Shown here: piece after piece, positions 1 through 64,000 of the stretch | How positions within the stretch are numbered: the first letter of the stretch is position 1 | How the letters are laid out: every line of letters begins with the position of its first letter | NCBI RefSeq assembly: GCF_013106755.1 | Contig: NZ_WHPF01000001.1 | Coordinates: 310,001-374,000 of the forward strand | Reading direction: 5' to 3' | Length of the DNA: 64,000 nt | From: Limnovirga soli | GTDB lineage: Bacteria; Bacteroidota; Bacteroidia; Chitinophagales; Chitinophagaceae | Notes under the pieces: model-generated | What the model was told of the DNA's origin: nothing | The model's input: only the letters and a program-made list of their open reading frames with translations | The model's database searches: none | Program-made: the position numbers and the translations under genes

Positions 1-501
1 GGCAATTACCTGGCCTTTATGAATACGCACAATACCATTCTCAAACTCTGTAGGGTTACCCATACCATAAATACAGCTTACACTGGCTACCACAATAATA
101 TCGCGGCGGCCGCTTAGTAATTCGCTGGTGGCCTGCAAACGCAGCTTATCCAGCTCTTCATTTATGCTAAGGTCTTTTTCAATATAAGTATCACTAACGG
201 GCATATAGGCTTCGGGCTGGTAATAATCGTAATAGCTTACAAAATACCCTACAGCATTATCCGGAAAAAACTGTTTAAACTCGCCATATAATTGCGCTAC
301 CAGGGTTTTATTATGGGTTAGTACCAAAGTAGGGCGTTGCGTATTGGCAATAACATTGGCCATGGTAAAAGTTTTACCACTGCCTGTAACACCCAGCAGG
401 GTTTGAAACTTTTCCCCATCATTAATACCCTCGGTTAGCTGGCGAATAGCATCGGGCTGGTCGCCACTGGGCTCGTACAATTTATGTAGTGTAAATGGCA
501 T
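1..501 (-). CDS. uvrB: Excinuclease ABC subunit B (5' part, runs off the window)
   Basis: Translating the minus strand from the ATG at 501 gives 167 uninterrupted codons beginning [19 protein letters not shown], the standard UvrB N-terminus. The Walker A motif GVTGSGKT lies near residue 40, followed by [17 protein letters not shown] and the tyrosine-rich beta-hairpin segment [11 protein letters not shown] that inserts between DNA strands at lesions. UvrB is the helicase-like damage-verification subunit of nucleotide excision repair and acts with UvrA and UvrC. The gene continues beyond the left edge, so only the first quarter of the protein is visible. It is divergent from the large beta-barrel gene at 940, with two repeat copies in between. 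Confidence 0.97.
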
Positions 502-617
502 ACCACGAAGTTAATAAGTAGAACCATAAAGCAAATGATAAAGATGTATGACTGGCGGCTTTTATAGCTGTAAATACAATACATTTTTGTTTACCGGCAG
601 CAACGCATTGGGCAGCT

Positions 618-657
618 GTACTTGCCACGCTCGGTTCGGGGTTCTGTTTTCATGGCG
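618..657 (-). repeat. Intergenic repeat, core type C
   Basis: Reads CTTGCCACGCTCGGTTCGGG and then GTTCTGTTTTCATGGCGG. It faces the type A copy at 767. Confidence 0.85.
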
Positions 658-766
658 GCTACGGAAGAAAGACAAAATACAGGGTACCGCCTTTCAGTAA
701 TTGGGGAATACCAAGCAGTTTTACCTGAAATTTTAATTACCCGGCATTGACGCCATAATTGCTACA

Positions 767-786
767 GTACAAGAGTGCGACGCAAG
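767..786 (+). repeat. Intergenic repeat, core type A
   Basis: Exact consensus GTACAAGAGTGCGACGCAAG. It forms an inverted pair with the type C copy at 618-657. Confidence 0.9.
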
Positions 787-901
787 CGGTGCCACATTAT
801 TATTCATTTGTCCGGTTCAAAAAAACACTTATTACCATTACACGGGTAACAAGTATGTTACGGCTGCCGGCCAAAGGCGCTACCTTTGATTTGGGTAACA
901 A

Positions 902-909
902 TAATTTTG
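902..909 (+). promoter_or_regulatory. Possible Bacteroidota -7 box
   Basis: TAATTTTG matches the TAnnTTTG sigma-ABfr -7 consensus and lies 31 bases upstream of the TTG start at 940. The -33 element is not convincing. Confidence 0.3.
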
Positions 910-939
910 TATAAATCCTGTTATTGATAAAACCAATTT

Positions 940-3900
940 TTGCAGCGCATACTACATATCATTTTTTTGCTGGCACTGGCTTTAAGCTGCGTAGAAACAA
1001 ACGCACAGGTAGCTGGCTTGCGTAAAAAAAAGATTATTGCCAGGGGAATGGTATCAGTAGACACGTTGAGCATGGTGCCCGGCACTATTCAACTAGCAGC
1101 AGACAGCAGTGCCTATACAATCGATCTTGTAAATGCCCGCATTACCTGGCTGAAAGCTTTACCAACCGATAGTATTGTAATTGTTTACCGCGTATTTCCT
1201 TTTAAACTAAACGCTATAACCAAACGGTATAATTACGATAGTATTCGCAATAATTTTATAGCCACCCCTGCTTATACACCTAAACCCAATACTGGCACTA
1301 GCCTGTTTAATTTTGGCAAGCTAAACTATAATGGCAGCTTTGGCCGCAGCCTTAGTTTTGGAAATAGCCAGGATGCGGTATTTAACTCTCAATTTAATTT
1401 ACAGCTCAATGGCTTTTTGGGCGATAGTATTGCCATTGCTGCTGCCATAACAGATAATAATATTCCCATACAACCTGATGGCACCACCCAGCAATTAAAC
1501 GAGTTTGACCGGGTTTTACTGCAGTTTAGCAAAAAAACATGGGCTATTAATTTGGGCGATATTGACCTGCGCAGAAAAGATGCTTATTTTCTTAATTTTT
1601 ATAAAAGATTACAAGGCGTAAGCTATGAGCAGCAATACCAGCTTGGCAAAAATAGCAACGGCAAAACATTGATGAGTGCAGCTGTTGCCAAAGGCAAATT
1701 TGCCCGTAATATATTTACTGGTGCCGAAGGTAATCAGGGGCCATACCGGCTGCAGGGCAATAATAACGAACTCTATTTTATTATACTGGCCGGCACCGAA
1801 AAAGTATTTGTTGATGGCATACAATTACAAAGAGGCGAAGACCAGGATTATGTGATTAATTATAATACCGCCGAAATTACTTTCACTCCAAAACAACTAA
1901 TAACCAAAGACAAAAGGATACAGGTAGAATTTGAATATGCCGACCGAAATTTTTTAAACTCAATGTTGTATATAGCCAATGAAATAAATATTGGGAAACG
2001 GTTGCAGTTAAATATTAGTGCATATAATAATTCAGATGCAAAGAATTCTCCATTAAATCAAACGCTGGATAATGCACAAAAAAAATTCCTGTCAAATATT
2101 GGTGATAGTATACAACAAGCGTATTACCCATACGCTTCTATAGACTCGTTTTCTACAGGCAGGATATTGTATAAAAAAATAGATACTTTATATAATGGCC
2201 TGCACGATTCCATTTATGTGTACTCTACCGACAAGGACAATGCCCGCTATAATTTGTCATTTGCCGACGTGGGTGCTAATAAGGGTAATTATATTCCTTA
2301 TTTTAATGCTGCCAATGGGCAGGTATTTCAATGGGTGGCGCCTGTAAACGGCGTGGCCCAGGGCAATTATGAGCCGGCTGCCTTTTTGGTTACCCCAAAA
2401 AAACAACAGGTATTTAGTATTGATGCCAATTATATACTCAATAAAAAAATGCTGGTAAAAGCGGCATTTGCAGGTAGCAACTATGATATAAATACTTTCT
2501 CGGGTAAAGACAAAAACAATAACCGTGGCATTGCCGGCAAACTAAATATAGAACGTACGGATAGCCTTACCACCCATTCCGGAAAACGCCTATTACTAAA
2601 TACCAACGCAGGTTATGAATATGTAAACCAACGCTTTAAGCCCGTTGAAAGATTAAGACCGGTAGAATTTAGCCGCGACTGGGGCTTGCCCTTACTAACA
2701 AATGCAGCAGATGAGCAATTACCATCTTTGGGCATTGCATTAATGGATAGTAAAGGCAATAGCGTACAATACAAGTATAACAGCTATATACGCAGCGATG
2801 GTTTTAAAGGCACCCGAAATACCATTATACAAAATCAACAGCTTGGCAGTATACAACTAAGCAGTATGTTTAATTTAACCAACATAAATACCCCGCAGGA
2901 TAAAGGATTTTATGTAAGGCCAACCATTAACATTAGTAAGGTATTAAACCATTTTTACCATTATACAATTGGCGCAACCTATGCTTTGGAGCATAATGAA
3001 ATCAATAACAAAAAAACAGATAGCATTTCTGCTTTAAGTTTTGCATTTGAAAATATTACTGCCTATTTACGCTCTGATGCCAGCAAAGCCAACAGATGGT
3101 CTTTTAATTATTTTACCCGCAGCGATAAGCTGCCCTACGGAAAAGGTTTGCTGCAAAGCGACAGAAGCCAAAACTTTAACCTGCAGGCTGAGTTTTTAAA
3201 AAACCAACAACACCAGTTAAGGTTTAATGTCACTTACCGGCAGTTAAATATTATAAACAGCAATATCACCACTCAAAAAGCCGATAATAGCATTTTGGGC
3301 CGTGCTGAGTATCTGGTGAATGAATGGAATGGTTTTTTAAAAGGCAGTTTATTGTACGAGCTAGGGGCCGGCCAGGAACCTAAACGCAATTTCTCCTACA
3401 TTGAAGTGCCTGCCGGGCAGGGGCAATATGCCTGGATTGATTATAATGCCGATGACATACCACAGTTAAACGAATTTGTATTGGCGCTGTTTGCAGATCA
3501 GGCTAAATATATACGTGTGTTTACACCCACCACTACGTATATAAAAGCCAATTATACCCAGTTCAATTATTCCATATCATTATTGCCAAAGGCTTTGGCA
3601 GCTACCATGCAACATGTAAAATGGAAAAACTTTATTACCCGTTTTATGCTGCAATCTTCATTGCAAACTTATACCAAACAAATAGCTGCGGGCAAGCCAT
3701 TATTTAATCCATTTCAGGGCAATATTGCAGATAGTGCATTGCTTAATTTGAATTATATAGTTAACAATACGCTTTCCTTTAACCGATTTAGCACCAGATG
3801 GGGAATGGACATTACTAATCTTACCAACTATAATAAATCGTTGCTAACTTATGGTACTGAGTCAACACAGTTTAAAGAATGGGTGGGCAAGCTGCGTATC

Positions 3901-4395
3901 AACTTCTCAAAGGCATATACGTTTGAGCTAATACAAAAAACCGGCAATGTTAATCTATTTACACCTTCTTTTAAAAACCGCAATTACGAAATAAATACCC
4001 AAACCACAGAACCGCGTATTACCTATACTTCAGGCACTTTATTCAGGTTGCTGGCGGGTTACCAGTATATGCAAAAAACAAACAGTGTGGCATATGGAGG
4101 CGAAAAAGCAAGTATACATGCACTTAATCTGGAAACGCGGTATAACACATTTTCCAATACCAGTATTACGGGCAAATTTACGCTAAGCAATATCAATTTT
4201 ACCGGGCAAACCAATACCACGGTAAGCTATATTATGCTGGATGCTTTGCTGCCGGGTAAAAATTATTTATGGAATATTTCACTCACCAAACGCCTCATCA
4301 ATAATCTGGAATTTACCATGGAGTACGAAGGTCGCAAACCTGGCGAAGGCCGAACTATTAATATTGGCCGGGCCAGCATCAGGGCATTATTATAA
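940..4395 (+). CDS. Large exported beta-barrel protein, probably outer membrane
   Basis: This 1151-residue protein begins with a clear signal peptide (MQRILHIIFLLALALS, cleavage around ETNAQ). The start is TTG: an in-frame stop at 928-930 rules out any upstream start, and later ATGs would lose the signal peptide. After about 130 residues, most of the protein is alternating hydrophobic/polar strands rich in Asn, Tyr and aromatic residues, including many segments of the type FNLQLNGFLG and FNYSISLLP. It ends in a strand-like tail (GRTINIGRASIRALL), as expected of an outer-membrane barrel. A motif such as GPYRLQGNNNE near residue 270 resembles surface proteins common in Bacteroidota. I do not recognise a named family. 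It stands alone, with repeats on both sides and no obvious operon partner. Confidence 0.75.
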   Translation: MQRILHIIFLLALALSCVETNAQVAGLRKKKIIARGMVSVDTLSMVPGTIQLAADSSAYTIDLVNARITWLKALPTDSIVIVYRVFPFKLNAITKRYNYDSIRNNFIATPAYTPKPNTGTSLFNFGKLNYNGSFGRSLSFGNSQDAVFNSQFNLQLNGFLGDSIAIAAAITDNNIPIQPDGTTQQLNEFDRVLLQFSKKTWAINLGDIDLRRKDAYFLNFYKRLQGVSYEQQYQLGKNSNGKTLMSAAVAKGKFARNIFTGAEGNQGPYRLQGNNNELYFIILAGTEKVFVDGIQLQRGEDQDYVINYNTAEITFTPKQLITKDKRIQVEFEYADRNFLNSMLYIANEINIGKRLQLNISAYNNSDAKNSPLNQTLDNAQKKFLSNIGDSIQQAYYPYASIDSFSTGRILYKKIDTLYNGLHDSIYVYSTDKDNARYNLSFADVGANKGNYIPYFNAANGQVFQWVAPVNGVAQGNYEPAAFLVTPKKQQVFSIDANYILNKKMLVKAAFAGSNYDINTFSGKDKNNNRGIAGKLNIERTDSLTTHSGKRLLLNTNAGYEYVNQRFKPVERLRPVEFSRDWGLPLLTNAADEQLPSLGIALMDSKGNSVQYKYNSYIRSDGFKGTRNTIIQNQQLGSIQLSSMFNLTNINTPQDKGFYVRPTINISKVLNHFYHYTIGATYALEHNEINNKKTDSISALSFAFENITAYLRSDASKANRWSFNYFTRSDKLPYGKGLLQSDRSQNFNLQAEFLKNQQHQLRFNVTYRQLNIINSNITTQKADNSILGRAEYLVNEWNGFLKGSLLYELGAGQEPKRNFSYIEVPAGQGQYAWIDYNADDIPQLNEFVLALFADQAKYIRVFTPTTTYIKANYTQFNYSISLLPKALAATMQHVKWKNFITRFMLQSSLQTYTKQIAAGKPLFNPFQGNIADSALLNLNYIVNNTLSFNRFSTRWGMDITNLTNYNKSLLTYGTESTQFKEWVGKLRINFSKAYTFELIQKTGNVNLFTPSFKNRNYEINTQTTEPRITYTSGTLFRLLAGYQYMQKTNSVAYGGEKASIHALNLETRYNTFSNTSITGKFTLSNINFTGQTNTTVSYIMLDALLPGKNYLWNISLTKRLINNLEFTMEYEGRKPGEGRTINIGRASIRALL

Positions 4396-4441
4396 AGCCG
4401 GTTTTTTATTAGCCAGACTGTATAAAGCAAATCAGGCTTTA

Positions 4442-4461
4442 CTTGCGTCGCACTCTTGTAC
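4442..4461 (-). repeat. Intergenic repeat, core type A
   Basis: CTTGCGTCGCACTCTTGTAC followed by TGTAACAAT, the usual outer flank of the family. It faces the modified type C copy at 4518. Confidence 0.9.
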
Positions 4462-4517
4462 TGTAACAATATGGCAACAAAAGCTGCGCTAATAGAATTG
4501 GCTGTTTCGCCACAGAT

Positions 4518-4577
4518 GCCATGAAAACAGCACCCCGAACCGATCCCCGAAATTATCGGGGTAAACTGCGGCAAGCG
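4518..4577 (+). repeat. Modified type C intergenic repeat containing a hairpin
   Basis: The beginning, GCCATGAAAACAGCACCCCG, is type C read in reverse, and the end GGCAAGCGGCGATGCC also matches. The usual GAGCGT centre is replaced by a short palindrome, CCCCGAAATTATCGGGG, that can form a stem. Confidence 0.6.
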
Positions 4578-4626
4578 GCGATGCCAATGGATATAGCGAT
4601 GACTACCTAAAAAATATTTTCTACAA

Positions 4627-7600
4627 TTATTTTTCTGCCATGTCTATAAACGTTTTCTGGGCAGCCCATTTAGCCTGTAGTATTTTAAAATTGGCTATTG
4701 CCTCTTTAGCGGCAACAATGGTTTGCGATGTAGGTGGCATATCGCTCTCCTGCAAAATATTAAACAGTGTGCCACACACAGCTGCCGATTGCGCAAATCC
4801 GTTATGTTTTTCAAAATCGTTTAAGGTGGCCAGTAATTGCTTTTCCTTTTCAGTGCCTGCCACTGGAAGCAGTGCCTGTGTACTATGAATTTTTTTAAGT
4901 GCCTCTAAAGATTGTTTTAACGACTGATAACATTGCAAGGAAAGATCGTGTTGCAGCTGCAATTGCGCAATACTGGTTTTAACCCGGGGATCCATTTTAA
5001 TGGTAAACTGCTGGGTAAAGCTTACACCATTTACAGTAAGTTTTACTGTATATACTCCGGGCATTACATAAGGCGCAGTTGGCACCGGTGAAGTGTTCTT
5101 AAATACTGCAGCTATAGGGTAAGATGCGGGTATATTCAATGGCTCGTATCGCATATCCCATAAAAAGCGGTGGGCGCCGGCACCTGCAGATAACAGTTGC
5201 TGCGGCCTTACCCAATACAATGGAATATTAACAGGCGGAATGGTATACAACGTATCGCTGCTGCTAAAGGTGCGAATCACATTTCCCTTTGCATCACTGA
5301 TGGTTAACACAACGGGAGTAGTAGCAGCATCCTGTAAATAATAATCAATCATCGCACCATCCGGTGGATTTTGGCCGGCTGGCTCTTCCTGTGGAATTGG
5401 CGTATCGGTATTCATGTTCCAGCGAACGCGATAAGTGTTTTGCGGCTTATATAAAACGGCTTTTGCTTTGGCCAGGTTATTAGACAATTGCCTGAGCGGA
5501 GTAATATTATCCAATATCCAAAAACCGCGGCCATGAGTGCCTACCACCAGGTCATCGTCTTTAATTACCAGGTCGCGAATTGAGGTAGCTGGCATATTTA
5601 TCCGTAGTGATTGCCAATGCTCTCCATCATCAAATGAAACATACACAGCCCTTTCGCTGCCAGCAAATAGAAGTCCGGGGCGTAATGGATCTTCTTTTAC
5701 TGTATTAATGGGATCATTGGGCAACCCGGTTACAATTTCCTTCCAGGATATGCCGCCATCCATGGTTTTATAGATATGCGGTTGCATATCATCGCAACGA
5801 ATTCTGTTAACTGCTGCATAAGCTATTTTCGTGTTGGTATGGCTGGCTTCTATCATTGATATTTTACTCCATGCAGTAATAGCTGGGGGTGTTACATTTT
5901 TCCAGCTTTTGCCACCATCTTTTGTTACCTGTATAAATCCATCATCCGTACCTGCCCAAATGGTATTGATATCTTTAAATGAAGGAGCAATGGTATATAC
6001 CACTCCCCGGCGGGGCATTTTTTTCATTTCTTCCTTGGTATATACACCAACACTGGCAGGTATATCCCAGCTTTCCCGGGTAAGATCCGGACTAATTGTT
6101 TGCCAGCTATTACCGCCATCTTTTGTTTTAAAAATCACATTACCAGCAAAGTATAATACTGATGGATCGATAGGTGAAAACAATACGGGTGCTGTTCTTA
6201 GGAACCTGTATTTACCGCTGCGAACCGCTTCAGGTGCTATATTCTGGAATTGGCCTGTGCGTTTATCGTATTTGGTTATTTTGCCCCCATAAATAATGTC
6301 CGGATTTTTGGGATCTGCTGCCACATACCCATATTCTTCCACCGCTACGGGGTGCCATTCCCTAAAACTTATCTGTCCATCGTTACCGCGGCTGGCAATG
6401 CCTACAGAGCCACTCTCCTGCTGACCGCCATATACATTATAGGGGAATGCATTATCAGTACTTACATGGTAAAACTGAGCAGTGGGCTGGTTATACCAGG
6501 AAGAAAAAGTTTGTCCACCATTCACCGTAATAATAGCACCCTGATCTGCGGCTAACAAAATAATATCCGGGTTATTAGGATTGATCCAAATGCGGTGATA
6601 ATCATCGCCGCCCGGAGCGCCACGAAATGCAGACCATTTATTGGCACCATCAACGGATTTCCATACCACCACATCGGCAGTATACACAATATCTTCGTTG
6701 GTGGGATCTACTTTTACTTCGGCAAAATCATCGCCACGACCCCAGAAACGTTCATCACTCGTCATTTTTTTCCAATGTTCGCCGGCATCATCACTACGGT
6801 AAATACCACCAAACTGGCCAGCGTCTACGGTAGCATATAATCGGTTGGTATTGGTGGGGGCGATGGTGAAACCAATTCTGCCTAAGCCTTGTTGCGGCGT
6901 AGGTAAACCTTCGATTAAATGCTTCCATGTATTACCACCATCTGTTGATTTGTACAGGCCACTTTCACTACCGCTCCAACGACCATTTTCCCAGGGGCCC
7001 TGACGTCCTGCCCATAAATCGGCATATACAATGGAGGGATTTTTGGGATCGATGGCAACTTGTACGGCACCTGTATTTTCATCTATATACAATACTTTTT
7101 CCCAGGTGTTGCCACCATTGGTGGTTCTAAATAATCCACGTTCTTTATTTGGGCCATATGGGTGGCCCAACACTGCTGCAAAAACACGATTTTCATTATT
7201 AGGGTCTATTGCCAGTCCGCCAATTTGCTGACCATCTTTTAACCCGGTGTTTACCCAGGTTTTACCCGCATCAGCAGATTTATATACGCCATCTCCTACT
7301 GAAAGGTCGGGGCGTTGGATGCCTTCCCCGCTGGCTACATACAGGATATTTGGATTTGATGGCGCTACTGCCACATCGCCGATAGAGCCTGTGGGCTGAT
7401 CGTCGAAAACAGGAAACCAGGTACGGCCATAATCAGTTGTTTTCCATACGCCACCATTATTTACACCAATATAAAAAACATTGGGTTGTTGTGGCACACC
7501 TACAGCGCCAACAGTTCGTCCACCACGGAATGGGCCAATCATACGCCATTGCATGGCGTTGAATAAATCGGGAGAAAATTGCTGGGCGGTTGCTGTATAA

Positions 7601-7641
7601 AGCAACAAGAGCGATACAAAAATGCTGATTAAACGTTTCAT
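4627..7641 (-). CDS. Exported Asp-box (BNR/sortilin-like) beta-propeller protein
   Basis: About 1004 residues from the preferred start MKRLISIFVSLLLLYTATAQ, a typical Sec signal peptide; an in-frame ATG lies four codons upstream at 7653. Residues about 30 to 720 contain repeated Asp-box units such as GGVWKTTDYGRTW, DGVYKSADAGKTW, RGLFRTTNGGNTW, SGLYKSTDGGNTW, GGIYRSDDAGEHW and TKDGGKSW. These mark the seven/eight-bladed propellers of the sortilin (VPS10)/xyloglucanase-like superfamily, often annotated as glycosyl hydrolase. The last 300 residues hold a Fn3-like beta region (VYTVKLTVNGVSF) and a helical tail. The protein acts in the periplasm or at the cell surface. Propeller residues alone do not establish glycosidase activity, so the substrate is unknown. 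It is transcribed away from the GH116 gene at 8046. Confidence 0.85.
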   Translation of the reverse strand: MKRLISIFVSLLLLYTATAQQFSPDLFNAMQWRMIGPFRGGRTVGAVGVPQQPNVFYIGVNNGGVWKTTDYGRTWFPVFDDQPTGSIGDVAVAPSNPNILYVASGEGIQRPDLSVGDGVYKSADAGKTWVNTGLKDGQQIGGLAIDPNNENRVFAAVLGHPYGPNKERGLFRTTNGGNTWEKVLYIDENTGAVQVAIDPKNPSIVYADLWAGRQGPWENGRWSGSESGLYKSTDGGNTWKHLIEGLPTPQQGLGRIGFTIAPTNTNRLYATVDAGQFGGIYRSDDAGEHWKKMTSDERFWGRGDDFAEVKVDPTNEDIVYTADVVVWKSVDGANKWSAFRGAPGGDDYHRIWINPNNPDIILLAADQGAIITVNGGQTFSSWYNQPTAQFYHVSTDNAFPYNVYGGQQESGSVGIASRGNDGQISFREWHPVAVEEYGYVAADPKNPDIIYGGKITKYDKRTGQFQNIAPEAVRSGKYRFLRTAPVLFSPIDPSVLYFAGNVIFKTKDGGNSWQTISPDLTRESWDIPASVGVYTKEEMKKMPRRGVVYTIAPSFKDINTIWAGTDDGFIQVTKDGGKSWKNVTPPAITAWSKISMIEASHTNTKIAYAAVNRIRCDDMQPHIYKTMDGGISWKEIVTGLPNDPINTVKEDPLRPGLLFAGSERAVYVSFDDGEHWQSLRINMPATSIRDLVIKDDDLVVGTHGRGFWILDNITPLRQLSNNLAKAKAVLYKPQNTYRVRWNMNTDTPIPQEEPAGQNPPDGAMIDYYLQDAATTPVVLTISDAKGNVIRTFSSSDTLYTIPPVNIPLYWVRPQQLLSAGAGAHRFLWDMRYEPLNIPASYPIAAVFKNTSPVPTAPYVMPGVYTVKLTVNGVSFTQQFTIKMDPRVKTSIAQLQLQHDLSLQCYQSLKQSLEALKKIHSTQALLPVAGTEKEKQLLATLNDFEKHNGFAQSAAVCGTLFNILQESDMPPTSQTIVAAKEAIANFKILQAKWAAQKTFIDMAEK

Positions 7642-7747
7642 GATAATTGCCATTATGAAATGGTAAGATACGGTTTATACCTGCACAAAAAAAGAATGGA
7701 CTGTCGATTTGCAATAACTGTTTTGATGGCTGCATAGAATTACTACA

Positions 7748-7767
7748 GTACAAGAGTGCGACGCAAG
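7748..7767 (+). repeat. Intergenic repeat, core type A
   Basis: Exact consensus GTACAAGAGTGCGACGCAAG, followed by TAAAGCC and a GCCGGGC/A-tract outer box about 25 bases on. Confidence 0.9.
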
Positions 7768-7888
7768 TAAAGCCAGCCAAATGCTTCCATTGCCGGGCCC
7801 AAAAAAATAAGATTTAAGTGGTTGGCAATTAACTTTTACTGCAATAAAATTATCTATTTGGCTGAATAGACGCACAGCGCAATACTTG

Positions 7889-7906
7889 TTTTAGTGATTA
7901 CTAAAA
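7889..7906. promoter_or_regulatory. Inverted repeat, candidate operator
   Basis: TTTTAGT-GATT-ACTAAAA has two perfect 7-base arms around a 4-base spacer. It lies 139 bases upstream of the GH116 start and in the divergent region with the propeller gene. Its regulator is not known. Confidence 0.4.
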
Positions 7907-8045
7907 TACAGGCTATCTGAGAAAGAAAAGACAGACGTTTTTACCTGCAAATTTGATTACTTTTATTCTGCTTGTCATAAAGTATTGCACCACAGCATAC
8001 ATGCAATGGTATTGCGAACAATTGTAACCATAATCAATCTTAGGT

Positions 8046-10682
8046 ATGAAAAAAACATCTGGCCGCCGTTCCTTTTTAAAACATATGGGTATTGGCGGTA
8101 TTGGCGCTGCATTGGTACCTGCTACCGCAGGTGCTGCTACTGAAATGGCCGATGCGCAGCAGGAGCTACAAAATGAATTTGTTGCCGGTGCAAGGGCCTA
8201 TAATAGCGCCTATACCGGTGAATTTTTACAAAGAGTAGCATTTCCTATTGGCGGGTTAGGTGCTGGCATGTTTTGTATGGAGGGAACCGGATCTGTTTCG
8301 CATGTATCGGTACGTAATAAGCCCGAGATATTTAATGAGCCTGGTATGTTTGCCGCCATTTGCATTAAGGGCTTAACCAATGGTGCCAAACTATTGGAAG
8401 GGCCTGTACCCAACTGGAAAAAATTTGGATTAAGTAATGCCGGTAATGGATCTGAAGGCGCTACTACAGGATTACCCCGTTTTAGAAAAGCTGCGTTTAA
8501 AGTACAGTTTCCATTTGCTACATTGGATATTAGCGATACTGATTTACCACTGCAAGTACAGGTAAAAGGCTGGAGCCCTTTTATACCAACTGATGAAAAC
8601 AATTCCAGCTTACCTGTTGGTGCAATGGAATATAAATTTACCAATACTGGCACCAAAACCATTGAGGCTGTTTTCTCGTTTAACGCCAAGAATTTTTTAA
8701 AGGTGGATGATGGGCTAAATAGTATACGTGCAATAGAAAACGGATTTATACTTTCTGAAGCCGGCACAAAAGAAAAACCTTTTAAATCGGAGTTTGCAAT
8801 TTATACAAATGCGGAGCATACAGCGGTAGATTATTGCTGGTTTCGCGGCGGCTGGTGGGACCCACTTACCATGGCATGGAATACTGTAAAAAACGGCGAA
8901 GTAAAAACAAATACACCTGTAGAAAAAAATGCTCCAGGTGCTTCTATTTACGTCCCCTTTACCCTGGCCCCCGGCAGAGTAAAAACCATTAAAGTAATGA
9001 TGGCCTGGTATACGCCTGACTCTGAACAAACCTATGGCGAAATGGGCCCCCGGAAAGAAAACTGCGACCCCAATACCGGTTGTTGCAATTCACCTTCGGA
9101 TATAGCCATTGATAAATATGATAAGGATTTTAATGAAAAATTTTACAAACCCTGGTATAGCAGTCAGTTTGCGAATTTGGAAGCAGTTGCGGATTATTGG
9201 AAAAACAATTATGATGAGCTGCAAAAAAAATCCAGCCTGTTTACCAAGGCATTTTATGCCAGTACATTAGCACCCGAAGTAATAGAAGCAGTTGCCTCCA
9301 ATCTCAGCATATTAAAATCACCCACCGTAATGCGTCAGTACGATGGGCGACTCTGGAGCTTTGAAGGATGTGGTGATAGCTGGGGCTGCTGCCATGGCTC
9401 CTGTACCCATGTGTGGAACTATGCGCAAGCCATTCCTCACCTGTTTCCTGCATTGGAGCGCAGCTTACGCCATACTGAGTTTTGTGAAAACCAAAACAAG
9501 GAAGGGCATCAGAATTTTAGGGCCACTTTGCCCATTGAACCTAATACACACGACTTTCATTCCGCCGCCGACGGGCAACTGGGTGGCATAATGAAAGCTT
9601 ACCGGGAATGGCGCATAAGCGGCGATAATAACTGGCTGCAAAAAATGTATCCCATGATTAAAACCAGTATGGATTACTGTATCAATACCTGGGATCCGCG
9701 GCATAAAGGAGTTGTTGAAGAACCACACCACAATACCTACGACATAGAATTTTGGGGACCCGATGGTATGCATACCAGTTTTTATATTGGTGCCCTGCAT
9801 GCCATGATTGCCATGGGCAGTTATTTAGGCCAAAATGTTGATCTATATAAACAACTGGCGAAAGAAGGTATCAACATGCTGGAAACCGCTTTATACGATG
9901 GCGAATATTTTATTCAACAAATAAAAGTAGAAGGGTTAAATGCACCCAACCCTGCCACCGCCAAATCCTTTGGCGGCGAATATTCCAAAGAAGCCAAAGA
10001 ATTATTGGAAAAAGAAGGCCCGAAATACCAATATGGTAAAGGCTGCTTATCAGATGGCATTCTGGGTGCCTGGATTGCCGCCATGTGTGGCATTGAAACC
10101 GGTATGGACAGGAATAAAATAAAAAGCCATTTACTGGCGGTACACAAATACAACCTAAAACACAATCTTAGCGAACATGCCAATCCCCAACGGCCATCTT
10201 ATGCCCTGGGAGATGAAGGTGGTTTACTGCTCTGTTCCTGGCCAAAAGGTGGCAAACTCTCTTTACCCTTTGTGTATAGCGATGAAGTGTGGACGGGTAT
10301 CGAACACCAGGTGGCTTCACACCTGATGGCCACAGGTAATGTGCAACAGGGCCTGGATATTGTACGCACCTCCCGCAACCGGTACGATGGCCGCATCAGA
10401 AACCCGTTTAACGAGTACGAATGCGGGCATTGGTATGCACGTGCCCTATCCAGTTATGGCTACCTGCAGGCACTTACAGGTGTACGTTACGATGCGGTAG
10501 ATAAAACCTTATACATCGCATCCAATATTGGCGATTTCACCAGCTTTCTTTCTACCGAAACAGGTTTTGGCACCGTAAGCTTAAAGGGCAAAATACCCAC
10601 TGTACATATGGCTTATGGCACTATCGATATTCAGAAAGTATTTGTTTCAGGTAAGCCAGCCAGTTTGCCTGCCAAAGGCTAG
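8046..10682 (+). CDS. Tat-exported GH116-family beta-glucosidase / glucosylceramidase-like protein
   Basis: This 878-residue protein starts with a twin-arginine leader (GRRSFLKHMGIGGIGAALV, then TAGAA). The N-terminal beta-sandwich begins with VAFPIGGLGAGMFCMEGTGS, typical of GH116 (GBA2-like) enzymes. The C-terminal (alpha/alpha)6 domain carries CTHVWNYAQAIPHLFPALER, the HNTYDIEFWGPDG segment near residue 565, and GCLSDGILGAW near residue 667. These segments correspond to the family's active-site regions, although I assign individual nucleophile and acid/base residues only by analogy. GH116 members hydrolyse beta-glucosides, beta-xylosides or glucosylceramide, with retention of configuration. 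Folding before export fits the Tat leader. It stands alone, downstream of a candidate operator at 7889. Substrate specificity cannot be told from the sequence. Confidence 0.9.
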   Translation: MKKTSGRRSFLKHMGIGGIGAALVPATAGAATEMADAQQELQNEFVAGARAYNSAYTGEFLQRVAFPIGGLGAGMFCMEGTGSVSHVSVRNKPEIFNEPGMFAAICIKGLTNGAKLLEGPVPNWKKFGLSNAGNGSEGATTGLPRFRKAAFKVQFPFATLDISDTDLPLQVQVKGWSPFIPTDENNSSLPVGAMEYKFTNTGTKTIEAVFSFNAKNFLKVDDGLNSIRAIENGFILSEAGTKEKPFKSEFAIYTNAEHTAVDYCWFRGGWWDPLTMAWNTVKNGEVKTNTPVEKNAPGASIYVPFTLAPGRVKTIKVMMAWYTPDSEQTYGEMGPRKENCDPNTGCCNSPSDIAIDKYDKDFNEKFYKPWYSSQFANLEAVADYWKNNYDELQKKSSLFTKAFYASTLAPEVIEAVASNLSILKSPTVMRQYDGRLWSFEGCGDSWGCCHGSCTHVWNYAQAIPHLFPALERSLRHTEFCENQNKEGHQNFRATLPIEPNTHDFHSAADGQLGGIMKAYREWRISGDNNWLQKMYPMIKTSMDYCINTWDPRHKGVVEEPHHNTYDIEFWGPDGMHTSFYIGALHAMIAMGSYLGQNVDLYKQLAKEGINMLETALYDGEYFIQQIKVEGLNAPNPATAKSFGGEYSKEAKELLEKEGPKYQYGKGCLSDGILGAWIAAMCGIETGMDRNKIKSHLLAVHKYNLKHNLSEHANPQRPSYALGDEGGLLLCSWPKGGKLSLPFVYSDEVWTGIEHQVASHLMATGNVQQGLDIVRTSRNRYDGRIRNPFNEYECGHWYARALSSYGYLQALTGVRYDAVDKTLYIASNIGDFTSFLSTETGFGTVSLKGKIPTVHMAYGTIDIQKVFVSGKPASLPAKG

Positions 10683-10760
10683 CGATGGCAAGCAATAGTT
10701 TTACCTTAAAAAATAAGAAAGAAAATGTGGGAGCCAGCCTTTGTACAATAATGAAGCTTT

Positions 10761-10798
10761 ACTTGCCACGCTCGGTTCGGGGTGCTGTTTTCATGGCA
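10761..10798 (-). repeat. Intergenic repeat, core type C
   Basis: ACTTGCCACGCTCGGTTCGG and then GGTGCTGTTTTCATGGCAG, between the GH116 gene and the SlyD-like gene. Confidence 0.85.
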
Positions 10799-10839
10799 GC
10801 AAACAGCCCATAAAACAAATTCAAACAAAAAACCACTAC

Positions 10840-11163
10840 ATGAAAATAACTAACCATACAGTCGTATCATTACGTTATACCATGCAAAATAATCAGGGTG
10901 AAATTATAGAAAGCAATATAGCTTCCTCACCCATACAATACCTGCATGGTGCCGGCAGTATTTTACCCGCCCTGGAAACCGAATTAGACGGCGCAGAACC
11001 TGGTGCAGAAAAATCATTCACCATCCATCTGAATGACAATCAACCTTTTCAATTTGAAGTAATTATCGATGCCATCAGGCCAGCCACACAGCAGGAAATT
11101 CAACAAGGCAAACCGGCAAAACCAGTACAGGAAAATAATTGCGGCCCCAACTGCTGTTGTTAG
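10840..11163 (+). CDS. Small SlyD-like FKBP-type peptidyl-prolyl isomerase lacking the insert-in-flap domain
   Basis: 107 residues from the ATG at 10840 (MKITNHTVVSLRYTMQN). A longer reading frame upstream runs through a repeat copy and is not credible. The protein follows SlyD closely: SLRYTMQNNQGEIIESN, then SPIQYLHGAGSILPALETEL (the FKBP active-site strand and helix). It then goes from SFTIHLNDNQP directly to FQFEVIIDAIRPATQQEIQ. In SlyD about 60-70 residues of flap and chaperone IF domain sit between these two parts, and they are missing here. The C-terminus NNCGPNCCC retains a short metal-binding-type cysteine tail. It is cytoplasmic. Prolyl isomerase activity without the IF domain is possible, but chaperone function would be expected to be weaker. 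Confidence 0.8.
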   Translation: MKITNHTVVSLRYTMQNNQGEIIESNIASSPIQYLHGAGSILPALETELDGAEPGAEKSFTIHLNDNQPFQFEVIIDAIRPATQQEIQQGKPAKPVQENNCGPNCCC

Positions 11164-11306
11164 TATACACAGCCGATAAACAAGTAATGCTATCCAAAAT
11201 TTATCAAAGACAATAAAGTAACAGAAGAAGGTAATATTGCAAGGTTTTATAATGCGGTTCATTGCATTCTTTGTTATAGATTGCGTACAAGAAATACTGC
11301 CTGCAT

Positions 11307-12896
11307 ATGATTACCGGAAAAAATTTTATTGGCTACACAGCCTCTGCAAATACCAGCACTCCATTTTTATCTACCATACCAGGTAGCGGCAATACAGCTA
11401 CCCCTTGTTCCTTTTACGAGGCAACAGCAGCAGAAATTAATGCAGCGGCAACACTTGCCGGGCAGGCATTTACTATTTATCGCCAAAAAAGTCCGGCACA
11501 AAAAATAGATTTTCTAGAAACCATAGCAGCCATTATAACAGCACAAAAAGACGAGCTGGTGGCCATGGCCATGCACGAAACTCACTTGCCCAAACCAAGA
11601 CTGGACGGAGAAGTGCAACGCACCATTAACCAAATAAAATTATTCGCAGGCTTTTTACAGGAAGGCAGTTGGGTTAAAGCCATTATCGATACAGCACAAC
11701 CCGACCGTGCACCACTGCCAAAACCAGATATCAGGCAAATGCAAATAGGTATTGGTCCGGTGGGGGTATTTGGTGCAAGCAATTTTCCCTTTGCATTTTC
11801 AGTGGCAGGTGGCGATACCATTTCGGCATTGGCTGCCGGTTGTACAGTAGTATGCAAAGCGCATCCCGGCCACCCGGCCACATCAGAAATGGTGGCTTCC
11901 ATTATATTGGAAGCCGCCAAAACAACTGATATGCCCGATGGAGTGTTTTCCTTACTACAGGCAAGGCAAAACCAAGCCAGCATTCAACTGGTATCGCACC
12001 CGGCTATAAAAGCCATTGGCTTTACCGGATCGCTAACAGGTGGCAAGGCACTTTTTGATGCAGCAGCAAAAAGAGAAGAGCCCATTCCCGTTTATGCAGA
12101 AATGGGTAGTGTAAATCCCGTATTTATTTTGCCTGAAATAATACAACAGCAACCCGATACACTGGCAGCAAAACTGGCCGCATCCAACCTCTTAAGTGCT
12201 GGGCAATTTTGTACCAATCCGGGTATCATTGTTTCTATAGAGGGCCCGGCCACACACCAGTTTAGTCAACATTTTTCTCTATGCATACAAAATGCCGGGG
12301 CAGATGATATGCTTACCTCCGGCATTGCCAATAACTATTACAAACATATACAGCAATTACAGCAATCGCCACTTGTTACTGCACTTGCGCAAGGCAAAAT
12401 AAATGATGGTGTATTGCAGGCTACGCCTTACCTATTTACTGTAAGTGCAAAAACTGCATTGGCACAACCAACACTTTTAGAGGAAGTTTTTGGCCCGTCC
12501 AGCATACATATTATGGCAGCTAACGAAGCCGAATTATATGCAGTTGCCACGCAATTAAGCGGGCAGCTTACTACCAGCCTTTGGGGTACCGAAACCGATT
12601 TGGCAGCCAATGCCCTTCTGGTGCAAATACTTGAATTAAAAGCGGGTCGCATTATTTTTAATAATGTACCAACAGGTGTAGAAGTTACACATGCTATGGT
12701 ACATGGTGGTCCCTACCCGGCTACTACCGATAGCAAAACAACATCGGTGGGTACCAATGCCATTTACCGTTTTACCAGAGCTGTATGTTATCAAAACTGT
12801 CCGCAGCATTTATTGCCGCAGGCTCTACAAAATAACAACCAGCAACAGCTATGGCGGCTGGTGAACGGTGCTTATAGCAATGATTCAATAGAATAG
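11307..12896 (+). CDS. Alpha-ketoglutarate semialdehyde dehydrogenase (NADP+-type aldehyde dehydrogenase)
   Basis: The 529-residue length and order fit the KGSADH/2,5-dioxovalerate dehydrogenase branch of the ALDH superfamily. Visible motifs are GVFGASNFPFAFSVAGGDT, GFTGS starting at residue 238, the general-base Glu 265 in AEMGSVNP, and the catalytic Cys 302 in AGQFCTNPG. The family oxidises 2-oxoglutarate semialdehyde to 2-oxoglutarate, the last step of non-phosphorylating oxidative pentose, hexarate or proline-derived pathways. It is followed by a UxaA dehydratase and an FAH-family protein, the expected preceding enzymes. The protein is cytoplasmic with no leader peptide. The gap to the next gene carries a repeat pair, so co-transcription is likely but not shown. 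Confidence 0.88.
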   Translation: MITGKNFIGYTASANTSTPFLSTIPGSGNTATPCSFYEATAAEINAAATLAGQAFTIYRQKSPAQKIDFLETIAAIITAQKDELVAMAMHETHLPKPRLDGEVQRTINQIKLFAGFLQEGSWVKAIIDTAQPDRAPLPKPDIRQMQIGIGPVGVFGASNFPFAFSVAGGDTISALAAGCTVVCKAHPGHPATSEMVASIILEAAKTTDMPDGVFSLLQARQNQASIQLVSHPAIKAIGFTGSLTGGKALFDAAAKREEPIPVYAEMGSVNPVFILPEIIQQQPDTLAAKLAASNLLSAGQFCTNPGIIVSIEGPATHQFSQHFSLCIQNAGADDMLTSGIANNYYKHIQQLQQSPLVTALAQGKINDGVLQATPYLFTVSAKTALAQPTLLEEVFGPSSIHIMAANEAELYAVATQLSGQLTTSLWGTETDLAANALLVQILELKAGRIIFNNVPTGVEVTHAMVHGGPYPATTDSKTTSVGTNAIYRFTRAVCYQNCPQHLLPQALQNNNQQQLWRLVNGAYSNDSIE

Positions 12897-12944
12897 ATAC
12901 ATAAAACCTATTTGTAGCCGGGCATTTGTTGTACCATTAGGCTT

Positions 12945-12982
12945 TACTTGCCACGCTCGGTTCATCGTTCGGGTTTCATGGC
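12945..12982 (-). repeat. Intergenic repeat, core type C variant
   Basis: CTTGCCACGCTCGGTTCATC and then GTTCGGGTTTCATGGC. It differs from other type C copies after GGTTC and faces the type A copy at 13069. Confidence 0.8.
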
Positions 12983-13068
12983 ATCTGTTAAAACAACAAT
13001 GCATATATACTATAAACAGGTAGTATATTAAACATTTAAAACAGGCATTTGCCGACCTTTTTGCTAGA

Positions 13069-13088
13069 GCACAAGAGTGCGACGCAAG
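13069..13088 (+). repeat. Intergenic repeat, core type A with GCAC start
   Basis: GCACAAGAGTGCGACGCAAG, one base from consensus, followed by a GCCGGG outer box near 13112. Confidence 0.85.
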
Positions 13089-13159
13089 AGGCGATGCCAA
13101 TAGTACCTGCTGCCGGGTACACCAATAATAAAAAGCAATTGCTGCTAAAAAAATATGAA

Positions 13160-14815
13160 ATGCAATTACAAACTTTAAAAATTGATGCTGCTGATAATAT
13201 TGAAGTAGCCCTTACGGGGCTACCCAAAGGCACGCTTATACAACAGGAAAATTATAGCTGTGTGTTGGCTGATGATATACCCGCCAAACACAAATTTGCC
13301 ATAGCACCCATTGCAGCGGGCGACAATATTATTATGTACGGAGTTTTGGTAGGCAAGGCAACAAAACATATTGCACAAGGTGCTTTAATTAGTGTACACA
13401 ATGTGGCGCATGCCGCCAATGGATTTGCATTACAGGAACGCCATACGCAGTGGCAAAAACCAGATGTTTCTAAATGGGCTAATGCCACATTTATGGGCTA
13501 TCATCGTGCCGATGGTTTGGTGGGTACGGCCAACCACTGGTTAATTATTCCAATGGTTTTTTGTGAAAACAAAAATGTAGATGTATTACAGGAGGGATTA
13601 TTAAAAGCACTTGGCTATACACCATCAAAATCGAAATATGAAAGTATAGTACAAAAAATGGTTCACCAATACAAGGCCGGACAAACAGCCGATGCGTTTT
13701 TGGAAACAACTGTTTTTGAAGAAGATAGTGCAGCAACAGTAGAGAAAGTATTTCCCAATGTAGATGGCATTAAAATATTGAATCATACCCTCGGTTGCGC
13801 AGGTACCAAAGATGATACAACTGCCCTATGTGGTTTACTGGCAGGCTATATTACGCATCCCAATGTTGCGGGTGCTACGGTATTAAGTCTGGGCTGCCAA
13901 AATGCACAGCTGGCCATACTGGAATCAGAAATAAATAAACGGGATAGCCATTTTTCTAAGCCCCTGTTTTTATTGGAGCAACAAAAAATTGGCAATGAAC
14001 AAGCCATGTTGCAACTGGCTATTAAACAAACATTTGCCGGCTTAATAAAAGCAAATGAATGTACACGCAGTGCTGCCCCTTTAAGCAAATTATGTGTAGG
14101 GCTTGAATGTGGTGGCTCGGATGGGTTTTCGGGCATTTCGGCTAATCCGGCATTGGGTTATTTTTCTGATATGCTGGTAGCATTAAACGGAACGGTAATA
14201 TTATCAGAGTTTCCTGAGTTGTGCGGGGTAGAACAAAATTTAAGCGACCGCTGCATTGATGATGCCACAGCAGAAAAGTTTATTCACCTGATGCATATTT
14301 ACCACGAAAGGGCAAAAGCAGTGGGCTCCGGCTTTGATGCCAATCCTTCCGCAGGCAATATAAAAGATGGCCTGATAACAGATGCGATGAAAAGTGCCGG
14401 CGCTGCCAAAAAAGGCGGCACCTCGCCTGTTACTGACGTGCTGGATTACCCGTTAAAAGTAAGCCGGCCAGGGTTAAATTTATTGTGCACTCCCGGCAGT
14501 GATATTGAATCTACCACAGCAGAAGTGGGTGCCGGCGCCAACATTGTATTATTTACCACCGGTTTGGGCACGCCTACCGGCAACCCTATTACACCCGTTA
14601 TAAAACTTAGCACCAGCACCACTTTATACGAAAAAATGAAAGATATCATTGATATTGATACTGGCACCATCATCAATGGCACCGAAACCGTAGCACTGGC
14701 CGCAGAAAGAATCCTGGAATATGTAATAAATGTAGCCAGCGGAACCTGCACAGCCAAAGCCGATGCACTAGGTCATGATGATTTTATACCCTGGAAAAGA
14801 GGTATTTCTCTATAA
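13160..14815 (+). CDS. UxaA-family sugar-acid dehydratase (altronate/galactarate dehydratase-like)
   Basis: 551 residues from the ATG at 13160 (MQLQTLKIDAADNIEVALTG). The longer upstream frame runs through a repeat copy and is not used. The N-terminal SAF domain occupies about residues 1-75, and the UxaA catalytic region follows. Characteristic family segments are NHTLGCAGTKDDT, LGCQNAQL, GLECGGSDGFSGISANPALG, KKGGTSPVTDVLDYP and LLCTPGSDIESTTAEVGAGANIVLFTTGLGTPTG-type sequence near residue 440. UxaA enzymes are metal-dependent lyases that dehydrate aldonates or aldarates to 2-keto-3-deoxy acids. The close FAH-family gene and the KGSADH suggest the product is channelled to 2-oxoglutarate. The exact substrate (pentonate, altronate or galactarate) cannot be decided from the sequence. 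Confidence 0.88.
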   Translation: MQLQTLKIDAADNIEVALTGLPKGTLIQQENYSCVLADDIPAKHKFAIAPIAAGDNIIMYGVLVGKATKHIAQGALISVHNVAHAANGFALQERHTQWQKPDVSKWANATFMGYHRADGLVGTANHWLIIPMVFCENKNVDVLQEGLLKALGYTPSKSKYESIVQKMVHQYKAGQTADAFLETTVFEEDSAATVEKVFPNVDGIKILNHTLGCAGTKDDTTALCGLLAGYITHPNVAGATVLSLGCQNAQLAILESEINKRDSHFSKPLFLLEQQKIGNEQAMLQLAIKQTFAGLIKANECTRSAAPLSKLCVGLECGGSDGFSGISANPALGYFSDMLVALNGTVILSEFPELCGVEQNLSDRCIDDATAEKFIHLMHIYHERAKAVGSGFDANPSAGNIKDGLITDAMKSAGAAKKGGTSPVTDVLDYPLKVSRPGLNLLCTPGSDIESTTAEVGAGANIVLFTTGLGTPTGNPITPVIKLSTSTTLYEKMKDIIDIDTGTIINGTETVALAAERILEYVINVASGTCTAKADALGHDDFIPWKRGISL

Positions 14816-14828
14816 ATAAAACAGCCAT

Positions 14829-16061
14829 ATGAACAGATACAAATTAGCCTGGGTATTTGCTGTAAGCATCACCATCGCCTGCAATACAGCCACTGAAAAA
14901 ACAGCAATTACTGATAGTGCCGGCACTGCAGCTAAAGGCAGTTATGCCTACGATGCTGCTTTTTTAAAACAGCACACCAGCCAGGTTTTGGAACTTAGCA
15001 GTACTGATGGCAATAGCAAAATATTATTATCTGCCGATTATCAGGGCCGGGTAATGACAAGCACCGCAACGGGTGATACCGGCACCAGTTTTGGCTGGTT
15101 AAATTACGACCTGATTGCTGCCCCGGAAAAGAAAAAACAATTTAACCCTGTAGGAGGTGAAGAAAGGTTTTGGATGGGCCCCGAAGGTGGGCAATATTCC
15201 ATTTATTTTAAAGGCGGCGACTCATTTAATATTGCCCACTGGCAGGTACCATCATTTATTGATACGGAAATGTATACAGTGGTAAAATCAGATAATAGCT
15301 CGGCCACTTTTTCAAAAACCGCCAGTATTACCAATTACAGCGGTACCCGTTTTGATATAGCCATAGAAAGAACAGTTAGGCTTTTATCAAAAGATCAGTT
15401 GGCCGCTACTTTACAAACAACCATTCCTGCCGGTGTGCAGTTTGTAGGCTTTGAAACCAATAATGCCATTACTAATACAGGTACTGCCGATTGGACAAAG
15501 GAAAAAGGCCTTTTATCAGTATGGTTGTTGGGCATGTTTACACCTACACCTGCCACTACGGTTATCATTCCTTTTTACCCCATACCAAATGCACGTAGTT
15601 TTATTACCGACAATTATTTTGGCACCATACCTACAGAAAGGTTACAGGTAAAAGACAGCATTTTATATTTTACCTGCGATGGTAAATTAAGAAGCAAAAT
15701 TGGGCTATCGCCCTTTATTGCAAAACCCATTGCCGGTAGTTTCGATTTTCAAAAAAATGTATTAACCATTATATTGCCACAGGTAAATAAAAATGCAGAT
15801 TATGTAAACAGCAAATGGGAAATGCAGCAAAACCCATACAAAGGCGATGTGATCAATTCATATAACGACGGCCCTTTGGCAGATGGCACCCAAATGGGGC
15901 CTTTTTACGAAGTAGAATCCTCATCACCTGCGCTTGCATTACAAAAGGGTGCAACAGGCACTTACAAGCAAACCACCTGCCATTTCATGGGCAATTATGA
16001 TGTATTAAAACAACTCGCCAAACAATTACTGGGCGTAGATCTTGACACTATAAAAAAATAA
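14829..16061 (+). CDS. Lipoprotein with galactose-mutarotase-like features (DUF6786-like)
   Basis: This 410-residue protein starts [19 protein letters not shown], with a lipobox-like ITIAC cysteine at residue 18, so it is probably anchored in the outer membrane facing the periplasm. The body ([49 protein letters not shown]) looks like the beta-sandwich of aldose-1-epimerase/mutarotase-like proteins of unknown function. I believe this is the DUF6786 type, but that is from memory. It lies 13 bases after the UxaA gene and 4 bases before the FAH gene, so it is probably in the same operon and could handle sugar or sugar-acid ligands at the cell surface. Confidence 0.65.
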
Positions 16062-16065
16062 GACC

Positions 16066-16917
16066 ATGTATTTGTACAAAACTTCAAGGGGTAATATCCT
16101 TAAACAAGGCATCAATTATTTTCAGGTAAATGCCAATTGGGATGCACTTATTAATCAGCCCAACTTGCATCAATACCTGTTAGCACAAATAACTACGGCT
16201 GAAAAAATAAGCCCTGATCATGCCGAAAACAGCATCAATAATTTTTTACTGGCACCTATCGGTAGTCAGGAAGTTTGGGCCGCCGGCGTTACCTATTTGC
16301 GCAGCCGCGATGCCAGAATGGAGGAATCAGAAGATACTGGTGCGGCAGATTGCTACCAGCGTGTGTACGAAGCCGAAAGACCAGAGCTGTTTTTTAAATC
16401 CTTACCCCACCGCGTGGCAGCCCATAAAGAAAAAGTGTATATCCGTAAAGATTCTACCTGGAATGTTCCCGAACCCGAGCTAACGCTCTACATCAATGCA
16501 CAAGGCAGTATACAAGCCTATACCATTGGCAACGACATGAGTTCAAGAAGTATTGAAGGCGAAAACCCACTCTATCTGCCACAGGCAAAAATGTACGAAA
16601 GGTCGGCCGCACTTGGTCCCTGCCTTTATGTGCCCGAAGCACCCATTGCAACCAATACCTGCATTCATATGAATATTTACCGCCACGCCGAAAAAATGTT
16701 TGACGACGCCACTACACTGGCACAAATGAAAAGATCGCTTACAGAACTTGCCGGCTGGCTATACAAAGAAATGAACTTTCCACATGGTTGCTTTTTAATG
16801 ACGGGCACCTGCGTAGTGCCTCCCAACAATTTCACTTTGCATACAGATGATATTGTAAACATCAGCATCGATGGCATTGGCGTATTAACCAATACCATTG
16901 CCATAAAACAACCTTAA
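16066..16917 (+). CDS. Fumarylacetoacetate hydrolase family protein, probable 2-keto-3-deoxy sugar acid dehydratase
   Basis: 283 residues with a C-terminal FAH fold: [15 protein letters not shown], the E-x-E metal ligands in [12 protein letters not shown], and the [21 protein letters not shown] segment. Within this family, the KdaD/AraD type of Sulfolobus dehydrates 2-keto-3-deoxy-D-arabinonate to 2-oxoglutarate semialdehyde. The genes here (UxaA dehydratase upstream, KGSADH in the same block) fit that step best. Alternatives are other FAH-family hydrolases acting on acylpyruvates. The protein is cytoplasmic and closes the tight three-gene run 13160-16917. Confidence 0.8.
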
Positions 16918-16953
16918 TTTTTGTAAGCAGACATTTGTATTTCAATTAAACAT

Positions 16954-16974
16954 CGTTGTGTCACTCACTTGTAC
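16954..16974 (-). repeat. Intergenic repeat, core type B
   Basis: CGTTGTGTCACTCACTTGTA plus C. This variant replaces GCGTCGCACTC by GTGTCACTCAC, with the usual TGTA and AGCAGCAAT flank. Confidence 0.85.
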
Positions 16975-17035
16975 TGTATATTTATAGCAGCAATATCAAA
17001 ACCAATCTAATTACTTAAAACTTTAACGCTCAAGC

Positions 17036-18307
17036 ATGCCAAAACCAAACCAGCAGGCAACCAGTAATACCGTTGCATTTGCATTAATTACAAGCTTATT
17101 TTTTCTCTGGGCTTTTTTACACAATATCAATCCCATACTTATTCCGCATTTAAAAAAAGCCTGTCAGCTTACTGATACTCAATCCTCGCTTATAGATACG
17201 GCTGTGTACTTTGGCTATTTCACTATTGCTTTACCAGCCGGCTGGTTTATGCATAAATACGGATATAAAAAAGGAATTTTAATTGGTTTATTATTATATG
17301 CCACCGGTGCTGCATTATTTATTCCGGCAGCATCTTCACGCAGTTACGAATTTTTTCTGTTTGCGCTTTTTATCAGCGCCAGCGGTGCTACTTTTCTTGA
17401 AACAGTGGCCAATCCTTATATCACCAAGTTGGGCGACAAATCCACCTCCGAACAACGGTTAAATTTTGCACAAAGCTTTAATGGTGTAGGCGCTTTTATT
17501 GCACCCATCATCGGCGGGCAATTTATATTATCAGGTATTGAACACACCCCGGCCGAAATGCAGCAAATGACATCCGAGCAATTCAATAGCTATCTCTCTT
17601 TTGAAGCAGGCACTATCAAAATACCCTACATGATTATTGCCGGTATAGTATTACTGGTAGCCATCCTGTTTGTATTTACCAAACTACCCGAAATAAAAGA
17701 AGAAGATGCTATAGACGATGGGCACGGGCATAAATCTTTTTCTGTAAAAGTATTTCGCCACAGCCATGTAAGCTGGGCAGTAATTGCCGAGTTTTTTTAT
17801 GTAGGCGCGCAGGTAGGTGTGGGTAGTTTCTTTATCCGTTTCTCCCGCTATACCATGGACCTCCCGGAAAGAGAAGCCGCCTATTGGTGGGGCTTTGCCA
17901 TGGTAGGTTTTATGCTGGGCCGTTTTGCTGGCACTTTCCTTATGAAATATATTAAGCCGCAAAAGCTATTGGCCGCATATGCCATCATCAATATTTTATT
18001 GTTAACAGTGGCGCTTACCACATCGGGCAGTATGGCTACTTATGCATTATTGCCGGTACCATTCTTTATGTCTATTATGTTCCCAACCATTTTTGCATTG
18101 GGCATAAAAGGCCTTGGTGAAGAAAGCAAAATTGCTTCATCATTCCTGGTAATGTCTATAGTAGGCGGTGGTATCATTCCATTTATTATGGGTAAAATAT
18201 CCGATAGTACCAACAGTATACAATCGGCCTATATTGTGCCTTTGATCTGCTTTGCTTTTATATTTTACTTTGGCTGGAAAGCGCATAAAATAAAAGCTGT
18301 TGCATAA
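17036..18307 (+). CDS. FucP-type sugar:H+ symporter (MFS)
   Basis: This 423-residue, twelve-helix MFS protein closely matches the L-fucose permease family. It opens with ALITSLFFLWAFLHNINPILIPHLKKA, carries FGYFTIALPAGWFMHKYGYKKGI between helices 2 and 3, and has the conserved SGATFLETVANPYITKLG and NGVGAFIAPIIGG segments. FucP members import L-fucose, L-galactose and D-arabinose, or in other clades glucose and galactose. Its position next to the sugar-acid block and a GH172 gene suggests import of the same sugar. Repeat copies flank it on both sides, so it is probably transcribed separately from 16917. Confidence 0.9.
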   Translation: MPKPNQQATSNTVAFALITSLFFLWAFLHNINPILIPHLKKACQLTDTQSSLIDTAVYFGYFTIALPAGWFMHKYGYKKGILIGLLLYATGAALFIPAASSRSYEFFLFALFISASGATFLETVANPYITKLGDKSTSEQRLNFAQSFNGVGAFIAPIIGGQFILSGIEHTPAEMQQMTSEQFNSYLSFEAGTIKIPYMIIAGIVLLVAILFVFTKLPEIKEEDAIDDGHGHKSFSVKVFRHSHVSWAVIAEFFYVGAQVGVGSFFIRFSRYTMDLPEREAAYWWGFAMVGFMLGRFAGTFLMKYIKPQKLLAAYAIINILLLTVALTTSGSMATYALLPVPFFMSIMFPTIFALGIKGLGEESKIASSFLVMSIVGGGIIPFIMGKISDSTNSIQSAYIVPLICFAFIFYFGWKAHKIKAVA

Positions 18308-18370
18308 ATTATTATTGCGTTTTTAGCATAGATATTTATTGACCCAACTGAATAGCCAAATGCAGCTTTA

Positions 18371-18390
18371 CTTGCGTCGCACTCTTGTAC
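18371..18390 (-). repeat. Intergenic repeat, core type A
   Basis: CTTGCGTCGCACTCTTGTAC. It is the left half of an inverted pair with the copy at 18474. Confidence 0.9.
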
Positions 18391-18473
18391 GTTTAGCTCA
18401 GGGCTAAGCATAAGGATTGTAAAGTATTTGGTACACTTGCTATTCAGTTGATTTGCTCAATGGCATACCAACC

Positions 18474-18493
18474 GTACAAGAGTGCGACGCAAG
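18474..18493 (+). repeat. Intergenic repeat, core type A
   Basis: GTACAAGAGTGCGACGCAAG, fully complementary to the copy at 18371. The two arms enclose 83 bases. Confidence 0.9.
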
Positions 18494-18561
18494 TGCAGTT
18501 ACATGCATATTCTATAGTCCGGCTACAACATATATTCATAAACAGTTAAACACTTACCATC

Positions 18562-19722
18562 ATGAAAAGAATTTTGTACAGTGTACTTATTACTGCCCTG
18601 ATTGGCAGCAGTGCATGGTCGCAAAAATACAATGGCATAGATGCCAATATGGGTAATATTTTCAGGCTCAGCGATGCTAAAACACGTTCTATTAGTCCGG
18701 AGAATTTTAACGGTGCCAAAGGCGAGGGCGGAAAGGCCACCACGGGTACAGGTGCCGGCCCGTCGAGAGATTTGGGGCAGGGTTGGAAAGTGAGCCCAAG
18801 TGTGGTAATAAAATCTAAAACCACGTACACCGTAGCAGAAATAACCGGTCCCGGATCGATACAACATATTTGGATGACGCCTACCGGTAACTGGCGTTAT
18901 TCTATACTGCGTTTTTACTGGGATGATGAAACCACCCCATCGGTAGAAGTACCTGTAGGTGATTTTTTTGGAATGGGTTGGGGCAGGTACTCGCCACTAA
19001 ATTCGCTGGCTGTTTGTGTAAACCCGGGCAGTGCATTTAATTGCTACTGGCCCATGCCTTTTAGAAAAAAGTGCAGGATTACCATGGAAAATATTAATAC
19101 AGAAGATATGGTACTGTATTATCAGGTAGATTATATTTTAACTGAAGTACCATCGGACGCGGCCTATTTTCATGCACAGTTTAACCGCGTAAATCCGCTG
19201 CCGTATAAGCAGGATTATACCATTGTAAATAATATAAAGGGCCGTGGACAATATGTTGGCACTTATATAGCCTGGGGCGTACATAACAATGGCTGGTGGG
19301 GTGAAGGTGAGATAAAATTTTTTATGGATGGCGATACCAATTACCCTACCATTTGCGGTACAGGCACAGAGGATTATTTTTGTGGCTCGTACGATTTTGA
19401 TACCCGCAAAAAAAATGCAGCCGGTGTAGAGGAAACCAATTACACCGAATTTTCAACTGCCTATAGTGGGCTGCCACAGGTATTAAGAGGCGATGGGCAT
19501 TATGATGTATCGCAGCGATTTGGATTATACCGCTGGCATATTACAGACCCTATCCGTTTTGAAAAAGATTTAAAAGTTACTATACAGGCCCTGGGCTGGA
19601 GGGATGGTGGTCGCTATCTGCCATTACAGGATGATATAGCATCTACCGCATTTTGGTACCAGACAGAACCGCATAACCCATTCCCCACATTGCCATCAAA
19701 AGATTTACTGGAAGTAGATTAA
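18562..19722 (+). CDS. GH172 (DUF2961) glycoside hydrolase, exported
   Basis: 386 residues with a Sec signal peptide (MKRILYSVLITALIGSSAWSQ). The DUF2961/GH172 fold is seen in RSISPENFNGAKGEGGKA, VAEITGPGSIQHIWMT, EVPVGDFFGMGWG, NCYWPMPFRKKCRITMEN and the signature GTGTEDYFCGSYDF near residue 270, whose Glu is one of the family's active-site acids. Characterised GH172 enzymes act on difructose dianhydride or as exo-alpha-D-arabinofuranosidases. Together with the FucP-like porter and the FAH/KGSADH genes this favours a D-arabinofuranose or other furanoside substrate, but that is inference. A strong terminator follows directly. Confidence 0.9.
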   Translation: MKRILYSVLITALIGSSAWSQKYNGIDANMGNIFRLSDAKTRSISPENFNGAKGEGGKATTGTGAGPSRDLGQGWKVSPSVVIKSKTTYTVAEITGPGSIQHIWMTPTGNWRYSILRFYWDDETTPSVEVPVGDFFGMGWGRYSPLNSLAVCVNPGSAFNCYWPMPFRKKCRITMENINTEDMVLYYQVDYILTEVPSDAAYFHAQFNRVNPLPYKQDYTIVNNIKGRGQYVGTYIAWGVHNNGWWGEGEIKFFMDGDTNYPTICGTGTEDYFCGSYDFDTRKKNAAGVEETNYTEFSTAYSGLPQVLRGDGHYDVSQRFGLYRWHITDPIRFEKDLKVTIQALGWRDGGRYLPLQDDIASTAFWYQTEPHNPFPTLPSKDLLEVD

Positions 19723-19730
19723 CAAATACA

Positions 19731-19761
19731 AAATCCCCGTTCGTTTGAATGGGGATTTTTT
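19731..19761 (+). terminator. Rho-independent terminator after the GH172 gene
   Basis: AAATCCCCGTTC and GAATGGGGATTT form a 12-base-pair stem with a GTTT loop followed by a T run. Confidence 0.9.
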
Positions 19762-19821
19762 TGTGCAATGGTTTATAATGGACAAAATCTCATATATTTC
19801 TTAGCCCAATCTCTAACCGAA

Positions 19822-19843
19822 CCCTCCAGTGTGCGACGCAACG
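19822..19843 (+). repeat. Intergenic repeat, core type D
   Basis: CCTCCAGTGTGCGACGCAAC and then GGCAGC, with GCCGGGCTC and an A-tract about 25 bases on. It lies beyond the stop of the LacI gene. Confidence 0.8.
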
Positions 19844-19895
19844 GCAGCTACATCATTGTGCTGCAGCCGGGCTCAAAAAATTCACTACTGCTTTG

Positions 19896-20906
19896 CTATT
19901 GCAATTGCCTCGTAGAATCCCGCTGTACCAATATGGAATTTATAATGGTTTTTTCGGGTAAAAATGAGTGCCTCTTTTTTTCTATCAGCTTAAACAATAT
20001 GGCTGCAGCTTCGCGGCCCATTTCGTAGGCAGGCTGTGTTATAGTAGTTAGCGATGGCTGTAAAAAAGGCACCATATTCGAATTGGAAAATGTAATTACC
20101 TTAATATCCCGTGGTATTCGCAACCCAAGTTCACTACAAACCTGATACGTGGCTACCGCCAATTTTTCTACCGATGCAAAAATGCTGTCGGGCCGGTTTT
20201 TACCTACTAATAAATTTCTAATCAGGTTAAGATTATCTTCCTCATTCCGGCCACAGGAAATGATCAGGTTTTTATCCTGCTCTATGCCATGCTTTTCCAA
20301 AGCTGCCAAATACCCATTCATCCGTTGATTAACAATGGATAGATTTTGCGAGATAGACAAAAAAGCTATACGCTTTCCTCCATGTTTAATCAGGTGCGAG
20401 GTGGCCACCAGGGCGGCCTCATAATCATTGGTAATTACCTTAGGCACAGCTATATGTTCTGCAATACGGTCAAAAAAAACGAGCGGTATTTCCTTTTGCT
20501 GCAAGGCTTCCAAATGGGCTGTATCCGATGTTTCTTCTGATAAAGAAATCATGATCCCATCTACCCTTCCATTTTGTAAAAGCCGGGTGATAGATTGTTC
20601 TTTTTGCATATCCTCATGGGTAAGATAAATAAGAACATGATAGCCCTTTTCCTGCGCAATAGATTCAATGCCATTTATTACCGGACCAAAAAAATCATTC
20701 ACCACCTCTGGTATGATTACCGCAATGGTTTTTGATTGTTGTTTTCTAAAACTGCTGGCCAATGGGTTTACCTGGTAGTTTAATTCTTTGGCCTTGGCCA
20801 ATACCCTGGCCTTGGTGGCAGCGCTAATCTCGTGGCTGTCGCGTAAAGCTTTAGACACGGTGCTGAAAGACAAATTCAACTCCCGGGCAAGTAGTTTTAA
20901 ATTCAT
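19896..20906 (-). CDS. LacI-family transcriptional regulator
   Basis: 336 residues with the LacI helix-turn-helix at the very N-terminus (LKLLARELNLSFSTVSKALRD, hinge helix NPLASSFRKQ) and a periplasmic-binding-like sensor domain (IAVIIPEVVNDFFGPVINGIE, ...SVEKLAVATYQVCSELG, ITFSNSNMVPFLQPSLTTI). It probably responds to a sugar or sugar acid. It is divergent from the GlcG/HbpS-like and aldo/keto reductase genes, with the perfect palindrome at 21090-21103 in between. It also lies downstream of the GH172/FucP/KGSADH block, so it may regulate either side. The ligand is unknown. Confidence 0.92.
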   Translation of the reverse strand: MNLKLLARELNLSFSTVSKALRDSHEISAATKARVLAKAKELNYQVNPLASSFRKQQSKTIAVIIPEVVNDFFGPVINGIESIAQEKGYHVLIYLTHEDMQKEQSITRLLQNGRVDGIMISLSEETSDTAHLEALQQKEIPLVFFDRIAEHIAVPKVITNDYEAALVATSHLIKHGGKRIAFLSISQNLSIVNQRMNGYLAALEKHGIEQDKNLIISCGRNEEDNLNLIRNLLVGKNRPDSIFASVEKLAVATYQVCSELGLRIPRDIKVITFSNSNMVPFLQPSLTTITQPAYEMGREAAAILFKLIEKKRHSFLPEKTIINSILVQRDSTRQLQ

Positions 20907-20991
20907 AAAGTCCTCCTGTATTTATTCCTGCACGCCAGCAATAGTAATAATAATTTTTATGTACCCGTCAGTAGTACTTCTATCAGGCCCG

Positions 20992-21018
20992 GTTGCGTCG
21001 CACACTTCAGGGCTTTGT
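20992..21018 (-). repeat. Intergenic repeat, core type D
   Basis: GTTGCGTCGCACACTTCAGG and then GCTTTG, upstream of the LacI gene; a diverged copy. Confidence 0.7.
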
Positions 21019-21089
21019 TCGCTACTCAGCCAGCAATAGCCATATTAGCAAAGCCTGTACTTAAATAATGTTGAAATATACAAAACCCA

Positions 21090-21103
21090 CTACAACGTTG
21101 TAG
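21090..21103. promoter_or_regulatory. Candidate LacI-type operator
   Basis: CTACAACGTTGTAG is a perfect 14-base palindrome with a central CG, the usual form of LacI-family operators. It lies between the divergent LacI gene and the gene at 21189. Confidence 0.65.
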
Positions 21104-21188
21104 CAAATAAATACCCTGTAAAATAAGCTGCGCTTCTCATTTTTTATGAATTTAACAGTCTCATCATAAATAATTAAACCTGTTTACC

Positions 21189-21638
21189 ATGCAACAGAAC
21201 GATATGCAATCCCTTATTGCCGGCATATTCAATGCCATTGAAAAATTAATCCCCTTATATTTGGCATTGCCGGCAGATGAAATTATTTCAAATGGCAATG
21301 TGGCGGTTTGCATCATTGATGAAACCGGATTAGTACATGGCAAAATGTTTGGCACCAATAAACCCCGGCTAAGACAATCCTATAAAGTGGCCTGGACAAA
21401 AGCCAGTCAGGTTTGGCTTACCGGCGTTAAAACGGGCGAATATGAGCGGATGGTATTTACCAGGGAAGTAGACGAGAATGCCAATGGCATTGAAGCCCCC
21501 GACCTGATTGGCTGGGAAGGAGGCCAACCACTTACCACAAAATCTGGAGAAATACTGGCAGTTGGCTTTAGTGGTTTTAGAGGAACTACCGATATTGAAA
21601 TAATGATAAAAGCGCTTGATCTGGCACAGGAGGCTTAA
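21189..21638 (+). CDS. GlcG/HbpS-like (DUF336-type) protein
   Basis: 149 residues without a leader peptide. The segments MFGTNKPRLRQSYKVAWTKASQVWLTG and GGQPLTTKSGEILAVGFSGFRGTTDIEI resemble the GlcG/HbpS fold, where small proteins bind haem or are encoded beside glycolate and sugar-acid genes. An alternative start six codons downstream (MQSL) is possible. It precedes the aldo/keto reductase by 38 bases and lies behind the LacI operator candidate, so both are probably controlled by the LacI protein. The biochemical role is uncertain. Confidence 0.7.
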   Translation: MQQNDMQSLIAGIFNAIEKLIPLYLALPADEIISNGNVAVCIIDETGLVHGKMFGTNKPRLRQSYKVAWTKASQVWLTGVKTGEYERMVFTREVDENANGIEAPDLIGWEGGQPLTTKSGEILAVGFSGFRGTTDIEIMIKALDLAQEA

Positions 21639-21676
21639 CACATATCAACAGGCACTAACAACTTAAAATAAATACA

Positions 21677-22672
21677 ATGCAATACTTAGCAAACGAACAA
21701 CGCTATGCCTCCATGGAATACCGCAGGTGTGGAAACAGCGGACTAAAACTGCCTGCCATTTCTCTTGGCTTATGGCACAACTTTGGGCATATTGATAAAC
21801 TGGAAAATGCCCGTAACATTTTATGTACCGCCTTTGATAAAGGCATCACCCATTTCGATCTGGCCAATAATTATGGCCCGCCTCCGGGTTCTGCAGAAGA
21901 GAATTTTGGAAAAATTTTAAAAGATAATTTTTTACCCTACCGCGATGAACTGATTATTTCCTCAAAAGCAGGCTGGGGTATGTGGCCCGGCCCATATGGC
22001 GACTGGGGTTCAAAAAAATACCTGGTAGCCAGCCTTGACCAAAGTTTAAAAAGAATGGGGCTTGACTATGTAGATATATTTTACCATCACCGCCCCGATC
22101 CCGGCACCCCGCTGGAAGAAACCATGGGTACATTAGACCTGATGGTACGCCAGGGTAAGGCCCTCTATGTAGGCATTTCCAGCTACCAGCCTGAAGAAGC
22201 TGCCAAAGCCATTGCCATCTTAAAACAACTGGGCACACCCTGCCTTATTCACCAGCCCAAATACTCCATGTTCGAACGTTGGGTAGAGGATGGATTGCTG
22301 GATGTACTGGAAGAAAACAAAGTGGGTTGTATTCCCTTTTCGCCGCTGGCGCAGGGTTTATTAAGCAACAAATATTTACAGGGCATTCCTGCAGGTTCAA
22401 GGGCCGCCAGCCACAGGGGTAATGGCGCAATTGAAGAAGATGCTATTTCACCGGCAACTTTAAACAAAGTACTGGCATTAAATAAACTGGCCGAAGAACG
22501 TGGCCAAAACCTGGCGCAAATGGCACTGGCCTGGATTTTAAAAGATCCACGTATCAGCTCTGTCTTAATTGGTGTAAGCAAACCGGAACAGGTACTGGAT
22601 TCTATTCGCTGTCTGGAAAATTATTCATTTACCAGCGAAGAACTTGACCGTATAAATGCCATTTTAAAATAA
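21677..22672 (+). CDS. Aldo/keto reductase, YghZ/Gpr-like
   Basis: 331 residues of a complete AKR barrel: YRRCGNSGLKLPAISLGLWHNFG, the active-site region FDLANNYGPPPGSAEENFGK (Asp/Tyr), ISSKAGWGMWPGPYGDWGS, and the NADPH-binding end LIGVSKPEQV. It most resembles E. coli YghZ (L-glyceraldehyde 3-phosphate reductase), rather than D-threo-aldose 1-dehydrogenase, the AKR type known for D-arabinose oxidation. The substrate here is open. It is the last gene before a large hairpin terminator and is probably co-transcribed with 21189-21638. Confidence 0.85.
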   Translation: MQYLANEQRYASMEYRRCGNSGLKLPAISLGLWHNFGHIDKLENARNILCTAFDKGITHFDLANNYGPPPGSAEENFGKILKDNFLPYRDELIISSKAGWGMWPGPYGDWGSKKYLVASLDQSLKRMGLDYVDIFYHHRPDPGTPLEETMGTLDLMVRQGKALYVGISSYQPEEAAKAIAILKQLGTPCLIHQPKYSMFERWVEDGLLDVLEENKVGCIPFSPLAQGLLSNKYLQGIPAGSRAASHRGNGAIEEDAISPATLNKVLALNKLAEERGQNLAQMALAWILKDPRISSVLIGVSKPEQVLDSIRCLENYSFTSEELDRINAILK

Positions 22673-22722
22673 ATCAGTTTATGCAACTGTTTTCAGGCAG
22701 ATTATAGTATTCACCTCGTAAT

Positions 22723-22784
22723 AAAACATGGCCGCTTTAGGCAGTACCCACTGCACTTAACTATAAAGCAGGCCATGTTTTTTT
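22723..22784 (+). terminator. Long hairpin terminator after the aldo/keto reductase
   Basis: AAACATGGCC pairs with GGCCATGTTT, with an inner GCTTTA/TAAAGC stem, followed by a T run. Confidence 0.75.
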
Positions 22785-22818
22785 ATTAGCCAATCCACAG
22801 CATAACTATTGAACATTA

Positions 22819-22843
22819 CTTGCGTCGCACACTGCAACGGTTG
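22819..22843 (-). repeat. Intergenic repeat, core type D
   Basis: CTTGCGTCGCACACTGCAAC and then GGTTGGTTC. It faces the type A copy at 22956. Confidence 0.8.
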
Positions 22844-22955
22844 GTTCTTTACCCAACAGTAAGGGCCAACAACCAAATAGCTGTTTTGGCAAATACTTTT
22901 GCAACTACCAACAGCATACATACAAGCAGGTTTATTAGCTGCCACACTTGTTAAA

Positions 22956-22975
22956 GCACAAGAGTGCGACGCAAG
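22956..22975 (+). repeat. Intergenic repeat, core type A with GCAC start
   Basis: GCACAAGAGTGCGACGCAAG followed by TAAAGCTGCAT and the GCCGGGCT outer box. Confidence 0.88.
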
Positions 22976-23015
22976 TAAAGCTGCATACTTGTTGAATTGC
23001 CGGGCTAAAAATTGA

Positions 23016-23795
23016 CTAATTAAATTCTATCGTACCAAAACTTTTGTAATCGTGGTAATTGCTTTGTGTTAGTTGCCAGCTGCTGTAAGCCGGGTTTTTA
23101 TCGTAATCTATGCGGTAAAAATTTGCCCGCCATTGGGTACCTTTTTTGGGGGGCACATTATTCATGGGGCCTAACAAAGCAAAAGGTATAAACAGCTCGG
23201 CTGTCCAGCTAATTCTGCCGCTGGTATTTGCATTTTTATTGATGTGAATGGCATGTATAATTTTTCGTCCATCGTTGTACTGCCAGGGTTTCCAACCCAT
23301 GATATTGCCTTTGTTATTGAGTATTAAAATGGGCAACTCGTAATTCAAGGGAGATAACTCATACTCCAGATACAATGGCATAGCAGAATCGGGCCAAAAG
23401 AAAGCTTCTACCACATCTTCATCATACAGGTTGGCATAATCCTCAGTAAGCGTGGCGGTAATGGCACTATCCTCGCACTGGTATAAACAGTAAATCCCTT
23501 TATCGGAATACATAATTTTAAACTGGGTACTATAATGCAAAAGATTGCGTGCTTTATCGGCGGGAATATTCCATTTATTTTGTTGCAGCAGGCTGGTATT
23601 TCTTTCGGTAATAGTTTGCCAGCCGGTATTATTCCAATTATTGCTGCTGCCATCTCCGGTGAAGGTAAAATCGGTGGTTTTGCCCACTTTTAAAATATGG
23701 CCGCTATTATTAATTTGTGCATTTGCCAGTGCTGTAATAATTAATGCCGCTAATACTATTATCCCTCTTGCTTTGTAATTCCTGTTTGTACACAT
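23016..23795 (-). CDS. Exported CBM9-like carbohydrate-binding protein
   Basis: 259 residues from the ATG at 23795 (MCTNRNYKARGIIVLAALIITALANAQ), a Sec leader. A longer frame to 23882 overlaps the upstream gene and lacks a leader at its start. The body (GDGSSNNWNNTGWQTIT, FKIMYSDKGIYCLYQCEDSA, DEDVVEAFFWPDS, YELPILILNNKGNIMGW, FIPFALLG, WRANFYRIDY) matches the CBM9-like domain often found as a stand-alone secreted protein in Bacteroidota. It probably binds a carbohydrate in the periplasm. It is the last gene of the long minus-strand cluster, 13 bases after 23809. Confidence 0.75.
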   Translation of the reverse strand: MCTNRNYKARGIIVLAALIITALANAQINNSGHILKVGKTTDFTFTGDGSSNNWNNTGWQTITERNTSLLQQNKWNIPADKARNLLHYSTQFKIMYSDKGIYCLYQCEDSAITATLTEDYANLYDEDVVEAFFWPDSAMPLYLEYELSPLNYELPILILNNKGNIMGWKPWQYNDGRKIIHAIHINKNANTSGRISWTAELFIPFALLGPMNNVPPKKGTQWRANFYRIDYDKNPAYSSWQLTQSNYHDYKSFGTIEFN

Positions 23796-23808
23796 AATGA
23801 TGTTGCTT

Positions 23809-24234
23809 TTATAATTTATATCCCTGCCTGGCCAGTAAAACCCATTTGCTTTTTTGTTTGGTAAATACCAGTAATGCCCCAATTTTTAGCTCACCGGGGG
23901 TACCGTTATTGGTAATTTTTGCTGAAAAAATATGTCTTACAATAGCTTCTTTTCCGGCAATGGTTATTTGCAGCGCCGATACGTCGATACTTAACATATC
24001 CAGCGGGCCATGCAAAACGGTTTGTATAAAAGTGGCTTTATCCTCTGATTTGCCATTAGAATGGCCATAACTTAATTGGGCGGCGGTAAGGTTTACCAAT
24101 GCTGCAGAATCAGCATCTACAATGGCTTTATTAAACATTGTTACAGCAGTAGTAACTGCCTGCTCCTCTTTGGATTGTGCCATTGTGCCCATACACAGCA
24201 ATACACAAGCTGCCAACAACAAATTTTTTTTCAT
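23809..24234 (-). CDS. Exported NTF2-like (DUF4440/SnoaL-type) protein
   Basis: 141 residues with a Sec signal peptide (MKKNLLLAACVLLCMGTMAQ). The mature part is a single NTF2-like domain: VTTAVTMFNKAIVDADSAALVNLTAAQLSYGHSNG, then IRHIFSAKI-type strands and the ending WVLLARQGYKL. These small cone-shaped proteins are ligand-binding or enzymatic, and here it would act in the periplasm. It is transcribed with its neighbours, 13 bases before the CBM9-like gene. Function cannot be named. Confidence 0.75.
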   Translation of the reverse strand: MKKNLLLAACVLLCMGTMAQSKEEQAVTTAVTMFNKAIVDADSAALVNLTAAQLSYGHSNGKSEDKATFIQTVLHGPLDMLSIDVSALQITIAGKEAIVRHIFSAKITNNGTPGELKIGALLVFTKQKSKWVLLARQGYKL

Positions 24235-24263
24235 GTATGCAAGTTATTTTAAATGCTCATTAA

Positions 24264-25346
24264 TTATGCTTCTGTCAGTTCATCCTCAACCGGTTTGCGA
24301 TGCCAGTACGATGCCAATACCGAACCTGTAATATTCATTAGCGGACCAAATATAGCAGGCGCCAAACCAACTGTGGCCATTTTACCCATTGCTTTTGCCA
24401 GCCCCGATGCCAGACCGCCATTTTGCATACCTACTTCAATGGCAATAGTACGGCAATCGCGTTCTTTCATTTTAAATAATCTTCCGCTCCAATATCCCAA
24501 TGTATACCCGCATAAATTATGTATTAATACCACCAGTATTAAAGCAGGGCCAATGGTTAAAAGGCTTTCCCTGCCTGCGGCAGTAATAATTACAATAATA
24601 AAAGCTATACCAAACATAGATACCAGCGGCATGGCATTATCTAACCATTTTAATTTGCCATGCAAAAAATGATTAAATACCAGTCCTGCTCCAATTGGTA
24701 TAATCACCATTTTAAAAATATCAAACATCATATCTATCGTATGTATTTCTACAAATGCACCGGCCAATAGTTTCATTAACATGGGCGTAATAAATGGGGC
24801 CAGCATGGTAGAAACAGCCGTTATAGTAACAGACAATGCCAGATTGGCTTTAGCCAGATAAGAAATTACATTAGAGGCCATACCATTGGGCGAGCAACCA
24901 ATAAGAATAATACCAGCCGCAATCTCGGGTGGAAAATTGGTGGCGCTTGCCAACGTAAAACCCAGCAATGGCATAATTACAAAATGACTAAACACGCCTA
25001 TAAAAACACCCTTGGGCATTTTAACCACCCCAGCAAAATCCTTAAAGCTCATGGAAGTGCCCATGCCAAACATAATCAATTGTATTAAGGGCGTAATTAG
25101 GGTAGCCAGTTTAAACCCATCCCATTCTACAAAAAATTGCGGGTACAATAAGGCAGACGTTACCGCTGCAAAAATGGTAGTGGTATAGGCAAATCCTTTC
25201 AGTGCAACATATCCACGAAAACCTATAGCGAGTGCTATAAAAAATGCCACCAATAAAGGGCCGGCAACAACAGTGTTACCCATTAAGAAAAATACCAGTG
25301 CTGCCAACAAACAAACACCTGCAACCGTTAGCGAAATTTTATACAT
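24264..25346 (-). CDS. Bile acid:sodium symporter (BASS) family transporter
   Basis: 360 residues with about ten hydrophobic helices. Family marks are IMFGMGTSMSFKDFAGV, the crossing-helix motif IGCSPNGMASNVISYLAKANLALSVTITAVSTMLAPFITP and ending IEVGMQNGGLASGLAKAMGK. BASS proteins take up organic acids (bile acids, pyruvate, 2-keto acids, pantoate) with sodium. In this cluster of exported catabolic enzymes, the likely role is uptake of a keto-acid or sugar-acid product across the inner membrane, which is inference. It lies between the NTF2-like gene and the RraA-like gene, with spacings of 29 and 58 bases. Confidence 0.88.
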   Translation of the reverse strand: MYKISLTVAGVCLLAALVFFLMGNTVVAGPLLVAFFIALAIGFRGYVALKGFAYTTTIFAAVTSALLYPQFFVEWDGFKLATLITPLIQLIMFGMGTSMSFKDFAGVVKMPKGVFIGVFSHFVIMPLLGFTLASATNFPPEIAAGIILIGCSPNGMASNVISYLAKANLALSVTITAVSTMLAPFITPMLMKLLAGAFVEIHTIDMMFDIFKMVIIPIGAGLVFNHFLHGKLKWLDNAMPLVSMFGIAFIIVIITAAGRESLLTIGPALILVVLIHNLCGYTLGYWSGRLFKMKERDCRTIAIEVGMQNGGLASGLAKAMGKMATVGLAPAIFGPLMNITGSVLASYWHRKPVEDELTEA

Positions 25347-25404
25347 AATCCAATAATAAAGTTGATCAAAAAAAATAGGTTACCACCCAAATGCGATGCT
25401 GCTT

Positions 25405-26337
25405 TTACCAGGTTCTTTTAGACATAAGCGCATCCAACTGTGCCCTGGTTAATTTGGTAGATCCGGGATGCGCATCCAGCCATTTTAAAAAACTGGTTTT
25501 TATTTCATCTGTCCAGTCGCTGTCTATCTGGCCCGGAGAAAAACTACCTTTTTTCAACATTTCATGGCCAAACATATCGCGTAAATCTATAAACTCAGCA
25601 GTGTATACTACTTTCTCGGCCAAATGTGCAGGTATAAAAATTACACCTTCCCTGTCTGATATTACCAGGTCGCCGGGCAATACAATGGCGTGACCAATTC
25701 TAATAGGTGTATTCAATCCCATCAGCACTTCATCTTCCAGGTACGATGGGTCAAAGTCACGTACATAGGCATTAAAACCTTTTATTTCCGATAAGCCGGT
25801 AAGGTCACGCACCGATGCATCAAAAACAACTCCATTGCCGCTTTTAGCATAAATGGAATTGCCCAGGTTATCGCCAATTAAAGTGCCTTTGGCAATTTTA
25901 CCACAGCCGTCTGCCACATAAACATCGCCTTTTACCAACACATCTATCGGCCATGAATTGGTATTACCTTTTCTACCTTCTGCCTTGCCACGATCTTTAA
26001 TATTTTTCTCCACATCGGGCCTGCTGGGCATGTATTGTGCAGTAACTACACGGCCGGTTACTTTTACTGTATCATTTACCGTTTTCCAGCCACCTTCGTA
26101 TTGGTTATTATAGCCCAGGTTTTTAAGTATCGTCCAGGCCGATTCAAAGCCTATATGTTTGGCTCTTTCTATCAACTCATCAGGCACTTTGGGCCGCCCA
26201 TCGGCAAAGCGTTCACCCTTCCATTCCGAGGTAAGAAATATCAACTCATCCTTTTGCATGGTTTGTGCAAAACCATTGCCGCACATTATTATCAGTGCAC
26301 ATAAAAAAACAATTCTATTCATCATACTGGTAAGCAT
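25405..26337 (-). CDS. Exported RraA-like protein (class II aldolase/decarboxylase-like fold)
   Basis: 310 residues beginning MLTSMMNRIVFLCALIIMCGNGFAQ, a Sec leader (starts at 26325 or 26322 are equally possible). The RraA fold is recognised by PIDVLVKGDVYVADGCGKIAKGTLIGDNLGNSIYAKSGNGVVFDASVRD and LPGDLVISDREGVIFIPAHLAEKVV. RraA-like proteins include RNase E inhibitors and 4-hydroxy-4-methyl-2-oxoglutarate/oxaloacetate aldolase-decarboxylases. The GD...N and DxxxRD region suits the metal-dependent aldolase type, with the first 90 residues as an N-terminal extension. An exported member cannot act on RNase E, so a role in keto-acid or sugar-acid cleavage in the periplasm is more likely. The next gene upstream is separated by a repeat copy. 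Confidence 0.8.
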   Translation of the reverse strand: MLTSMMNRIVFLCALIIMCGNGFAQTMQKDELIFLTSEWKGERFADGRPKVPDELIERAKHIGFESAWTILKNLGYNNQYEGGWKTVNDTVKVTGRVVTAQYMPSRPDVEKNIKDRGKAEGRKGNTNSWPIDVLVKGDVYVADGCGKIAKGTLIGDNLGNSIYAKSGNGVVFDASVRDLTGLSEIKGFNAYVRDFDPSYLEDEVLMGLNTPIRIGHAIVLPGDLVISDREGVIFIPAHLAEKVVYTAEFIDLRDMFGHEMLKKGSFSPGQIDSDWTDEIKTSFLKWLDAHPGSTKLTRAQLDALMSKRTW

Positions 26338-26386
26338 TTAGTATTTAATTTTTATGAGCCAAACATGATATTGCTATCTGGCTTTA

Positions 26387-26406
26387 CTTGCGTCGCACTC
26401 TTGTAC
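26387..26406 (-). repeat. Intergenic repeat, core type A
   Basis: CTTGCGTCGCACTCTTGTAC followed by GGCATATC, between the RraA-like and SMP-30 genes. Confidence 0.9.
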
Positions 26407-26436
26407 GGCATATCAATAGGCAGCTAAACAATACAT

Positions 26437-27348
26437 TTAGAATTGCTTAAATTCTCTGCCCGGTTTTTCTACCCTAAAAGTTTCAATATTACAACTATCC
26501 TGCAAAGTAATATAGGCTGTTTTGCCATCGGTACCACCAAATGCAATATTGCTGGGCTTTGAACCCTTTAAAGTAATTTCCGTAAGCAATTTACCCTGGG
26601 GCGATACTTTGGCCACCGTGCCTTTGCCATGTCTTGTAATGTACAAATTACCATCAATATCGCAGCGCATACCATCCATACCAAAATCAGGAAATTCTAT
26701 CAGCAATTGTTTATTGCTAATGGTACCACTGTCAGATAAATCATATACCCAAACCTTGCGTTGTACAGATTCGTTTACATATAATTTTTTTCCATCAGGA
26801 CTTACTTCAATACCATTGGTAGTGCCCATGCTATCTTCCAGCAATAATATTTGTCCGTTGGTATCTACCCGCCAAATTTGTCCGGAGTTATTTTTCCAGT
26901 TTGGGTCGCTGGCATAGAGGCGGTCTTTGCTATCTATGGCAATATCATTGGGTTGGTTCATGGCAGCATTATGGGCATACACACTAATTTCTTTGGTAGC
27001 CATATTTACCTGCAGAATATTATGATTGGTATAATCTGCAATCATCATTAAACCCTTGCTGTTAAACCGTATACCATTGCCAATACTTCCATTGGGCAAT
27101 TCCACAAAAATACTGCTGTCGCCGGATGGTGTTACAATACCAATGGTACCTTCATGTGCATAGTTTACTGCATATAAGTTTCCTGCACTATCAACAGCAG
27201 GGCCTTCGGCACCGGTGGTAAATGTATTTACTGCTGTAAAATCAGCAGCTGTGTATAATTCGTTGGTCATGCTTTTTGGTTCAGTTGTGTTACAGGCCCA
27301 ACATGCGCCTGATACTATTAAACAAAATAAGAAGCGTTGTACTTTCAT
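26437..27348 (-). CDS. SMP-30/gluconolactonase-like lipoprotein
   Basis: 303 residues from the ATG at 27348 (MKVQRFLFCLIVSGACWAC), with a lipobox SGAC or CWAC, so the mature protein is a lipoprotein. A longer frame to 27477 has no leader and runs into a repeat copy. The six-bladed propeller shows EGPAVDSAGNLYAVNY, IGNGIRFNSKGLMMIADYTNHNI, NQPNDIAIDSKDRLYASDP, TNGIEVSPDGKKLYVNES and DGMRCDIDGNLYITRHG, containing the Asn/Asp/Glu metal ligands of SMP-30 lactonases. Such enzymes hydrolyse aldonolactones. In the cluster it is a natural partner for the sugar dehydrogenase/cytochrome c proteins, whose direct product would be a lactone. Confidence 0.88.
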   Translation of the reverse strand: MKVQRFLFCLIVSGACWACNTTEPKSMTNELYTAADFTAVNTFTTGAEGPAVDSAGNLYAVNYAHEGTIGIVTPSGDSSIFVELPNGSIGNGIRFNSKGLMMIADYTNHNILQVNMATKEISVYAHNAAMNQPNDIAIDSKDRLYASDPNWKNNSGQIWRVDTNGQILLLEDSMGTTNGIEVSPDGKKLYVNESVQRKVWVYDLSDSGTISNKQLLIEFPDFGMDGMRCDIDGNLYITRHGKGTVAKVSPQGKLLTEITLKGSKPSNIAFGGTDGKTAYITLQDSCNIETFRVEKPGREFKQF

Positions 27349-27425
27349 TTCTATTGGTTGATTAGATGTTATTAGCCGCATTTTTTGATAAACCGGCTGT
27401 TGAAAGCTGCGCAGCATTACCAACC

Positions 27426-27445
27426 GTACAAGTGTGCGACGCAAG
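27426..27445 (+). repeat. Intergenic repeat, core type A' (GTGT)
   Basis: GTACAAGTGTGCGACGCAAG, between the SMP-30 gene and the amidohydrolase at 27484. Confidence 0.9.
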
Positions 27446-27483
27446 CGGTGATGCCTGTTGTTATACAGCACGGCCAATAATAG

Positions 27484-28743
27484 CTATTTGGTTTTTGGCT
27501 TTGGATAAATGGGGTTGGCAATACCATTAAGATCGTACACAATTTTGCCGCCCTTGATCGTCATGGCACATTCAAATTTTTGTTTTCCATCCACCTTATA
27601 ACCGGTTTTATCGTAAAAGCCAAAATTACCCTGACGCAAATCCAATATGGCTACATCGGCAATACCCCCAGGGGAAAGATTACCCAGCTCTTCGTGTTTT
27701 ATTACTTGTGCGGGGGCCCAGGTGCTGGCTTTTATTACATCTTTTAAAGGCATACCCATTAACAGAAATTTAGACATCACATCTATCTGGCTTTTCATTG
27801 AGGCATTCATGCTGCCGGTATGCAAATCGGTACTTATGGTGTTGGGGAAAAATCCCTGCTGCAATGCGGGAATAGCCTGCGAAAAATTAAAGCTGGCGCC
27901 GCCATAGCCAACGTCGAAAATAATACCACGTTTTATGGCATCCCAAATAAAGGGTTTTACCTTACTTGTTTTTTCATCAACCACTGTTTCCCGTACATTG
28001 CCATCAAGCAGCGTATATGTGTGGGTATAAATATCACCGGGCCTCAGGTGTTTCATAAATAATTCTTCAATAGATAAAGGTGGGTTATTACCGCCAAAGT
28101 CAATCATAACAGGCATGTTGGCCTGTTTGCCTGCTTCCACGGCGCGGTCAACAGGCGTCCATTCCGGACCGTTAAAATGTGCTACCTTAAAGCCTACAAC
28201 TATGTCTTTATTTTGTTTGGCTACAATAGCACTCATCTTGGCATCCATATCATTTTCGTTCTGCTCATATGCTCCGCCACGCATGCCTTCGCCAACAATA
28301 TTTAATAATGCCAATACCCTTGTTTGCGAATTATCTATAATATTCTTTTTAAACGTAGGGAAAGATTTCCAACCGGCACCACCTGCATCTACCACGGTAG
28401 TAACACCCACCCTGAAAGTAAAACCATCGGGCACTATTGCTACCAGTCCATTACTTAAATAATGATCGGGCTCGGTACCAAAAAATACATGCGCATGCAG
28501 GTCAATTAAACCCGGCGTTACATATAAGCCTTTGGCATCTACAGTTTGTGCCGCCTGTTTACCATCAATATTGGCGGCTACCTGAACAATTTTTCCATCG
28601 GCAATGGCTACATCCATCACTGCATCAATATTATTTTTAGCGTCTATAACATGGCCGCCTTTAATTACAATATCGTATAACTGCCCCATGGCGGTGTTCC
28701 CCAAAAAAATAACTGCCAATAATAAACCGTATACTTTTTTCAT
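27484..28743 (-). CDS. Exported amidohydrolase/deacetylase-like protein, paralogue 1 (metal-site His replaced by Tyr)
   Basis: 419 residues with Sec leader MKKVYGLLLAVIFLGNTAMG. It belongs to the amidohydrolase (dihydroorotase/deacetylase, EF_0837/Atu3266-like) family: HxH at 83 and 85 (LIDLHAHVFFG), the bridging-lysine region VVGFKVAHFNG, THTYT, and the Asp in TISTDLHTGSMN. At the position where its two paralogues have FDVGHGG, it has FDVGYGG (Tyr 280), so one probable metal ligand is changed. Family members in other bacteria are typically adjacent to SelA/DgaE-like PLP enzymes, as here. It may deacylate an acyl-amino substrate, or act with altered metal content. It follows the PLP gene by 44 bases. 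Confidence 0.87.
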   Translation of the reverse strand: MKKVYGLLLAVIFLGNTAMGQLYDIVIKGGHVIDAKNNIDAVMDVAIADGKIVQVAANIDGKQAAQTVDAKGLYVTPGLIDLHAHVFFGTEPDHYLSNGLVAIVPDGFTFRVGVTTVVDAGGAGWKSFPTFKKNIIDNSQTRVLALLNIVGEGMRGGAYEQNENDMDAKMSAIVAKQNKDIVVGFKVAHFNGPEWTPVDRAVEAGKQANMPVMIDFGGNNPPLSIEELFMKHLRPGDIYTHTYTLLDGNVRETVVDEKTSKVKPFIWDAIKRGIIFDVGYGGASFNFSQAIPALQQGFFPNTISTDLHTGSMNASMKSQIDVMSKFLLMGMPLKDVIKASTWAPAQVIKHEELGNLSPGGIADVAILDLRQGNFGFYDKTGYKVDGKQKFECAMTIKGGKIVYDLNGIANPIYPKPKTK

Positions 28744-28787
28744 ATGATCGTTTTTATCTAAACAAGGTTTTTCAATTTGTTCTTAAT

Positions 28788-30008
28788 TTATACAGCAGCC
28801 TGTAACAGTTCTTCTTTAATTCTTTTTGCTACCACTACTTCCTGCCCGGGCTTTAACATAAATACAGTAATCCTGATGCTATTCTCTGTTTCCCAGGCAA
28901 TTGTTTCAATAGAAGGGCTACCCTTTCGCAGCTTTTCGCCCATGGCATCACGGGTAATTTTAACTATAGCCGGGTTCCAGGAAATGATGAGAGATGGATT
29001 GTGGTTGGCAACAGCTGGTATCGTTACTTCAGTAGTAACACCGGCAATATTGGCAAGTGTATTTTTAATATAGGCAATACGGTCTTCCCACATTTTCCAT
29101 TCTTTGGTATGATCTCTTTTTACATAGCTGTCTAAAGCCACATACATGCCAATTATCTCTTCTTTATTCACTTTCATGCCACGGCCAATATTACCGCCCT
29201 TGGGTGGCGCACTAAGCCTTGCAGCTGCTATTAAATCTTTTTTACCCATTAATATACCGGCACTTTGCGGACCACAAATGGCTTTGCCGCCAGATATACA
29301 AACCAGATCAAAACCCATATCGTTATACTTCCATAAATTCTCCACCGGTGGCACATCGGCAGCCATATCAATCATGGTAGGCAGTTTATGTTGTTTAGCC
29401 AGCTCCAGCCATTCGCGGTGTTGAATTTTACCCATGGGTGCTTCCCTGTTTAAAAACCAAAGCATCGCAGTTTTATCGTTAATGGCCGCAATGGCTTCTT
29501 CCATGGTTTCTACGGTAACAATGGTAACACCTGTATTGGTTAAAGCATGGTCGTACCCGTTTATATGGCTCTTTTGAATAATCACTTCCGATTTCATACC
29601 AGTGCCTTCCAACTTAGGCAATTGGGCTACTTTTTTTTGATCCATTCCGGTAAGTACACCTGCCATACCTAATACCAATGCCGACCAGCAACCGGCTGTT
29701 ACAAAAGCCGCTTCGGCATGGCAAATAGCAGCAATTTTTTCCCCTACCTTATCCTGCACTTCTTCCAGCATTACATATTCTTTAGCCGTGCTGTTAATAG
29801 CTTCCATTACTTCATCCGGCATCAGCGATGCTGTCATAGATGTATAATTACCCGCAGCATTTATAAAAGTGCGCAGCCCCAGTTCTGCAAACAAATCTCT
29901 TTTTACAGTGGTGGCAGCCACCGCTGCAGAAGAAGGCAGTACACTACCCAACGCACCACCTGCAAACGGCAGCAGCGATAATCCTTTTAATACATTTCTG
30001 CGTTTCAT
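28788..30008 (-). CDS. Tat-exported SelA/DgaE-like PLP enzyme, paralogue 1
   Basis: 406 residues with a twin-arginine-like leader (MKRRNVLKGLSLLPFAGGALG). It is a fold-type I PLP enzyme of the SelA/D-glucosaminate-6-phosphate ammonia-lyase (DgaE) type: LFAELGLRTFINAAGNYTSMTASLMPDEV, AEAAFVTAGCWSALVLGMAG, the cofactor Asp in MIDMAADVP, and Lys 242 in SGGKAICGPQSAG for the Schiff base. It is closest to the paralogue at 39041. Enzymes of this type eliminate ammonia from 2-amino sugar acids or transfer groups onto 2-aminoacrylyl intermediates. Export of a PLP enzyme is rare, and Tat transport of a folded, cofactor-loaded protein would explain the leader. Reaction and substrate are inferred. Confidence 0.88.
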   Translation of the reverse strand: MKRRNVLKGLSLLPFAGGALGSVLPSSAAVAATTVKRDLFAELGLRTFINAAGNYTSMTASLMPDEVMEAINSTAKEYVMLEEVQDKVGEKIAAICHAEAAFVTAGCWSALVLGMAGVLTGMDQKKVAQLPKLEGTGMKSEVIIQKSHINGYDHALTNTGVTIVTVETMEEAIAAINDKTAMLWFLNREAPMGKIQHREWLELAKQHKLPTMIDMAADVPPVENLWKYNDMGFDLVCISGGKAICGPQSAGILMGKKDLIAAARLSAPPKGGNIGRGMKVNKEEIIGMYVALDSYVKRDHTKEWKMWEDRIAYIKNTLANIAGVTTEVTIPAVANHNPSLIISWNPAIVKITRDAMGEKLRKGSPSIETIAWETENSIRITVFMLKPGQEVVVAKRIKEELLQAAV

Positions 30009-30084
30009 ATTTTTATTTTTAAGTGTATAAATATTAAACCAAGCATTCTTTTTGTACCCGGCTATTGTTCTATATGAGGCACCG

Positions 30085-30104
30085 CTTGCGTCGCACTCTT
30101 GTAC
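30085..30104 (-). repeat. Intergenic repeat, core type A
   Basis: CTTGCGTCGCACTCTTGTAC, with ACCCGGCT outer box near 30057 and AGCATCACAACAGGCAGC on the other side. Confidence 0.9.
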
Positions 30105-30178
30105 AGCATCACAACAGGCAGCAAGGAATTTTTCAATCCCATCAACCCTTCACCACCCCCAAATAACATTCCCCCTTT

Positions 30179-30212
30179 ACCACTCACCACTCACCACTCA
30201 CTACTCACTACT
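30179..30212. repeat. Heptamer tandem repeat at the stop of the dehydrogenase gene
   Basis: Four to five units of CCACTCA, then CTACTCA, ending at the TAG stop codon (30208-30210) of the gene at 30208. Copy number changes would not alter the protein except at its extreme end. Confidence 0.75.
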
Positions 30213-31959
30213 TCCCCCTCACCTTCTTCACTTCCCCAACAGTAATAACATCGGTATTATTATTAAAATGCTGTCTTATATAATTCAATACCTGCGCTAT
30301 ATCTTCATCACGTAAAAAACTGTGTTGAGGCATCAGGTTATTATAAGGTTTGCCTTTAACAGTAATGGGAATATTCAACCCATTTAATACTACATCAATC
30401 AATTTTTGCTTATCACCATTTACCCATTCAGAACTATCCAACGGGGGAAACCGGTTACCGTCGCCATGACCATTATGCTGGTGACAGGATATGCAATACG
30501 TATTGTATACCTGTGCGCCAGGAATGGCTTTGTCTTTATACAAATTATCGGCAACTTCATCCGGTGTGCGGATATTGGCATTTAATTTTCTTTGCTCCAT
30601 TGCCGCTAGTTGTTCTTTGCCAAAATTGCCTTTATCACCTTTGTACATAATGCGCCAAATTTTTCCTTTTTTTGAGTCTGACACATACAAAGAACCATCT
30701 GGCCCTTCGGCAAGGCCCATTGGCCTGTATTGCGCATCATCGGTATTTACAATGGTATCTACTCCGGCAAAACCATCGGCAAACACCTCCCATTCACCGG
30801 AGGGTGCTCCATTTACAAAAGGTACAAAACAAACAAAATAACCTGCCTGCGGGTAAGGCGATCTGTTGGTAGAGCCATGAAATGCTATAAAAGCACCATG
30901 TTTATAATGTTCAGGAAATTGGTCACCTTCATAAAACAGTAAATCATTGGGTGCCCAGTGCGCCGGAAAACCCATTACCGGCATTTGAACGCTACTATCT
31001 TTGGCTGGCATTTTACCATCGCCACCATATTCGGGTGCCTGTATATTTTTGTGTTGTATCTGGTCGTAATAACTATAGGGCCAGCCAAAATTATTGCCTT
31101 CCTCTACCTTTAAAAATTCTTCTGAAGGCAACACTGCACTTTGCCAGGGCGTAAACTTATCGGGCCATAATAAATGCAGGTCATCTCGGCCATGCATAAC
31201 TGCGTATAAATTTTTGGTTTCTTTATTCCAGGCCATAGCAACTACGCTTCTTATACCTGTAGCAAATTTTTTTCCATCCTTTTGGGTAAGGCCTGTTTTA
31301 TTTACATCAAACTGCCAAATGCCGGCATGGTTTTCTAATTCGGGACAGGGATTCAACCCGGCAAAACCGGGTGTACCACCCGGGGTTCTTACCAAATCCT
31401 GGCAGGCATTGCTTGGTGCCCCAAAAGGAACATACATATGGCCATTATCATCAAAAGCGACAGGTTTGGTAATATGCCAGTGCGAGCCCCGGTTATCATC
31501 CTCAGTAAGTATGGTATCCATTTTTGATTCGGGAATTAGTTTGCCTGGTGTTAACTTGTTTCTATACACCACCAGCTCCGAAGCAAAATATAAATAGCCA
31601 TCGTGTATGCGCATGCAATTGGCCAAACTACCTTCATTATAATAATCACCAAAGTATACAATTGAATCGGCCCTGCCATCGTTATTGGTGTCCCGCAAAG
31701 CTACATTACCGCCTTCCCCTTTTTTGGAATAGCGCAGCTTTACATAAATATCTCCATTGTTGTTTATGGCTAAATGGCGTGCCGGACCAATACTATCTGC
31801 TACCACCACTGCTTCAAAATTACCGGGCAAAAAAAGACCACCATTATCTGCATCGCCCTTTGGCAGCGGGTTGCCAGTATTACACTGCGCCAAAACAAAT
31901 AACAACAGGCATAAAATTGCACTGAGCTTTTGTAATGATAAATGATGCCTGTAATACAT
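30208..31959 (-). CDS. Sorbosone-dehydrogenase-like propeller with C-terminal cytochrome c, lipoprotein, paralogue 1
   Basis: 583 residues beginning with a lipoprotein leader (LCLLLFVLAQCNTGN). Residues about 40-450 form the glucose/sorbosone dehydrogenase-type propeller (RHLAINNNGDIYVKLRYS, VALRDTNNDGRAD, YGGDGKMP, FGWPYSYYD, MGLAEGPDGSLYVSDSKKGKIWRI). A class I cytochrome c follows, with CISCH at 489-493 and probable axial Met 543 (NNLMPQHSF). The family uses PQQ or a similar quinone, and electrons would leave through the fused haem. It oxidises aldehyde or sugar substrates in the periplasm. It is very similar to 37060-38838. Next to amidohydrolases, PLP enzymes and the lactonase, it probably provides the oxidation step. 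Quinone use is inferred from the family. Confidence 0.9.
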   Translation of the reverse strand: MYYRHHLSLQKLSAILCLLLFVLAQCNTGNPLPKGDADNGGLFLPGNFEAVVVADSIGPARHLAINNNGDIYVKLRYSKKGEGGNVALRDTNNDGRADSIVYFGDYYNEGSLANCMRIHDGYLYFASELVVYRNKLTPGKLIPESKMDTILTEDDNRGSHWHITKPVAFDDNGHMYVPFGAPSNACQDLVRTPGGTPGFAGLNPCPELENHAGIWQFDVNKTGLTQKDGKKFATGIRSVVAMAWNKETKNLYAVMHGRDDLHLLWPDKFTPWQSAVLPSEEFLKVEEGNNFGWPYSYYDQIQHKNIQAPEYGGDGKMPAKDSSVQMPVMGFPAHWAPNDLLFYEGDQFPEHYKHGAFIAFHGSTNRSPYPQAGYFVCFVPFVNGAPSGEWEVFADGFAGVDTIVNTDDAQYRPMGLAEGPDGSLYVSDSKKGKIWRIMYKGDKGNFGKEQLAAMEQRKLNANIRTPDEVADNLYKDKAIPGAQVYNTYCISCHQHNGHGDGNRFPPLDSSEWVNGDKQKLIDVVLNGLNIPITVKGKPYNNLMPQHSFLRDEDIAQVLNYIRQHFNNNTDVITVGEVKKVRGK

Positions 31960-32016
31960 AAGGATGATGTGTTGCTTTATTGATACATTTTATTTTGCTG
32001 CATAGCTTTACTGAAC

Positions 32017-32036
32017 GTACAAGTGTGCGACGCAAG
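32017..32036 (+). repeat. Intergenic repeat, core type A' (GTGT)
   Basis: GTACAAGTGTGCGACGCAAG followed by TAAAGCTGCAG and GCCGGGCT near 32058. Confidence 0.9.
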
Positions 32037-32077
32037 TAAAGCTGCAGTAGCTTACTATTGCCGGGCTACAAATAATA

Positions 32078-33352
32078 TTAAGGCTTATATGGCTGTGCCG
32101 AAATACCATTTAAATCCCACACAATTTTGCCTGCACGTATAGTTAGTTCTGCTTCTAATTTTTGTGTGCCGGGCAACTTAATTCCAGCGGCATCTATAAA
32201 ACCAAATACACCTTGCTGCATACTTAACACAGCTATATCCGCCACAGCACCCTCACTTAAATTACCCAGGTCTTCCCTATGAATTGCAGTGGCGGCATTC
32301 CAGGTGGCATGTGCAATAACATCCTGCAAACGCATACCCATTGCCATGTATTTGGACATAATGTTTAACATGCTTTTCATACCCGCATTCATGCTAAAAC
32401 GATGAAGGTCGCTACCAAATGTATTGGGCACCAAGCCTTGCTGAAATGCAGGCAGGGCCTGGCTAAACCAGAAACCGGCGCCACCATGGCCAACATCAAA
32501 CAGCACTCCTTTTTTTTGGGCTGCCAATACAAAGGGGCGCAAATTACCGGCACTATCTATTATGGGCAACCGTTCTGTAATTTGTTCAAATGAATGGGTG
32601 ATAATATCGCCGGGACGCAACTTGCTTAGCTGATCCTGCAAACTATATTGAGGCAGATGGCACTCCACAAATAACGGTGTATTAGACTTTTTTGCGGCTG
32701 CCAGGGCATTGTTAAATGGCGCCCAATCTGTCCCTTCGTAATGGCCAATTTTAACGCCCACAATCAGGCTTTTGTATTGTTGAATAATGGCCACTGCCGA
32801 ATCGGTAATCATGGTGCTGATATCTTCCTGCATGGGTTTACCATTCATGCCATCGCCGGCAATATTTACAAAAGCAAGTATGCGGGTTTGCGATTTATCT
32901 ATTACCTGATTTTTAAACAAAGTAAAATTATGCCAGCCCGATGTGCCTGCATCTACCACTGTGGTGATGCCTGCTTTAAAAGTAAAATCATCAGGCGATA
33001 CACTGTTGATACCATCGGCAAATGTGTTTGCATTACTACCAACAAAAACATGTGTATGTATATCAATTAATCCGGGTACCACATATAAACCTGTTGCATC
33101 AATTGTTTTTTTTGCCAGTGATGCAGCTATCGAATTATCTATTTTGCCAATTTTCCCATCCTGTATGGCAATATCTTTTATGGCATCAATCTTATTTTTG
33201 GCATCAAATACATGACCGCCTTTTAACAGTAAATCATACTGCTGTGCGCAGGTAATGAAAGAAAGGAACAGGAACACCAACACACAAAAACCTCTCCCGG
33301 CCACATTGTTGCGGCCAGAAGAAGTGTGCAGATATATTAGCTGGTTTCTCAT
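32078..33352 (-). CDS. Exported amidohydrolase/deacetylase-like protein, paralogue 2
   Basis: 424 residues with an N-terminal leader (GFCVLVFLFLSFITCAQ). It is the same family as 27484 and 33349: LIDIHTHVFVG (HxH), IVGVKIGHYEG (bridging lysine), THSFEQ, FDVGHGGAGFWF and FGSDLHRF. The presumed metal ligands are all present. It is translationally coupled to 33349-34638: its ATG overlaps the upstream stop in an ATGA, so both are made from one message and may form a hetero-oligomer or act in sequence. It probably deacylates a substrate in the periplasm. Confidence 0.87.
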   Translation of the reverse strand: MRNQLIYLHTSSGRNNVAGRGFCVLVFLFLSFITCAQQYDLLLKGGHVFDAKNKIDAIKDIAIQDGKIGKIDNSIAASLAKKTIDATGLYVVPGLIDIHTHVFVGSNANTFADGINSVSPDDFTFKAGITTVVDAGTSGWHNFTLFKNQVIDKSQTRILAFVNIAGDGMNGKPMQEDISTMITDSAVAIIQQYKSLIVGVKIGHYEGTDWAPFNNALAAAKKSNTPLFVECHLPQYSLQDQLSKLRPGDIITHSFEQITERLPIIDSAGNLRPFVLAAQKKGVLFDVGHGGAGFWFSQALPAFQQGLVPNTFGSDLHRFSMNAGMKSMLNIMSKYMAMGMRLQDVIAHATWNAATAIHREDLGNLSEGAVADIAVLSMQQGVFGFIDAAGIKLPGTQKLEAELTIRAGKIVWDLNGISAQPYKP

Positions 33353-34638
33353 TTTTTATTTTTCATTTCAACTTCCCATCCCGGTGCACTGAGTCCATTT
33401 AAATCCCAAACAATTTTACCGGCGCGTATGGTTAATTCGGCTTCCAGTTTTTGCGTGCCTTTCAAAACAGTTTTACGAATATCCAAAAATCCAAAATTGC
33501 CTTTTCGCACATTAAATACCGTAACATCAGCATCGGCACCAACGCTTAAATTACCCAGATCGGGGCGCTTTATTACATTGGCGGGGTTCCAGGTAGCACG
33601 CAGAATTACATCGGGTAAACTCATGCCCATATTCAGGAATTTAGACATTACATTGCTCATGTCTTTCATACCGCTATTCATACTTTCTGCATGTAAATCT
33701 GTGCTTATTACATTGGGCTTAAAACCTTGCTGCATGGCAGGTATAGCCTGCCGCCACGAAAATGCGCCACCACCATGACCCACATCAAAAACAATTCCCC
33801 GCTGTTGGGCAGCAAATACAAAAGGTTTTACTTTTCCGCTATCATCCACAATGGTTTCGCGTACTGTGGGGCCATAGGAAAATGTGTGGGTAAAAATATC
33901 TCCCGGCCGCAGGCGCTGCATAAACAAGGCCTCAATAGAATTGGGTGGCTGGTGCTCACCAAAATCAACCATCACAGGCACATTTGCCATGTTACCCGCC
34001 TGCACCGCACGGTCAACCTGCGTAAAACCACCCCAGTAATGGGCGGCTTTTATACCTACAATAATATCGGGAAATAATTTCTTTATCATGTAGGCCGTTT
34101 GCTGCGGGTTCATATCGGCGGTATCCTGTTCCTCAAACCTGCCTACCATACCATTACCTACAATATTCAGCAAAGCCAACACACGGGTTTGAGATTTATC
34201 TATGGTTTGCTCTTTAAACTTTCTAAAATTGCGCCAGCCCGATGAACCTGCATCAACCACCGTTGTTACACCTGCCCTAAAGGTAAAACCATCCGGCGGC
34301 AAACTCGTGGGCGCATTTGCGATGTAAGCATTCAAATCCTTGCCATCAAAAACATGTACATGCATATCAATAATGCCGGGTGTAACAATCAAACCGCTTA
34401 CATCAATCACCTGCTTAACATTAGTAACGGGAATATCTTTTGCCACCTGCCATATTTTGCCATTCATAATGGCTATATCCATTTCGGTATCTATCTTATT
34501 TTTAGGGTCAATTACATGGCCTCCTTTTAACAAAATATCAATTTGTTGTGCATGCCCAGTAAAAAAAAACAATACTCCCAGTAAAAAGCAAATGGCTTTT
34601 GCAGCGTTTCTGTTCAACCTTTTTACATTGTACAACAT
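33349..34638 (-). CDS. Exported amidohydrolase/deacetylase-like protein, paralogue 3
   Basis: 429 residues with a Sec leader (AAKAICFLLGVLFFFTGHAQ) and the same motifs as its relatives: IIDMHVHVFDG, IVGIKAAHYWGGFT, THTFSYGP, FDVGHGGGAFSW and ISTDLHAESMNSG. The metal site is complete. It is upstream of paralogue 2 with a 4-base stop/start overlap. Relatives are zinc-dependent hydrolases of acylated amino acids or amino sugars. Three paralogues in 7 kb suggest several acyl or sugar variants are processed. Confidence 0.87.
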   Translation of the reverse strand: MLYNVKRLNRNAAKAICFLLGVLFFFTGHAQQIDILLKGGHVIDPKNKIDTEMDIAIMNGKIWQVAKDIPVTNVKQVIDVSGLIVTPGIIDMHVHVFDGKDLNAYIANAPTSLPPDGFTFRAGVTTVVDAGSSGWRNFRKFKEQTIDKSQTRVLALLNIVGNGMVGRFEEQDTADMNPQQTAYMIKKLFPDIIVGIKAAHYWGGFTQVDRAVQAGNMANVPVMVDFGEHQPPNSIEALFMQRLRPGDIFTHTFSYGPTVRETIVDDSGKVKPFVFAAQQRGIVFDVGHGGGAFSWRQAIPAMQQGFKPNVISTDLHAESMNSGMKDMSNVMSKFLNMGMSLPDVILRATWNPANVIKRPDLGNLSVGADADVTVFNVRKGNFGFLDIRKTVLKGTQKLEAELTIRAGKIVWDLNGLSAPGWEVEMKNKK

Positions 34639-34689
34639 AACAAATTGTTTAAATAATTTTTAGCCCGGCAAAGCACCATTATCATCATC

Positions 34690-34709
34690 CTTGCGTCGCA
34701 CTCTTGTAC
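34690..34709 (-). repeat. Intergenic repeat, core type A
   Basis: CTTGCGTCGCACTCTTGTAC followed by GGCAACAAT, with AGCCCGGC outer box near 34664. Confidence 0.9.
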
Positions 34710-34733
34710 GGCAACAATACTATGCAGCCATTA

Positions 34734-36368
34734 TTAAGTGGCCAATGGCGGACCGCCGGGCACAACAATTTCCTGTGGTTTTATTTTAAAGCCGCTGCGT
34801 TTCGCGGTAAAAGTTGCGGTACGGTATTCGCCCAAATATACCGAGCCTGCAAATGCATCATTGGCCACCGTACCTGAAAAAGTAAACGTAATGGCATCTG
34901 CCGGATGACGGTCAACACTGCGTAATTTAATTTCGTTGCCTTCTATTGTTCCGGTAAGTTCACGGGTAGAGAACTCACCTTTATGAGAACCTTTTATCCA
35001 TTTGCCATCCTGCTGTATAAACAACATATGCTGGCTGGTACTGCTAAAGAATTGTATACTCAAATCCCAGCTACCAGCAAGATTTGCCGATGGCTGTACA
35101 GTAGCAGCTTTTTTAGGTGACCGCTTTTGGGTAAGCACACCAAAAACCCTGTCAGCCACCACTTTTTCATTCCCCGGCTGCATTTGCCCGGTGGTAATAT
35201 TGATAAATGTTTTACCGTCTTTATTATCGCTGCCTATAGCTACCCTGGGTTTATTTCTACCCAGCTCTTCTGCCATTTCATCCCCGGTAATATTGAATTT
35301 TGCCGGATCCCAGGAAACATTTAATACCGGAGACCTGTTAGACAATTCAGTAGGTTCAAAAACCGATGTGGAAACCCCTTCGATAGAAGAAAGCTTTTTT
35401 GCAATTACATCCAGCCAGGAAAGCCAGGTTTTCCATTCTGCGGCATGGTCGCGTTTGGTCCATGCTTCCACCGCTGCCAACATGCCCATCATTTCTTCAC
35501 GCCCAACTTTATTATCGCGGCCCGGCCCGTGGTGTGGTGAGCTGGCCTGCCAGGCAGACATGAGTATATCTTTTCTTCCCAATACCAAACCGGCGCATTG
35601 GGGACCACAAATAGCTTTGCCACCACTGTAAACCACTACATCAGCACCACGTTGTAAATGAATATTGGGAATGGTAAGTACTTCGGCAGCTGCATCTACC
35701 AGTATGGGTACTTTATGGGGTTTTGCAATTGCAGCAACATTTTCCAAAGAAAGCGGTTGCCCCGGTTGCGATTCATCATAAGCCATAATGTATATCATGG
35801 CGGTTCTTTCATTTAGGGCACTTTTCAATTCTTCCGGACTGTTTACTTCAATTATTCTGGCGCCTATATTACGAATAGCATGATCGTATACATTACGCGA
35901 TGTTTTGGGGATAATTACTTCGGTTTTATCAAAACCTGTAAGGTCTGGAATACGAATTAATTTTTCGGGGTTGCCGCCGGTAATGCAGGCAGCCGTTACG
36001 TGCTTCATACCGGCAGCACAACCAGATGACACCATGCCCCATTCTGCACCCGTAATCTCTGATAAACGCTTGCCAATACCATCAGCCAGTTCATCGTATT
36101 GTACAAAATCTTTGGAGGCGGCTTCCATAGCGGCACGCACTTCGGGGCGTTCTATGGAGCCACCGATGATGGTAAAAGTGCCCCTGCAATTAATAATCGG
36201 CTCCACTCCTATCGACTGAAATATATTGGGCCCTATAGCCAGCTCACCTGCAACGGAAAGCTGCTGTAGGTTATCCACCGCCGGCGCTGCAAAAAGCGAT
36301 TTAAGGGGAGCCAGTGTTCCGGCCAATGGTAACAGGGTAATACCTTTTAAAATATGTCTGCGTTTCAT
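34734..36368 (-). CDS. Tat-exported SelA/DgaE-like PLP enzyme fused to a lipocalin-like domain, paralogue 2
   Basis: 544 residues from the ATG at 36368 (MKRRHILKGITLLPLAG), a twin-arginine-like leader. A longer frame to 36455 runs into a diverged repeat. Residues about 45-410 are the PLP domain (FQSIGVEPIINCRGTFTIIGGSIERPEV, GAEWGMVSSGCAAGMKH, LVDAAAEV, Schiff-base Lys 251 in SGGKAICGPQCAG). From residue 427 a beta-rich domain follows (SANLAGSWDLSIQFFS, MLFIQQDGKWIKGS, YLGEYRTATFTAKR), of the kind appended to exported amidohydrolases. It is the most diverged of the three PLP paralogues. It lies downstream of a RidA gene. Function is probably elimination on an amino-group substrate. Confidence 0.87.
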   Translation of the reverse strand: MKRRHILKGITLLPLAGTLAPLKSLFAAPAVDNLQQLSVAGELAIGPNIFQSIGVEPIINCRGTFTIIGGSIERPEVRAAMEAASKDFVQYDELADGIGKRLSEITGAEWGMVSSGCAAGMKHVTAACITGGNPEKLIRIPDLTGFDKTEVIIPKTSRNVYDHAIRNIGARIIEVNSPEELKSALNERTAMIYIMAYDESQPGQPLSLENVAAIAKPHKVPILVDAAAEVLTIPNIHLQRGADVVVYSGGKAICGPQCAGLVLGRKDILMSAWQASSPHHGPGRDNKVGREEMMGMLAAVEAWTKRDHAAEWKTWLSWLDVIAKKLSSIEGVSTSVFEPTELSNRSPVLNVSWDPAKFNITGDEMAEELGRNKPRVAIGSDNKDGKTFINITTGQMQPGNEKVVADRVFGVLTQKRSPKKAATVQPSANLAGSWDLSIQFFSSTSQHMLFIQQDGKWIKGSHKGEFSTRELTGTIEGNEIKLRSVDRHPADAITFTFSGTVANDAFAGSVYLGEYRTATFTAKRSGFKIKPQEIVVPGGPPLAT

Positions 36369-36438
36369 ACGAATGATTGTAATGGTTGTTAATAAATGTA
36401 TTGCGGCTGTTATATGCCCAATAGTGATACTACAGATG

Positions 36439-36456
36439 AACGTAATGCGACGCAAG
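36439..36456 (+). repeat. Diverged intergenic repeat
   Basis: GAACGTAATGCGACGCAAGG retains the GCGACGCAAG end but has lost the TACAAG part. It is at the family's usual intergenic position. Confidence 0.5.
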
Positions 36457-36514
36457 GATGTTTAACCGGAGTACTGCAGCCGGTATCATACAAACGGCAA
36501 TGCATACCGGCTTT

Positions 36515-37048
36515 TTATTCTTTTAATTCTACAATCATTTCTATTTCTACAGCGATATTATTGGGCAAGGAACCCATGCCTACAGCCGAACGGGCATGTT
36601 TACCATTCTCGCCAAATACCTGCACCAACAAATCGGAACAACCGTTGATTACTTTGGGGTGCTGCTCGAAAGTTGGGATGGCATTTACCATACCCAAAAC
36701 TTTTACAATGCGTTTTACTTTGTTCAAATCGCCCACTTCGGCTTTAAGTGTAGACAGCAGGGAAATAGCTGTTAACCTGGCTGCATCCCTTGCCTGTTCC
36801 AGCGTAAGATCGCTACCCACTTTTCCGGTAACCAGACCACCTTCTGGTTTATCGGGACCATGACCGGAGAGATACACCATATTACCCACCCGAACCGCTT
36901 TTACATAATTGGCAATGGGCGGTGTAGGCGTTATAAGTTGTATACCCAATTCTTTTATCCTTGCTTCGGGGTTTACATTGGTTTGCTGTGCCTGGCAAAT
37001 ACCACTGGCAAGCAACAAAAAACTAATGCAACTGATGATTGCTTTCAT
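36515..37048 (-). CDS. Exported RidA/YjgF-family protein 1 (Sec leader)
   Basis: 177 residues with a Sec signal peptide (MKAIISCISFLLLASGICQA). The rest is a RidA fold: VRVGNMVYLSGHGPDKPEGG, LTLEQARDAARLTAISLLSTLKAEVGD, LGMVNAIPTF and the active-site Arg in HARSAVGMGSLPNNIAVEIEMIVEL. RidA enzymes hydrolyse 2-aminoacrylate-type enamines and imines released by PLP-dependent eliminations. It sits directly upstream of the PLP enzyme at 34734 and downstream of the dehydrogenase/cytochrome gene (11 bases), so the partnership is expected. RidA in the periplasm is unusual. Confidence 0.9.
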   Translation of the reverse strand: MKAIISCISFLLLASGICQAQQTNVNPEARIKELGIQLITPTPPIANYVKAVRVGNMVYLSGHGPDKPEGGLVTGKVGSDLTLEQARDAARLTAISLLSTLKAEVGDLNKVKRIVKVLGMVNAIPTFEQHPKVINGCSDLLVQVFGENGKHARSAVGMGSLPNNIAVEIEMIVELKE

Positions 37049-37059
37049 ACTGTAATAAT

Positions 37060-38838
37060 TTATTTTTTTTGAGCGCTGATTTTAGTTCTTAATGCTGCTA
37101 CTTCTTCCTCGTTAATTTCGGTGGCATTGTTGCCAAAATTTTGCCGTACGTAGGTTAATACCAGGGCCAGATCTTTATCAGTTAAAAAACTATGGCTGGG
37201 CATTAGGTTATTAAATTGTTTGCCTTTTACTGTAATGGGTTGTTGCAAACCATTTAGTAAAATATTGATGAGGCGGGTTTTGTCGCCCAATACATATTCG
37301 GAACTATCCAATGGTGGAAAACGGCTACCGTCGCCCTTGCCATTGCTTAAATGGCAAACGCCGCAATAGGTACTATAAATTTCCGCCCCACCCGTTAGCT
37401 TTGTTTTTTGCAGGTTATCGGCTACTTCATCGGGGTTTTTAATGTGGGCACTGGTAGTTTTAAGTTTTTCCATTGCTGCCAGTTGAGGTGCGCCAAAATT
37501 AGCGGTATAGCCTTTGTAAATTATGCGCCAAATTTTACCCTTACGAGAATCACTGATGTACAAAGAACCATCGGGGCCCTGTGCCAAACCCATAGGGCGG
37601 CAAGCTGCGTCTGTGGTATTCAGAATGGTATCCATGCCGGCAAAGCCATCTGCAAATACTTCCCATGGGCCGCTGGGCTTACCATCTTTAAAGGGTACAA
37701 AAGCTACAAAATAGCCCGACTGAGAATACGGCGCCCTAATGGTAGAACCATGAAAAGCGATAAAAGCTCCATTTTTGTAATGTGCCGGAAACATGTTGCC
37801 TGTATAAAACAAAATATCGTTGGGGGCCCAATGGCCAGGAAAACCAATAAGTGGCTGTTCGTATTTACTGCCATTGCCTTCCTTTTTTCCATCGCCGCCA
37901 TATTCGGGGTTTAGCAGTTTTTTGCCTTGCATCCAATCGTAATAATAATACGGCCAGCCAGCATCTGCACCTTCTTTTATATGCAAAAATTCTTCTGCAG
38001 GCAATAATGCACTTTGCCATTTGGTATACATGCCGGGCCATGTTCTATGCATTTCGTCGCGGCCATGTTGTACAATATAAATATCCTTATCCTGAGGGTT
38101 CCAGGTAATGGCTACAGCACTTCTTATACCAGTGGCATAGCGTTTACCATCTTTTATGGTTTGATTGGTTTTATCGGGATTAAATTGCCAGATACCTGCA
38201 TGCTCTGCCAGTTGCGGACATGGGTCCTGCCCCGGAGATTCGGGTATTCGGTCTAACTGCTGGCATACATCAGATGGTGAACCAAAAGGCACATACATAT
38301 TGCCCTTATCGTCAAACGTGATAGGCTTTGCGGTGTGGTTATAGCCATGCGGGTCGTTCTGGTAATCATCGTGCAGAATAAGTTCGCTATTTTTTTCGGG
38401 CAGCAGTTCGCCTGGTATCAGCTTGGTGCGAAATACATCCCCGGTGGAGCTATAATACAAGTAGCCATTGTATATGCGCATGGCAGTACCATAGCCCATA
38501 GAATCGGTATAAACCCCAAACTTTTTAATAACATCGGCCTTTCCATCGCCATTTTCATCGCGTAAAGCCACGTTACTGCCATCGGCATAAGAGCCACGTA
38601 GTTTTACATAAATATCGCCATTGGAATTTACGGCCAGATGCCTTGCAGCGCCAACACTATCGGCCACTACCAATCCTTCAAAACCGCCGGGCAGCGTAAG
38701 TCCGCCATTATCAGCATCGCCTTTAAGCTGCCCTGGTTTGCACTGCGAAAATAAAATAGCCAATGCGCCTGTAAAAAGGGCAACAAAAAATGTAGATGTT
38801 GTGTATCGTTTGTAAGCAACGATTCTTTGATTCACCAT
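37060..38838 (-). CDS. Sorbosone-dehydrogenase-like propeller with C-terminal cytochrome c, paralogue 2
   Basis: 592 residues from the ATG at 38838 (MVNQRIVAYKRYTTSTFFVALFT, then LAILFSQC). The longer frame to 39087 runs through two repeat copies. The propeller (ARHLAVNSNGDIYVKLRGSYADG, GRDEMHRTWPGMYTKW, DAGWPYYYYDW) and cytochrome c (CGVCH at 492-496, Met 546 in NNLMPSHSF) match paralogue 1 throughout. It is probably a PQQ-type dehydrogenase delivering electrons to the respiratory chain. It is upstream of RidA 1 by 11 bases, and so most likely co-transcribed. Confidence 0.9.
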   Translation of the reverse strand: MVNQRIVAYKRYTTSTFFVALFTGALAILFSQCKPGQLKGDADNGGLTLPGGFEGLVVADSVGAARHLAVNSNGDIYVKLRGSYADGSNVALRDENGDGKADVIKKFGVYTDSMGYGTAMRIYNGYLYYSSTGDVFRTKLIPGELLPEKNSELILHDDYQNDPHGYNHTAKPITFDDKGNMYVPFGSPSDVCQQLDRIPESPGQDPCPQLAEHAGIWQFNPDKTNQTIKDGKRYATGIRSAVAITWNPQDKDIYIVQHGRDEMHRTWPGMYTKWQSALLPAEEFLHIKEGADAGWPYYYYDWMQGKKLLNPEYGGDGKKEGNGSKYEQPLIGFPGHWAPNDILFYTGNMFPAHYKNGAFIAFHGSTIRAPYSQSGYFVAFVPFKDGKPSGPWEVFADGFAGMDTILNTTDAACRPMGLAQGPDGSLYISDSRKGKIWRIIYKGYTANFGAPQLAAMEKLKTTSAHIKNPDEVADNLQKTKLTGGAEIYSTYCGVCHLSNGKGDGSRFPPLDSSEYVLGDKTRLINILLNGLQQPITVKGKQFNNLMPSHSFLTDKDLALVLTYVRQNFGNNATEINEEEVAALRTKISAQKK

Positions 38839-38916
38839 TTCAGCAAAATATATACAGTTAAATAATAGGGGTATTGAATAGATATGAACCCGGCTGCCGT
38901 AATACATTTCAACATC

Positions 38917-38937
38917 CGTTGCGTCGCACTCTTGTAC
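38917..38937 (-). repeat. Intergenic repeat, core type A with GTTG
   Basis: CGTTGCGTCGCACTCTTGTA plus C, flanked by ACCCGGCTGCC at 38888. It faces the type B copy at 38985. Confidence 0.85.
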
Positions 38938-38984
38938 GGCAACAAGCATGGCATCAAACAAAATATGCTGCCCTATAGGCGAAC

Positions 38985-39005
38985 GTACAAGTGAGTGACA
39001 CAACG
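38985..39005 (+). repeat. Intergenic repeat, core type B
   Basis: GTACAAGTGAGTGACACAAC plus G, then GATGCCGGG. It is the second half of an inverted pair with 38917. Confidence 0.88.
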
Positions 39006-39040
39006 GATGCCGGGTAATGTACAACTGCCGGCAATAAAAA

Positions 39041-40258
39041 CTAGGCTGTTGCTGCAGCCAATTCTTCTGATAACCTTTTGGCAACAATTCTTTCCTGCCC
39101 CGGCAGCATTACCCATGTAGTGATGCTGATGTGCTCATCGCCACCATTTACGATTTCTATGGATGGGCTGCCGTTGCGCAATTTTTCCTGCAGGTCTTTG
39201 GTAGTTAGTTTTAGTTTGGTTTTATCCCAGGTTACATGCAAGGTAGGCGTTACATTGCCCAGCGTGGGCACTTTTACCTCTGTAGTAAGGCCGGGAATAT
39301 TTTTGATAGCCGTTTGGATAGTGGCTACACGGCCTTCCCATTCTTTCCATTCTTTTTCATGATCGGCATTGACAAAATGTTCCAGTGCCACATACATGCC
39401 CAATACTTCTTCTTTGTTCACCTTCATACCGCGTCCAATGGTGGTACCACGTGGCGGCATGCTTAAACGGGCTGCAGCAATCAACTCTTTTTTACCCATG
39501 AGAATGCCTGTGCTTTGTGGGCCACGCATGGCTTTGCCGCCAGACACACAAACAAGATCGAAACCCATATCGTTAAACTTCCACAGGTTTTCTACGGGGG
39601 GTACATCCGCAGCAATATCTATCATAGTGGGGATTTTATATTTTTTACCCAGTGCTACCCATTGTTCGTGGTTGATTAAGCCTTTATCGGATTGCACATT
39701 TAAAAACCAGAGCAGGGCAGTTTTATCGCTGATGGCTTTTTCTACATCGCTAATGGTTTCTACGGTTACTATAGTGCAACCAGTATTGGTAAGTGCATGA
39801 GAATAACCAATGCTATGGCCTTTTTGAATAATCACTTCTGATTTCATGCCGGTGCCGGCGAGATGCGGTAATTGTTCTACTTTGGTTTGATCCATACCGG
39901 TGAGCACACCGGCCAGTCCCAATGTAAGTGCTGAAAAACACCCGGAAGTAATAACGGCAGATTCAGCATGTACCATGGTGGCAATTTTGGCGCCTACTTT
40001 ATCCTGTAGTTCATCCAGCAGGCAAAAATCGTGGGTGGCAGAGCGGATGGCTTCTACTACTTCTTCGCGCATTAGGGAGCCCGTCATAAATGTATAAGTA
40101 CCGGCAGCATTAATAAATGTGCGAACGCCCAGCTCTTTAAACAAGTCTCGTTTAACAGCAGGCACCGGCGCTGCGGCAGCATCGGTGGATATAAATGCGC
40201 CTGCTGCACCAGCTACCGGCAGTAAGGATAAATTTTTGAGTAGGTCTCTTCTTCTCAT
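39041..40258 (-). CDS. Tat-exported SelA/DgaE-like PLP enzyme, paralogue 3
   Basis: 405 residues with a twin-arginine-like leader (MRRRDLLKNLSLLPVAGAAG). It is closely similar to paralogue 1 (28788): LFKELGVRTFINAAGTYTFMTGSLMREEV, AESAVITSGCFSALTLGLAG, MIDIAADVPPVENLWKFNDMGFDLV, and Schiff-base Lys 242 in SGGKAMRGPQSTG, which falls at the same residue number. It is downstream of a RidA gene by 58 bases, pointing to one PLP-RidA unit. Probably an ammonia-eliminating enzyme of the periplasm. Confidence 0.88.
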   Translation of the reverse strand: MRRRDLLKNLSLLPVAGAAGAFISTDAAAAPVPAVKRDLFKELGVRTFINAAGTYTFMTGSLMREEVVEAIRSATHDFCLLDELQDKVGAKIATMVHAESAVITSGCFSALTLGLAGVLTGMDQTKVEQLPHLAGTGMKSEVIIQKGHSIGYSHALTNTGCTIVTVETISDVEKAISDKTALLWFLNVQSDKGLINHEQWVALGKKYKIPTMIDIAADVPPVENLWKFNDMGFDLVCVSGGKAMRGPQSTGILMGKKELIAAARLSMPPRGTTIGRGMKVNKEEVLGMYVALEHFVNADHEKEWKEWEGRVATIQTAIKNIPGLTTEVKVPTLGNVTPTLHVTWDKTKLKLTTKDLQEKLRNGSPSIEIVNGGDEHISITTWVMLPGQERIVAKRLSEELAAATA

Positions 40259-40316
40259 ATGTGTTAATTTGGAACTAAGTGATGAACAGATAATGCGTAC
40301 AATACCATTTTACTAT

Positions 40317-40781
40317 TTAAGAGATGTAAGCAATACAATCCATTTCTACCAGTGAATCGCCAGGCACGCCTCCTTTTGCTACGGCTACTGTAGTACGTAC
40401 AGGTGGTTTTTTACCAAAGCGGCCTTTGAATACCTCGTTCATTCCTTTGTAATCTTTAATATCGTCGAGATACACATTTACTTTTAGTACTTTATCCATT
40501 GAAGAGCCGGCGGCTATCAGTTCTTTTTCCAGTTCTTTTAACACATGATCGGTATGGGAAGTGATATCGCCTACAAAGTGTGCGCCTTTACCAGCAATAA
40601 AAACCATATTGCCTAAAATGGTGTGACCGGAGAAGAGAGGAATATCCTGGTCGTAAACTACATTATGCGCTTCTTTTTCGTCAGTTGTATGGCTGGCAGC
40701 TTTGGCAGCAAAACCTAAACCGGTAGTGGCTACAATGGAGCCAAATAATTTCTTGATCAATGATCGGCGCTTTTCCTGCAT
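40317..40781 (-). CDS. Exported RidA-family protein 2 (twin-arginine-like leader)
   Basis: 154 residues with a leader of the Tat type (EKRRSLIKKLFGSIVATTGLGFAAKA). The RidA fold follows: IPLFSGHTILGNMVFIAGKG, HTDHVLKELEKELIAAGSSMDKVLKVNVYLDDI and PPVRTTVAVAKGGVPGDSLVEMDCIAYIS, with the conserved active-site Arg. It is the first gene of the minus-strand cluster, followed by the PLP enzyme at 39041. Its role is presumably hydrolysis of the enamine/imine that this PLP enzyme releases. Both RidA and PLP enzymes have Tat-like leaders, which suggests the pair is exported folded. Confidence 0.88.
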   Translation of the reverse strand: MQEKRRSLIKKLFGSIVATTGLGFAAKAASHTTDEKEAHNVVYDQDIPLFSGHTILGNMVFIAGKGAHFVGDITSHTDHVLKELEKELIAAGSSMDKVLKVNVYLDDIKDYKGMNEVFKGRFGKKPPVRTTVAVAKGGVPGDSLVEMDCIAYIS

Positions 40782-41087
40782 GATGATAATTTTAATGAAA
40801 TGAATGAAAATAAAGGAGGTTCAAATTAGATTTTTTAATTGATGCCGCCAACCCTTATGCAATCGTTTGCGAAACTAGCCGTACACATAAAGTGGTGAAA
40901 AACAATGCGAATGTGCAATGTGTAGCCTATTTGATGCAGTAAGAACAGGCAATTCTTAGAATGGAGATGATTGGGAAAATGGGATGAGTGGGTGGCGAAA
41001 GCCATAAGTAAGGTATGGGATAAATTTTATGTTTAAAAATCATGCGCGGTTGCCGCTAAATCTATTATTGCTGCTTTGAGTGCTGCG

Positions 41088-41107
41088 GTACAAGAGTGCG
41101 ACGCAAG
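41088..41107 (+). repeat. Intergenic repeat, core type A
   Basis: Exact GTACAAGAGTGCGACGCAAG followed by TAAAGCC. Confidence 0.9.
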
Positions 41108-41138
41108 TAAAGCCTCATGCATAGCTAAACCTATGGCC

Positions 41139-41183
41139 AAAAAAAACCGTTCTACAGCCAGCGTAAACGCTGGTGCAGAACGG
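41139..41183 (-). terminator. Strong terminator for the efflux operon
   Basis: CCGTTCT...CCAGCGT-AA-ACGCTGG...AGAACGG forms a two-part stem. On the minus strand it is followed by a run of eight Ts, 50 bases after the stop of the RND gene. Confidence 0.92.
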
Positions 41184-41238
41184 CTTGCTGAGGTTCTAAC
41201 ATAGGGGTTATAAGTTCAGCAATTTTATTTGTACTGGT

Positions 41239-44200
41239 TTAGAACCAGCTGCCTATAAAGGATTCGCTTACATTTTTACCTTGTAATTTTTTTCTTCTGC
41301 GGGCTTTTGCGGCCCTGTGTTGCAGCATAGTAAAGATCATTAATGGCATGAATAATAAAGTGAGTGGCGGTATGCCCAACAAACTAATCCATTTACCACC
41401 AAATGTTCTGCGCATGGGCCTGCGTAAACGCTCGGCAATGAGATACATACTTGGTACGATAATCAATGTCATAAAGAAAGCAAAGGTTAAACCAAAGATG
41501 ATGGTCCAGGCCAATGGTTTCCAGAAAACTGCATTATCGCCACCAAAGAAGATATGTGGATTTAGTTCGGAGAACATGGCCACAAAATCTATATTAAAGC
41601 CTACAGCCAATGGTATTAGAGCAAGAATAGCGGCCAATGCTGTTAACAATACCGGGATGATACGTGTTTTACCTGCCTGAATAGCAGCTTCACGGGTTTT
41701 TAAGCCACGTGCCCTTAATTCATCGGTAAATTCAATTACGAGGATACCGTTTTTAACCACGATACCTGCGAGGCCTACTATACCAATACCCGTCATTACA
41801 CCAGAAACTGACATTCCAGTAATAGAGAAACCAAGCAATACACCGATGATACTAAATACAATTTCGGTAAGAATAATTACCGGCTTACTGATGGAGTTAA
41901 ACTGCAGCACCAATATAAACAGGATAAGCATTAATGCAATGATCAGGGCCTGACCAAGGAATGCTACTGTTTCGGCCTGCTGGGCACCTTCACCGGTTTG
42001 CTTGATGGTTACATCATCGCTTTGGCCGTTGAAATTATCTATATGACCTTTTAGTATTTGGTTAACAGCAGTTGGGGTAAAACCACTTAACACGTTTGAT
42101 CGTAAACTAATGGTGCGTTTCAGGTTTTTTCTTTTTACACTACCCAGCGTGTTGGTATAATCTACCTTAACCAATGAGCTGATGGGTACATTTTTGATAG
42201 CACCACCACTGGCAAAATCGCGGAAAGTGATATTCATATTCAACAGTTCATCGATGCTTTTGCGTTGCAGCACATCGTTACGTAGTTGAATTTTATATTC
42301 ATCGTCGCCATCTTTTATTTTGGAAACCTCTTTACCAAATAATGCCGTTCTTATTGCAAGGCCAATTTGTGCTGTTGAAACACCAGCAATGAGGGCCCTT
42401 TCCCTGTCTACCGATAAGGTGATTTCAGGATTAGTAAGGTCTACGTCCATTTTAAGTTCTTCTACGCCCGGCACCTGAATAGAATCGAGGTAATTTTTAA
42501 GCGCTACTGAAGTTTTAATAAGTTTATCAAAATCTTCACTGGCTACTTCAATATTAACCGGGGGATCTGTAGGTGGGCCATTTTGTTCCTGACTTACCGT
42601 AATTTCCGCACCGGGAATACCTTTTACAGCTTGCCGGATAGAATCGAGATAGGGCGCAGTACCTACACCGTTACGCTTACCAAATTCTACAAATGAAACC
42701 TGTATACGACCTAATTCGGGGTGTGCACTCTGGTCGCCGCTCATAGGATCGTTGGCGCCAATGGCAACATTGGTAATAACGCTTTCTACAATGGCGTTGG
42801 TTTTACCATGATCTACCCCAACAATTTTTTGTACTTTTTCTTCCAGCACATGGGTAACAGAATCTGTATAAGATACCGCTGTACCTACCGGTAGTTTTAA
42901 GTATACATAAATTTGATTAGGATCGCCCAGCGGAAAAAATTCAATAGGTACACGACCACTAACTACTGATGCAACAAATATTACCAGTGATACTATCAGT
43001 AATCCAAAGGTGCCTAGTAATAGCCATACTGGTTTCCATCCATTTAATGCCCAGCGTAACAGGTTTTCGTAATGGCTCATGATCCATGGCAAAACCCTGT
43101 TTTGAAAGCTGTGAATCATATCTTCCAGCAAAAAGCGGTTGAACAAACCCAGCAATACCAGCAACAATAATAAATTGCCCCAGAAGGTGATTTGAAATAC
43201 ATCCAACAAAATACCCAGGCCTAATGCAATCCATAAACCGGGTTGTTTAAAAATGGCTGTCTTAGGTTCTTTTTTATCGTTTTCAGGGTGATTCATAAAA
43301 TCTACCGCGAAAACAGGGTTCATTATAAACGCAACTATAAGTGATGCTACCAGTGTAAATATCAACATGGTAGGCAGGTATATCATAAACTTACCAATCA
43401 CTCCCGGCCAAAACAAAAGCGGGAAGAAGGGTGCCAGGGTAGTAAGCGTTCCCGCTAATACTGGTATAAATACTTCACCTGCAGCCATCATGGCAGAACG
43501 CTCAGCCGTTACTTTACCTTTACCTTCCACAAAAATGCGGTGTGTATTTTCAATTACTACAATGGCATCATCCACTATAATACCCAAGCCGAATAAAAGC
43601 GCAAACAGTACAATAAAATTTAATGTAATACTTGAACCTACAATCAGTTCTGCTCCAGGTATAAATACAAAGGCAACAAACATACTTAGGGGCACACTCA
43701 ATGCCACGAAGAATGCATTTAAAACCCCCATGAAAAACATCAGAATAATCAATACCAATACAAAGCCGATGATAATAGAATTTACCAGATCGGTAAAGGA
43801 TGTTTTGGTAGCAGTACTTTGGTCTGCTGTAATCACAACATTCAAATCTTTAGGAAAACTGGCTTCTTTTAATTCATCAACAACAGCTTTTACATTATCA
43901 GAAGTTTCAATCAGGTTCTCACCGGATCTTTTAATGATATTAAGTGTAATAACATTGTTGCCATTTAAACGGGCATAACTTTCTTTCTCCTTAACCGTGT
44001 CTTTTATTGTAGCAATGTCTTTCAGGTAAATAGGCTGGCCATTAAAATTGCGTACAATTATTTTCTCAATATCGCCTGCAGTTTTTAATTGTCCTTTTAA
44101 CTGTAGATTTCTTTTTGTATTACCCACATCCAATAAACCACCGGAAATATCAAGGTTCTCTCTTTGCACCGCATTACTAATATCATCATAGGTAATGCCA

Positions 44201-44829
44201 TTGCTTTGCATACGGTAATTATCAACATTTATCTGAAACTCACGTTCAGGTGCACCCACCAGGTCTACCCTGTTTAACTGTGGCAACTCTTCCAGTTTAT
44301 CTTTCAAATCATCTGCATACCCTTTCAAACGCAACAAATCAATATTACCACTCACGTTTACATACATAATGGGCTGGTCAGACAAACTTACTTCCACCAC
44401 ATTGGGTTCCTGGGTAAGATCTGTTGGCAAATCTGCTTTGGCTTTATCCACTGCATCTTTTACTTTCTGTTTAGCCACGTCTGTATTTACATCGGTACTA
44501 AACTCAATAATAATGGCCGAAAAATCCTGTTGCGATGTACTGGTGGTCTTAATAATTTTAGCACCGGTAATACTTTTAATCTGTTTTTCAATTGGCTTGG
44601 TAACCAGATTCTCAATGTCTTTTGGCGAGTTACCTACATATACCGTTTGAATATAGATTTGCGGAATAACAATATCCGGAAATCTTTCCTTTGGTAAAGT
44701 AACAAATTGAAATACACCTGCTATGGTAACAAATATCATTAGCAGGTATATAGAAGTTTTATTTTTTATACTCCAGGTAGTGGGGCCGAACTGTTTAAAT
44801 GAACCTGTAAAATTTTCTAATACGCTCAT
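41239..44829 (-). CDS. RND efflux pump, inner-membrane subunit (AcrB/HAE1 type)
   Basis: The protein of 1196 residues shows the RND layout: N-terminal helix (SIYLLMIFVTIAGVFQFVTLPKERFPDI), porter domains with GNSPKDIENLVTKPIE, then FFMGVLNAFFVALSVPLSMF and the proton-relay region LLFGLGIIVDDAIVVIENTHR. The second half repeats this (GIVGLAGIVVKNGILVIEFTDE). It is about 150 residues longer than AcrB because of additional hydrophobic segments in the centre (IALGLGILLDVFQITFWGNLLLLLVLLGLFN), which other Bacteroidota members also carry. It exports drugs, metals or lipophilic compounds using the proton gradient, together with the adaptor and TolC-like genes upstream. Substrate is unknown. Confidence 0.93.
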   Translation of the reverse strand: MSVLENFTGSFKQFGPTTWSIKNKTSIYLLMIFVTIAGVFQFVTLPKERFPDIVIPQIYIQTVYVGNSPKDIENLVTKPIEKQIKSITGAKIIKTTSTSQQDFSAIIIEFSTDVNTDVAKQKVKDAVDKAKADLPTDLTQEPNVVEVSLSDQPIMYVNVSGNIDLLRLKGYADDLKDKLEELPQLNRVDLVGAPEREFQINVDNYRMQSNGITYDDISNAVQRENLDISGGLLDVGNTKRNLQLKGQLKTAGDIEKIIVRNFNGQPIYLKDIATIKDTVKEKESYARLNGNNVITLNIIKRSGENLIETSDNVKAVVDELKEASFPKDLNVVITADQSTATKTSFTDLVNSIIIGFVLVLIILMFFMGVLNAFFVALSVPLSMFVAFVFIPGAELIVGSSITLNFIVLFALLFGLGIIVDDAIVVIENTHRIFVEGKGKVTAERSAMMAAGEVFIPVLAGTLTTLAPFFPLLFWPGVIGKFMIYLPTMLIFTLVASLIVAFIMNPVFAVDFMNHPENDKKEPKTAIFKQPGLWIALGLGILLDVFQITFWGNLLLLLVLLGLFNRFLLEDMIHSFQNRVLPWIMSHYENLLRWALNGWKPVWLLLGTFGLLIVSLVIFVASVVSGRVPIEFFPLGDPNQIYVYLKLPVGTAVSYTDSVTHVLEEKVQKIVGVDHGKTNAIVESVITNVAIGANDPMSGDQSAHPELGRIQVSFVEFGKRNGVGTAPYLDSIRQAVKGIPGAEITVSQEQNGPPTDPPVNIEVASEDFDKLIKTSVALKNYLDSIQVPGVEELKMDVDLTNPEITLSVDRERALIAGVSTAQIGLAIRTALFGKEVSKIKDGDDEYKIQLRNDVLQRKSIDELLNMNITFRDFASGGAIKNVPISSLVKVDYTNTLGSVKRKNLKRTISLRSNVLSGFTPTAVNQILKGHIDNFNGQSDDVTIKQTGEGAQQAETVAFLGQALIIALMLILFILVLQFNSISKPVIILTEIVFSIIGVLLGFSITGMSVSGVMTGIGIVGLAGIVVKNGILVIEFTDELRARGLKTREAAIQAGKTRIIPVLLTALAAILALIPLAVGFNIDFVAMFSELNPHIFFGGDNAVFWKPLAWTIIFGLTFAFFMTLIIVPSMYLIAERLRRPMRRTFGGKWISLLGIPPLTLLFMPLMIFTMLQHRAAKARRRKKLQGKNVSESFIGSWF

Positions 44830-44882
44830 AGCAATACTTTTGAATTAGTTTGTTTGTCAACTTTAATGCATTACGCATCGTT

Positions 44883-44902
44883 CCTTGTGTCACTCACTTG
44901 TA
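44883..44902 (-). repeat. Intergenic repeat, core type B
   Basis: CCTTGTGTCACTCACTTGTA plus C, inside the efflux operon between the adaptor and RND genes; followed by TGTATAACAAT. Confidence 0.85.
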
Positions 44903-45013
44903 CTGTATAACAATAATCAACTATTTATCCTCAAAAAACCTTCTCTTCCTCAACAGTTCATTATTACCATATCCAAAACAAATGATAGCCGTTTCCAGCT
45001 GCATAGGCTGGTA

Positions 45014-46171
45014 TTAATCTGCCAAAGCAAGCAATTGCCCATCATATAATCCCTGGAAACCTTCTGTAATCAATTGTTCACCTGATTGCACGCCTGTTTT
45101 TATTTCAATTTTATCATTGTATAACTGGCCTACTTCCACGGTTCTTTTACGTGCTAGCATTTTACCATTTTCCGTAACAGCAACCATTACAAATTTGCCT
45201 TTGTCATCATTTTGCAAAGTATTTACAGGAATAGTTATGGCATTATTGGCTGCATAATCCTGAATTTTAACCAAAGCAATTTGATTAGGTTTCAGGTCCT
45301 TATCATAAGGCAGTTTGGCTTCAACATAAAATGCACGGCTATAGGGGTCAATTGTTTTGCCGGTTAATGCAATGGTAGCATTAAAGGTTTTATTTACATC
45401 AGGTAAAGAAATCAAAATATTACCACCTGTCTTTACACGTTCAATATAAGTTTCAGGCACCTGAGTAGTTACTTTTAAATCAGTATTGTTTACAATAGTA
45501 ATTTGAGCCGCATTGCCCATAAAACCAGAGAAAAATTCACCAACCCTAATATTTACCTGATCAGCAATACCAGCTACTTCAGCATAAATGCTTGTCATGC
45601 TTTGTTGCTCTTTTACACTTGCAATTTGGTCGGTAATCTGGTCTACAGTTTGTTTGGCTTGTATCAGCTGAACCTCGGTACCAATTTGCTGGTCCCACAG
45701 GTTTTTCTGCCGGCGGTAAATATCCTGGGCAAAATTTAATTGGGTTTGCAATTGGGTAAGGCTTTTTGAAAATACCGCATCATCCAGTTTTAAAAGCAAT
45801 TGCCCTTTTTTAACGGCATCACCTTTTTTAACATAAATAGCTTTTACCAAACCGCCTTGTCCATTACGAGGGGCCACATATGAGATATTTTCTGATTCAA
45901 TGCTTCCCTGTAAGTCAATATAGTGTACAAAATTGATAGGGGTTATAGCAGCAATTCTTACCAGCTTGGTTTTTTCCTTTTTACTGGATGGGTCAAGCTT
46001 TACAATTTCCTCTTCAAGGGTACTAATGCTTTGTGCTATTTCAATTTGTTGTTTCTTTAATGCTTCCAGTTTAGCTTTTTTCTCACCTACCACACTCTTA
46101 TCAGATGCTGGTCCGCAGGAAGCAAGTAATATTGACACGCTTAACAATACAACAGGTACAGTCTTTTGCAT
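45014..46171 (-). CDS. RND efflux periplasmic adaptor (membrane fusion protein), lipoprotein
   Basis: 385 residues starting with a lipoprotein leader (MQKTVPVVLLSVSILLASCG, lipobox LASC). A coiled-coil start (KKAKLEALKKQQIEIAQSISTLEEEI), the barrel-sandwich lipoyl half (YVAPRNGQGGLVKAIYVKKGDAVKKGQLLLKLDDA), the hairpin (FAQDIYRRQKNLWDQQIGTEVQLIQAKQTVDQI) and the beta-barrel (IAITIPVNTLQ-type segments) are visible. It links the pump to the outer-membrane channel. Adaptor and channel genes are 30 bases apart, and the pump follows after a repeat-bearing gap of 184 bases. Confidence 0.93.
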   Translation of the reverse strand: MQKTVPVVLLSVSILLASCGPASDKSVVGEKKAKLEALKKQQIEIAQSISTLEEEIVKLDPSSKKEKTKLVRIAAITPINFVHYIDLQGSIESENISYVAPRNGQGGLVKAIYVKKGDAVKKGQLLLKLDDAVFSKSLTQLQTQLNFAQDIYRRQKNLWDQQIGTEVQLIQAKQTVDQITDQIASVKEQQSMTSIYAEVAGIADQVNIRVGEFFSGFMGNAAQITIVNNTDLKVTTQVPETYIERVKTGGNILISLPDVNKTFNATIALTGKTIDPYSRAFYVEAKLPYDKDLKPNQIALVKIQDYAANNAITIPVNTLQNDDKGKFVMVAVTENGKMLARKRTVEVGQLYNDKIEIKTGVQSGEQLITEGFQGLYDGQLLALAD

Positions 46172-46201
46172 ATTTTTCTTCTTTATGTTGTTGTTTTATT
46201 T

Positions 46202-47611
46202 TTATAGTTTACCTACCGCTTTTAAATAATCCACTCTGGCTATAATGGCATTATATAAAGCATTTACATAATTATTCTGGGCAATTCTTAAATCAGTTTG
46301 GGCATTGTTTATTTCTGTATTTGAGCCCGTACCTATTTCATACTTCTTTTTCGATTGATCATATACCTTTTCAGCCAATGCCATATTTTGTTTCTGGAAA
46401 TCAAGTGTTAAAATGGCATTCTTAAAATTATTGGTAGCAGCTGCCACGTCATTATCAATTGAATTCTTCAAATTATCCAACTGGTTCTCTGTCTGCTTTA
46501 ATTCCAGCCTTGATTTTTGTATACTCGCATTTTTAGCAAGCCCTGCAAAAATGGGCACATTAATACTTAATCCTACAAAAGAACTGGCAAACCAGTCTCC
46601 CTTACCAAAAAAGCTAAATGAGTTACGTTGTGCTATTTTGCTATAACTGGCATTTAAATTGGCAGATGGCAATTTGGTTAACTGGTAACGCTTTATATTA
46701 TATTCATTTAAGCGCTTGGCCAATTGCAGGTATTGAAAATCATTCCGGTCTTTATAATCATACACTCCTTCATTCAATAAACCTTCTTTAATTTTCTCAT
46801 CTGTAATACCATCTGTTAACACCAGACTATCTTTTATAGGCATTCCAATCAAATATTTTAGTCCCAGGTATCCGTTGTCAATTACTTTTTGCAAATTAGT
46901 ACGCTCTGTTTGCAAATTTGCCAGTTGTACCACCACCTTATCTACATCAAGTTTTTCAGCAAATCCGTTTTTGAATAATTCATTTGCATCATGCTTCAAT
47001 TTTTCAAGTCTTGAAATATTCGCATCAATCTGGTCTGTTTGTATTTTACTTGCCACCAGCTGGTAGTAAATTTTGTAAATATTTACTTTAATGGCATCAT
47101 TGGTAACATCCACGGCTTTGCGCTGAAAATCCATAGAAGTTTGTCTGGCCTGTAAGCCAACAAATACCTGTCCATCAAATAAAATCTGTGAAAGAGTAAT
47201 ACCTGCAGAAGCATTCCACTTTGTACCAAAAGCCGCCTGTACAAACCCAAAATCTGATGGAGGTACAATGGTATTTCCATTGCCATCTTTAACCCCTTCC
47301 AGTGCCAATACCCCATAAGTGGCAGCAGCAATAAAATTGGGAAAGCTTTGCACAGCCACATTCGGAAAATGAGTAGTACCAAGGCTTCCGTTTATTTGCG
47401 GGTAGGCCATGGCAGTAATATTTTTATTGGTTTGTTCCTGTATTTGTACATCCAATAAAGCATTCTTTACCTGTAAATTATTCTTTAACCCATACTCTAC
47501 ACATTGCTGCACAGTAAAAGAATGTACTGTAACAGCACTATCCTTTTGTGCCCATCCGGTTACCTGCAAACCTAAGCAGCCAACCAGCATAATTCCAGTT
47601 CTTAAATTCAT
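46202..47611 (-). CDS. TolC-like outer-membrane efflux channel
   Basis: 469 residues with signal peptide MNLRTGIMLVGCLGLQVTGWAQ. The TolC tandem repeats can be seen in QCVEYGLKNNLQVKNALLDVQIQEQ and in the long helical stretches (KLKHDANELFKNGFAEKLDVDKVVVQLANLQTERTNL; SIDNDVAAATNNFKNAILTLDFQKQNMALAEKVYDQSKKKYEIG). It forms the trimeric channel of the efflux complex. Its start overlaps the TetR stop by four bases, which places the regulator first in the operon. Confidence 0.93.
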   Translation of the reverse strand: MNLRTGIMLVGCLGLQVTGWAQKDSAVTVHSFTVQQCVEYGLKNNLQVKNALLDVQIQEQTNKNITAMAYPQINGSLGTTHFPNVAVQSFPNFIAAATYGVLALEGVKDGNGNTIVPPSDFGFVQAAFGTKWNASAGITLSQILFDGQVFVGLQARQTSMDFQRKAVDVTNDAIKVNIYKIYYQLVASKIQTDQIDANISRLEKLKHDANELFKNGFAEKLDVDKVVVQLANLQTERTNLQKVIDNGYLGLKYLIGMPIKDSLVLTDGITDEKIKEGLLNEGVYDYKDRNDFQYLQLAKRLNEYNIKRYQLTKLPSANLNASYSKIAQRNSFSFFGKGDWFASSFVGLSINVPIFAGLAKNASIQKSRLELKQTENQLDNLKNSIDNDVAAATNNFKNAILTLDFQKQNMALAEKVYDQSKKKYEIGTGSNTEINNAQTDLRIAQNNYVNALYNAIIARVDYLKAVGKL

Positions 47612-48231
47612 ACCGTAATCGATTTGTTTTTTTCTCTTTGTTGAATGTATTTTTCAATAAGGCTTTTACCCTTAACAGTTACAATACCATGTAAATAAGT
47701 AAAATATATCTCAGAAGAAACTTTCATAAGACTGTATTTTCCATAGGGATATATTTCCTGATTGAGTGCAATAAATGCACTTTCAAGCCTGAATTTAGCA
47801 ATAATATCAATATCAATCTCAGGCCGGTATAAACCTTCTTCTATTCCCCTCTTCAGATTATGCTTTATAAGGTCAAGCATAAAGCTGTTTTTATGATTTT
47901 TAAACTTGGAATAAGTGCCCGGATAAAATTTTTCCAAATCAAAAATAATTTGAGGATTCATCGTTTTCATTACCATTTCCATCATGTCCATATCTTTCAA
48001 TATTTCATCAATGGCATCCACAGCACCCTTCGATTGGTTAATGCCCACGGCTTGCATCTGCTCCATTTCCGATAACATTACCGCCTCAACCAATGCATCC
48101 TTATCAACAAAATAATGATAAATGGTTTTTTTGCTCACCCTCATCTGACTGGCAATTTCATCCATCGTAACAGACTTAAAGCCATATCGCATAAATAAAT
48201 CCTTTGCTTTTTCCTGTATTCTTTCTTTCAC
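47608..48231 (-). CDS. TetR-family transcriptional regulator of the efflux operon
   Basis: 207 residues with the TetR N-terminal HTH (RIQEKAKDLFMRYGFKSVTMDEIASQMRVSKKTIYHYFVDKDALVEAVM). The C-terminal helical domain would bind the inducer. It is the first gene of the TetR-TolC-adaptor-RND operon. The inverted repeat at 48265-48294, just upstream of its start, is a good operator for autorepression. Cognate inducer is unknown. Confidence 0.93.
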   Translation of the reverse strand: MKERIQEKAKDLFMRYGFKSVTMDEIASQMRVSKKTIYHYFVDKDALVEAVMLSEMEQMQAVGINQSKGAVDAIDEILKDMDMMEMVMKTMNPQIIFDLEKFYPGTYSKFKNHKNSFMLDLIKHNLKRGIEEGLYRPEIDIDIIAKFRLESAFIALNQEIYPYGKYSLMKVSSEIYFTYLHGIVTVKGKSLIEKYIQQREKNKSITV

Positions 48232-48264
48232 GGTCTTTCAATATTTAAAAGCTGGGCAAAACTA

Positions 48265-48294
48265 TGGAAACTTTTTTTGTAATGCAAGTTTCCA
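48265..48294. promoter_or_regulatory. Candidate TetR operator
   Basis: TGGAAACTT and AAGTTTCCA are perfect 9-base inverted arms separated by 12 bases, ending 34 bases before the TetR start at 48231. Confidence 0.7.
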
Positions 48295-48410
48295 ATATGA
48301 ATTTATTTTAATCTTTTCCTTAATTGTATAAACGGCTTTCGGTTACGATGACAGGAAAATCTGCCCGCTCAATGGCAAATATGTATTTACTTTAGCCCAA
48401 ATTATAACTT

Positions 48411-49076
48411 ATGAGCAGCTTCAAAAAACGCCTGGGCACCTCATTTCACTGGAAAAACCTATTACAATATTTTTTTCAGGGACTTATAATTATTGTTCCG
48501 GTGGGCATTACCATTTATGTAGTATTAACCCTGTTTAATATGGTAGATAGCATCCTGCCCAACCTGCTGTATTCCTTATTCCCCCGCTTAATGGGCACTG
48601 GAACCGGTGGCGAGTTAAGGCAATTCCCGGGTCTGGGCTTTGTTGTAGTTATCCTGATTGTTATACTTTTTGGAAGAATTTCCTCCTCCTTTGTAATGAG
48701 CCGATTGGTTGACCTACTGGATAGTTTACTCGAACGTACCCCAGGTATCAAACTTATTTACTCCTCGGTAAAAGATTTTTTAGAGGCTTTTACGGGAAAT
48801 AAACGCAAATTTGATAAACCCGTTTTGGCCAATGTAGATGCACCCGATGTGTGGCGCATTGGCTTTATCACCCGCCAATCAGCCGAAGATTTTGAATTAC
48901 ATACACATGTTGTAGTATACATTCCACTGTCGTATGCCCTTACCGGCGTAACTTATTTTGTGCCAAAAGAAAAAATTAAACCTCTCGATCATGTATCCTC
49001 AGCCGAGGCTATGAAATTTGCCGTAACCGGTGGTGTTACAGAAGTTGATGACCACCATACGAAACACCCGCACTAA
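48411..49076 (+). CDS. DUF502-family membrane protein
   Basis: 221 residues, two or three hydrophobic helices (LLQYFFQGLIIIVPVGITIYVVLTLF; FPGLGFVVVILIVILFGRISSSFV) and the conserved DUF502 segments RTPGIKLIYSSVKDFLEAF and FITRQSAEDFELHTHVVVYIPLSYALTG. It is in the inner membrane. The family has no firmly assigned function. It ends with a His/Asp-rich tail (DDHHTKHPH). It is divergent from TetR. Confidence 0.9.
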   Translation: MSSFKKRLGTSFHWKNLLQYFFQGLIIIVPVGITIYVVLTLFNMVDSILPNLLYSLFPRLMGTGTGGELRQFPGLGFVVVILIVILFGRISSSFVMSRLVDLLDSLLERTPGIKLIYSSVKDFLEAFTGNKRKFDKPVLANVDAPDVWRIGFITRQSAEDFELHTHVVVYIPLSYALTGVTYFVPKEKIKPLDHVSSAEAMKFAVTGGVTEVDDHHTKHPH

Positions 49077-49141
49077 TCATCACTGGCCGGGTAGTAAAAA
49101 TTTTTTTTTGAAACCGGCTGCAGATAGGTTATGGCATCGCC

Positions 49142-49177
49142 GCTTGCCACGCTCGGTTCGTCGTTCCACGTAATGGC
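49142..49177 (-). repeat. Intergenic repeat, core type C variant
   Basis: CTTGCCACGCTCGGTTCGTC and then GTTCCACGTAATGGCAAC, with ACCGGCT outer box near 49113. Confidence 0.8.
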
Positions 49178-49295
49178 AACAAAAAATACAATTACATGTA
49201 GGGCTAATAGCAAATTACGCACCAACAAACTTTAACAAGCTAAAACTCAACTATGGCATAGATTTATGTCTTCATTATAAAAGTTCCCACAGCAA

Positions 49296-49496
49296 ATGTC
49301 TTCACACCAAAACGGCACAAAAAAATCAACCGCCAATACTACCCTGCTCGATGACGGAGATATGGTAATTTGCCGCTTGCTCGAAGATAATAATATCAGG
49401 GAAGGCTTTATAGGCGCCTCATTCAGGGCCGGCGCAAGCAGAGAAGATGTAGAAAAAGTGTTGCTGCATTTTGGGTTTTTATTGCAACAGGATTAA
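49296..49496 (+). CDS. Small hypothetical protein
   Basis: 66 residues (begins MSSHQNGTKKS, ends HFGFLLQQD). It is hydrophilic without a leader or membrane helix. It has a plausible ATG start and codon use like its neighbours, but I do not recognise a family. The C-terminal half (FRAGASREDVEKVLLHFG) could be helical. It sits just upstream of the triple inverted repeat at 49568-49624. Confidence 0.45.
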   Translation: MSSHQNGTKKSTANTTLLDDGDMVICRLLEDNNIREGFIGASFRAGASREDVEKVLLHFGFLLQQD

Positions 49497-49567
49497 GATA
49501 AACGCATTATTACCAATTACATAGACTTTATTTCTCCCAATTATTACAATTATACCTTTTCAATAAA

Positions 49568-49624
49568 CGTGATAAATCACAGCTATCGTGATTTATCACG
49601 CCAAAAAAATCGTGATAAATCACG
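49568..49624. promoter_or_regulatory. Three GTGAT/ATCAC inverted-repeat units, candidate operator cluster or hairpin
   Basis: CGTGATAAATCAC (49568-49580), CGTGATTTATCACG (49587-49600) and CGTGATAAATCACG (49611-49624). Each is palindromic except for the central AA or TT. Centres are about 19 and 24 bases apart. The middle copy is the reverse complement of the outer ones, so a 13-14-base-pair hairpin can also form with either neighbour. Confidence 0.7.
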
Positions 49625-49707
49625 CTTTGTTGTATAAAGCGTATATGATACTTTCGCATTTTCCGTATAGCCGTTGTTACCTATTTAAACTTTCAAACCC
49701 AACTCTG

Positions 49708-49869
49708 ATGCGCTTTTATAACCTAAGCTGGTATGATATACTTATTACAGGTGCTGTAATTTTTGTATGCGGTATTTTCTGTGGCTATATATTGGTTCAC
49801 CTATATCGTGAGCATATTGAAAACAGGGATTTAAAAAAATGGGAAGATGAAAATGAAGAACAGCATTGA
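49708..49869 (+). CDS. Small single-pass membrane protein
   Basis: 53 residues from the ATG at 49708 (MRFYNLSWYDILITGAVIF, then VCGIFCGYILVHLYREHIE) with one hydrophobic helix and a charged C-terminus (KKWEDENEEQH). A longer frame from 49588 would run through the triple inverted repeat and is less credible. Function is not recognised. The triple repeat just upstream might regulate it. Confidence 0.5.
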   Translation: MRFYNLSWYDILITGAVIFVCGIFCGYILVHLYREHIENRDLKKWEDENEEQH

Positions 49870-49994
49870 TTTTCCACAATTTGCAATTTCAATATTATAA
49901 CCCACATGAAAATTTATTATCTTAAATTTTAGGTACAAATTCCAACAGCTGTTTTAGTAAAAAGCATGCTGATTAAACCAATATAACTGTTTAT

Positions 49995-50447
49995 ATGTTG
50001 CAACTATTAAAAACTGATAGCAGTAATACCGATTTTAAATTGCTGGTACAATTATTAGATGCTGACCTCGCAAAAAGGGATGGTGATGACCATCAGTTTT
50101 ATGCCCAGTTTAATTATATTGATGCTATAAAACATGTTATAGTAGCCTATGTGAATAATATACCCGTAGCTTGTGGTGCTTTTAAACCTTATACCGATAC
50201 CGCTGTAGAAATAAAAAGAATGTATGTGGCAGAAACCTACCGGGGACAAGGGTTTGCACAAAAAGTACTGGCGGCTCTGGAACAATGGGCAGCTGTATTA
50301 AACAACACCTCCTGCGTATTGGAAACCGGCAAAAAACAACCCGAAGCCATTGCGCTTTACCAAAAAGCAGGTTATACTCAAATAAAAAATTATGGCCAAT
50401 ACGAACATGTAGAGAACAGTGTTTGTATGGAAAAAAAGATTGGCTAA
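49995..50447 (+). CDS. GNAT-family N-acetyltransferase
   Basis: 150 residues with the GNAT core: AVEIKRMYVAETYRGQGFAQKVLAALE (acetyl-CoA pyrophosphate loop RGQGFA, residues about 80) and CVLETGKKQPEAIALYQKAGYTQI. It is a cytoplasmic acetyltransferase with an unknown acceptor. It is a stand-alone gene with a repeat copy downstream. Confidence 0.9.
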   Translation: MLQLLKTDSSNTDFKLLVQLLDADLAKRDGDDHQFYAQFNYIDAIKHVIVAYVNNIPVACGAFKPYTDTAVEIKRMYVAETYRGQGFAQKVLAALEQWAAVLNNTSCVLETGKKQPEAIALYQKAGYTQIKNYGQYEHVENSVCMEKKIG

Positions 50448-50513
50448 AAAGAATTTATTAGTAGTACAAATTTGTTATCAGGCCTTATTAAACTGCCCAA
50501 AAAAATTCCCAAA

Positions 50514-50533
50514 GTACAAGTGTGCGACGCAAG
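50514..50533 (+). repeat. Intergenic repeat, core type A' (GTGT)
   Basis: GTACAAGTGTGCGACGCAAG followed by TAAAGCTGCAT and GCCGGGTT plus an A-tract. Confidence 0.9.
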
Positions 50534-50614
50534 TAAAGCTGCATTACATGCATAGCCGGGTTCAAAAAAAAATGGCTGTTAAACATCCAGCCAATAGTTG
50601 CATTTACTTTATAC

Positions 50615-50860
50615 CTAATCCTCCAGTTCAGCAGAATTCTCGGGTAAATGATCGTACTCGCCCATTAAGGCATAGTAACCAAAAATCATTAAGCCAATAG
50701 CAATAGGTATAAACACCACTATAAATACGCCCCATTGAATTTTGGTATCTATCACCGGCTTTTTAGCTATTTCGGCCAATGCAGTTTGTATAAGAAAAAA
50801 AATAGCTACAGGGCCCAGTAATATCCAGATAATGCCCATTGCACGTTTAATTTTATTCAT
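50615..50860 (-). CDS. Small two-helix membrane protein
   Basis: 81 residues with two hydrophobic segments (MGIIWILLGPVAIFFLIQTAL; WGVFIVVFIPIAIGLMIFGYYAL) and an acidic tail. It follows the MHS transporter gene by 24 bases in the same direction and is probably co-transcribed with it. It could be an accessory subunit of the transporter, which is inference. Confidence 0.75.
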   Translation of the reverse strand: MNKIKRAMGIIWILLGPVAIFFLIQTALAEIAKKPVIDTKIQWGVFIVVFIPIAIGLMIFGYYALMGEYDHLPENSAELED

Positions 50861-50884
50861 AATTATTTATGTTGGCAGTTAATA

Positions 50885-52423
50885 TTAATCGTTTACGTTC
50901 TCGTCTATCTTGTTAGAAACATACAATGTTCCAATTACCAGGCAAAGCGCAGCAATTATAATCGGGTATTGCAACCCTACCAGTTTATTATCGGTATAAA
51001 TAGTAGTTAGCAAAGTGGCAATAAAAGGCGTTAACCCGCCAAATACGCCATTACCAATATGGTAAGGTAAAGACATGGAAGTGTACCTTATTTTAGTAGG
51101 GAACATTTCTACCAAAAAGGCAGCTATGGGGCCATATACCATGGTTACATACACAATCATTATAAATACTATCCAAACCATTGTCCAGTAATCGCTGCTA
51201 TTTATTAGTTTATTAATTTTTACAGCAGGTTTACTAATAGTTTTTGTGGCATCGGCATAAACGGTATCGGTTTTGGTCTCTGTCATTACCATGCCATCAG
51301 TATAAAATGATTTGGTTACAGTTTTGCGAAGTGAGTCGCCGGTATTGGTAACCGCTGAAAGTGTAATGCTAATATTCTTTTGTGCAGTTATTTCTGTTTT
51401 GTTTTTTACATCGGCAGTGTTTAACAAAGTGCCAAACAACGTATTGTACGATACAATTGCCAGCAACATACCTGCCAGCATAATCCATTTACGGCCAATC
51501 TTATCACTTAATGTACCAAACACTACAAAAAACGGGGTACCAAACAAAATAGCCCAAATTAAAATGGTTCTCGATTGATCAAAATCTACCTTACATACAT
51601 TCTCAATAAACGATTGTGCATAAAACTGACCGGTATACCATACTACGCCCTGCCCCATGGTAGCACCAAATAATGCAATTAAAACCATTTTTAAATTTCC
51701 CTTATGAGCAAAGCTTTCCTTTAGTGGATTTACAGATGTTTTACCCTCGGCCTTTAATTTGGCAAACAAAGGCGATTCATTCATTTTAAGGCGAATATAA
51801 ATAGACACAATCACCAGTATAATAGACACCAGGAAGGGAATTCTCCAGCCCCACTCATTAAACTTGGCAACAGATTTTACTGCATCAGCGTCAAGGCTAT
51901 GGCGGGTAATTAAAATTACACCCAGCGATACAAATAATCCCAGCGTAGCCGTAGTTTGTATCCAGGATGTATAATAACCCCTTTTGTGAGCCGGACTATG
52001 CTCCGCCACATAGGTAGCAGCACCGCCATATTCGCCACCCAATGCCAGCCCCTGTAATAAACGCAAAGCCAAAACAATAATGGGAGCAGCAAAACCAATA
52101 CTGTCATAACCCGGCACCAAACCAATGGCAAAAGTTGAGCCGCCCATTATAATCAGTGTAAGTAAAAAAGTATGTTTACGGCCAATTAAATCACCCAGCC
52201 GGCCAAATACCAATGCGCCAAAAGGCCTCACAATAAAGCCAGCTGCAAAAGTAGCCAGTGTAGACAGCAAAGCTGCGGTAGGATTGGTTTTGGGGAAAAA
52301 CTGACTGGCAATAACCGTAGCCAGACTGCCAAAAATATAAAAATCGTACCACTCAATTAAAGTACCTACTGAAGATGCACCAATTACTTTCCAGATGCCC
52401 TTGGTTTCGTTGTTAGATTGCAT
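50885..52423 (-). CDS. MFS metabolite:H+ symporter (MHS family)
   Basis: 512 residues of the MHS (ProP/KgtP-like) type: VIGASSVGTLIEWYDFYIFGSLA at the start, RPFGALVFGRLGDLIGRKHTFLLTLIIMGGSTFAIGLVPGYDSIG and RLLQGLALGGEYGGAATYVAEHSPAHKRGYYTSW. It imports organic acids, betaines or sugars with protons. Between helices in the second half is a hydrophilic insertion of about 75 residues (AQKNISITLSAVTNTGDSLR ... AVKINKLINSS) rich in Thr and Ser, which is not in ProP and would face the periplasm. The substrate is unknown. Confidence 0.88.
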   Translation of the reverse strand: MQSNNETKGIWKVIGASSVGTLIEWYDFYIFGSLATVIASQFFPKTNPTAALLSTLATFAAGFIVRPFGALVFGRLGDLIGRKHTFLLTLIIMGGSTFAIGLVPGYDSIGFAAPIIVLALRLLQGLALGGEYGGAATYVAEHSPAHKRGYYTSWIQTTATLGLFVSLGVILITRHSLDADAVKSVAKFNEWGWRIPFLVSIILVIVSIYIRLKMNESPLFAKLKAEGKTSVNPLKESFAHKGNLKMVLIALFGATMGQGVVWYTGQFYAQSFIENVCKVDFDQSRTILIWAILFGTPFFVVFGTLSDKIGRKWIMLAGMLLAIVSYNTLFGTLLNTADVKNKTEITAQKNISITLSAVTNTGDSLRKTVTKSFYTDGMVMTETKTDTVYADATKTISKPAVKINKLINSSDYWTMVWIVFIMIVYVTMVYGPIAAFLVEMFPTKIRYTSMSLPYHIGNGVFGGLTPFIATLLTTIYTDNKLVGLQYPIIIAALCLVIGTLYVSNKIDENVND

Positions 52424-52834
52424 AATGGGATGATTGTTCTAAATATACACCTACCTGCGCAAAGCCATACCAAATAAAAAAGATCGGATTTTAATGGCAA
52501 AGCCTGCGTTAGTTTCGGCATTTCAATGATACGCAAATAATTTGTTACCCCATATTTTTTATCCATAAATAACCATGCAAACGCTTGCTTTGCCGATATC
52601 GGTCCCAGCCATGCCATCTTAGTGTATGTTTACCGGCAACAGCACTTTGGGCATCACCGCTTGCCACGCTCGGTTTGGGGTTCCCCATTCATAGCAGCCC
52701 AATACAGCCAACAAAAAATTGTAGTAAGCACTTCCACATATCCCTCCCCAATTTTAGCGATACCCCCCAATTGTGTATAACAGAATTTTTAAATAAATCA
52801 GAAACTTAAGTATATTGTAGTTTAAACATTTGCC
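52424..52834. other. Intergenic region before the 52835 gene
   Basis: No gene is seen. It contains a type C repeat (52659-52697) and AT-rich sequence before the start at 52835, with a weak TATATTG-like -7 box near 52811. Confidence 0.45.
52659..52697 (-). repeat. Intergenic repeat, core type C variant
   Basis: CTTGCCACGCTCGGTTTGGG and then GTTCCCCATTCATAGCAGC. It has a T instead of C at GGTTT. Confidence 0.78.
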
Positions 52835-53671
52835 ATGGACGAACTTGACAACATGAGTGAACAGGAGAAATTGAAAGCCGAAAATGATTTTCTCAAAATG
52901 AAAATGATGCTCGAAAACGGAGCCCAGTTCGAGAACAACCAGGAACTCAACGATATTTCTGCATCGCTGGAAAACTCCTTTTTAAAAAACGTAATGGCAT
53001 TTGAAAAACAGTTTGAAAAAAGAACCACCACCACCGTATTTGATAAAATTGGCCAACCAGATCATTTTTCCCCGGCAGAAAACCTTACAGATAATGAAAT
53101 TGCTGCTGCCTGGGTTAAACTGCAAAAGCATATGCGCAAACATGGGGTAGAGCTTTCCGTCATCAGCCCCAAAGTAACCGTGCGTGAATTATACCGTTTT
53201 ACCACAGAAGAATTATTTGAATACGAAATTGATGACATCGATATGCCAGATATGATCAGTGGTTTTGTATACGACGAATTCTACCCCGATTATGAAATGG
53301 AAAATACCAATGCAGCCATAGATGATTGTATCAAACTCATTCTAAAAAAACCTTTACTGGAATATGTGCCCCAACTGGCCAAAAATAATCTTCAATTAAA
53401 TAGCCACTCTTCACTAACAGATAAACAATTTAAAGAAATTATCAACCAGTTTAAAGAGGCATACGATAAAATCAATCTCACCCATATAGATGCCAGCAGT
53501 TGCACCATCGAAGAAACTACCTGTACCGTTACCGGCAACTATACAGCCATTATGCAAATAGACCGCGATGAAATACATTTCAACAATACATGGAAAGTAC
53601 TTTTTCATTATGATGATGAAGATGGATATTGGTATATCAATGGTGTATTTATAGATGGAATTGCTTTTTAG
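52835..53671 (+). CDS. Hypothetical cytoplasmic protein
   Basis: 278 residues, highly acidic, without a leader. The first 60 residues are a charged coiled-coil-like region (SEQEKLKAENDFLKMKMMLE). The middle (VTVRELYRFTTEELFEYEIDDI, GFVYDEFYPDYEMENTNAAIDDCI) and an NTF2-like-looking end (FHYDDEDGYWYINGVFIDGIAF) are similar to nothing I can name. A role with the following AAA+ unit is possible from position only. Confidence 0.75.
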   Translation: MDELDNMSEQEKLKAENDFLKMKMMLENGAQFENNQELNDISASLENSFLKNVMAFEKQFEKRTTTTVFDKIGQPDHFSPAENLTDNEIAAAWVKLQKHMRKHGVELSVISPKVTVRELYRFTTEELFEYEIDDIDMPDMISGFVYDEFYPDYEMENTNAAIDDCIKLILKKPLLEYVPQLAKNNLQLNSHSSLTDKQFKEIINQFKEAYDKINLTHIDASSCTIEETTCTVTGNYTAIMQIDRDEIHFNNTWKVLFHYDDEDGYWYINGVFIDGIAF

Positions 53672-53810
53672 CAAAATTTAATTTCGCTAAAACCATTGAT
53701 TTTACAGGCCTTTCAGCGCCTGTTCAAAATAAAATCATAAAATTTTCAAAAATAATTTGGCAGCTATCAAAAAATAATTACAATTTTACATCACCAAAAA
53801 ATAAAAGCAA

Positions 53811-53900
53811 ATGAAAATGGTAATCACATATAACAATCCAAAAAGAGGCTCAGCATTTTTGCTGGATATGCTCTTTAGCGGGGATAGTGTTTACTGTTAG
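53811..53900 (+). ncRNA. Possible short transcript with a 29-residue reading frame
   Basis: An ATG at 53811 opens a 29-codon frame (MKMVITYNNPKRGSAFLLDM then LFSGDSVYC) ending at TAG 53898. The terminator at 53931 would end the transcript at about 53958. It may be a leader peptide, small protein or non-coding RNA. Nothing else supports it. Confidence 0.3.
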
Positions 53901-53930
53901 ATACATGCAAAGAAAACTAACTGATTATAC

Positions 53931-53958
53931 AAAGCCCCGCTCTCAAGCGGGGTTTTTT
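53931..53958 (+). terminator. Rho-independent terminator
   Basis: AAAGCCCCGCT-CTCA-AGCGGGGTTTTTT forms a stem of at least eight base pairs and a T run. Confidence 0.9.
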
Positions 53959-54168
53959 GTTGGCCAATACTCAGCAATAAATTCCGGAAATGCGTCATAA
54001 CAATAAGCAAAACATATCAATAGATTTTTTTAACAGCACCACTTGCATCACAGCAGTGCAGGTTATAGCTACAGATATGCCCGCTTACAACTCATTTCCT
54101 GTTCCATGTAAATACATACGACCGTTTTGTATAACGTAAAAAACTGAACATACTTCAGTCTGCGATGT

Positions 54169-54210
54169 ACAACCCGGTCAACAAAAATATTTTTGACCGG
54201 GTTTTTTATT
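54169..54210 (+). terminator. Rho-independent terminator ahead of the membrane-anchored domain gene
   Basis: AACCCGGTCAA pairs with TTTTTGACCGGGTTTTTT through A/T rich arms. A CTGAA/TTCAG hairpin lies about 20 bases upstream. It lies before the 54234 start, so it either ends a small RNA or attenuates the gene. Confidence 0.85.
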
Positions 54211-54233
54211 ATTCACCATCAACAGTAATTTAT

Positions 54234-54800
54234 ATGACAATGTTTCTACCTGTACTGCTTGTATTGCTGGTGAGGTTAATAATAGCCACGCTCAATACAA
54301 ACGGACAACCAAAACAACAACAAGCCAAACAAAACACAATACCCATAAAAAGGAGGTATGCGATGAGGAGATGTATATTCGGCAGAAAAATAAGAAATAC
54401 TGCAACACTGTTCAACGGTCATTATATCGATGTAAAAACATTATATATACAACTGTACAATGATATTCCAAGTGTAAGCTTTATTGGCGAATTAGATGCA
54501 ACAAATGCCTTTGCCTATATACGCGAAACCTGTGGCTGCGATATCGTATCTACCTATCAGCATACCTATTTCAGTTACGAAACACAAAGCACGCATTTCA
54601 ACAATACCATCTTTGTGCTCGCAAATGAACGTATAATAGAATTGGGCAATAATTATTGCCACCTGTTGTTCAGTCATATAGATTATGCCTGGGCCAAAAA
54701 AATGCTTTTTGCCCTTGCAGATTTTCGTACAGCAGAAACAACAGAAACTCCTGTAGTAAAGCAGGTAATCGGCTTTGCTCGGCAGGCAGAAATGAATTAA
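54234..54800 (+). CDS. Membrane-anchored stand-alone copy of the AAA+ protein's N-terminal domain
   Basis: 188 residues from the ATG at 54234 (MTMFLPVLLVLLVRLIIATL), where a single N-terminal membrane helix follows at once. A longer frame from 54165 runs through a terminator and is rejected. Residues about 65 to 170 (TLYIQLYNDIPSVSFIGELDATNAFAYIRE, FNNTIFVLANERIIELGNNYCHLLFSHIDYAWAKKMLF) align by eye with residues about 10-125 of the AAA+ protein at 54994 (QLYLHYFNAFPSLHYI, STIIFILSNQCVLEFKNNYCEIAHF). They share the order of hydrophobic and aromatic residues. I do not know a named family. A membrane-fixed partner that would bind or compete with the AAA+ protein is plausible. Confidence 0.7.
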   Translation: MTMFLPVLLVLLVRLIIATLNTNGQPKQQQAKQNTIPIKRRYAMRRCIFGRKIRNTATLFNGHYIDVKTLYIQLYNDIPSVSFIGELDATNAFAYIRETCGCDIVSTYQHTYFSYETQSTHFNNTIFVLANERIIELGNNYCHLLFSHIDYAWAKKMLFALADFRTAETTETPVVKQVIGFARQAEMN

Positions 54801-54926
54801 ATAACCAAAGTGCGGCGTTAAAATAAAGCTGCACTTACAAAAAAAATACAATGCTAAAGCAAACAAAAAAAGAAAGAAAAAATACCATAAACAGGTGCCC
54901 GGCAAAAGCAGCTTTTAGCAACTGCT

Positions 54927-54946
54927 CTTGCGTCGCACACTTGTAC
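54927..54946 (-). repeat. Intergenic repeat, core type A' (ACAC)
   Basis: CTTGCGTCGCACACTTGTAC followed by GGCAACAATGC, with GCCCGGC outer box at 54899. Confidence 0.9.
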
Positions 54947-54993
54947 GGCAACAATGCTGTGCAACAATTAACAACAACAAATAACCAACTAAA

Positions 54994-56091
54994 ATGGACA
55001 ATACCCAACACCAGGGAACCATTAGCCTAAACAAAATATTTGGCGACGGATTCCTTGACACGAATCAATTATACCTGCATTATTTTAATGCATTTCCAAG
55101 CCTGCATTATATCAACAATATTAATAGTGCGGCTGCAGCCATAAAATTCAGGGAAAAATATGCTGGTTTAATACAGCATGAATTTGAAGATGCCTGGTAT
55201 AACCGTTCCAAAAAACGTTATGAGCAATCAACCATCATTTTTATCCTCAGCAACCAATGTGTTCTTGAGTTTAAAAATAATTATTGTGAAATAGCCCATT
55301 TCAATACCAACTATATAGCTTTTTTAACAGAAATAACCAACTATATAGATCAGTGTAAAGAGCGGCAAAGAAAAGAGCCTTTGGAAATAAATCTTATAGT
55401 TAGCGGTGCAGGCAATATGGTGTTAAAATCAATGGAAATAAAAAGAACAAAATTAAACCTGGATCTTTTTTATGAAGACGATTTTAAACCTGTTGACGAA
55501 TTAATAAGAGCCCGCTTAAATAAGAATAACGATAAAGGCATCATCATGCTGCATGGTTTACCCGGCACAGGCAAAACAACTTATCTGCGCTACCTGATTG
55601 GTAAGATGAAAAAGAAAGTTTTGTTCTTATCGCCCAGCGTAGCCGGTAATTTAATGAACCCGGAATTTGTTGACCTGTTAATTGATAATCCCAACTCTGT
55701 ACTGATTATTGAAGATGCAGAAAATATTATCATGGACAGGCGCAACAGTACCGATTCATCCGTATCAAACCTGTTGAATATTTCTGATGGTTTAATGGCT
55801 GATTTTTTGAATGTGCAAATCATTTGCACCTTCAACAGTTCGCTTACTTTAATTGATAGTGCATTGCTGCGCAAAGGCCGCCTGATTGCCAAATACGAAT
55901 TTGGTAAACTAAGCATTACCAAAGCACAACAACTAAGCAATTACCTGGGCTTTGCCAACACCATTTCAAAGCCCATGACATTGGCAGAGATCAGCCACCA
56001 GAACGAAAACAATTATCAAGCCAAACAGGTAAATACCATTGGTTTTAGAAGGGAACCAGAACTGGAAGCAGAAGGCAATTTTTTAAACTGA
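54994..56091 (+). CDS. AAA+ ATPase with a distinct N-terminal domain
   Basis: 365 residues. The N-terminal domain (about 1-130) is shared with the membrane-anchored protein at 54234. A AAA+ module follows: Walker A GLPGTGKTT at 188-196, Walker B region VLIIEDAENI near residue 232, sensor-1 IICTFNSS and the arginine-finger region ALLRKGRLIAKYEFGKL. It resembles BCS1/proteasome-type AAA ATPases in core, but its N-terminus is unusual. Role is unknown; remodelling of a protein bound to the membrane partner would fit. It ends with a 35-residue tail. Confidence 0.85.
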   Translation: MDNTQHQGTISLNKIFGDGFLDTNQLYLHYFNAFPSLHYINNINSAAAAIKFREKYAGLIQHEFEDAWYNRSKKRYEQSTIIFILSNQCVLEFKNNYCEIAHFNTNYIAFLTEITNYIDQCKERQRKEPLEINLIVSGAGNMVLKSMEIKRTKLNLDLFYEDDFKPVDELIRARLNKNNDKGIIMLHGLPGTGKTTYLRYLIGKMKKKVLFLSPSVAGNLMNPEFVDLLIDNPNSVLIIEDAENIIMDRRNSTDSSVSNLLNISDGLMADFLNVQIICTFNSSLTLIDSALLRKGRLIAKYEFGKLSITKAQQLSNYLGFANTISKPMTLAEISHQNENNYQAKQVNTIGFRREPELEAEGNFLN

Positions 56092-56120
56092 TGATGTATA
56101 GGCTGCCACTTGTTCAAAGC

Positions 56121-56140
56121 GCACAAGAGTGCGACGCAAG
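56121..56140 (+). repeat. Intergenic repeat, core type A with GCAC start
   Basis: GCACAAGAGTGCGACGCAAG then CGGCGATG and GCCGGGTT plus A-tract. Confidence 0.88.
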
Positions 56141-56244
56141 CGGCGATGATACAATAACCTGTAGCCGGGTTCATAAAAAAAACAACATACAGATAAACAC
56201 TGTAAAAACAGCAAAAAACATTAATCATTCGTAAATTGAATTAT

Positions 56245-57669
56245 ATGAAAACAGCACAACCAACAAGCCTGATGCGCATATATAGCTTTATAAAACGTGC
56301 ATTGAAGGGCGAACATATGGATTATACACAGGGCAGTATACGCACCGCCGTATTATTACTGGCCATACCCATGATACTTGAAATGTGCATGGAGAGTGTG
56401 TTTGCGCTGGTAGACCTGTTTTTTGTGGGTCATCTGGAAAACAGCGAGCACACGGTACAAACAGTAGGCTTAACAGAATCGGTATTAACCATAATTTATT
56501 CATTAGCCATTGGTATGAGCATGGCGGCCACCGCAGTGGTGGCAAGGCGCATAGGCGAAAAAAATAAGGAAGCAGCCGCAACAGCAGGTATGCAAGCCAT
56601 ATTTATATCGCTGGCATTAACCGCTTTAATAAGCTTTGTGGGCTTTGTTTATGCCGCAGATATATTGCGCATTATGGGTGCCGATGAAGCAACCGTAGCC
56701 ATGGGCACTACCTATACTCGTATTATGATGGGCGGCAGTGCAGTAATTATGCTGCTGTTTTTAATCAATGGTATTTTTCGTGGCGCCGGTGATGCGTCTA
56801 TGGCCATGAAGAGTTTATGGCTCGCCAATTTTTGCAATATTATTCTTTGTCCGGTATTGATCAATGGCATTGGATCTTTTGAAGGTTTTGGTTTAACAGG
56901 TGCCGCCATAGCAACCACCATTGGTCGTGGTATAGGTGTTTGTTACCAGTTATATCATTTGTTTAAAGGCGATGGCAATATCAGGCTGGGACGAAAAAAT
57001 ATACGACTTGATTGGCCGGTAGTTAAAACAGTAGTAACCATTGCATCGCCGGGCACTTTACAATTTATTATTGGGTCGTGCAGCTGGATATTACTGGCAA
57101 GGCTGGTGGCCGAAACAGGCCACAGCACAGCATCTGCGGGTTATCAAACCGCATTGCGGGTAGTCATGTTTTTTCTGTTACCAGCATGGGGTATGAGTAA
57201 TGCAGGCGCCACCCTGGTAGGACAAAACCTGGGCGCAGGTCATCCACAAAGGGCGTACGACTCGGTAATGAAAACGGCTAAATATAATGCCATTTTTATG
57301 GGCGTGGTATCGCTAATATTTTTACTAATGCCGGGGCCCATCATCAGCATTTTTAGTAACGATGCGGCAGTACAACAAATAGCGGTACAGGCATTGCGTA
57401 TTATAACTACCGGCTATATTTTTTATGGTATTGGCATGGTAATGACAAGTGCTTTTAATGGTGCCGGAGATACATGGACACCCACCTGGATTAACCTGCT
57501 TGGCTTTTGGGCATTTCAGGTACCTCTGGCTTATTTTTTAGCCAGTGACATGGGCTTACATATGGGGCCAACCGGCGTATTTATTGCCATACCAGTGTCA
57601 GAAACAGCCATTACAATTATGGCATTTATCTTATTTAGAAAAGGTAAATGGAGAACAGTGAAAGTGTAA
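56245..57669 (+). CDS. MATE-family multidrug/cation exporter
   Basis: 474 residues from the ATG at 56245; a TTG three codons upstream (56236) is less likely. Twelve hydrophobic helices are arranged as two halves: SIRTAVLLLAIPMILEMCMESVFALVDLFFVGHL, LFLINGIFRGAGDASMAM and NAGATLVGQNLGAGHPQRAYDS / TSAFNGAGDTWTPTWINLLGFWAFQVPLAYFLA. MATE proteins export drugs or metabolites using sodium or protons. It is a stand-alone gene. Confidence 0.92.
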   Translation: MKTAQPTSLMRIYSFIKRALKGEHMDYTQGSIRTAVLLLAIPMILEMCMESVFALVDLFFVGHLENSEHTVQTVGLTESVLTIIYSLAIGMSMAATAVVARRIGEKNKEAAATAGMQAIFISLALTALISFVGFVYAADILRIMGADEATVAMGTTYTRIMMGGSAVIMLLFLINGIFRGAGDASMAMKSLWLANFCNIILCPVLINGIGSFEGFGLTGAAIATTIGRGIGVCYQLYHLFKGDGNIRLGRKNIRLDWPVVKTVVTIASPGTLQFIIGSCSWILLARLVAETGHSTASAGYQTALRVVMFFLLPAWGMSNAGATLVGQNLGAGHPQRAYDSVMKTAKYNAIFMGVVSLIFLLMPGPIISIFSNDAAVQQIAVQALRIITTGYIFYGIGMVMTSAFNGAGDTWTPTWINLLGFWAFQVPLAYFLASDMGLHMGPTGVFIAIPVSETAITIMAFILFRKGKWRTVKV

Positions 57670-57717
57670 AGAATTAGTAAATTTTTGAGCCAGGCTTTTG
57701 ACCAAGTAATAAGCATC

Positions 57718-57737
57718 CTTGCGTCGCACACTTGTAC
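57718..57737 (-). repeat. Intergenic repeat, core type A' (ACAC)
   Basis: CTTGCGTCGCACACTTGTAC, just downstream of the MATE gene. Confidence 0.9.
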
Positions 57738-57886
57738 TTAGGGTACTTTTTGCAGCTGTGAGTGATAGATGCAATGGAATACAAAAAGTAAAAGGCTTAT
57801 TAAATTCTAAAGTTAACAATTGCAAAATTGCTGATCATTCAAAATAGAATATTAGGTATTATTCAAGAAATTTAAATTTTAATGTA

Positions 57887-58648
57887 ATGGAAAATATAAC
57901 TACCATAATTGCACAAATAGAAAAAAAATACGATGTTAGAATTTTGCATGCTTGTGAAACCGGTAGCAGAGCTTGGGGCTTTCCATCTCCTGATAGTGAT
58001 TACGATATACGTTTCATCTATATGCATAAGATAGATTGGTATCTGTCCTTATCAGAAAGAAAAGATACTATCGAATTTATGTTGAATGAAGAATTGGATA
58101 TTACAGGCTGGGATCTGAAAAAGAGTTTAGTTCTATTGAAAAAATCAAATGCAGCTTTGATAGAAAGGTTTCAATCACCCATTGAATATTTTTCTATACC
58201 TAACTTCCATAATGAGTTTAAAAAACTAATAACAGATTATTATTCACCAACAGCGGTTTTCTTTCATCATTATTCTCTGGCAAAGAAGTTCTGGGAAGAT
58301 TTAAAAGATACAGATTCGGTAAAGTTGAAGCAGTATTTCTATCTTATACGATCATTACTTTCCTGTAACTGGATTTTACAAAATAATAGTGTAGTCCCGA
58401 TGCATATGGAAGGATTAATGGAAGTATTAGATGATTTCAGGAAAGAAGAAATAAAAAAATTAATTGCCAAAAAAGCAACAGTTGGTGAAAAGCATAGCCA
58501 TAAAAGAGAGGAAAGTTTACATAAATGGCTGATGGAATTGTGGATAATGATTGAAGCATCAAAAGACAAACTTGGATCAAACAAGATGAATTATGCATTA
58601 TTGGATAGCTTTTTAATAAAAGTGTTATATGAAAACATTGACAATTGA
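57887..58648 (+). CDS. RlaP/YcgL-type nucleotidyltransferase 1
   Basis: 253 residues, AT-rich codon use. Residues about 22-45 carry the pol-beta-type nucleotidyltransferase motif CETGSRAWGFPSPDSDYDIRFIY (GS then D-x-D). The rest is helical (WDLKKSLVLLKKSNAALIERFQSPIEYF, FFHHYSLAKKFWEDL). The combination fits PF10127 (RlaP, RNA-repair-associated nucleotidyltransferases; YcgL relatives). It overlaps the next gene by 20 bases. It probably adds nucleotides or transfers a nucleotide to RNA ends, as proposed for RlaP in RNA-repair clusters; no experiment is known to me for this one. Confidence 0.85.
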   Translation: MENITTIIAQIEKKYDVRILHACETGSRAWGFPSPDSDYDIRFIYMHKIDWYLSLSERKDTIEFMLNEELDITGWDLKKSLVLLKKSNAALIERFQSPIEYFSIPNFHNEFKKLITDYYSPTAVFFHHYSLAKKFWEDLKDTDSVKLKQYFYLIRSLLSCNWILQNNSVVPMHMEGLMEVLDDFRKEEIKKLIAKKATVGEKHSHKREESLHKWLMELWIMIEASKDKLGSNKMNYALLDSFLIKVLYENIDN

Positions 58649-59696
58649 TTGGATAAAGGAAAACGGCTTATTGGTATTCGAAGTAATAACTGGTAGTAAA
58701 GCTTATGGCCTTAACACAGCTGAATCAGATACAGACATTCGAGGAGTATTTATATTGCCAAAAGACATGTTCTACTCACTCGAATACTCTGCACAAGTTG
58801 CAAATGAAACGAATGATATAGTATATTATGAATTAAAAAGGTTCATAGAACTGTTAGCAAAAAATAATCCTAACATCATGGAAATGCTTAATATTCCGGA
58901 GCAATTTGTTTTACAAAGGCATGAAATAATGGAATATTTGAAAGACAATATATTCTTGTCAAAACTTTGCGAAAAAACTTTTGCCAATTATGCTTTTTCC
59001 CAAATAAAAAAGGCATACGGACTGGAAAAAAAAATAGTAAACCCGGTTGAAGCTAAAAGAAAATCTGTGATGGACTTTTGTTTTGTGCATATTGAAAAAG
59101 AAGCCATAATCCTAAAGCATTTTCTTGAAATAAAAGGATGGGACCAAAACAAAATAGGTCTTTCTGCTATAACACATCTCAAAGATTGTTACAACTTGTT
59201 TCATTCAGAAAGTTTACCATATAGGGGTATAATAAGAACTGAAAATGCAAATGATGTGACATTAAGTACAATACCAAAAGAAGAAAAGCCTATTGGCTTG
59301 TTATATTTCAATAAAGATGGTTATTCAGCTTACTGCAAAAAGTATAAAGAATATTGGGAATGGGTGGGTAAAAGAAATGAAGCACGTTACAACACAACCA
59401 TGTCTCACGGTAAAAGTTATGATTCAAAAAATATGATGCATGTTTTCAGGTTATTATTGATGGCAAAAGAAATAGGGAGTGATGGTAAGATTAATGTGTA
59501 TAGAAAAGACAGAGAATTTCTTTTATCAATCAGGGAGGGTAAATATGAATATGATGAACTACTTGCAAAAGCTGAGGCATTAAAGGATGAATTGCCTACA
59601 TTATTTCGAAATTCAGCACTACCTGACACACCTGACTTTGAAAAAATCAACAAGTTATTAATTGAAATGAGAGAAAGCTATTATGAAAAATTTTAA
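58629..59696 (+). CDS. RlaP-type nucleotidyltransferase 2
   Basis: 355 residues, starting inside the end of the previous gene. The motif VITGSKAYGLNTAESDTDIRGVF is at residues about 17-41, followed by ELKRFIELLAKNNPNIMEMLNIPEQFVL and a larger C-terminal helical region (SHGKSYDSKNMMHVFRLLLMAKEI, YEYDELLAKAEALKDELPTL). Same PF10127 type as its neighbour but about 100 residues longer. The two are translationally coupled and probably act together. The last bases overlap the convergent toxin gene by 4. Confidence 0.85.
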   Translation: MKTLTIDWIKENGLLVFEVITGSKAYGLNTAESDTDIRGVFILPKDMFYSLEYSAQVANETNDIVYYELKRFIELLAKNNPNIMEMLNIPEQFVLQRHEIMEYLKDNIFLSKLCEKTFANYAFSQIKKAYGLEKKIVNPVEAKRKSVMDFCFVHIEKEAIILKHFLEIKGWDQNKIGLSAITHLKDCYNLFHSESLPYRGIIRTENANDVTLSTIPKEEKPIGLLYFNKDGYSAYCKKYKEYWEWVGKRNEARYNTTMSHGKSYDSKNMMHVFRLLLMAKEIGSDGKINVYRKDREFLLSIREGKYEYDELLAKAEALKDELPTLFRNSALPDTPDFEKINKLLIEMRESYYEKF

Positions 59697-60001
59697 AATT
59701 TCGGACCACCATACTTTTTTGATGGATGCTTCTTGCCATGATGCACAGCAATGATTTCAACAACATTGCCGGTGATCCTGTAAACAATAAGATAAGGAAA
59801 GCGGTGAAGGATAAAATCTCTTAACTCTTTTCGTTCATCTATAAAACTGTAATGTGCTGGATTATTGGAGATTTTCTGGTAAGCTGTTTCCAGTTCTTTT
59901 AATAGTTCCTCACCCAAACCGGTGCGTTGTGCTTCATACCAGGCATAAGCTTCATCTGTATCATTATGCGCAAAAGGGGAAATAATAATTTGATGCGCCA
60001 T
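59693..60001 (-). CDS. ParE/RelE-type toxin
   Basis: 102 residues with the RelE/ParE fold: HNDTDEAYAWYEAQRTGLGEELLKELETAYQKISNNPAHYSF and LRDFILHRFPYLIVYRITGNVVEIIAVHHGKKHP. It inhibits gyrase or cleaves mRNA at the ribosome, depending on the branch. The cognate antitoxin is one base upstream. It converges on the RlaP operon with a 4-base overlap. Confidence 0.9.
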   Translation of the reverse strand: MAHQIIISPFAHNDTDEAYAWYEAQRTGLGEELLKELETAYQKISNNPAHYSFIDERKELRDFILHRFPYLIVYRITGNVVEIIAVHHGKKHPSKKYGGPKF

Positions 60002-60002
60002 A

Positions 60003-60230
60003 CTATTTTCGTTTGTTACGGATCATTGCATGAGACTCTTCAACAGAGTATCCTTTGCTTCCATCTGCTTCAAACAAGGTAATGCGCTCATAAAATAAAT
60101 CTAGCTCTTCTTTTGTGTATTTGTTTTCAACAGAAGAGGATGCCAATACCTGCAGTACAGCATCAAGTTGTGTATCGGTGGCTTTATCAATCAGCTTATG
60201 AATTTGGTCGCGTATATTAGAACTAACCAT
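60003..60230 (-). CDS. Cognate antitoxin of the ParE/RelE-type toxin
   Basis: 75 residues, begins SSNIRDQIHKLIDKATDTQLDAVLQVL and ends GYSVEESHAMIRNKRK, an arrangement common to antitoxins encoded in front of ParE/RelE proteins. The HTH/dimer part is N-terminal and the toxin-wrapping part C-terminal. It is separated from the toxin by one base. It is divergent from rtcB, so the shared spacer may be autoregulated. Confidence 0.82.
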   Translation of the reverse strand: MVSSNIRDQIHKLIDKATDTQLDAVLQVLASSSVENKYTKEELDLFYERITLFEADGSKGYSVEESHAMIRNKRK

Positions 60231-60382
60231 AAAATAAATTTAAAACTAAACAGTTCATTGTTGAATAAATGCAATTTACAAAAAATTGCAAACCCAAAGG
60301 AGGCTATTATGCGTGTACTATCTAACCGGTCAATCTAAATCGAATGACCTGAGTTCAAAATAAATTAGAGAAAGTATTTCGT

Positions 60383-60401
60383 TTTGGAACAATGTTCCAA
60401 A
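60383..60401. promoter_or_regulatory. Inverted repeat upstream of rtcB
   Basis: TTTGGAACA-A-TGTTCCAAA, perfect 9-base arms around one base, about 94 bases before the rtcB start and 150 bases upstream of the antitoxin start. It is a candidate operator for rtcB or the toxin-antitoxin genes. Confidence 0.6.
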
Positions 60402-60494
60402 TGTACAACTGAGCAATTTGCTTGTCGAAACGGCAAATTGGCAAAACACACGATGCCATGCGAATCAATTGCAGGCATTATAAAAAACAACAAA

Positions 60495-61949
60495 ATGGGA
60501 AAGTTAAAAATAACAGCCAAAGAATTGCGGGCTATCGGTTATCCCGAAAGTCCGGTAATTCCTGTGGCAATGCATGTGATGGAAAAAAATTATAAACATC
60601 ACACAAAAGAAGAAGCGGTAGATATTTTAAAAGCCGTGCTGGCAGCACCGGTGGAATATACCAATGATGCTGTGCTGGCCATAATCGCCGAAAAATTACT
60701 GCCAAAAGAAAAACCGGAAGAAGCAGAAATTTCGCTAAACAATAGCGGTATACATTTCAACATATTTGGTGCCGATTATATTGAACAGGGTGCCTTACAT
60801 CAAATGTATGCAGCAGCAAAATTACCGGTGGCAGTGGCCGGTGCCTTAATGCCCGATGCGCATCATGGTTATGGCTTGCCTATTGGCGGTGTGCTGGCAA
60901 CACAGAATGCAGTAATACCTTATGGCGTAGGCGTTGATATTGGCTGCCGTATGTGTCTTAGTATTTTTGATATTGATGTTAGAGACCTCACGCAGCGGGA
61001 AGCATTCTTTATGCGTGAACTGGGCGAAGCCACCTTGTTTGGCAGCGGTGCACAGTTTCAACAGGCGGCCAATCATGAAGTAATGGACAACCCATTATTT
61101 TTTGAAATGCCCTTGCTAAAAAGCCTGCATACCCGTGCATGGAAACAGTTGGGCTCATCCGGTAGTGGTAATCATTTTGCTGAGTTTGGCATTATTGAAA
61201 TTGAAGAAACAGATGCGGTATTAAATGTGCCGGCAGGTAAATATGTAGGTTTTCTAACGCATAGCGGTTCCCGTGCATTAGGTGCCAATATTGCCAATCA
61301 TTATACAAAGCTGGCCATCAGCAAACGCCGTTTACCGCAGGAAGCAAAACACCTTGCCTGGTTTACAATGGAGGAAGCTGAAGGCATAGAATATTGGCTG
61401 GCCATGAATTTGGCGGGTGATTATGCAAGTGCCTGTCACCACATCATGCACGATAAAATTGCCAAACAGTTAGGCCGCAAGCCGGTAAAAATAGTGGAGA
61501 ACCACCACAACTTTGCCTGGAAAGAAATGCATGAAGGCAAAGAAGTAATTGTGCATCGTAAAGGTGCCACGCCGGCGGGTAAAAATGTGTTAGGTATTAT
61601 TCCAGGCAGCATGACGGCGCCCGGCTTTATTGTAAAAGGCAAGGGCGAAGCAGCCAGCATCAACTCTGCCTCTCATGGTGCGGGACGTAAAATGAGCCGT
61701 ACCCAAGCCATGACCAATATAACGCAACATGCATTAAAAGAAATACTGGCCAAACACCATGTAAAATTGCTCGGCGGCGGTTTAGATGAAGCGCCATTTG
61801 CCTACAAGGATATCGAAGCGGTGATGCAATCCCAACAAGCCCTGGTAGATGTGGTAGGCAAGTTTACGCCAAAAATTGTAAAAATGTGTGGTGCAGAAAC
61901 CAACCGAACAAGAAAGCCTGGCAAGAAAGAAGCGGTGGAAGGTGAATAA
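60495..61949 (+). CDS. rtcB: RtcB RNA ligase
   Basis: 484 residues from the ATG at 60495 (MGKLKITAKELRAIGYPE). A frame to 60384 runs through the inverted repeat and is not used. RtcB motifs are complete: GVDIGCRM with Asp 148 and Cys 151 (Mn site), GSGNHFAEFG, HSGSRALG, ENHHNFAWKE and the guanylylated His 394 in SASHGAGRKMSR. RtcB joins 2',3'-cyclic phosphate or 3'-phosphate RNA ends to 5'-OH ends with GTP. Its neighbours (two RlaP proteins and a toxin pair) suggest repair of tRNA or rRNA cut by RNase toxins. No archease gene is seen. Followed by a hairpin terminator. Confidence 0.95.
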   Translation: MGKLKITAKELRAIGYPESPVIPVAMHVMEKNYKHHTKEEAVDILKAVLAAPVEYTNDAVLAIIAEKLLPKEKPEEAEISLNNSGIHFNIFGADYIEQGALHQMYAAAKLPVAVAGALMPDAHHGYGLPIGGVLATQNAVIPYGVGVDIGCRMCLSIFDIDVRDLTQREAFFMRELGEATLFGSGAQFQQAANHEVMDNPLFFEMPLLKSLHTRAWKQLGSSGSGNHFAEFGIIEIEETDAVLNVPAGKYVGFLTHSGSRALGANIANHYTKLAISKRRLPQEAKHLAWFTMEEAEGIEYWLAMNLAGDYASACHHIMHDKIAKQLGRKPVKIVENHHNFAWKEMHEGKEVIVHRKGATPAGKNVLGIIPGSMTAPGFIVKGKGEAASINSASHGAGRKMSRTQAMTNITQHALKEILAKHHVKLLGGGLDEAPFAYKDIEAVMQSQQALVDVVGKFTPKIVKMCGAETNRTRKPGKKEAVEGE

Positions 61950-61993
61950 TAAAAAAACAAACAACGTGATTTTTTACGTTGTTTGTTTTTTTG
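61950..61993. terminator. Bidirectional hairpin terminator
   Basis: AAACAAACAACGT and ACGTTGTTTGTTT pair with A and T runs on opposite sides, directly after rtcB; it may also serve the convergent gene at 62066. Confidence 0.85.
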
Positions 61994-62025
61994 TGTACTT
62001 AGCTGCAGGAATACTATTAAGCATC

Positions 62026-62050
62026 CTTGCGTCGCACACTGGAGCGGTCG
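62026..62050 (-). repeat. Intergenic repeat, core type D
   Basis: CTTGCGTCGCACACTGGAGC and then GGTCG, between rtcB and the convergent gene at 62066. Confidence 0.8.
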
Positions 62051-62065
62051 AATATAAATCATCCC

Positions 62066-63100
62066 TTATTTTGTTGTGATAATAACTCCAAATGATTTAG
62101 TTGAAACATGATAATTCTTCTTCAATGTGCCTTTGTCAATTATTATTAATTGAACAAAATTGCTATCATTAATATAAAACAAGTCGCTTTCAATATTTGT
62201 AGTCAATACCTTTCCGTTTAAAATATAAATAGCCTTTTCTTCTTCTGCATCATTAGCAGCGGCTTTGGTATAATCTGTTGATTTGGATTTAAAATAATCT
62301 CTGTAATGATCTCTTGCAAAAGCCTTTGTAGTTATATAAATCAATCCATTTTTTGCCTGTTCTCCACCTAACTTTATAGCGGTTGAGTCTTTATAAACAG
62401 ATACTAAAGCAATTTCAGATGGTTTATAATATTTTAATACTCCCTGATTTACCCTTATGCTGTCAAGAAAATAAACTGGCTCATCTGGCTCAAATAAATT
62501 AAATGCTTCTGACTTGTGATAAATGCTATAGCATGAAATAAAAATATCAATTCCATCTACTGGTCTTTCTAAATAATATGCTTCATCAATCGGGTACTGT
62601 GGCGTTTTATTTTTATCAATCTTCACATAAAAAGAAATAGTATCGTTAGACAAAGTCCAGTAATCGGAACAATCTCTGGAATGCCAATTCGAATCAAACT
62701 CAGGATATAATTTTAATACATCCTTTAAAAGAAGTGAATGCATATCTATGTGCGTTTCATCAGGTAAAAGGCCAACAAAATCTTTTGTAAGTCTTATTTT
62801 ACTAATATAGTCTTCATCCGGATCCTTTTGAAATATAAGACCTGGATATTTTTCTGAAGCATAACCTTTCTCATTCACATAACGCGAATCTCCACCCATA
62901 CATCTTTTCCCCATATCCATTTCTTCTACTTCTACAGGTTTAAAATCAATACTAAGTTTTCGTAAATCCTCAATTGTAGATTTGCAAAGACAAAAACCAG
63001 AGACTGTTATTTTTTTTGCCAGGGCCGAATCAATTTCACTTTGAGCATTAGCGAATATTGATGTACCAATAAGGGCAATCAAACAAATTTTTAATTTCAT
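62066..63100 (-). CDS. Exported hypothetical protein with TonB-plug-like C-terminus
   Basis: 344 residues from the ATG at 63100 (MKLKICLIALIGTSIFANAQ), a Sec leader; a longer frame to 63142 adds 14 residues ahead of it. Most of the protein is acidic and unrecognised (SGFCLCKSTIEDLRKLSIDF, YVNEKGYASEKYPGLIF). Near residue 265 it has EIALVSVYKDSTAIKLGGEQAKNGLIYITTK, which resembles the plug-domain end of TonB-dependent receptors, although no barrel follows. It may be a periplasmic protein using a plug-like fold for protein or ligand binding. AT-rich composition like its neighbours on this end. Confidence 0.7.
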   Translation of the reverse strand: MKLKICLIALIGTSIFANAQSEIDSALAKKITVSGFCLCKSTIEDLRKLSIDFKPVEVEEMDMGKRCMGGDSRYVNEKGYASEKYPGLIFQKDPDEDYISKIRLTKDFVGLLPDETHIDMHSLLLKDVLKLYPEFDSNWHSRDCSDYWTLSNDTISFYVKIDKNKTPQYPIDEAYYLERPVDGIDIFISCYSIYHKSEAFNLFEPDEPVYFLDSIRVNQGVLKYYKPSEIALVSVYKDSTAIKLGGEQAKNGLIYITTKAFARDHYRDYFKSKSTDYTKAAANDAEEEKAIYILNGKVLTTNIESDLFYINDSNFVQLIIIDKGTLKKNYHVSTKSFGVIITTK

Positions 63101-63349
63101 ATAATTAATATTACGATTTAGAGTTGAATTAAAAGAAAGCAAACCTCCATCCTATTAACCTTTCGAATAAAAGAGAATACAAGAATAAGCAAATTCAGAC
63201 GCCAACTCAAGTTTGGTAGCATAGCCCGTGTGCTTACCATACTTGTGCCTCTCTTATAAAATTATTATCGTTTAAAATTGCCAATTCCCACAAACAGTAA
63301 AATTTCAAGTAACTAAGCCTTATGTATTACCATATAAATTAGCTACCAT

Positions 63350-63796
63350 TTAACCCATAGCCAATTTCTTTTTCCTCAGTATAACTGTTTGCGTATTGTC
63401 AGGAATAGTAATAGCAGTTTTTAACGCATACACCCTGTTAAATGCTTCATGAGAAACTTTAAAACGTGCTGCCAACTTACGTATTACTTCTTTGCTCATC
63501 CCTTTTTTATAATTGAGTATTTCAGAAACATAGCCTTTACTTACACCTAACAGTTCCACAAGGTCTGTAGCTTTAAGCTGTTGCTCTTCCATAAATGAAC
63601 GCAGTAGTGTTACAGGGTCAACTTCATGTAAACTGTTATGCGCTGCATCCCATTTTTCAATTAATAAAGTAAGCAGATCAATCTCATCCTTTATCGCTTT
63701 ATTGTTGGCTCCGGACAAAACAAGATTTTCCAGAATACTGCAATAAGCTTTGTATTGTGTTTTGTTTTTAATGATGGTATATTTCAGTTCTGCCAT
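63350..63796 (-). CDS. higA: HigA-type antitoxin (XRE HTH)
   Basis: 148 residues from the ATG at 63796 (MAELKYTIIKNKTQYKAYCS); a start 7 codons upstream would overlap the higB stop. The C-terminal half has a Cro/C1-type HTH (LKATDLVELLGVSKGYVSEILNYKKGMSKEVIRKLAARFKV). It neutralises HigB and represses the operon. The start is 10 bases after the HigB stop. Confidence 0.9.
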   Translation of the reverse strand: MAELKYTIIKNKTQYKAYCSILENLVLSGANNKAIKDEIDLLTLLIEKWDAAHNSLHEVDPVTLLRSFMEEQQLKATDLVELLGVSKGYVSEILNYKKGMSKEVIRKLAARFKVSHEAFNRVYALKTAITIPDNTQTVILRKKKLAMG

Positions 63797-63806
63797 AATA
63801 TTAAGT

Positions 63807-64000
63807 TTAATAATCACTCTCCGTATATTGTTCAGTTAAATTACAAAGTTTATCGTAAGCCGCATGGGTACCAATCCAGCAAACAAACAAATGCACCTGT
63901 TTATCTCCAAAAGCATATTTACAAATCATTCTGTATGTATTGCCTGCTATATTAAAAACCACTCTATTAGAATTGTTGCCAAGCAGGTCTGCACTGCCAA
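63807..64000 (-). CDS. higB: HigB-type toxin (partial, runs off the window)
   Basis: The reading frame on the minus strand ends at the stop at 63807-63809. The visible tail GNNSNRVVFNIAGNTYRMI, then FGDKQVHLFVCWIGTHAAYDKLC, matches the mRNA-interferase HigB family. Only the C-terminal 64 or so residues are inside the window. Toxin precedes antitoxin, as usual for higBA. Confidence 0.85.
   Translation of the reverse strand, partial: GSADLLGNNSNRVVFNIAGNTYRMICKYAFGDKQVHLFVCWIGTHAAYDKLCNLTEQYTESDY

Follow-up and report, generated by a model that had tools for sequence, protein, structure and literature searches.

A candidate extracytoplasmic pathway for N-acetylhexosamine catabolism encoded by a gene cluster of Limnovirga soli

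In Limnovirga soli fifteen open genes, all on the minus strand between positions 23016 and 40781 of the window (the whole stretch of 64,000 nucleotides that was analysed), probably encode an extracytoplasmic pathway for an N-acetylhexosamine, i.e., GlcNAc, GalNAc or a similar sugar. It is also possible, and proposed here only tentatively, that the whole pathway is free of phosphorylation and lies outside the inner membrane, with PLP lyases that lack an enamine-quenching His handing their enamine to exported RidA, and with nothing but electrons and pyruvate or a keto acid entering the cell. The gene set, its export signals, its conservation, the fold relationships, the loss of a phosphate site and the sugar-acid genes in its surroundings were computed, and the cluster would represent a new form of oxidative amino-sugar catabolism, one with exported enzymes. 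These are of kinds that usually work inside cells.

The gene cluster and its export signals

The initial annotation had described fifteen same-strand genes of named families, and coordinates and HMM families agree with it (Table 1). PQQ1 (38838, set by its leader), PLP2 (36368) and SGL (27348) each start further downstream than their longest open reading frames do, and the true start of the CBM9-like gene is probably an internal ATG near position 23795. The cluster is more than a chance grouping, since the DgaE-like and amidohydrolase genes of the genome are concentrated there and the set recurs elsewhere. Of the four DgaE-like matches in the genome only the three PLP enzymes of the cluster exceed 100 bits, and the three amidohydrolases of the cluster are the only ones among 16 matches that exceed the NF006689 (PRK09237) cut-off of 371.

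Table 1. Genes of the cluster, with positions in the window
Gene	Position	Strand	Family or predicted function	Supporting features
Rid1	40317..40781	-	Exported RidA-type protein	PF01042 68.1 bits (cut-off 27.3); twin-arginine leader QEKRRSLIKK
PLP1	39041..40258	-	DgaE/SelA-like fold-type I PLP enzyme	TIGR01437 180.5 bits; Tat leader MRRRDLLK
PQQ1	37060..38838	-	GSDH/quinoprotein sugar dehydrogenase-cytochrome c fusion	PF07995 + PF00034; CxxCH; lipobox FSQC
Rid2	36515..37048	-	Exported YjgF-like protein	PF14588 66.6 bits (cut-off 35)
PLP2	34734..36368	-	DgaE/SelA-like, second subfamily	Extra C-terminal stretch; Tat leader MKRRHILK
AH1	33349..34638	-	Exported COG3964/PRK09237-type amidohydrolase, predicted deacetylase	NF006689 455.4 bits
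AH2	32078..33352	-	Exported COG3964/PRK09237-type amidohydrolase	NF006689 415.0 bits
PQQ2	30208..31959	-	GSDH/quinoprotein dehydrogenase-cytochrome c fusion	Lipobox LAQC
PLP3	28788..30008	-	DgaE/SelA-like PLP enzyme	Tat leader MKRRNVLK
AH3	27484..28743	-	Exported COG3964/PRK09237-type amidohydrolase	NF006689 457.9 bits
SGL	26437..27348	-	SMP-30/gluconolactonase-like exported lactonase	PF08450 152.6 bits; lipobox SGAC
RraA-like	25405..26337	-	Exported protein, predicted 2-keto-3-deoxy acid aldolase	PF03737 63.6 bits
BASS	24264..25346	-	PanS-like transporter	PF01758 141 bits; NF047939 PanS 241 bits (cut-off 400)
DUF4440/SnoaL-like	23809..24234	-	Exported accessory protein	PF14534
CBM9-like	23016..23882	-	Exported accessory protein	PF16011

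Nearly all of the proteins had been annotated as exported, and their leaders, as predicted by a simple script rather than a trained predictor, are consistent with this: twin-arginine leaders were found in the three PLP enzymes and Rid1, lipobox-like motifs in the two dehydrogenases and the lactonase, and Sec-like hydrophobic leaders in the remaining soluble proteins. BASS is a membrane protein. TatC is encoded in the genome. With starts set at the Met just before the Arg pair, 130 of 132 PLP homologues (the window enzymes included) have RR within their first 12 residues; among the 129 from outside the window, 96 show this when counted from the longest-ORF start, and Met, zero to two residues and Arg-Arg occur within the first 90 residues in 126.

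Conservation of the gene set

Related loci were picked by the PLP gene alone and neighbours were counted within 6 kb. A first count used 73 of 114 loci, the other 41 being dropped for want of a full-length PLP gene with 6 kb on either side; a second, with six loci added, used 77 of 120, reduced by single linkage to 72 at a 97% identity cut and to 40 at 80%. From a scan of named genomes with 580 confirmed matches the best 80 were taken, and its counts therefore describe the closest relatives. Co-occurrence of PLP, RidA and amidohydrolase genes across Bacteroidota, suggested earlier as a check, was evident at the 80% cut: 38 of 40 loci had an amidohydrolase near the PLP gene, 35 had a Rid protein, 26 a quinoprotein-type dehydrogenase, 15 BASS and 14 RraA, as against 2/40 for any of ten control families. 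In the first count RraA or BASS was present in 21/73 loci and a lactonase in 16/73, and the amidohydrolase was absent from 8/73; in the second, at the 97% cut, a CBM9-like gene occurred in 21/72 and a DUF4440-like gene in 4/72. The amidohydrolase present in most related loci matches AH3 best, and a Rid1-type gene adjoins the PLP gene in many of them. The PLP-amidohydrolase-Rid core, often with a dehydrogenase, stays together at 42-60% identity, and the same gene set is found in another class of the phylum (locus L156). The order of the amidohydrolase, RraA and BASS genes varies among loci, so gene order was not used as evidence for the order of reactions.

The PLP enzymes

DGL, Cap15 and SelA are fold-type I enzymes, and the predicted model of PLP1 (pLDDT 89) matches all three. 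The top PDB match by E-value is DGL (7lc0; TM-scores 0.79/0.86), followed by Cap15 (8t7j; 0.80/0.88), which is also the second closest sequence; the profile scores are 191 bits for DGL and 170 bits for Cap15. A SelA or tRNA function was rejected on the Tat leaders and the fold rank. PLP1 and PLP3 are 62% identical. All three enzymes fall below both DgaE family cut-offs (best scores 180.5 and 153.3 bits), their TIGR01437 scores being 180.5, 162.9, and 163.4 bits with a cut-off of 385.3.

The Schiff-base Lys (Lys242 of PLP1) is kept in 132/132 homologues, and the position that serves the alpha-carboxylate holds a basic residue, K or R, in 128/132, the three window enzymes among them. At the positions of the DGL phosphate arginines Arg301, Arg332, and Arg346, Arg is left in 0, 2, and 0 of the 132 aligned homologues, respectively (two have Lys at 301), and none of the three is found in the window enzymes. 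Because of this loss in nearly all homologues a phosphorylated, DgaE-like substrate was rejected. No homologue has His in the column of DGL His163, a result that depends on the alignment, since 119 of the 132 are gapped there; His occurs in the H162 column in 4/132 and within four columns of H163 in 37/132, none of them window enzymes. It is conceivable that PLP1 His154, kept in 105/132 homologues, might stand in place of His163. Enamines are the kind of compound that Rid proteins destroy. The H163A variant of DGL, with which a transient absorbance near 293 nm was seen, appears to release free enamine, according to the part of the report available (PMC9529869), and the cluster enzymes might do likewise. 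PLP1 is predicted to be an amino-sugar-acid ammonia-lyase. It had been proposed that such an enzyme eliminates ammonia; the ammonia-releasing role is kept, but the analogy with DgaE suggests that water would be eliminated to give an enamine, which would then be hydrolysed.

Amidohydrolases, dehydrogenases, Rid, and RraA-like proteins

The amidohydrolases show near full-length homology to EF_0837/Atu3266-type structures (2ics, 2ogj). We take the metal-ligand set of COG3964/PRK09237 amidohydrolases to be HxH, Lys, His, His, and Asp. In an alignment of 31 sequences H83, H85, H241, and D306 are invariant and K186 is nearly so. Where 2ogj and 2ics have their first His beyond the Lys, the aligned residue is Asp215, or Glu in the case of AH2. 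By alignment, then, the cluster enzymes are without the full ligand set, one predicted ligand His being Asp or Glu. The COG3964 enzyme Atu3266 is weak on N-acetyl-D-serine and good on acetyl-(R)-mandelate.

PQQ1 and PQQ2 align at 59%. The model of PQQ1 resembles AA12 pyranose dehydrogenase and aldose dehydrogenases, the best folds being 6jt5 and 6i1q, then 7cdy, 3a9g, 3das, and 2g8s; the haem site (C492, C495, and H496) is invariant in 23 sequences. Judged from the model, PQQ1 and PQQ2 appear to be quinoprotein sugar dehydrogenases with putative PQQ binding. No PQQ synthesis gene was found in the genome by searches for PqqC and PqqE, neither of which had a control above the cut-off.

The RraA-like protein, which aligns with 3noj, keeps an Arg-Asp pair (R177-D178, conserved in 15/15), the Arg-Asp motif of the active aldolases of the RraA family, and the aspartate of the upstream GD is Ser in some homologues. 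Its most likely role, where the initial annotation had given none, is that of an aldolase for a 2-keto-3-deoxy acid, and BASS may consequently carry pyruvate and not the intact keto acid. A role as RNase E regulator is unlikely because the protein is exported and the Arg-Asp pair is kept.

Sugar-acid genes in related loci

In two closely related clusters (L054 and L056) a GH20 beta-N-acetylhexosaminidase gene lies on the same strand between the AH3 and SGL genes, with scores of 300-312 bits (best PDB match for L054 1hp4, 518 bits), and in L112 a GH20 gene is upstream of dehydrogenase, CBM9, PLP and amidohydrolase genes. GH20 was found near the PLP gene in 3/72 loci, in one of them (L116) on the opposite strand. 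Genomes G063 and G058 have three and four GH20 genes, respectively, and in each genome one of these, split in two, lies in such a related cluster. No GH20 or SusC/D gene is among the open reading frames of the window cluster, and none of the four GH20 matches of the L. soli genome lies inside it.

Genes for DGOK (175.6 bits), KDPG aldolase and a TIGR00893-type (galactonate-type) transporter directly follow the PLP and amidohydrolase genes in L106, and L110, L114, and L122 carry homologues in the same order. These four loci have no RraA or BASS gene nearby and represent about one lineage. DGOK is near the PLP gene in 4/73 loci, or 1/40 at the 80% cut. A KDG-kinase-like PfkB gene adjoins BASS in L107. 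Two kinds of gene fusion were found: a Rid2 homologue is joined to a PF10282 lactonase in L046, and the amidohydrolase to DUF386 (YhcH-type anomerase) in L037 and L038, with RraA next door. YhcH opens the cyclic form of a 2-keto-3-deoxy acid for its aldolase, according to the available part of its description (PMC8141875). The L. soli genome has a KDG-kinase-like/KDPG-aldolase-like pair and NagA above cut-off, and hence probably also an ordinary route for GlcNAc.

Proposed pathway and alternatives

We infer every reaction, the reaction order, the substrate and the BASS cargo. Membrane-anchored PQQ1 and PQQ2 would oxidise C1 of the free sugar, electrons passing to haem, and SGL would open the lactone to an N-acetyl-aldonate, from which exported AH1-3 would remove acetate to give a 2-amino-2-deoxy-aldonate. 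The Tat-exported PLP1-3 would then eliminate the C3 hydroxyl as water, and with exported Rid the enamine/imine would be hydrolysed to ammonia and a 2-keto-3-deoxy-aldonate. Exported RraA may split this into pyruvate and glyceraldehyde, with BASS importing pyruvate, or BASS may import the keto acid itself, to be processed by KDG kinase and KDPG aldolase of the cell. The three PLP and three amidohydrolase paralogues may serve different sugar configurations. The outline of dehydrogenase, lactonase, deacylase, PLP enzyme, Rid and uptake for an amino-sugar acid was already in the initial annotation, and is strengthened by GH20, by the DGOK-KDPG aldolase-transporter genes and by the two fusions; the exact sugar is a candidate only. 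The uptake role given there to BASS is retained, while its cargo, formerly the 2-keto-3-deoxy product, may be pyruvate instead if RraA is an aldolase.

The same enzymes could instead degrade N-acyl D-amino acids or beta-hydroxy-amino acids: the amidohydrolase would free the amino acid, the PLP enzyme eliminate water, Rid hydrolyse the enamine and BASS import pyruvate or another 2-keto acid, with the quinoproteins and lactonase belonging elsewhere. The activities of Atu3266 fit this, and a PanS-like BASS suits small keto acids. OngC, a functional parallel from the ong oxidative chitin utilisation pathway of Pseudoalteromonas prydzensis, also deaminates D-serine and D-threonine, as the available part of its description has it (PMC9537276). 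Lactonases, aldose-type dehydrogenases, GH20, DGOK/KDPG aldolase and the DUF386 fusion nevertheless point to sugar acids, and we regard amino acid degradation as unlikely.

Least probable, and only a slight possibility, is that the PLP enzymes depend on oxygen like Cap15 and carry out a periplasmic oxidative deamination or decarboxylation of an amino acid or sugar acid, with Rid acting on the imine. PvdN, another oxygen-using PLP enzyme, is exported, and Cap15 comes second to DGL by E-value and by sequence, with equal TM-scores. Cap15 is described, in the part of the report available, as an oxygen-dependent monooxygenase-decarboxylase (PMC7497351). On the other hand DGL is somewhat closer by profile, and a 2-keto-3-deoxy product, with which DGOK/KDPG aldolase and the DUF386 fusion agree, requires dehydration and not oxidation. 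It is scarcely more probable that the cluster bundles exported functions with no relation to one another, such as scavenging, detoxification and wall turnover, under shared regulation and forms no single pathway. Order and content do vary, and RraA, BASS, lactonase and GH20 each occur in a minority of loci, but the persistence of the core across identities and classes, the two kinds of fusion that tie members to sugar-acid enzymes, and the gathering of all DgaE-like genes and all amidohydrolases of this family of the genome in one cluster argue against it.

Comparison with known systems

The closest known pathway is ong, which has the same logic. As far as the available part of its description goes (PMC9537276), de-acetylation is followed by a PLP-dependent deamination that turns an unphosphorylated amino-sugar acid into KDG, the RidA gene ongD is needed in vivo, and there is a GH20-type hexosaminidase and TonB-type uptake. 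In most of the loci studied here deacetylase, PLP deaminase and RidA genes occur together, with GH20 in the 3/72 given above. According to the same part of that description (PMC9537276), OngB and OngC are predicted to be cytoplasmic, whereas the cluster enzymes are exported; OngC is of fold-type III and non-homologous to the fold-type I cluster enzymes; OngB is of a putative D-aminoacylase type (PpOngB, 9kb1, scores only 23.5 bits with AH3); an LPMO oxidises the polymer, while quinoprotein and lactonase would here oxidise the free sugar; and KdgK stands where the cluster has RraA/BASS. Membership in the ong pathway was rejected as homology and kept as analogy. The earlier view that no described pathway has this exported arrangement holds for the export, no exported pathway of the glucosaminate type having turned up among the papers listed by searches of an open-licence library, but a pathway of the same logic is known in cytoplasmic form, as far as the description of ong extends (PMC9537276).

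If the proposed pathway is correct, bacteria run multi-step amino-sugar catabolism outside the inner membrane, PLP chemistry and the handling of toxic enamines included. ATP would be saved because no phosphorylation is needed, and the cytoplasm would be spared ammonia and reactive intermediates. Several Bacteroidota families that lack an assignment (exported DgaE-like, COG3964, Rid and RraA proteins, and quinoprotein-cytochrome fusions) would acquire functions, and the oxidative turnover of amino sugars would extend further than the ong pathway with its LPMO. A comparison of DgaE, which has His163, with the cluster enzymes, which do not, would directly test why RidA is essential in such pathways. 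The more tentative reading, in which the whole pathway is free of phosphorylation, would explain in general terms why periplasmic RidA and exported RraA occur in this phylum, and could help to account for the need for OngD, which is so far unexplained.

Among single enzymes, DGL/DgaE shares with the cluster PLP enzymes the fold, the Schiff-base Lys, the basic residue for the alpha-carboxylate and the expected dehydration/deamination chemistry, whereas the cluster enzymes are Tat-exported, have neither Arg301/332/346 nor the proton donor His163, and are paired with Rid. Cap15 (PDB 8t7j) is of the same fold and sequence family, but serves antibiotic biosynthesis in a different genome context. 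The EF_0837/Atu3266-type amidohydrolases (COG3964; 2ics, 2ogj) resemble the cluster enzymes, which score above the NF006689 cut-off and differ in being exported and in having Asp/Glu for one predicted metal-ligand His; the gene for EF_0837 has a DgaE-like gene and one for a KDPG-type aldolase as neighbours, which makes a comparable trio.

Organization and Predicted Export of the Cluster

The window (contig C1, 310001–374000) belongs to a 5.48 Mb genome, and a cluster of fifteen minus-strand genes was confirmed in it. The order of transcription is Rid1 (RidA/YjgF-type), PLP1 (DgaE/SelA-like PLP enzyme), PQQ1 (quinoprotein-type dehydrogenase-cytochrome c fusion), Rid2, PLP2, AH1 and AH2 (amidohydrolases), PQQ2, PLP3, AH3, SGL (SMP-30-like lactonase), RraA, BASS (PanS-like transporter), DUF4440 and CBM9, with intergenic gaps of -74 to 202 bases. 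Export signals, which the initial annotation had reported for nearly all products, were seen on the soluble members with a simple script rather than a trained predictor: Rid1 and the three PLP enzymes have twin-arginine leaders, PQQ1, PQQ2, and SGL have lipobox-like motifs, and the remaining soluble proteins have Sec-like leaders. A TatC gene is present in the genome. The whole genome holds three DgaE-like matches above 100 bits and three amidohydrolases above the NF006689 cut-off, all within the cluster.

Several features surround the cluster. The hairpin 5′ of Rid1 probably terminates transcription of the RND-efflux-like genes that precede it. The divergent aldo-keto reductase scores above the NF007388 cut-off, and the pair it forms with the HbpS/GlcG-like gene rarely accompanies the cluster in related loci. 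A separate group looks, by eye, like sugar-acid metabolism.

Coordinates of features in the window and in related loci
Sequence	Positions	Strand	Feature
Window	11307-18307	+	Aldehyde dehydrogenase, UxaA-like altronate/galactarate dehydratase, FAH-family protein, FucP-like transporter (by eye)
Window	21189-22672	+	HbpS/GlcG-like small protein, then YghZ-type aldo-keto reductase
Window	23016-40781	-	Fifteen-gene cluster
Window	34734-36368	-	PLP2
Window	40782-41238	-	Long intergenic stretch; strong hairpin, then eight T (by eye)
Window	41239-48231		RND-efflux-like genes
L037	14248-16035		Amidohydrolase-DUF386 fusion
L038	8082-9878		Amidohydrolase-DUF386 fusion
L046	1449-3002		PF10282 lactonase-YjgF/Rid fusion

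Conservation among Bacteroidota

The distribution of PLP1 relatives is patchy. Of 244 genomes sampled from the family, 36 had one at E ≤ 1e-3 (25 of these at E ≤ 1e-30), as did 7 of 395 genomes sampled across the phylum at E ≤ 1e-60; a scan of named genomes gave at least 78 loci, including Dyadobacter, Larkinella, Spirosoma, Niastella, Cyclobacterium, and Fodinibius. Among loci with 6 kb on each side of the PLP gene (n = 73), 65 had a neighboring amidohydrolase, 57 a Rid protein, and 48 a quinoprotein-type dehydrogenase; of ten control families taken from the same window, two occurred, each in 2 loci. Merging loci whose PLP genes were at least 80% identical left 40, with amidohydrolase in 38, Rid in 35, dehydrogenase in 26, BASS in 15, RraA in 14, and controls in 2. 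The combination of PLP, RidA, and amidohydrolase genes does recur in other Bacteroidota. The eight of 73 loci with no amidohydrolase within 6 kb (L102, L111, L117, L131, L136, L137, L036, and L069) possibly reflect another use of the same PLP enzyme family. In another class, locus L156 combines dehydrogenase (on the opposite strand), lactonase, PLP, amidohydrolase, Rid, RraA, BASS, and CBM9 genes within ~16 kb at 24–62% identity.

The PLP Enzymes and their Possible Link to Rid Proteins

The nearest solved relatives of the PLP enzymes by sequence are DgaE (structure 7lc0, DGL), then oxygen-dependent Cap15, then SelA; for the predicted fold of PLP1, DGL is first by E-value and Cap15 equal in TM-score. 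Among 132 distinct homologues the Schiff-base lysine is invariant, and 128 have Lys or Arg in the column of Arg226, which binds the carboxylate. The three arginines that PMC9529869 names as binding phosphate in DGL are lost (Arg left in 0, 2, and 0 homologues). In the column of the proton donor, His163, 119 homologues have a gap and none has His; His is found in the H162 column in 4 and within four columns in 37, and a different His, His154 of PLP1, is kept in 105. According to the same paper, DGL H163A has nearly intact turnover and apparently releases free enamine, and its authors suggest that His163 guards against this toxic product (PMC9529869). By inference, the exported Rid neighbors of the PLP enzymes would take over such protection. 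At its C terminus PLP2 extends by a further ~130 residues, which have no Pfam match and are conserved in eight aligned subfamily members.

Putative Substrate and Product

Six lines of genomic context jointly point to a putative N-acetylhexosamine source and a putative 2-keto-3-deoxy sugar-acid product. In L054 (genome G063) and L056 (G058), a GH20 β-N-acetylhexosaminidase gene with the same orientation sits between AH3 and SGL. These two loci are among the nearest clusters found beyond the genus and have nearly the full gene set, that of G063 being broken between PQQ2 and PLP3 by genes on the opposite strand. The L054 enzyme scores 518 bits against the Streptomyces hexosaminidase 1hp4. GH20 matches number four in G063 and five in G058, and as the in-cluster gene is split into two matches in each, we read them as three and four genes. 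GH20 also stands upstream of dehydrogenase-CBM9-PLP-AH in L112; a fourth, in L116, is near a PLP gene but on the opposite strand.

Directly after PLP-AH, L106 encodes three proteins: a DGOK kinase (PF05035, 175.6 bits), an aldolase of the KDPG/KHG family, and an MFS transporter whose best match is TIGR00893. By BLAST, L110, L114, and L122 have homologues of this trio. Because RraA and BASS are both absent within 6 kb in these four loci, the trio looks like their replacement, although it counts as about one event, being found in only 1 of the 40 representatives. Next to BASS in L107 is a PfkB kinase similar to KDG kinases. The amidohydrolase-DUF386 (YhcH/YjgK/YiaL) fusions of L037 and L038 adjoin RraA and carry a leader that would place them in the periplasm. 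E. coli YhcH, by contrast, which converts a cyclic 2-keto-3-deoxy acid into the open form for its aldolase, is described as cytoplasmic (PMC8141875). The Rid domain of the L046 fusion is a Rid2 homologue, and PF10282-type lactonases adjoin PLP1 homologues in many Dyadobacter loci (family verified for L082). PIG-L family proteins occur near the PLP gene in L038 and L148; in L095 the gene after AH encodes an acetate kinase. The amino-sugar substrate originally proposed is supported by the context in related loci (GH20, DGOK/KDPG aldolase, DUF386 fusion). The genome of the window has four GH20 matches, none of them in the cluster.

As for the other enzymes, the predicted structure of PQQ1, which carries a cytochrome c domain, resembles AA12 pyranose dehydrogenase and bacterial aldose dehydrogenases. 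AH3 is a near full-length relative of 8je0, Atu3266 (2ogj), and EF_0837 (2ics); at an aligned position where 2ogj and 2ics have His (AH3 residue 215), AH1 and AH3 carry Asp and AH2 carries Glu. RraA retains the Arg-Asp pair of aldolase 3noj. A KDPG-aldolase-like gene lies beside a KDG-kinase-like gene elsewhere in the genome (contig C56), and imported keto acid could therefore be used in the cytoplasm. Since NagA is also present above its family cut-off, the exported route would supplement the normal one.

Comparison with Known Systems

The proposed pathway shares its logic with ong, the oxidative chitin utilization pathway of Pseudoalteromonas prydzensis (PMC9537276). There, hexosaminidase and de-acetylation steps are followed by PLP-dependent deamination to KDG with no phosphorylation beforehand, and RidA, of unknown role, is required in vivo. 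The initial statement that no exported pathway of this kind is known holds for the open-licence papers searched, in which no exported version was found, while the same logic is known from the cytoplasm. The ong pathway oxidizes chitin by LPMO, is cytoplasmic after uptake, and employs a fold-type III deaminase, whereas the present cluster is predicted to act outside the inner membrane with DGL-like PLP enzymes. DgaE in turn is intracellular and acts on a phosphorylated substrate, whereas the cluster enzymes have export leaders and have lost the phosphate arginines. Given these differences, and with no exported version found in those papers, we consider the cluster a putative new variant of oxidative amino-sugar catabolism, which would use largely different proteins outside the inner membrane.
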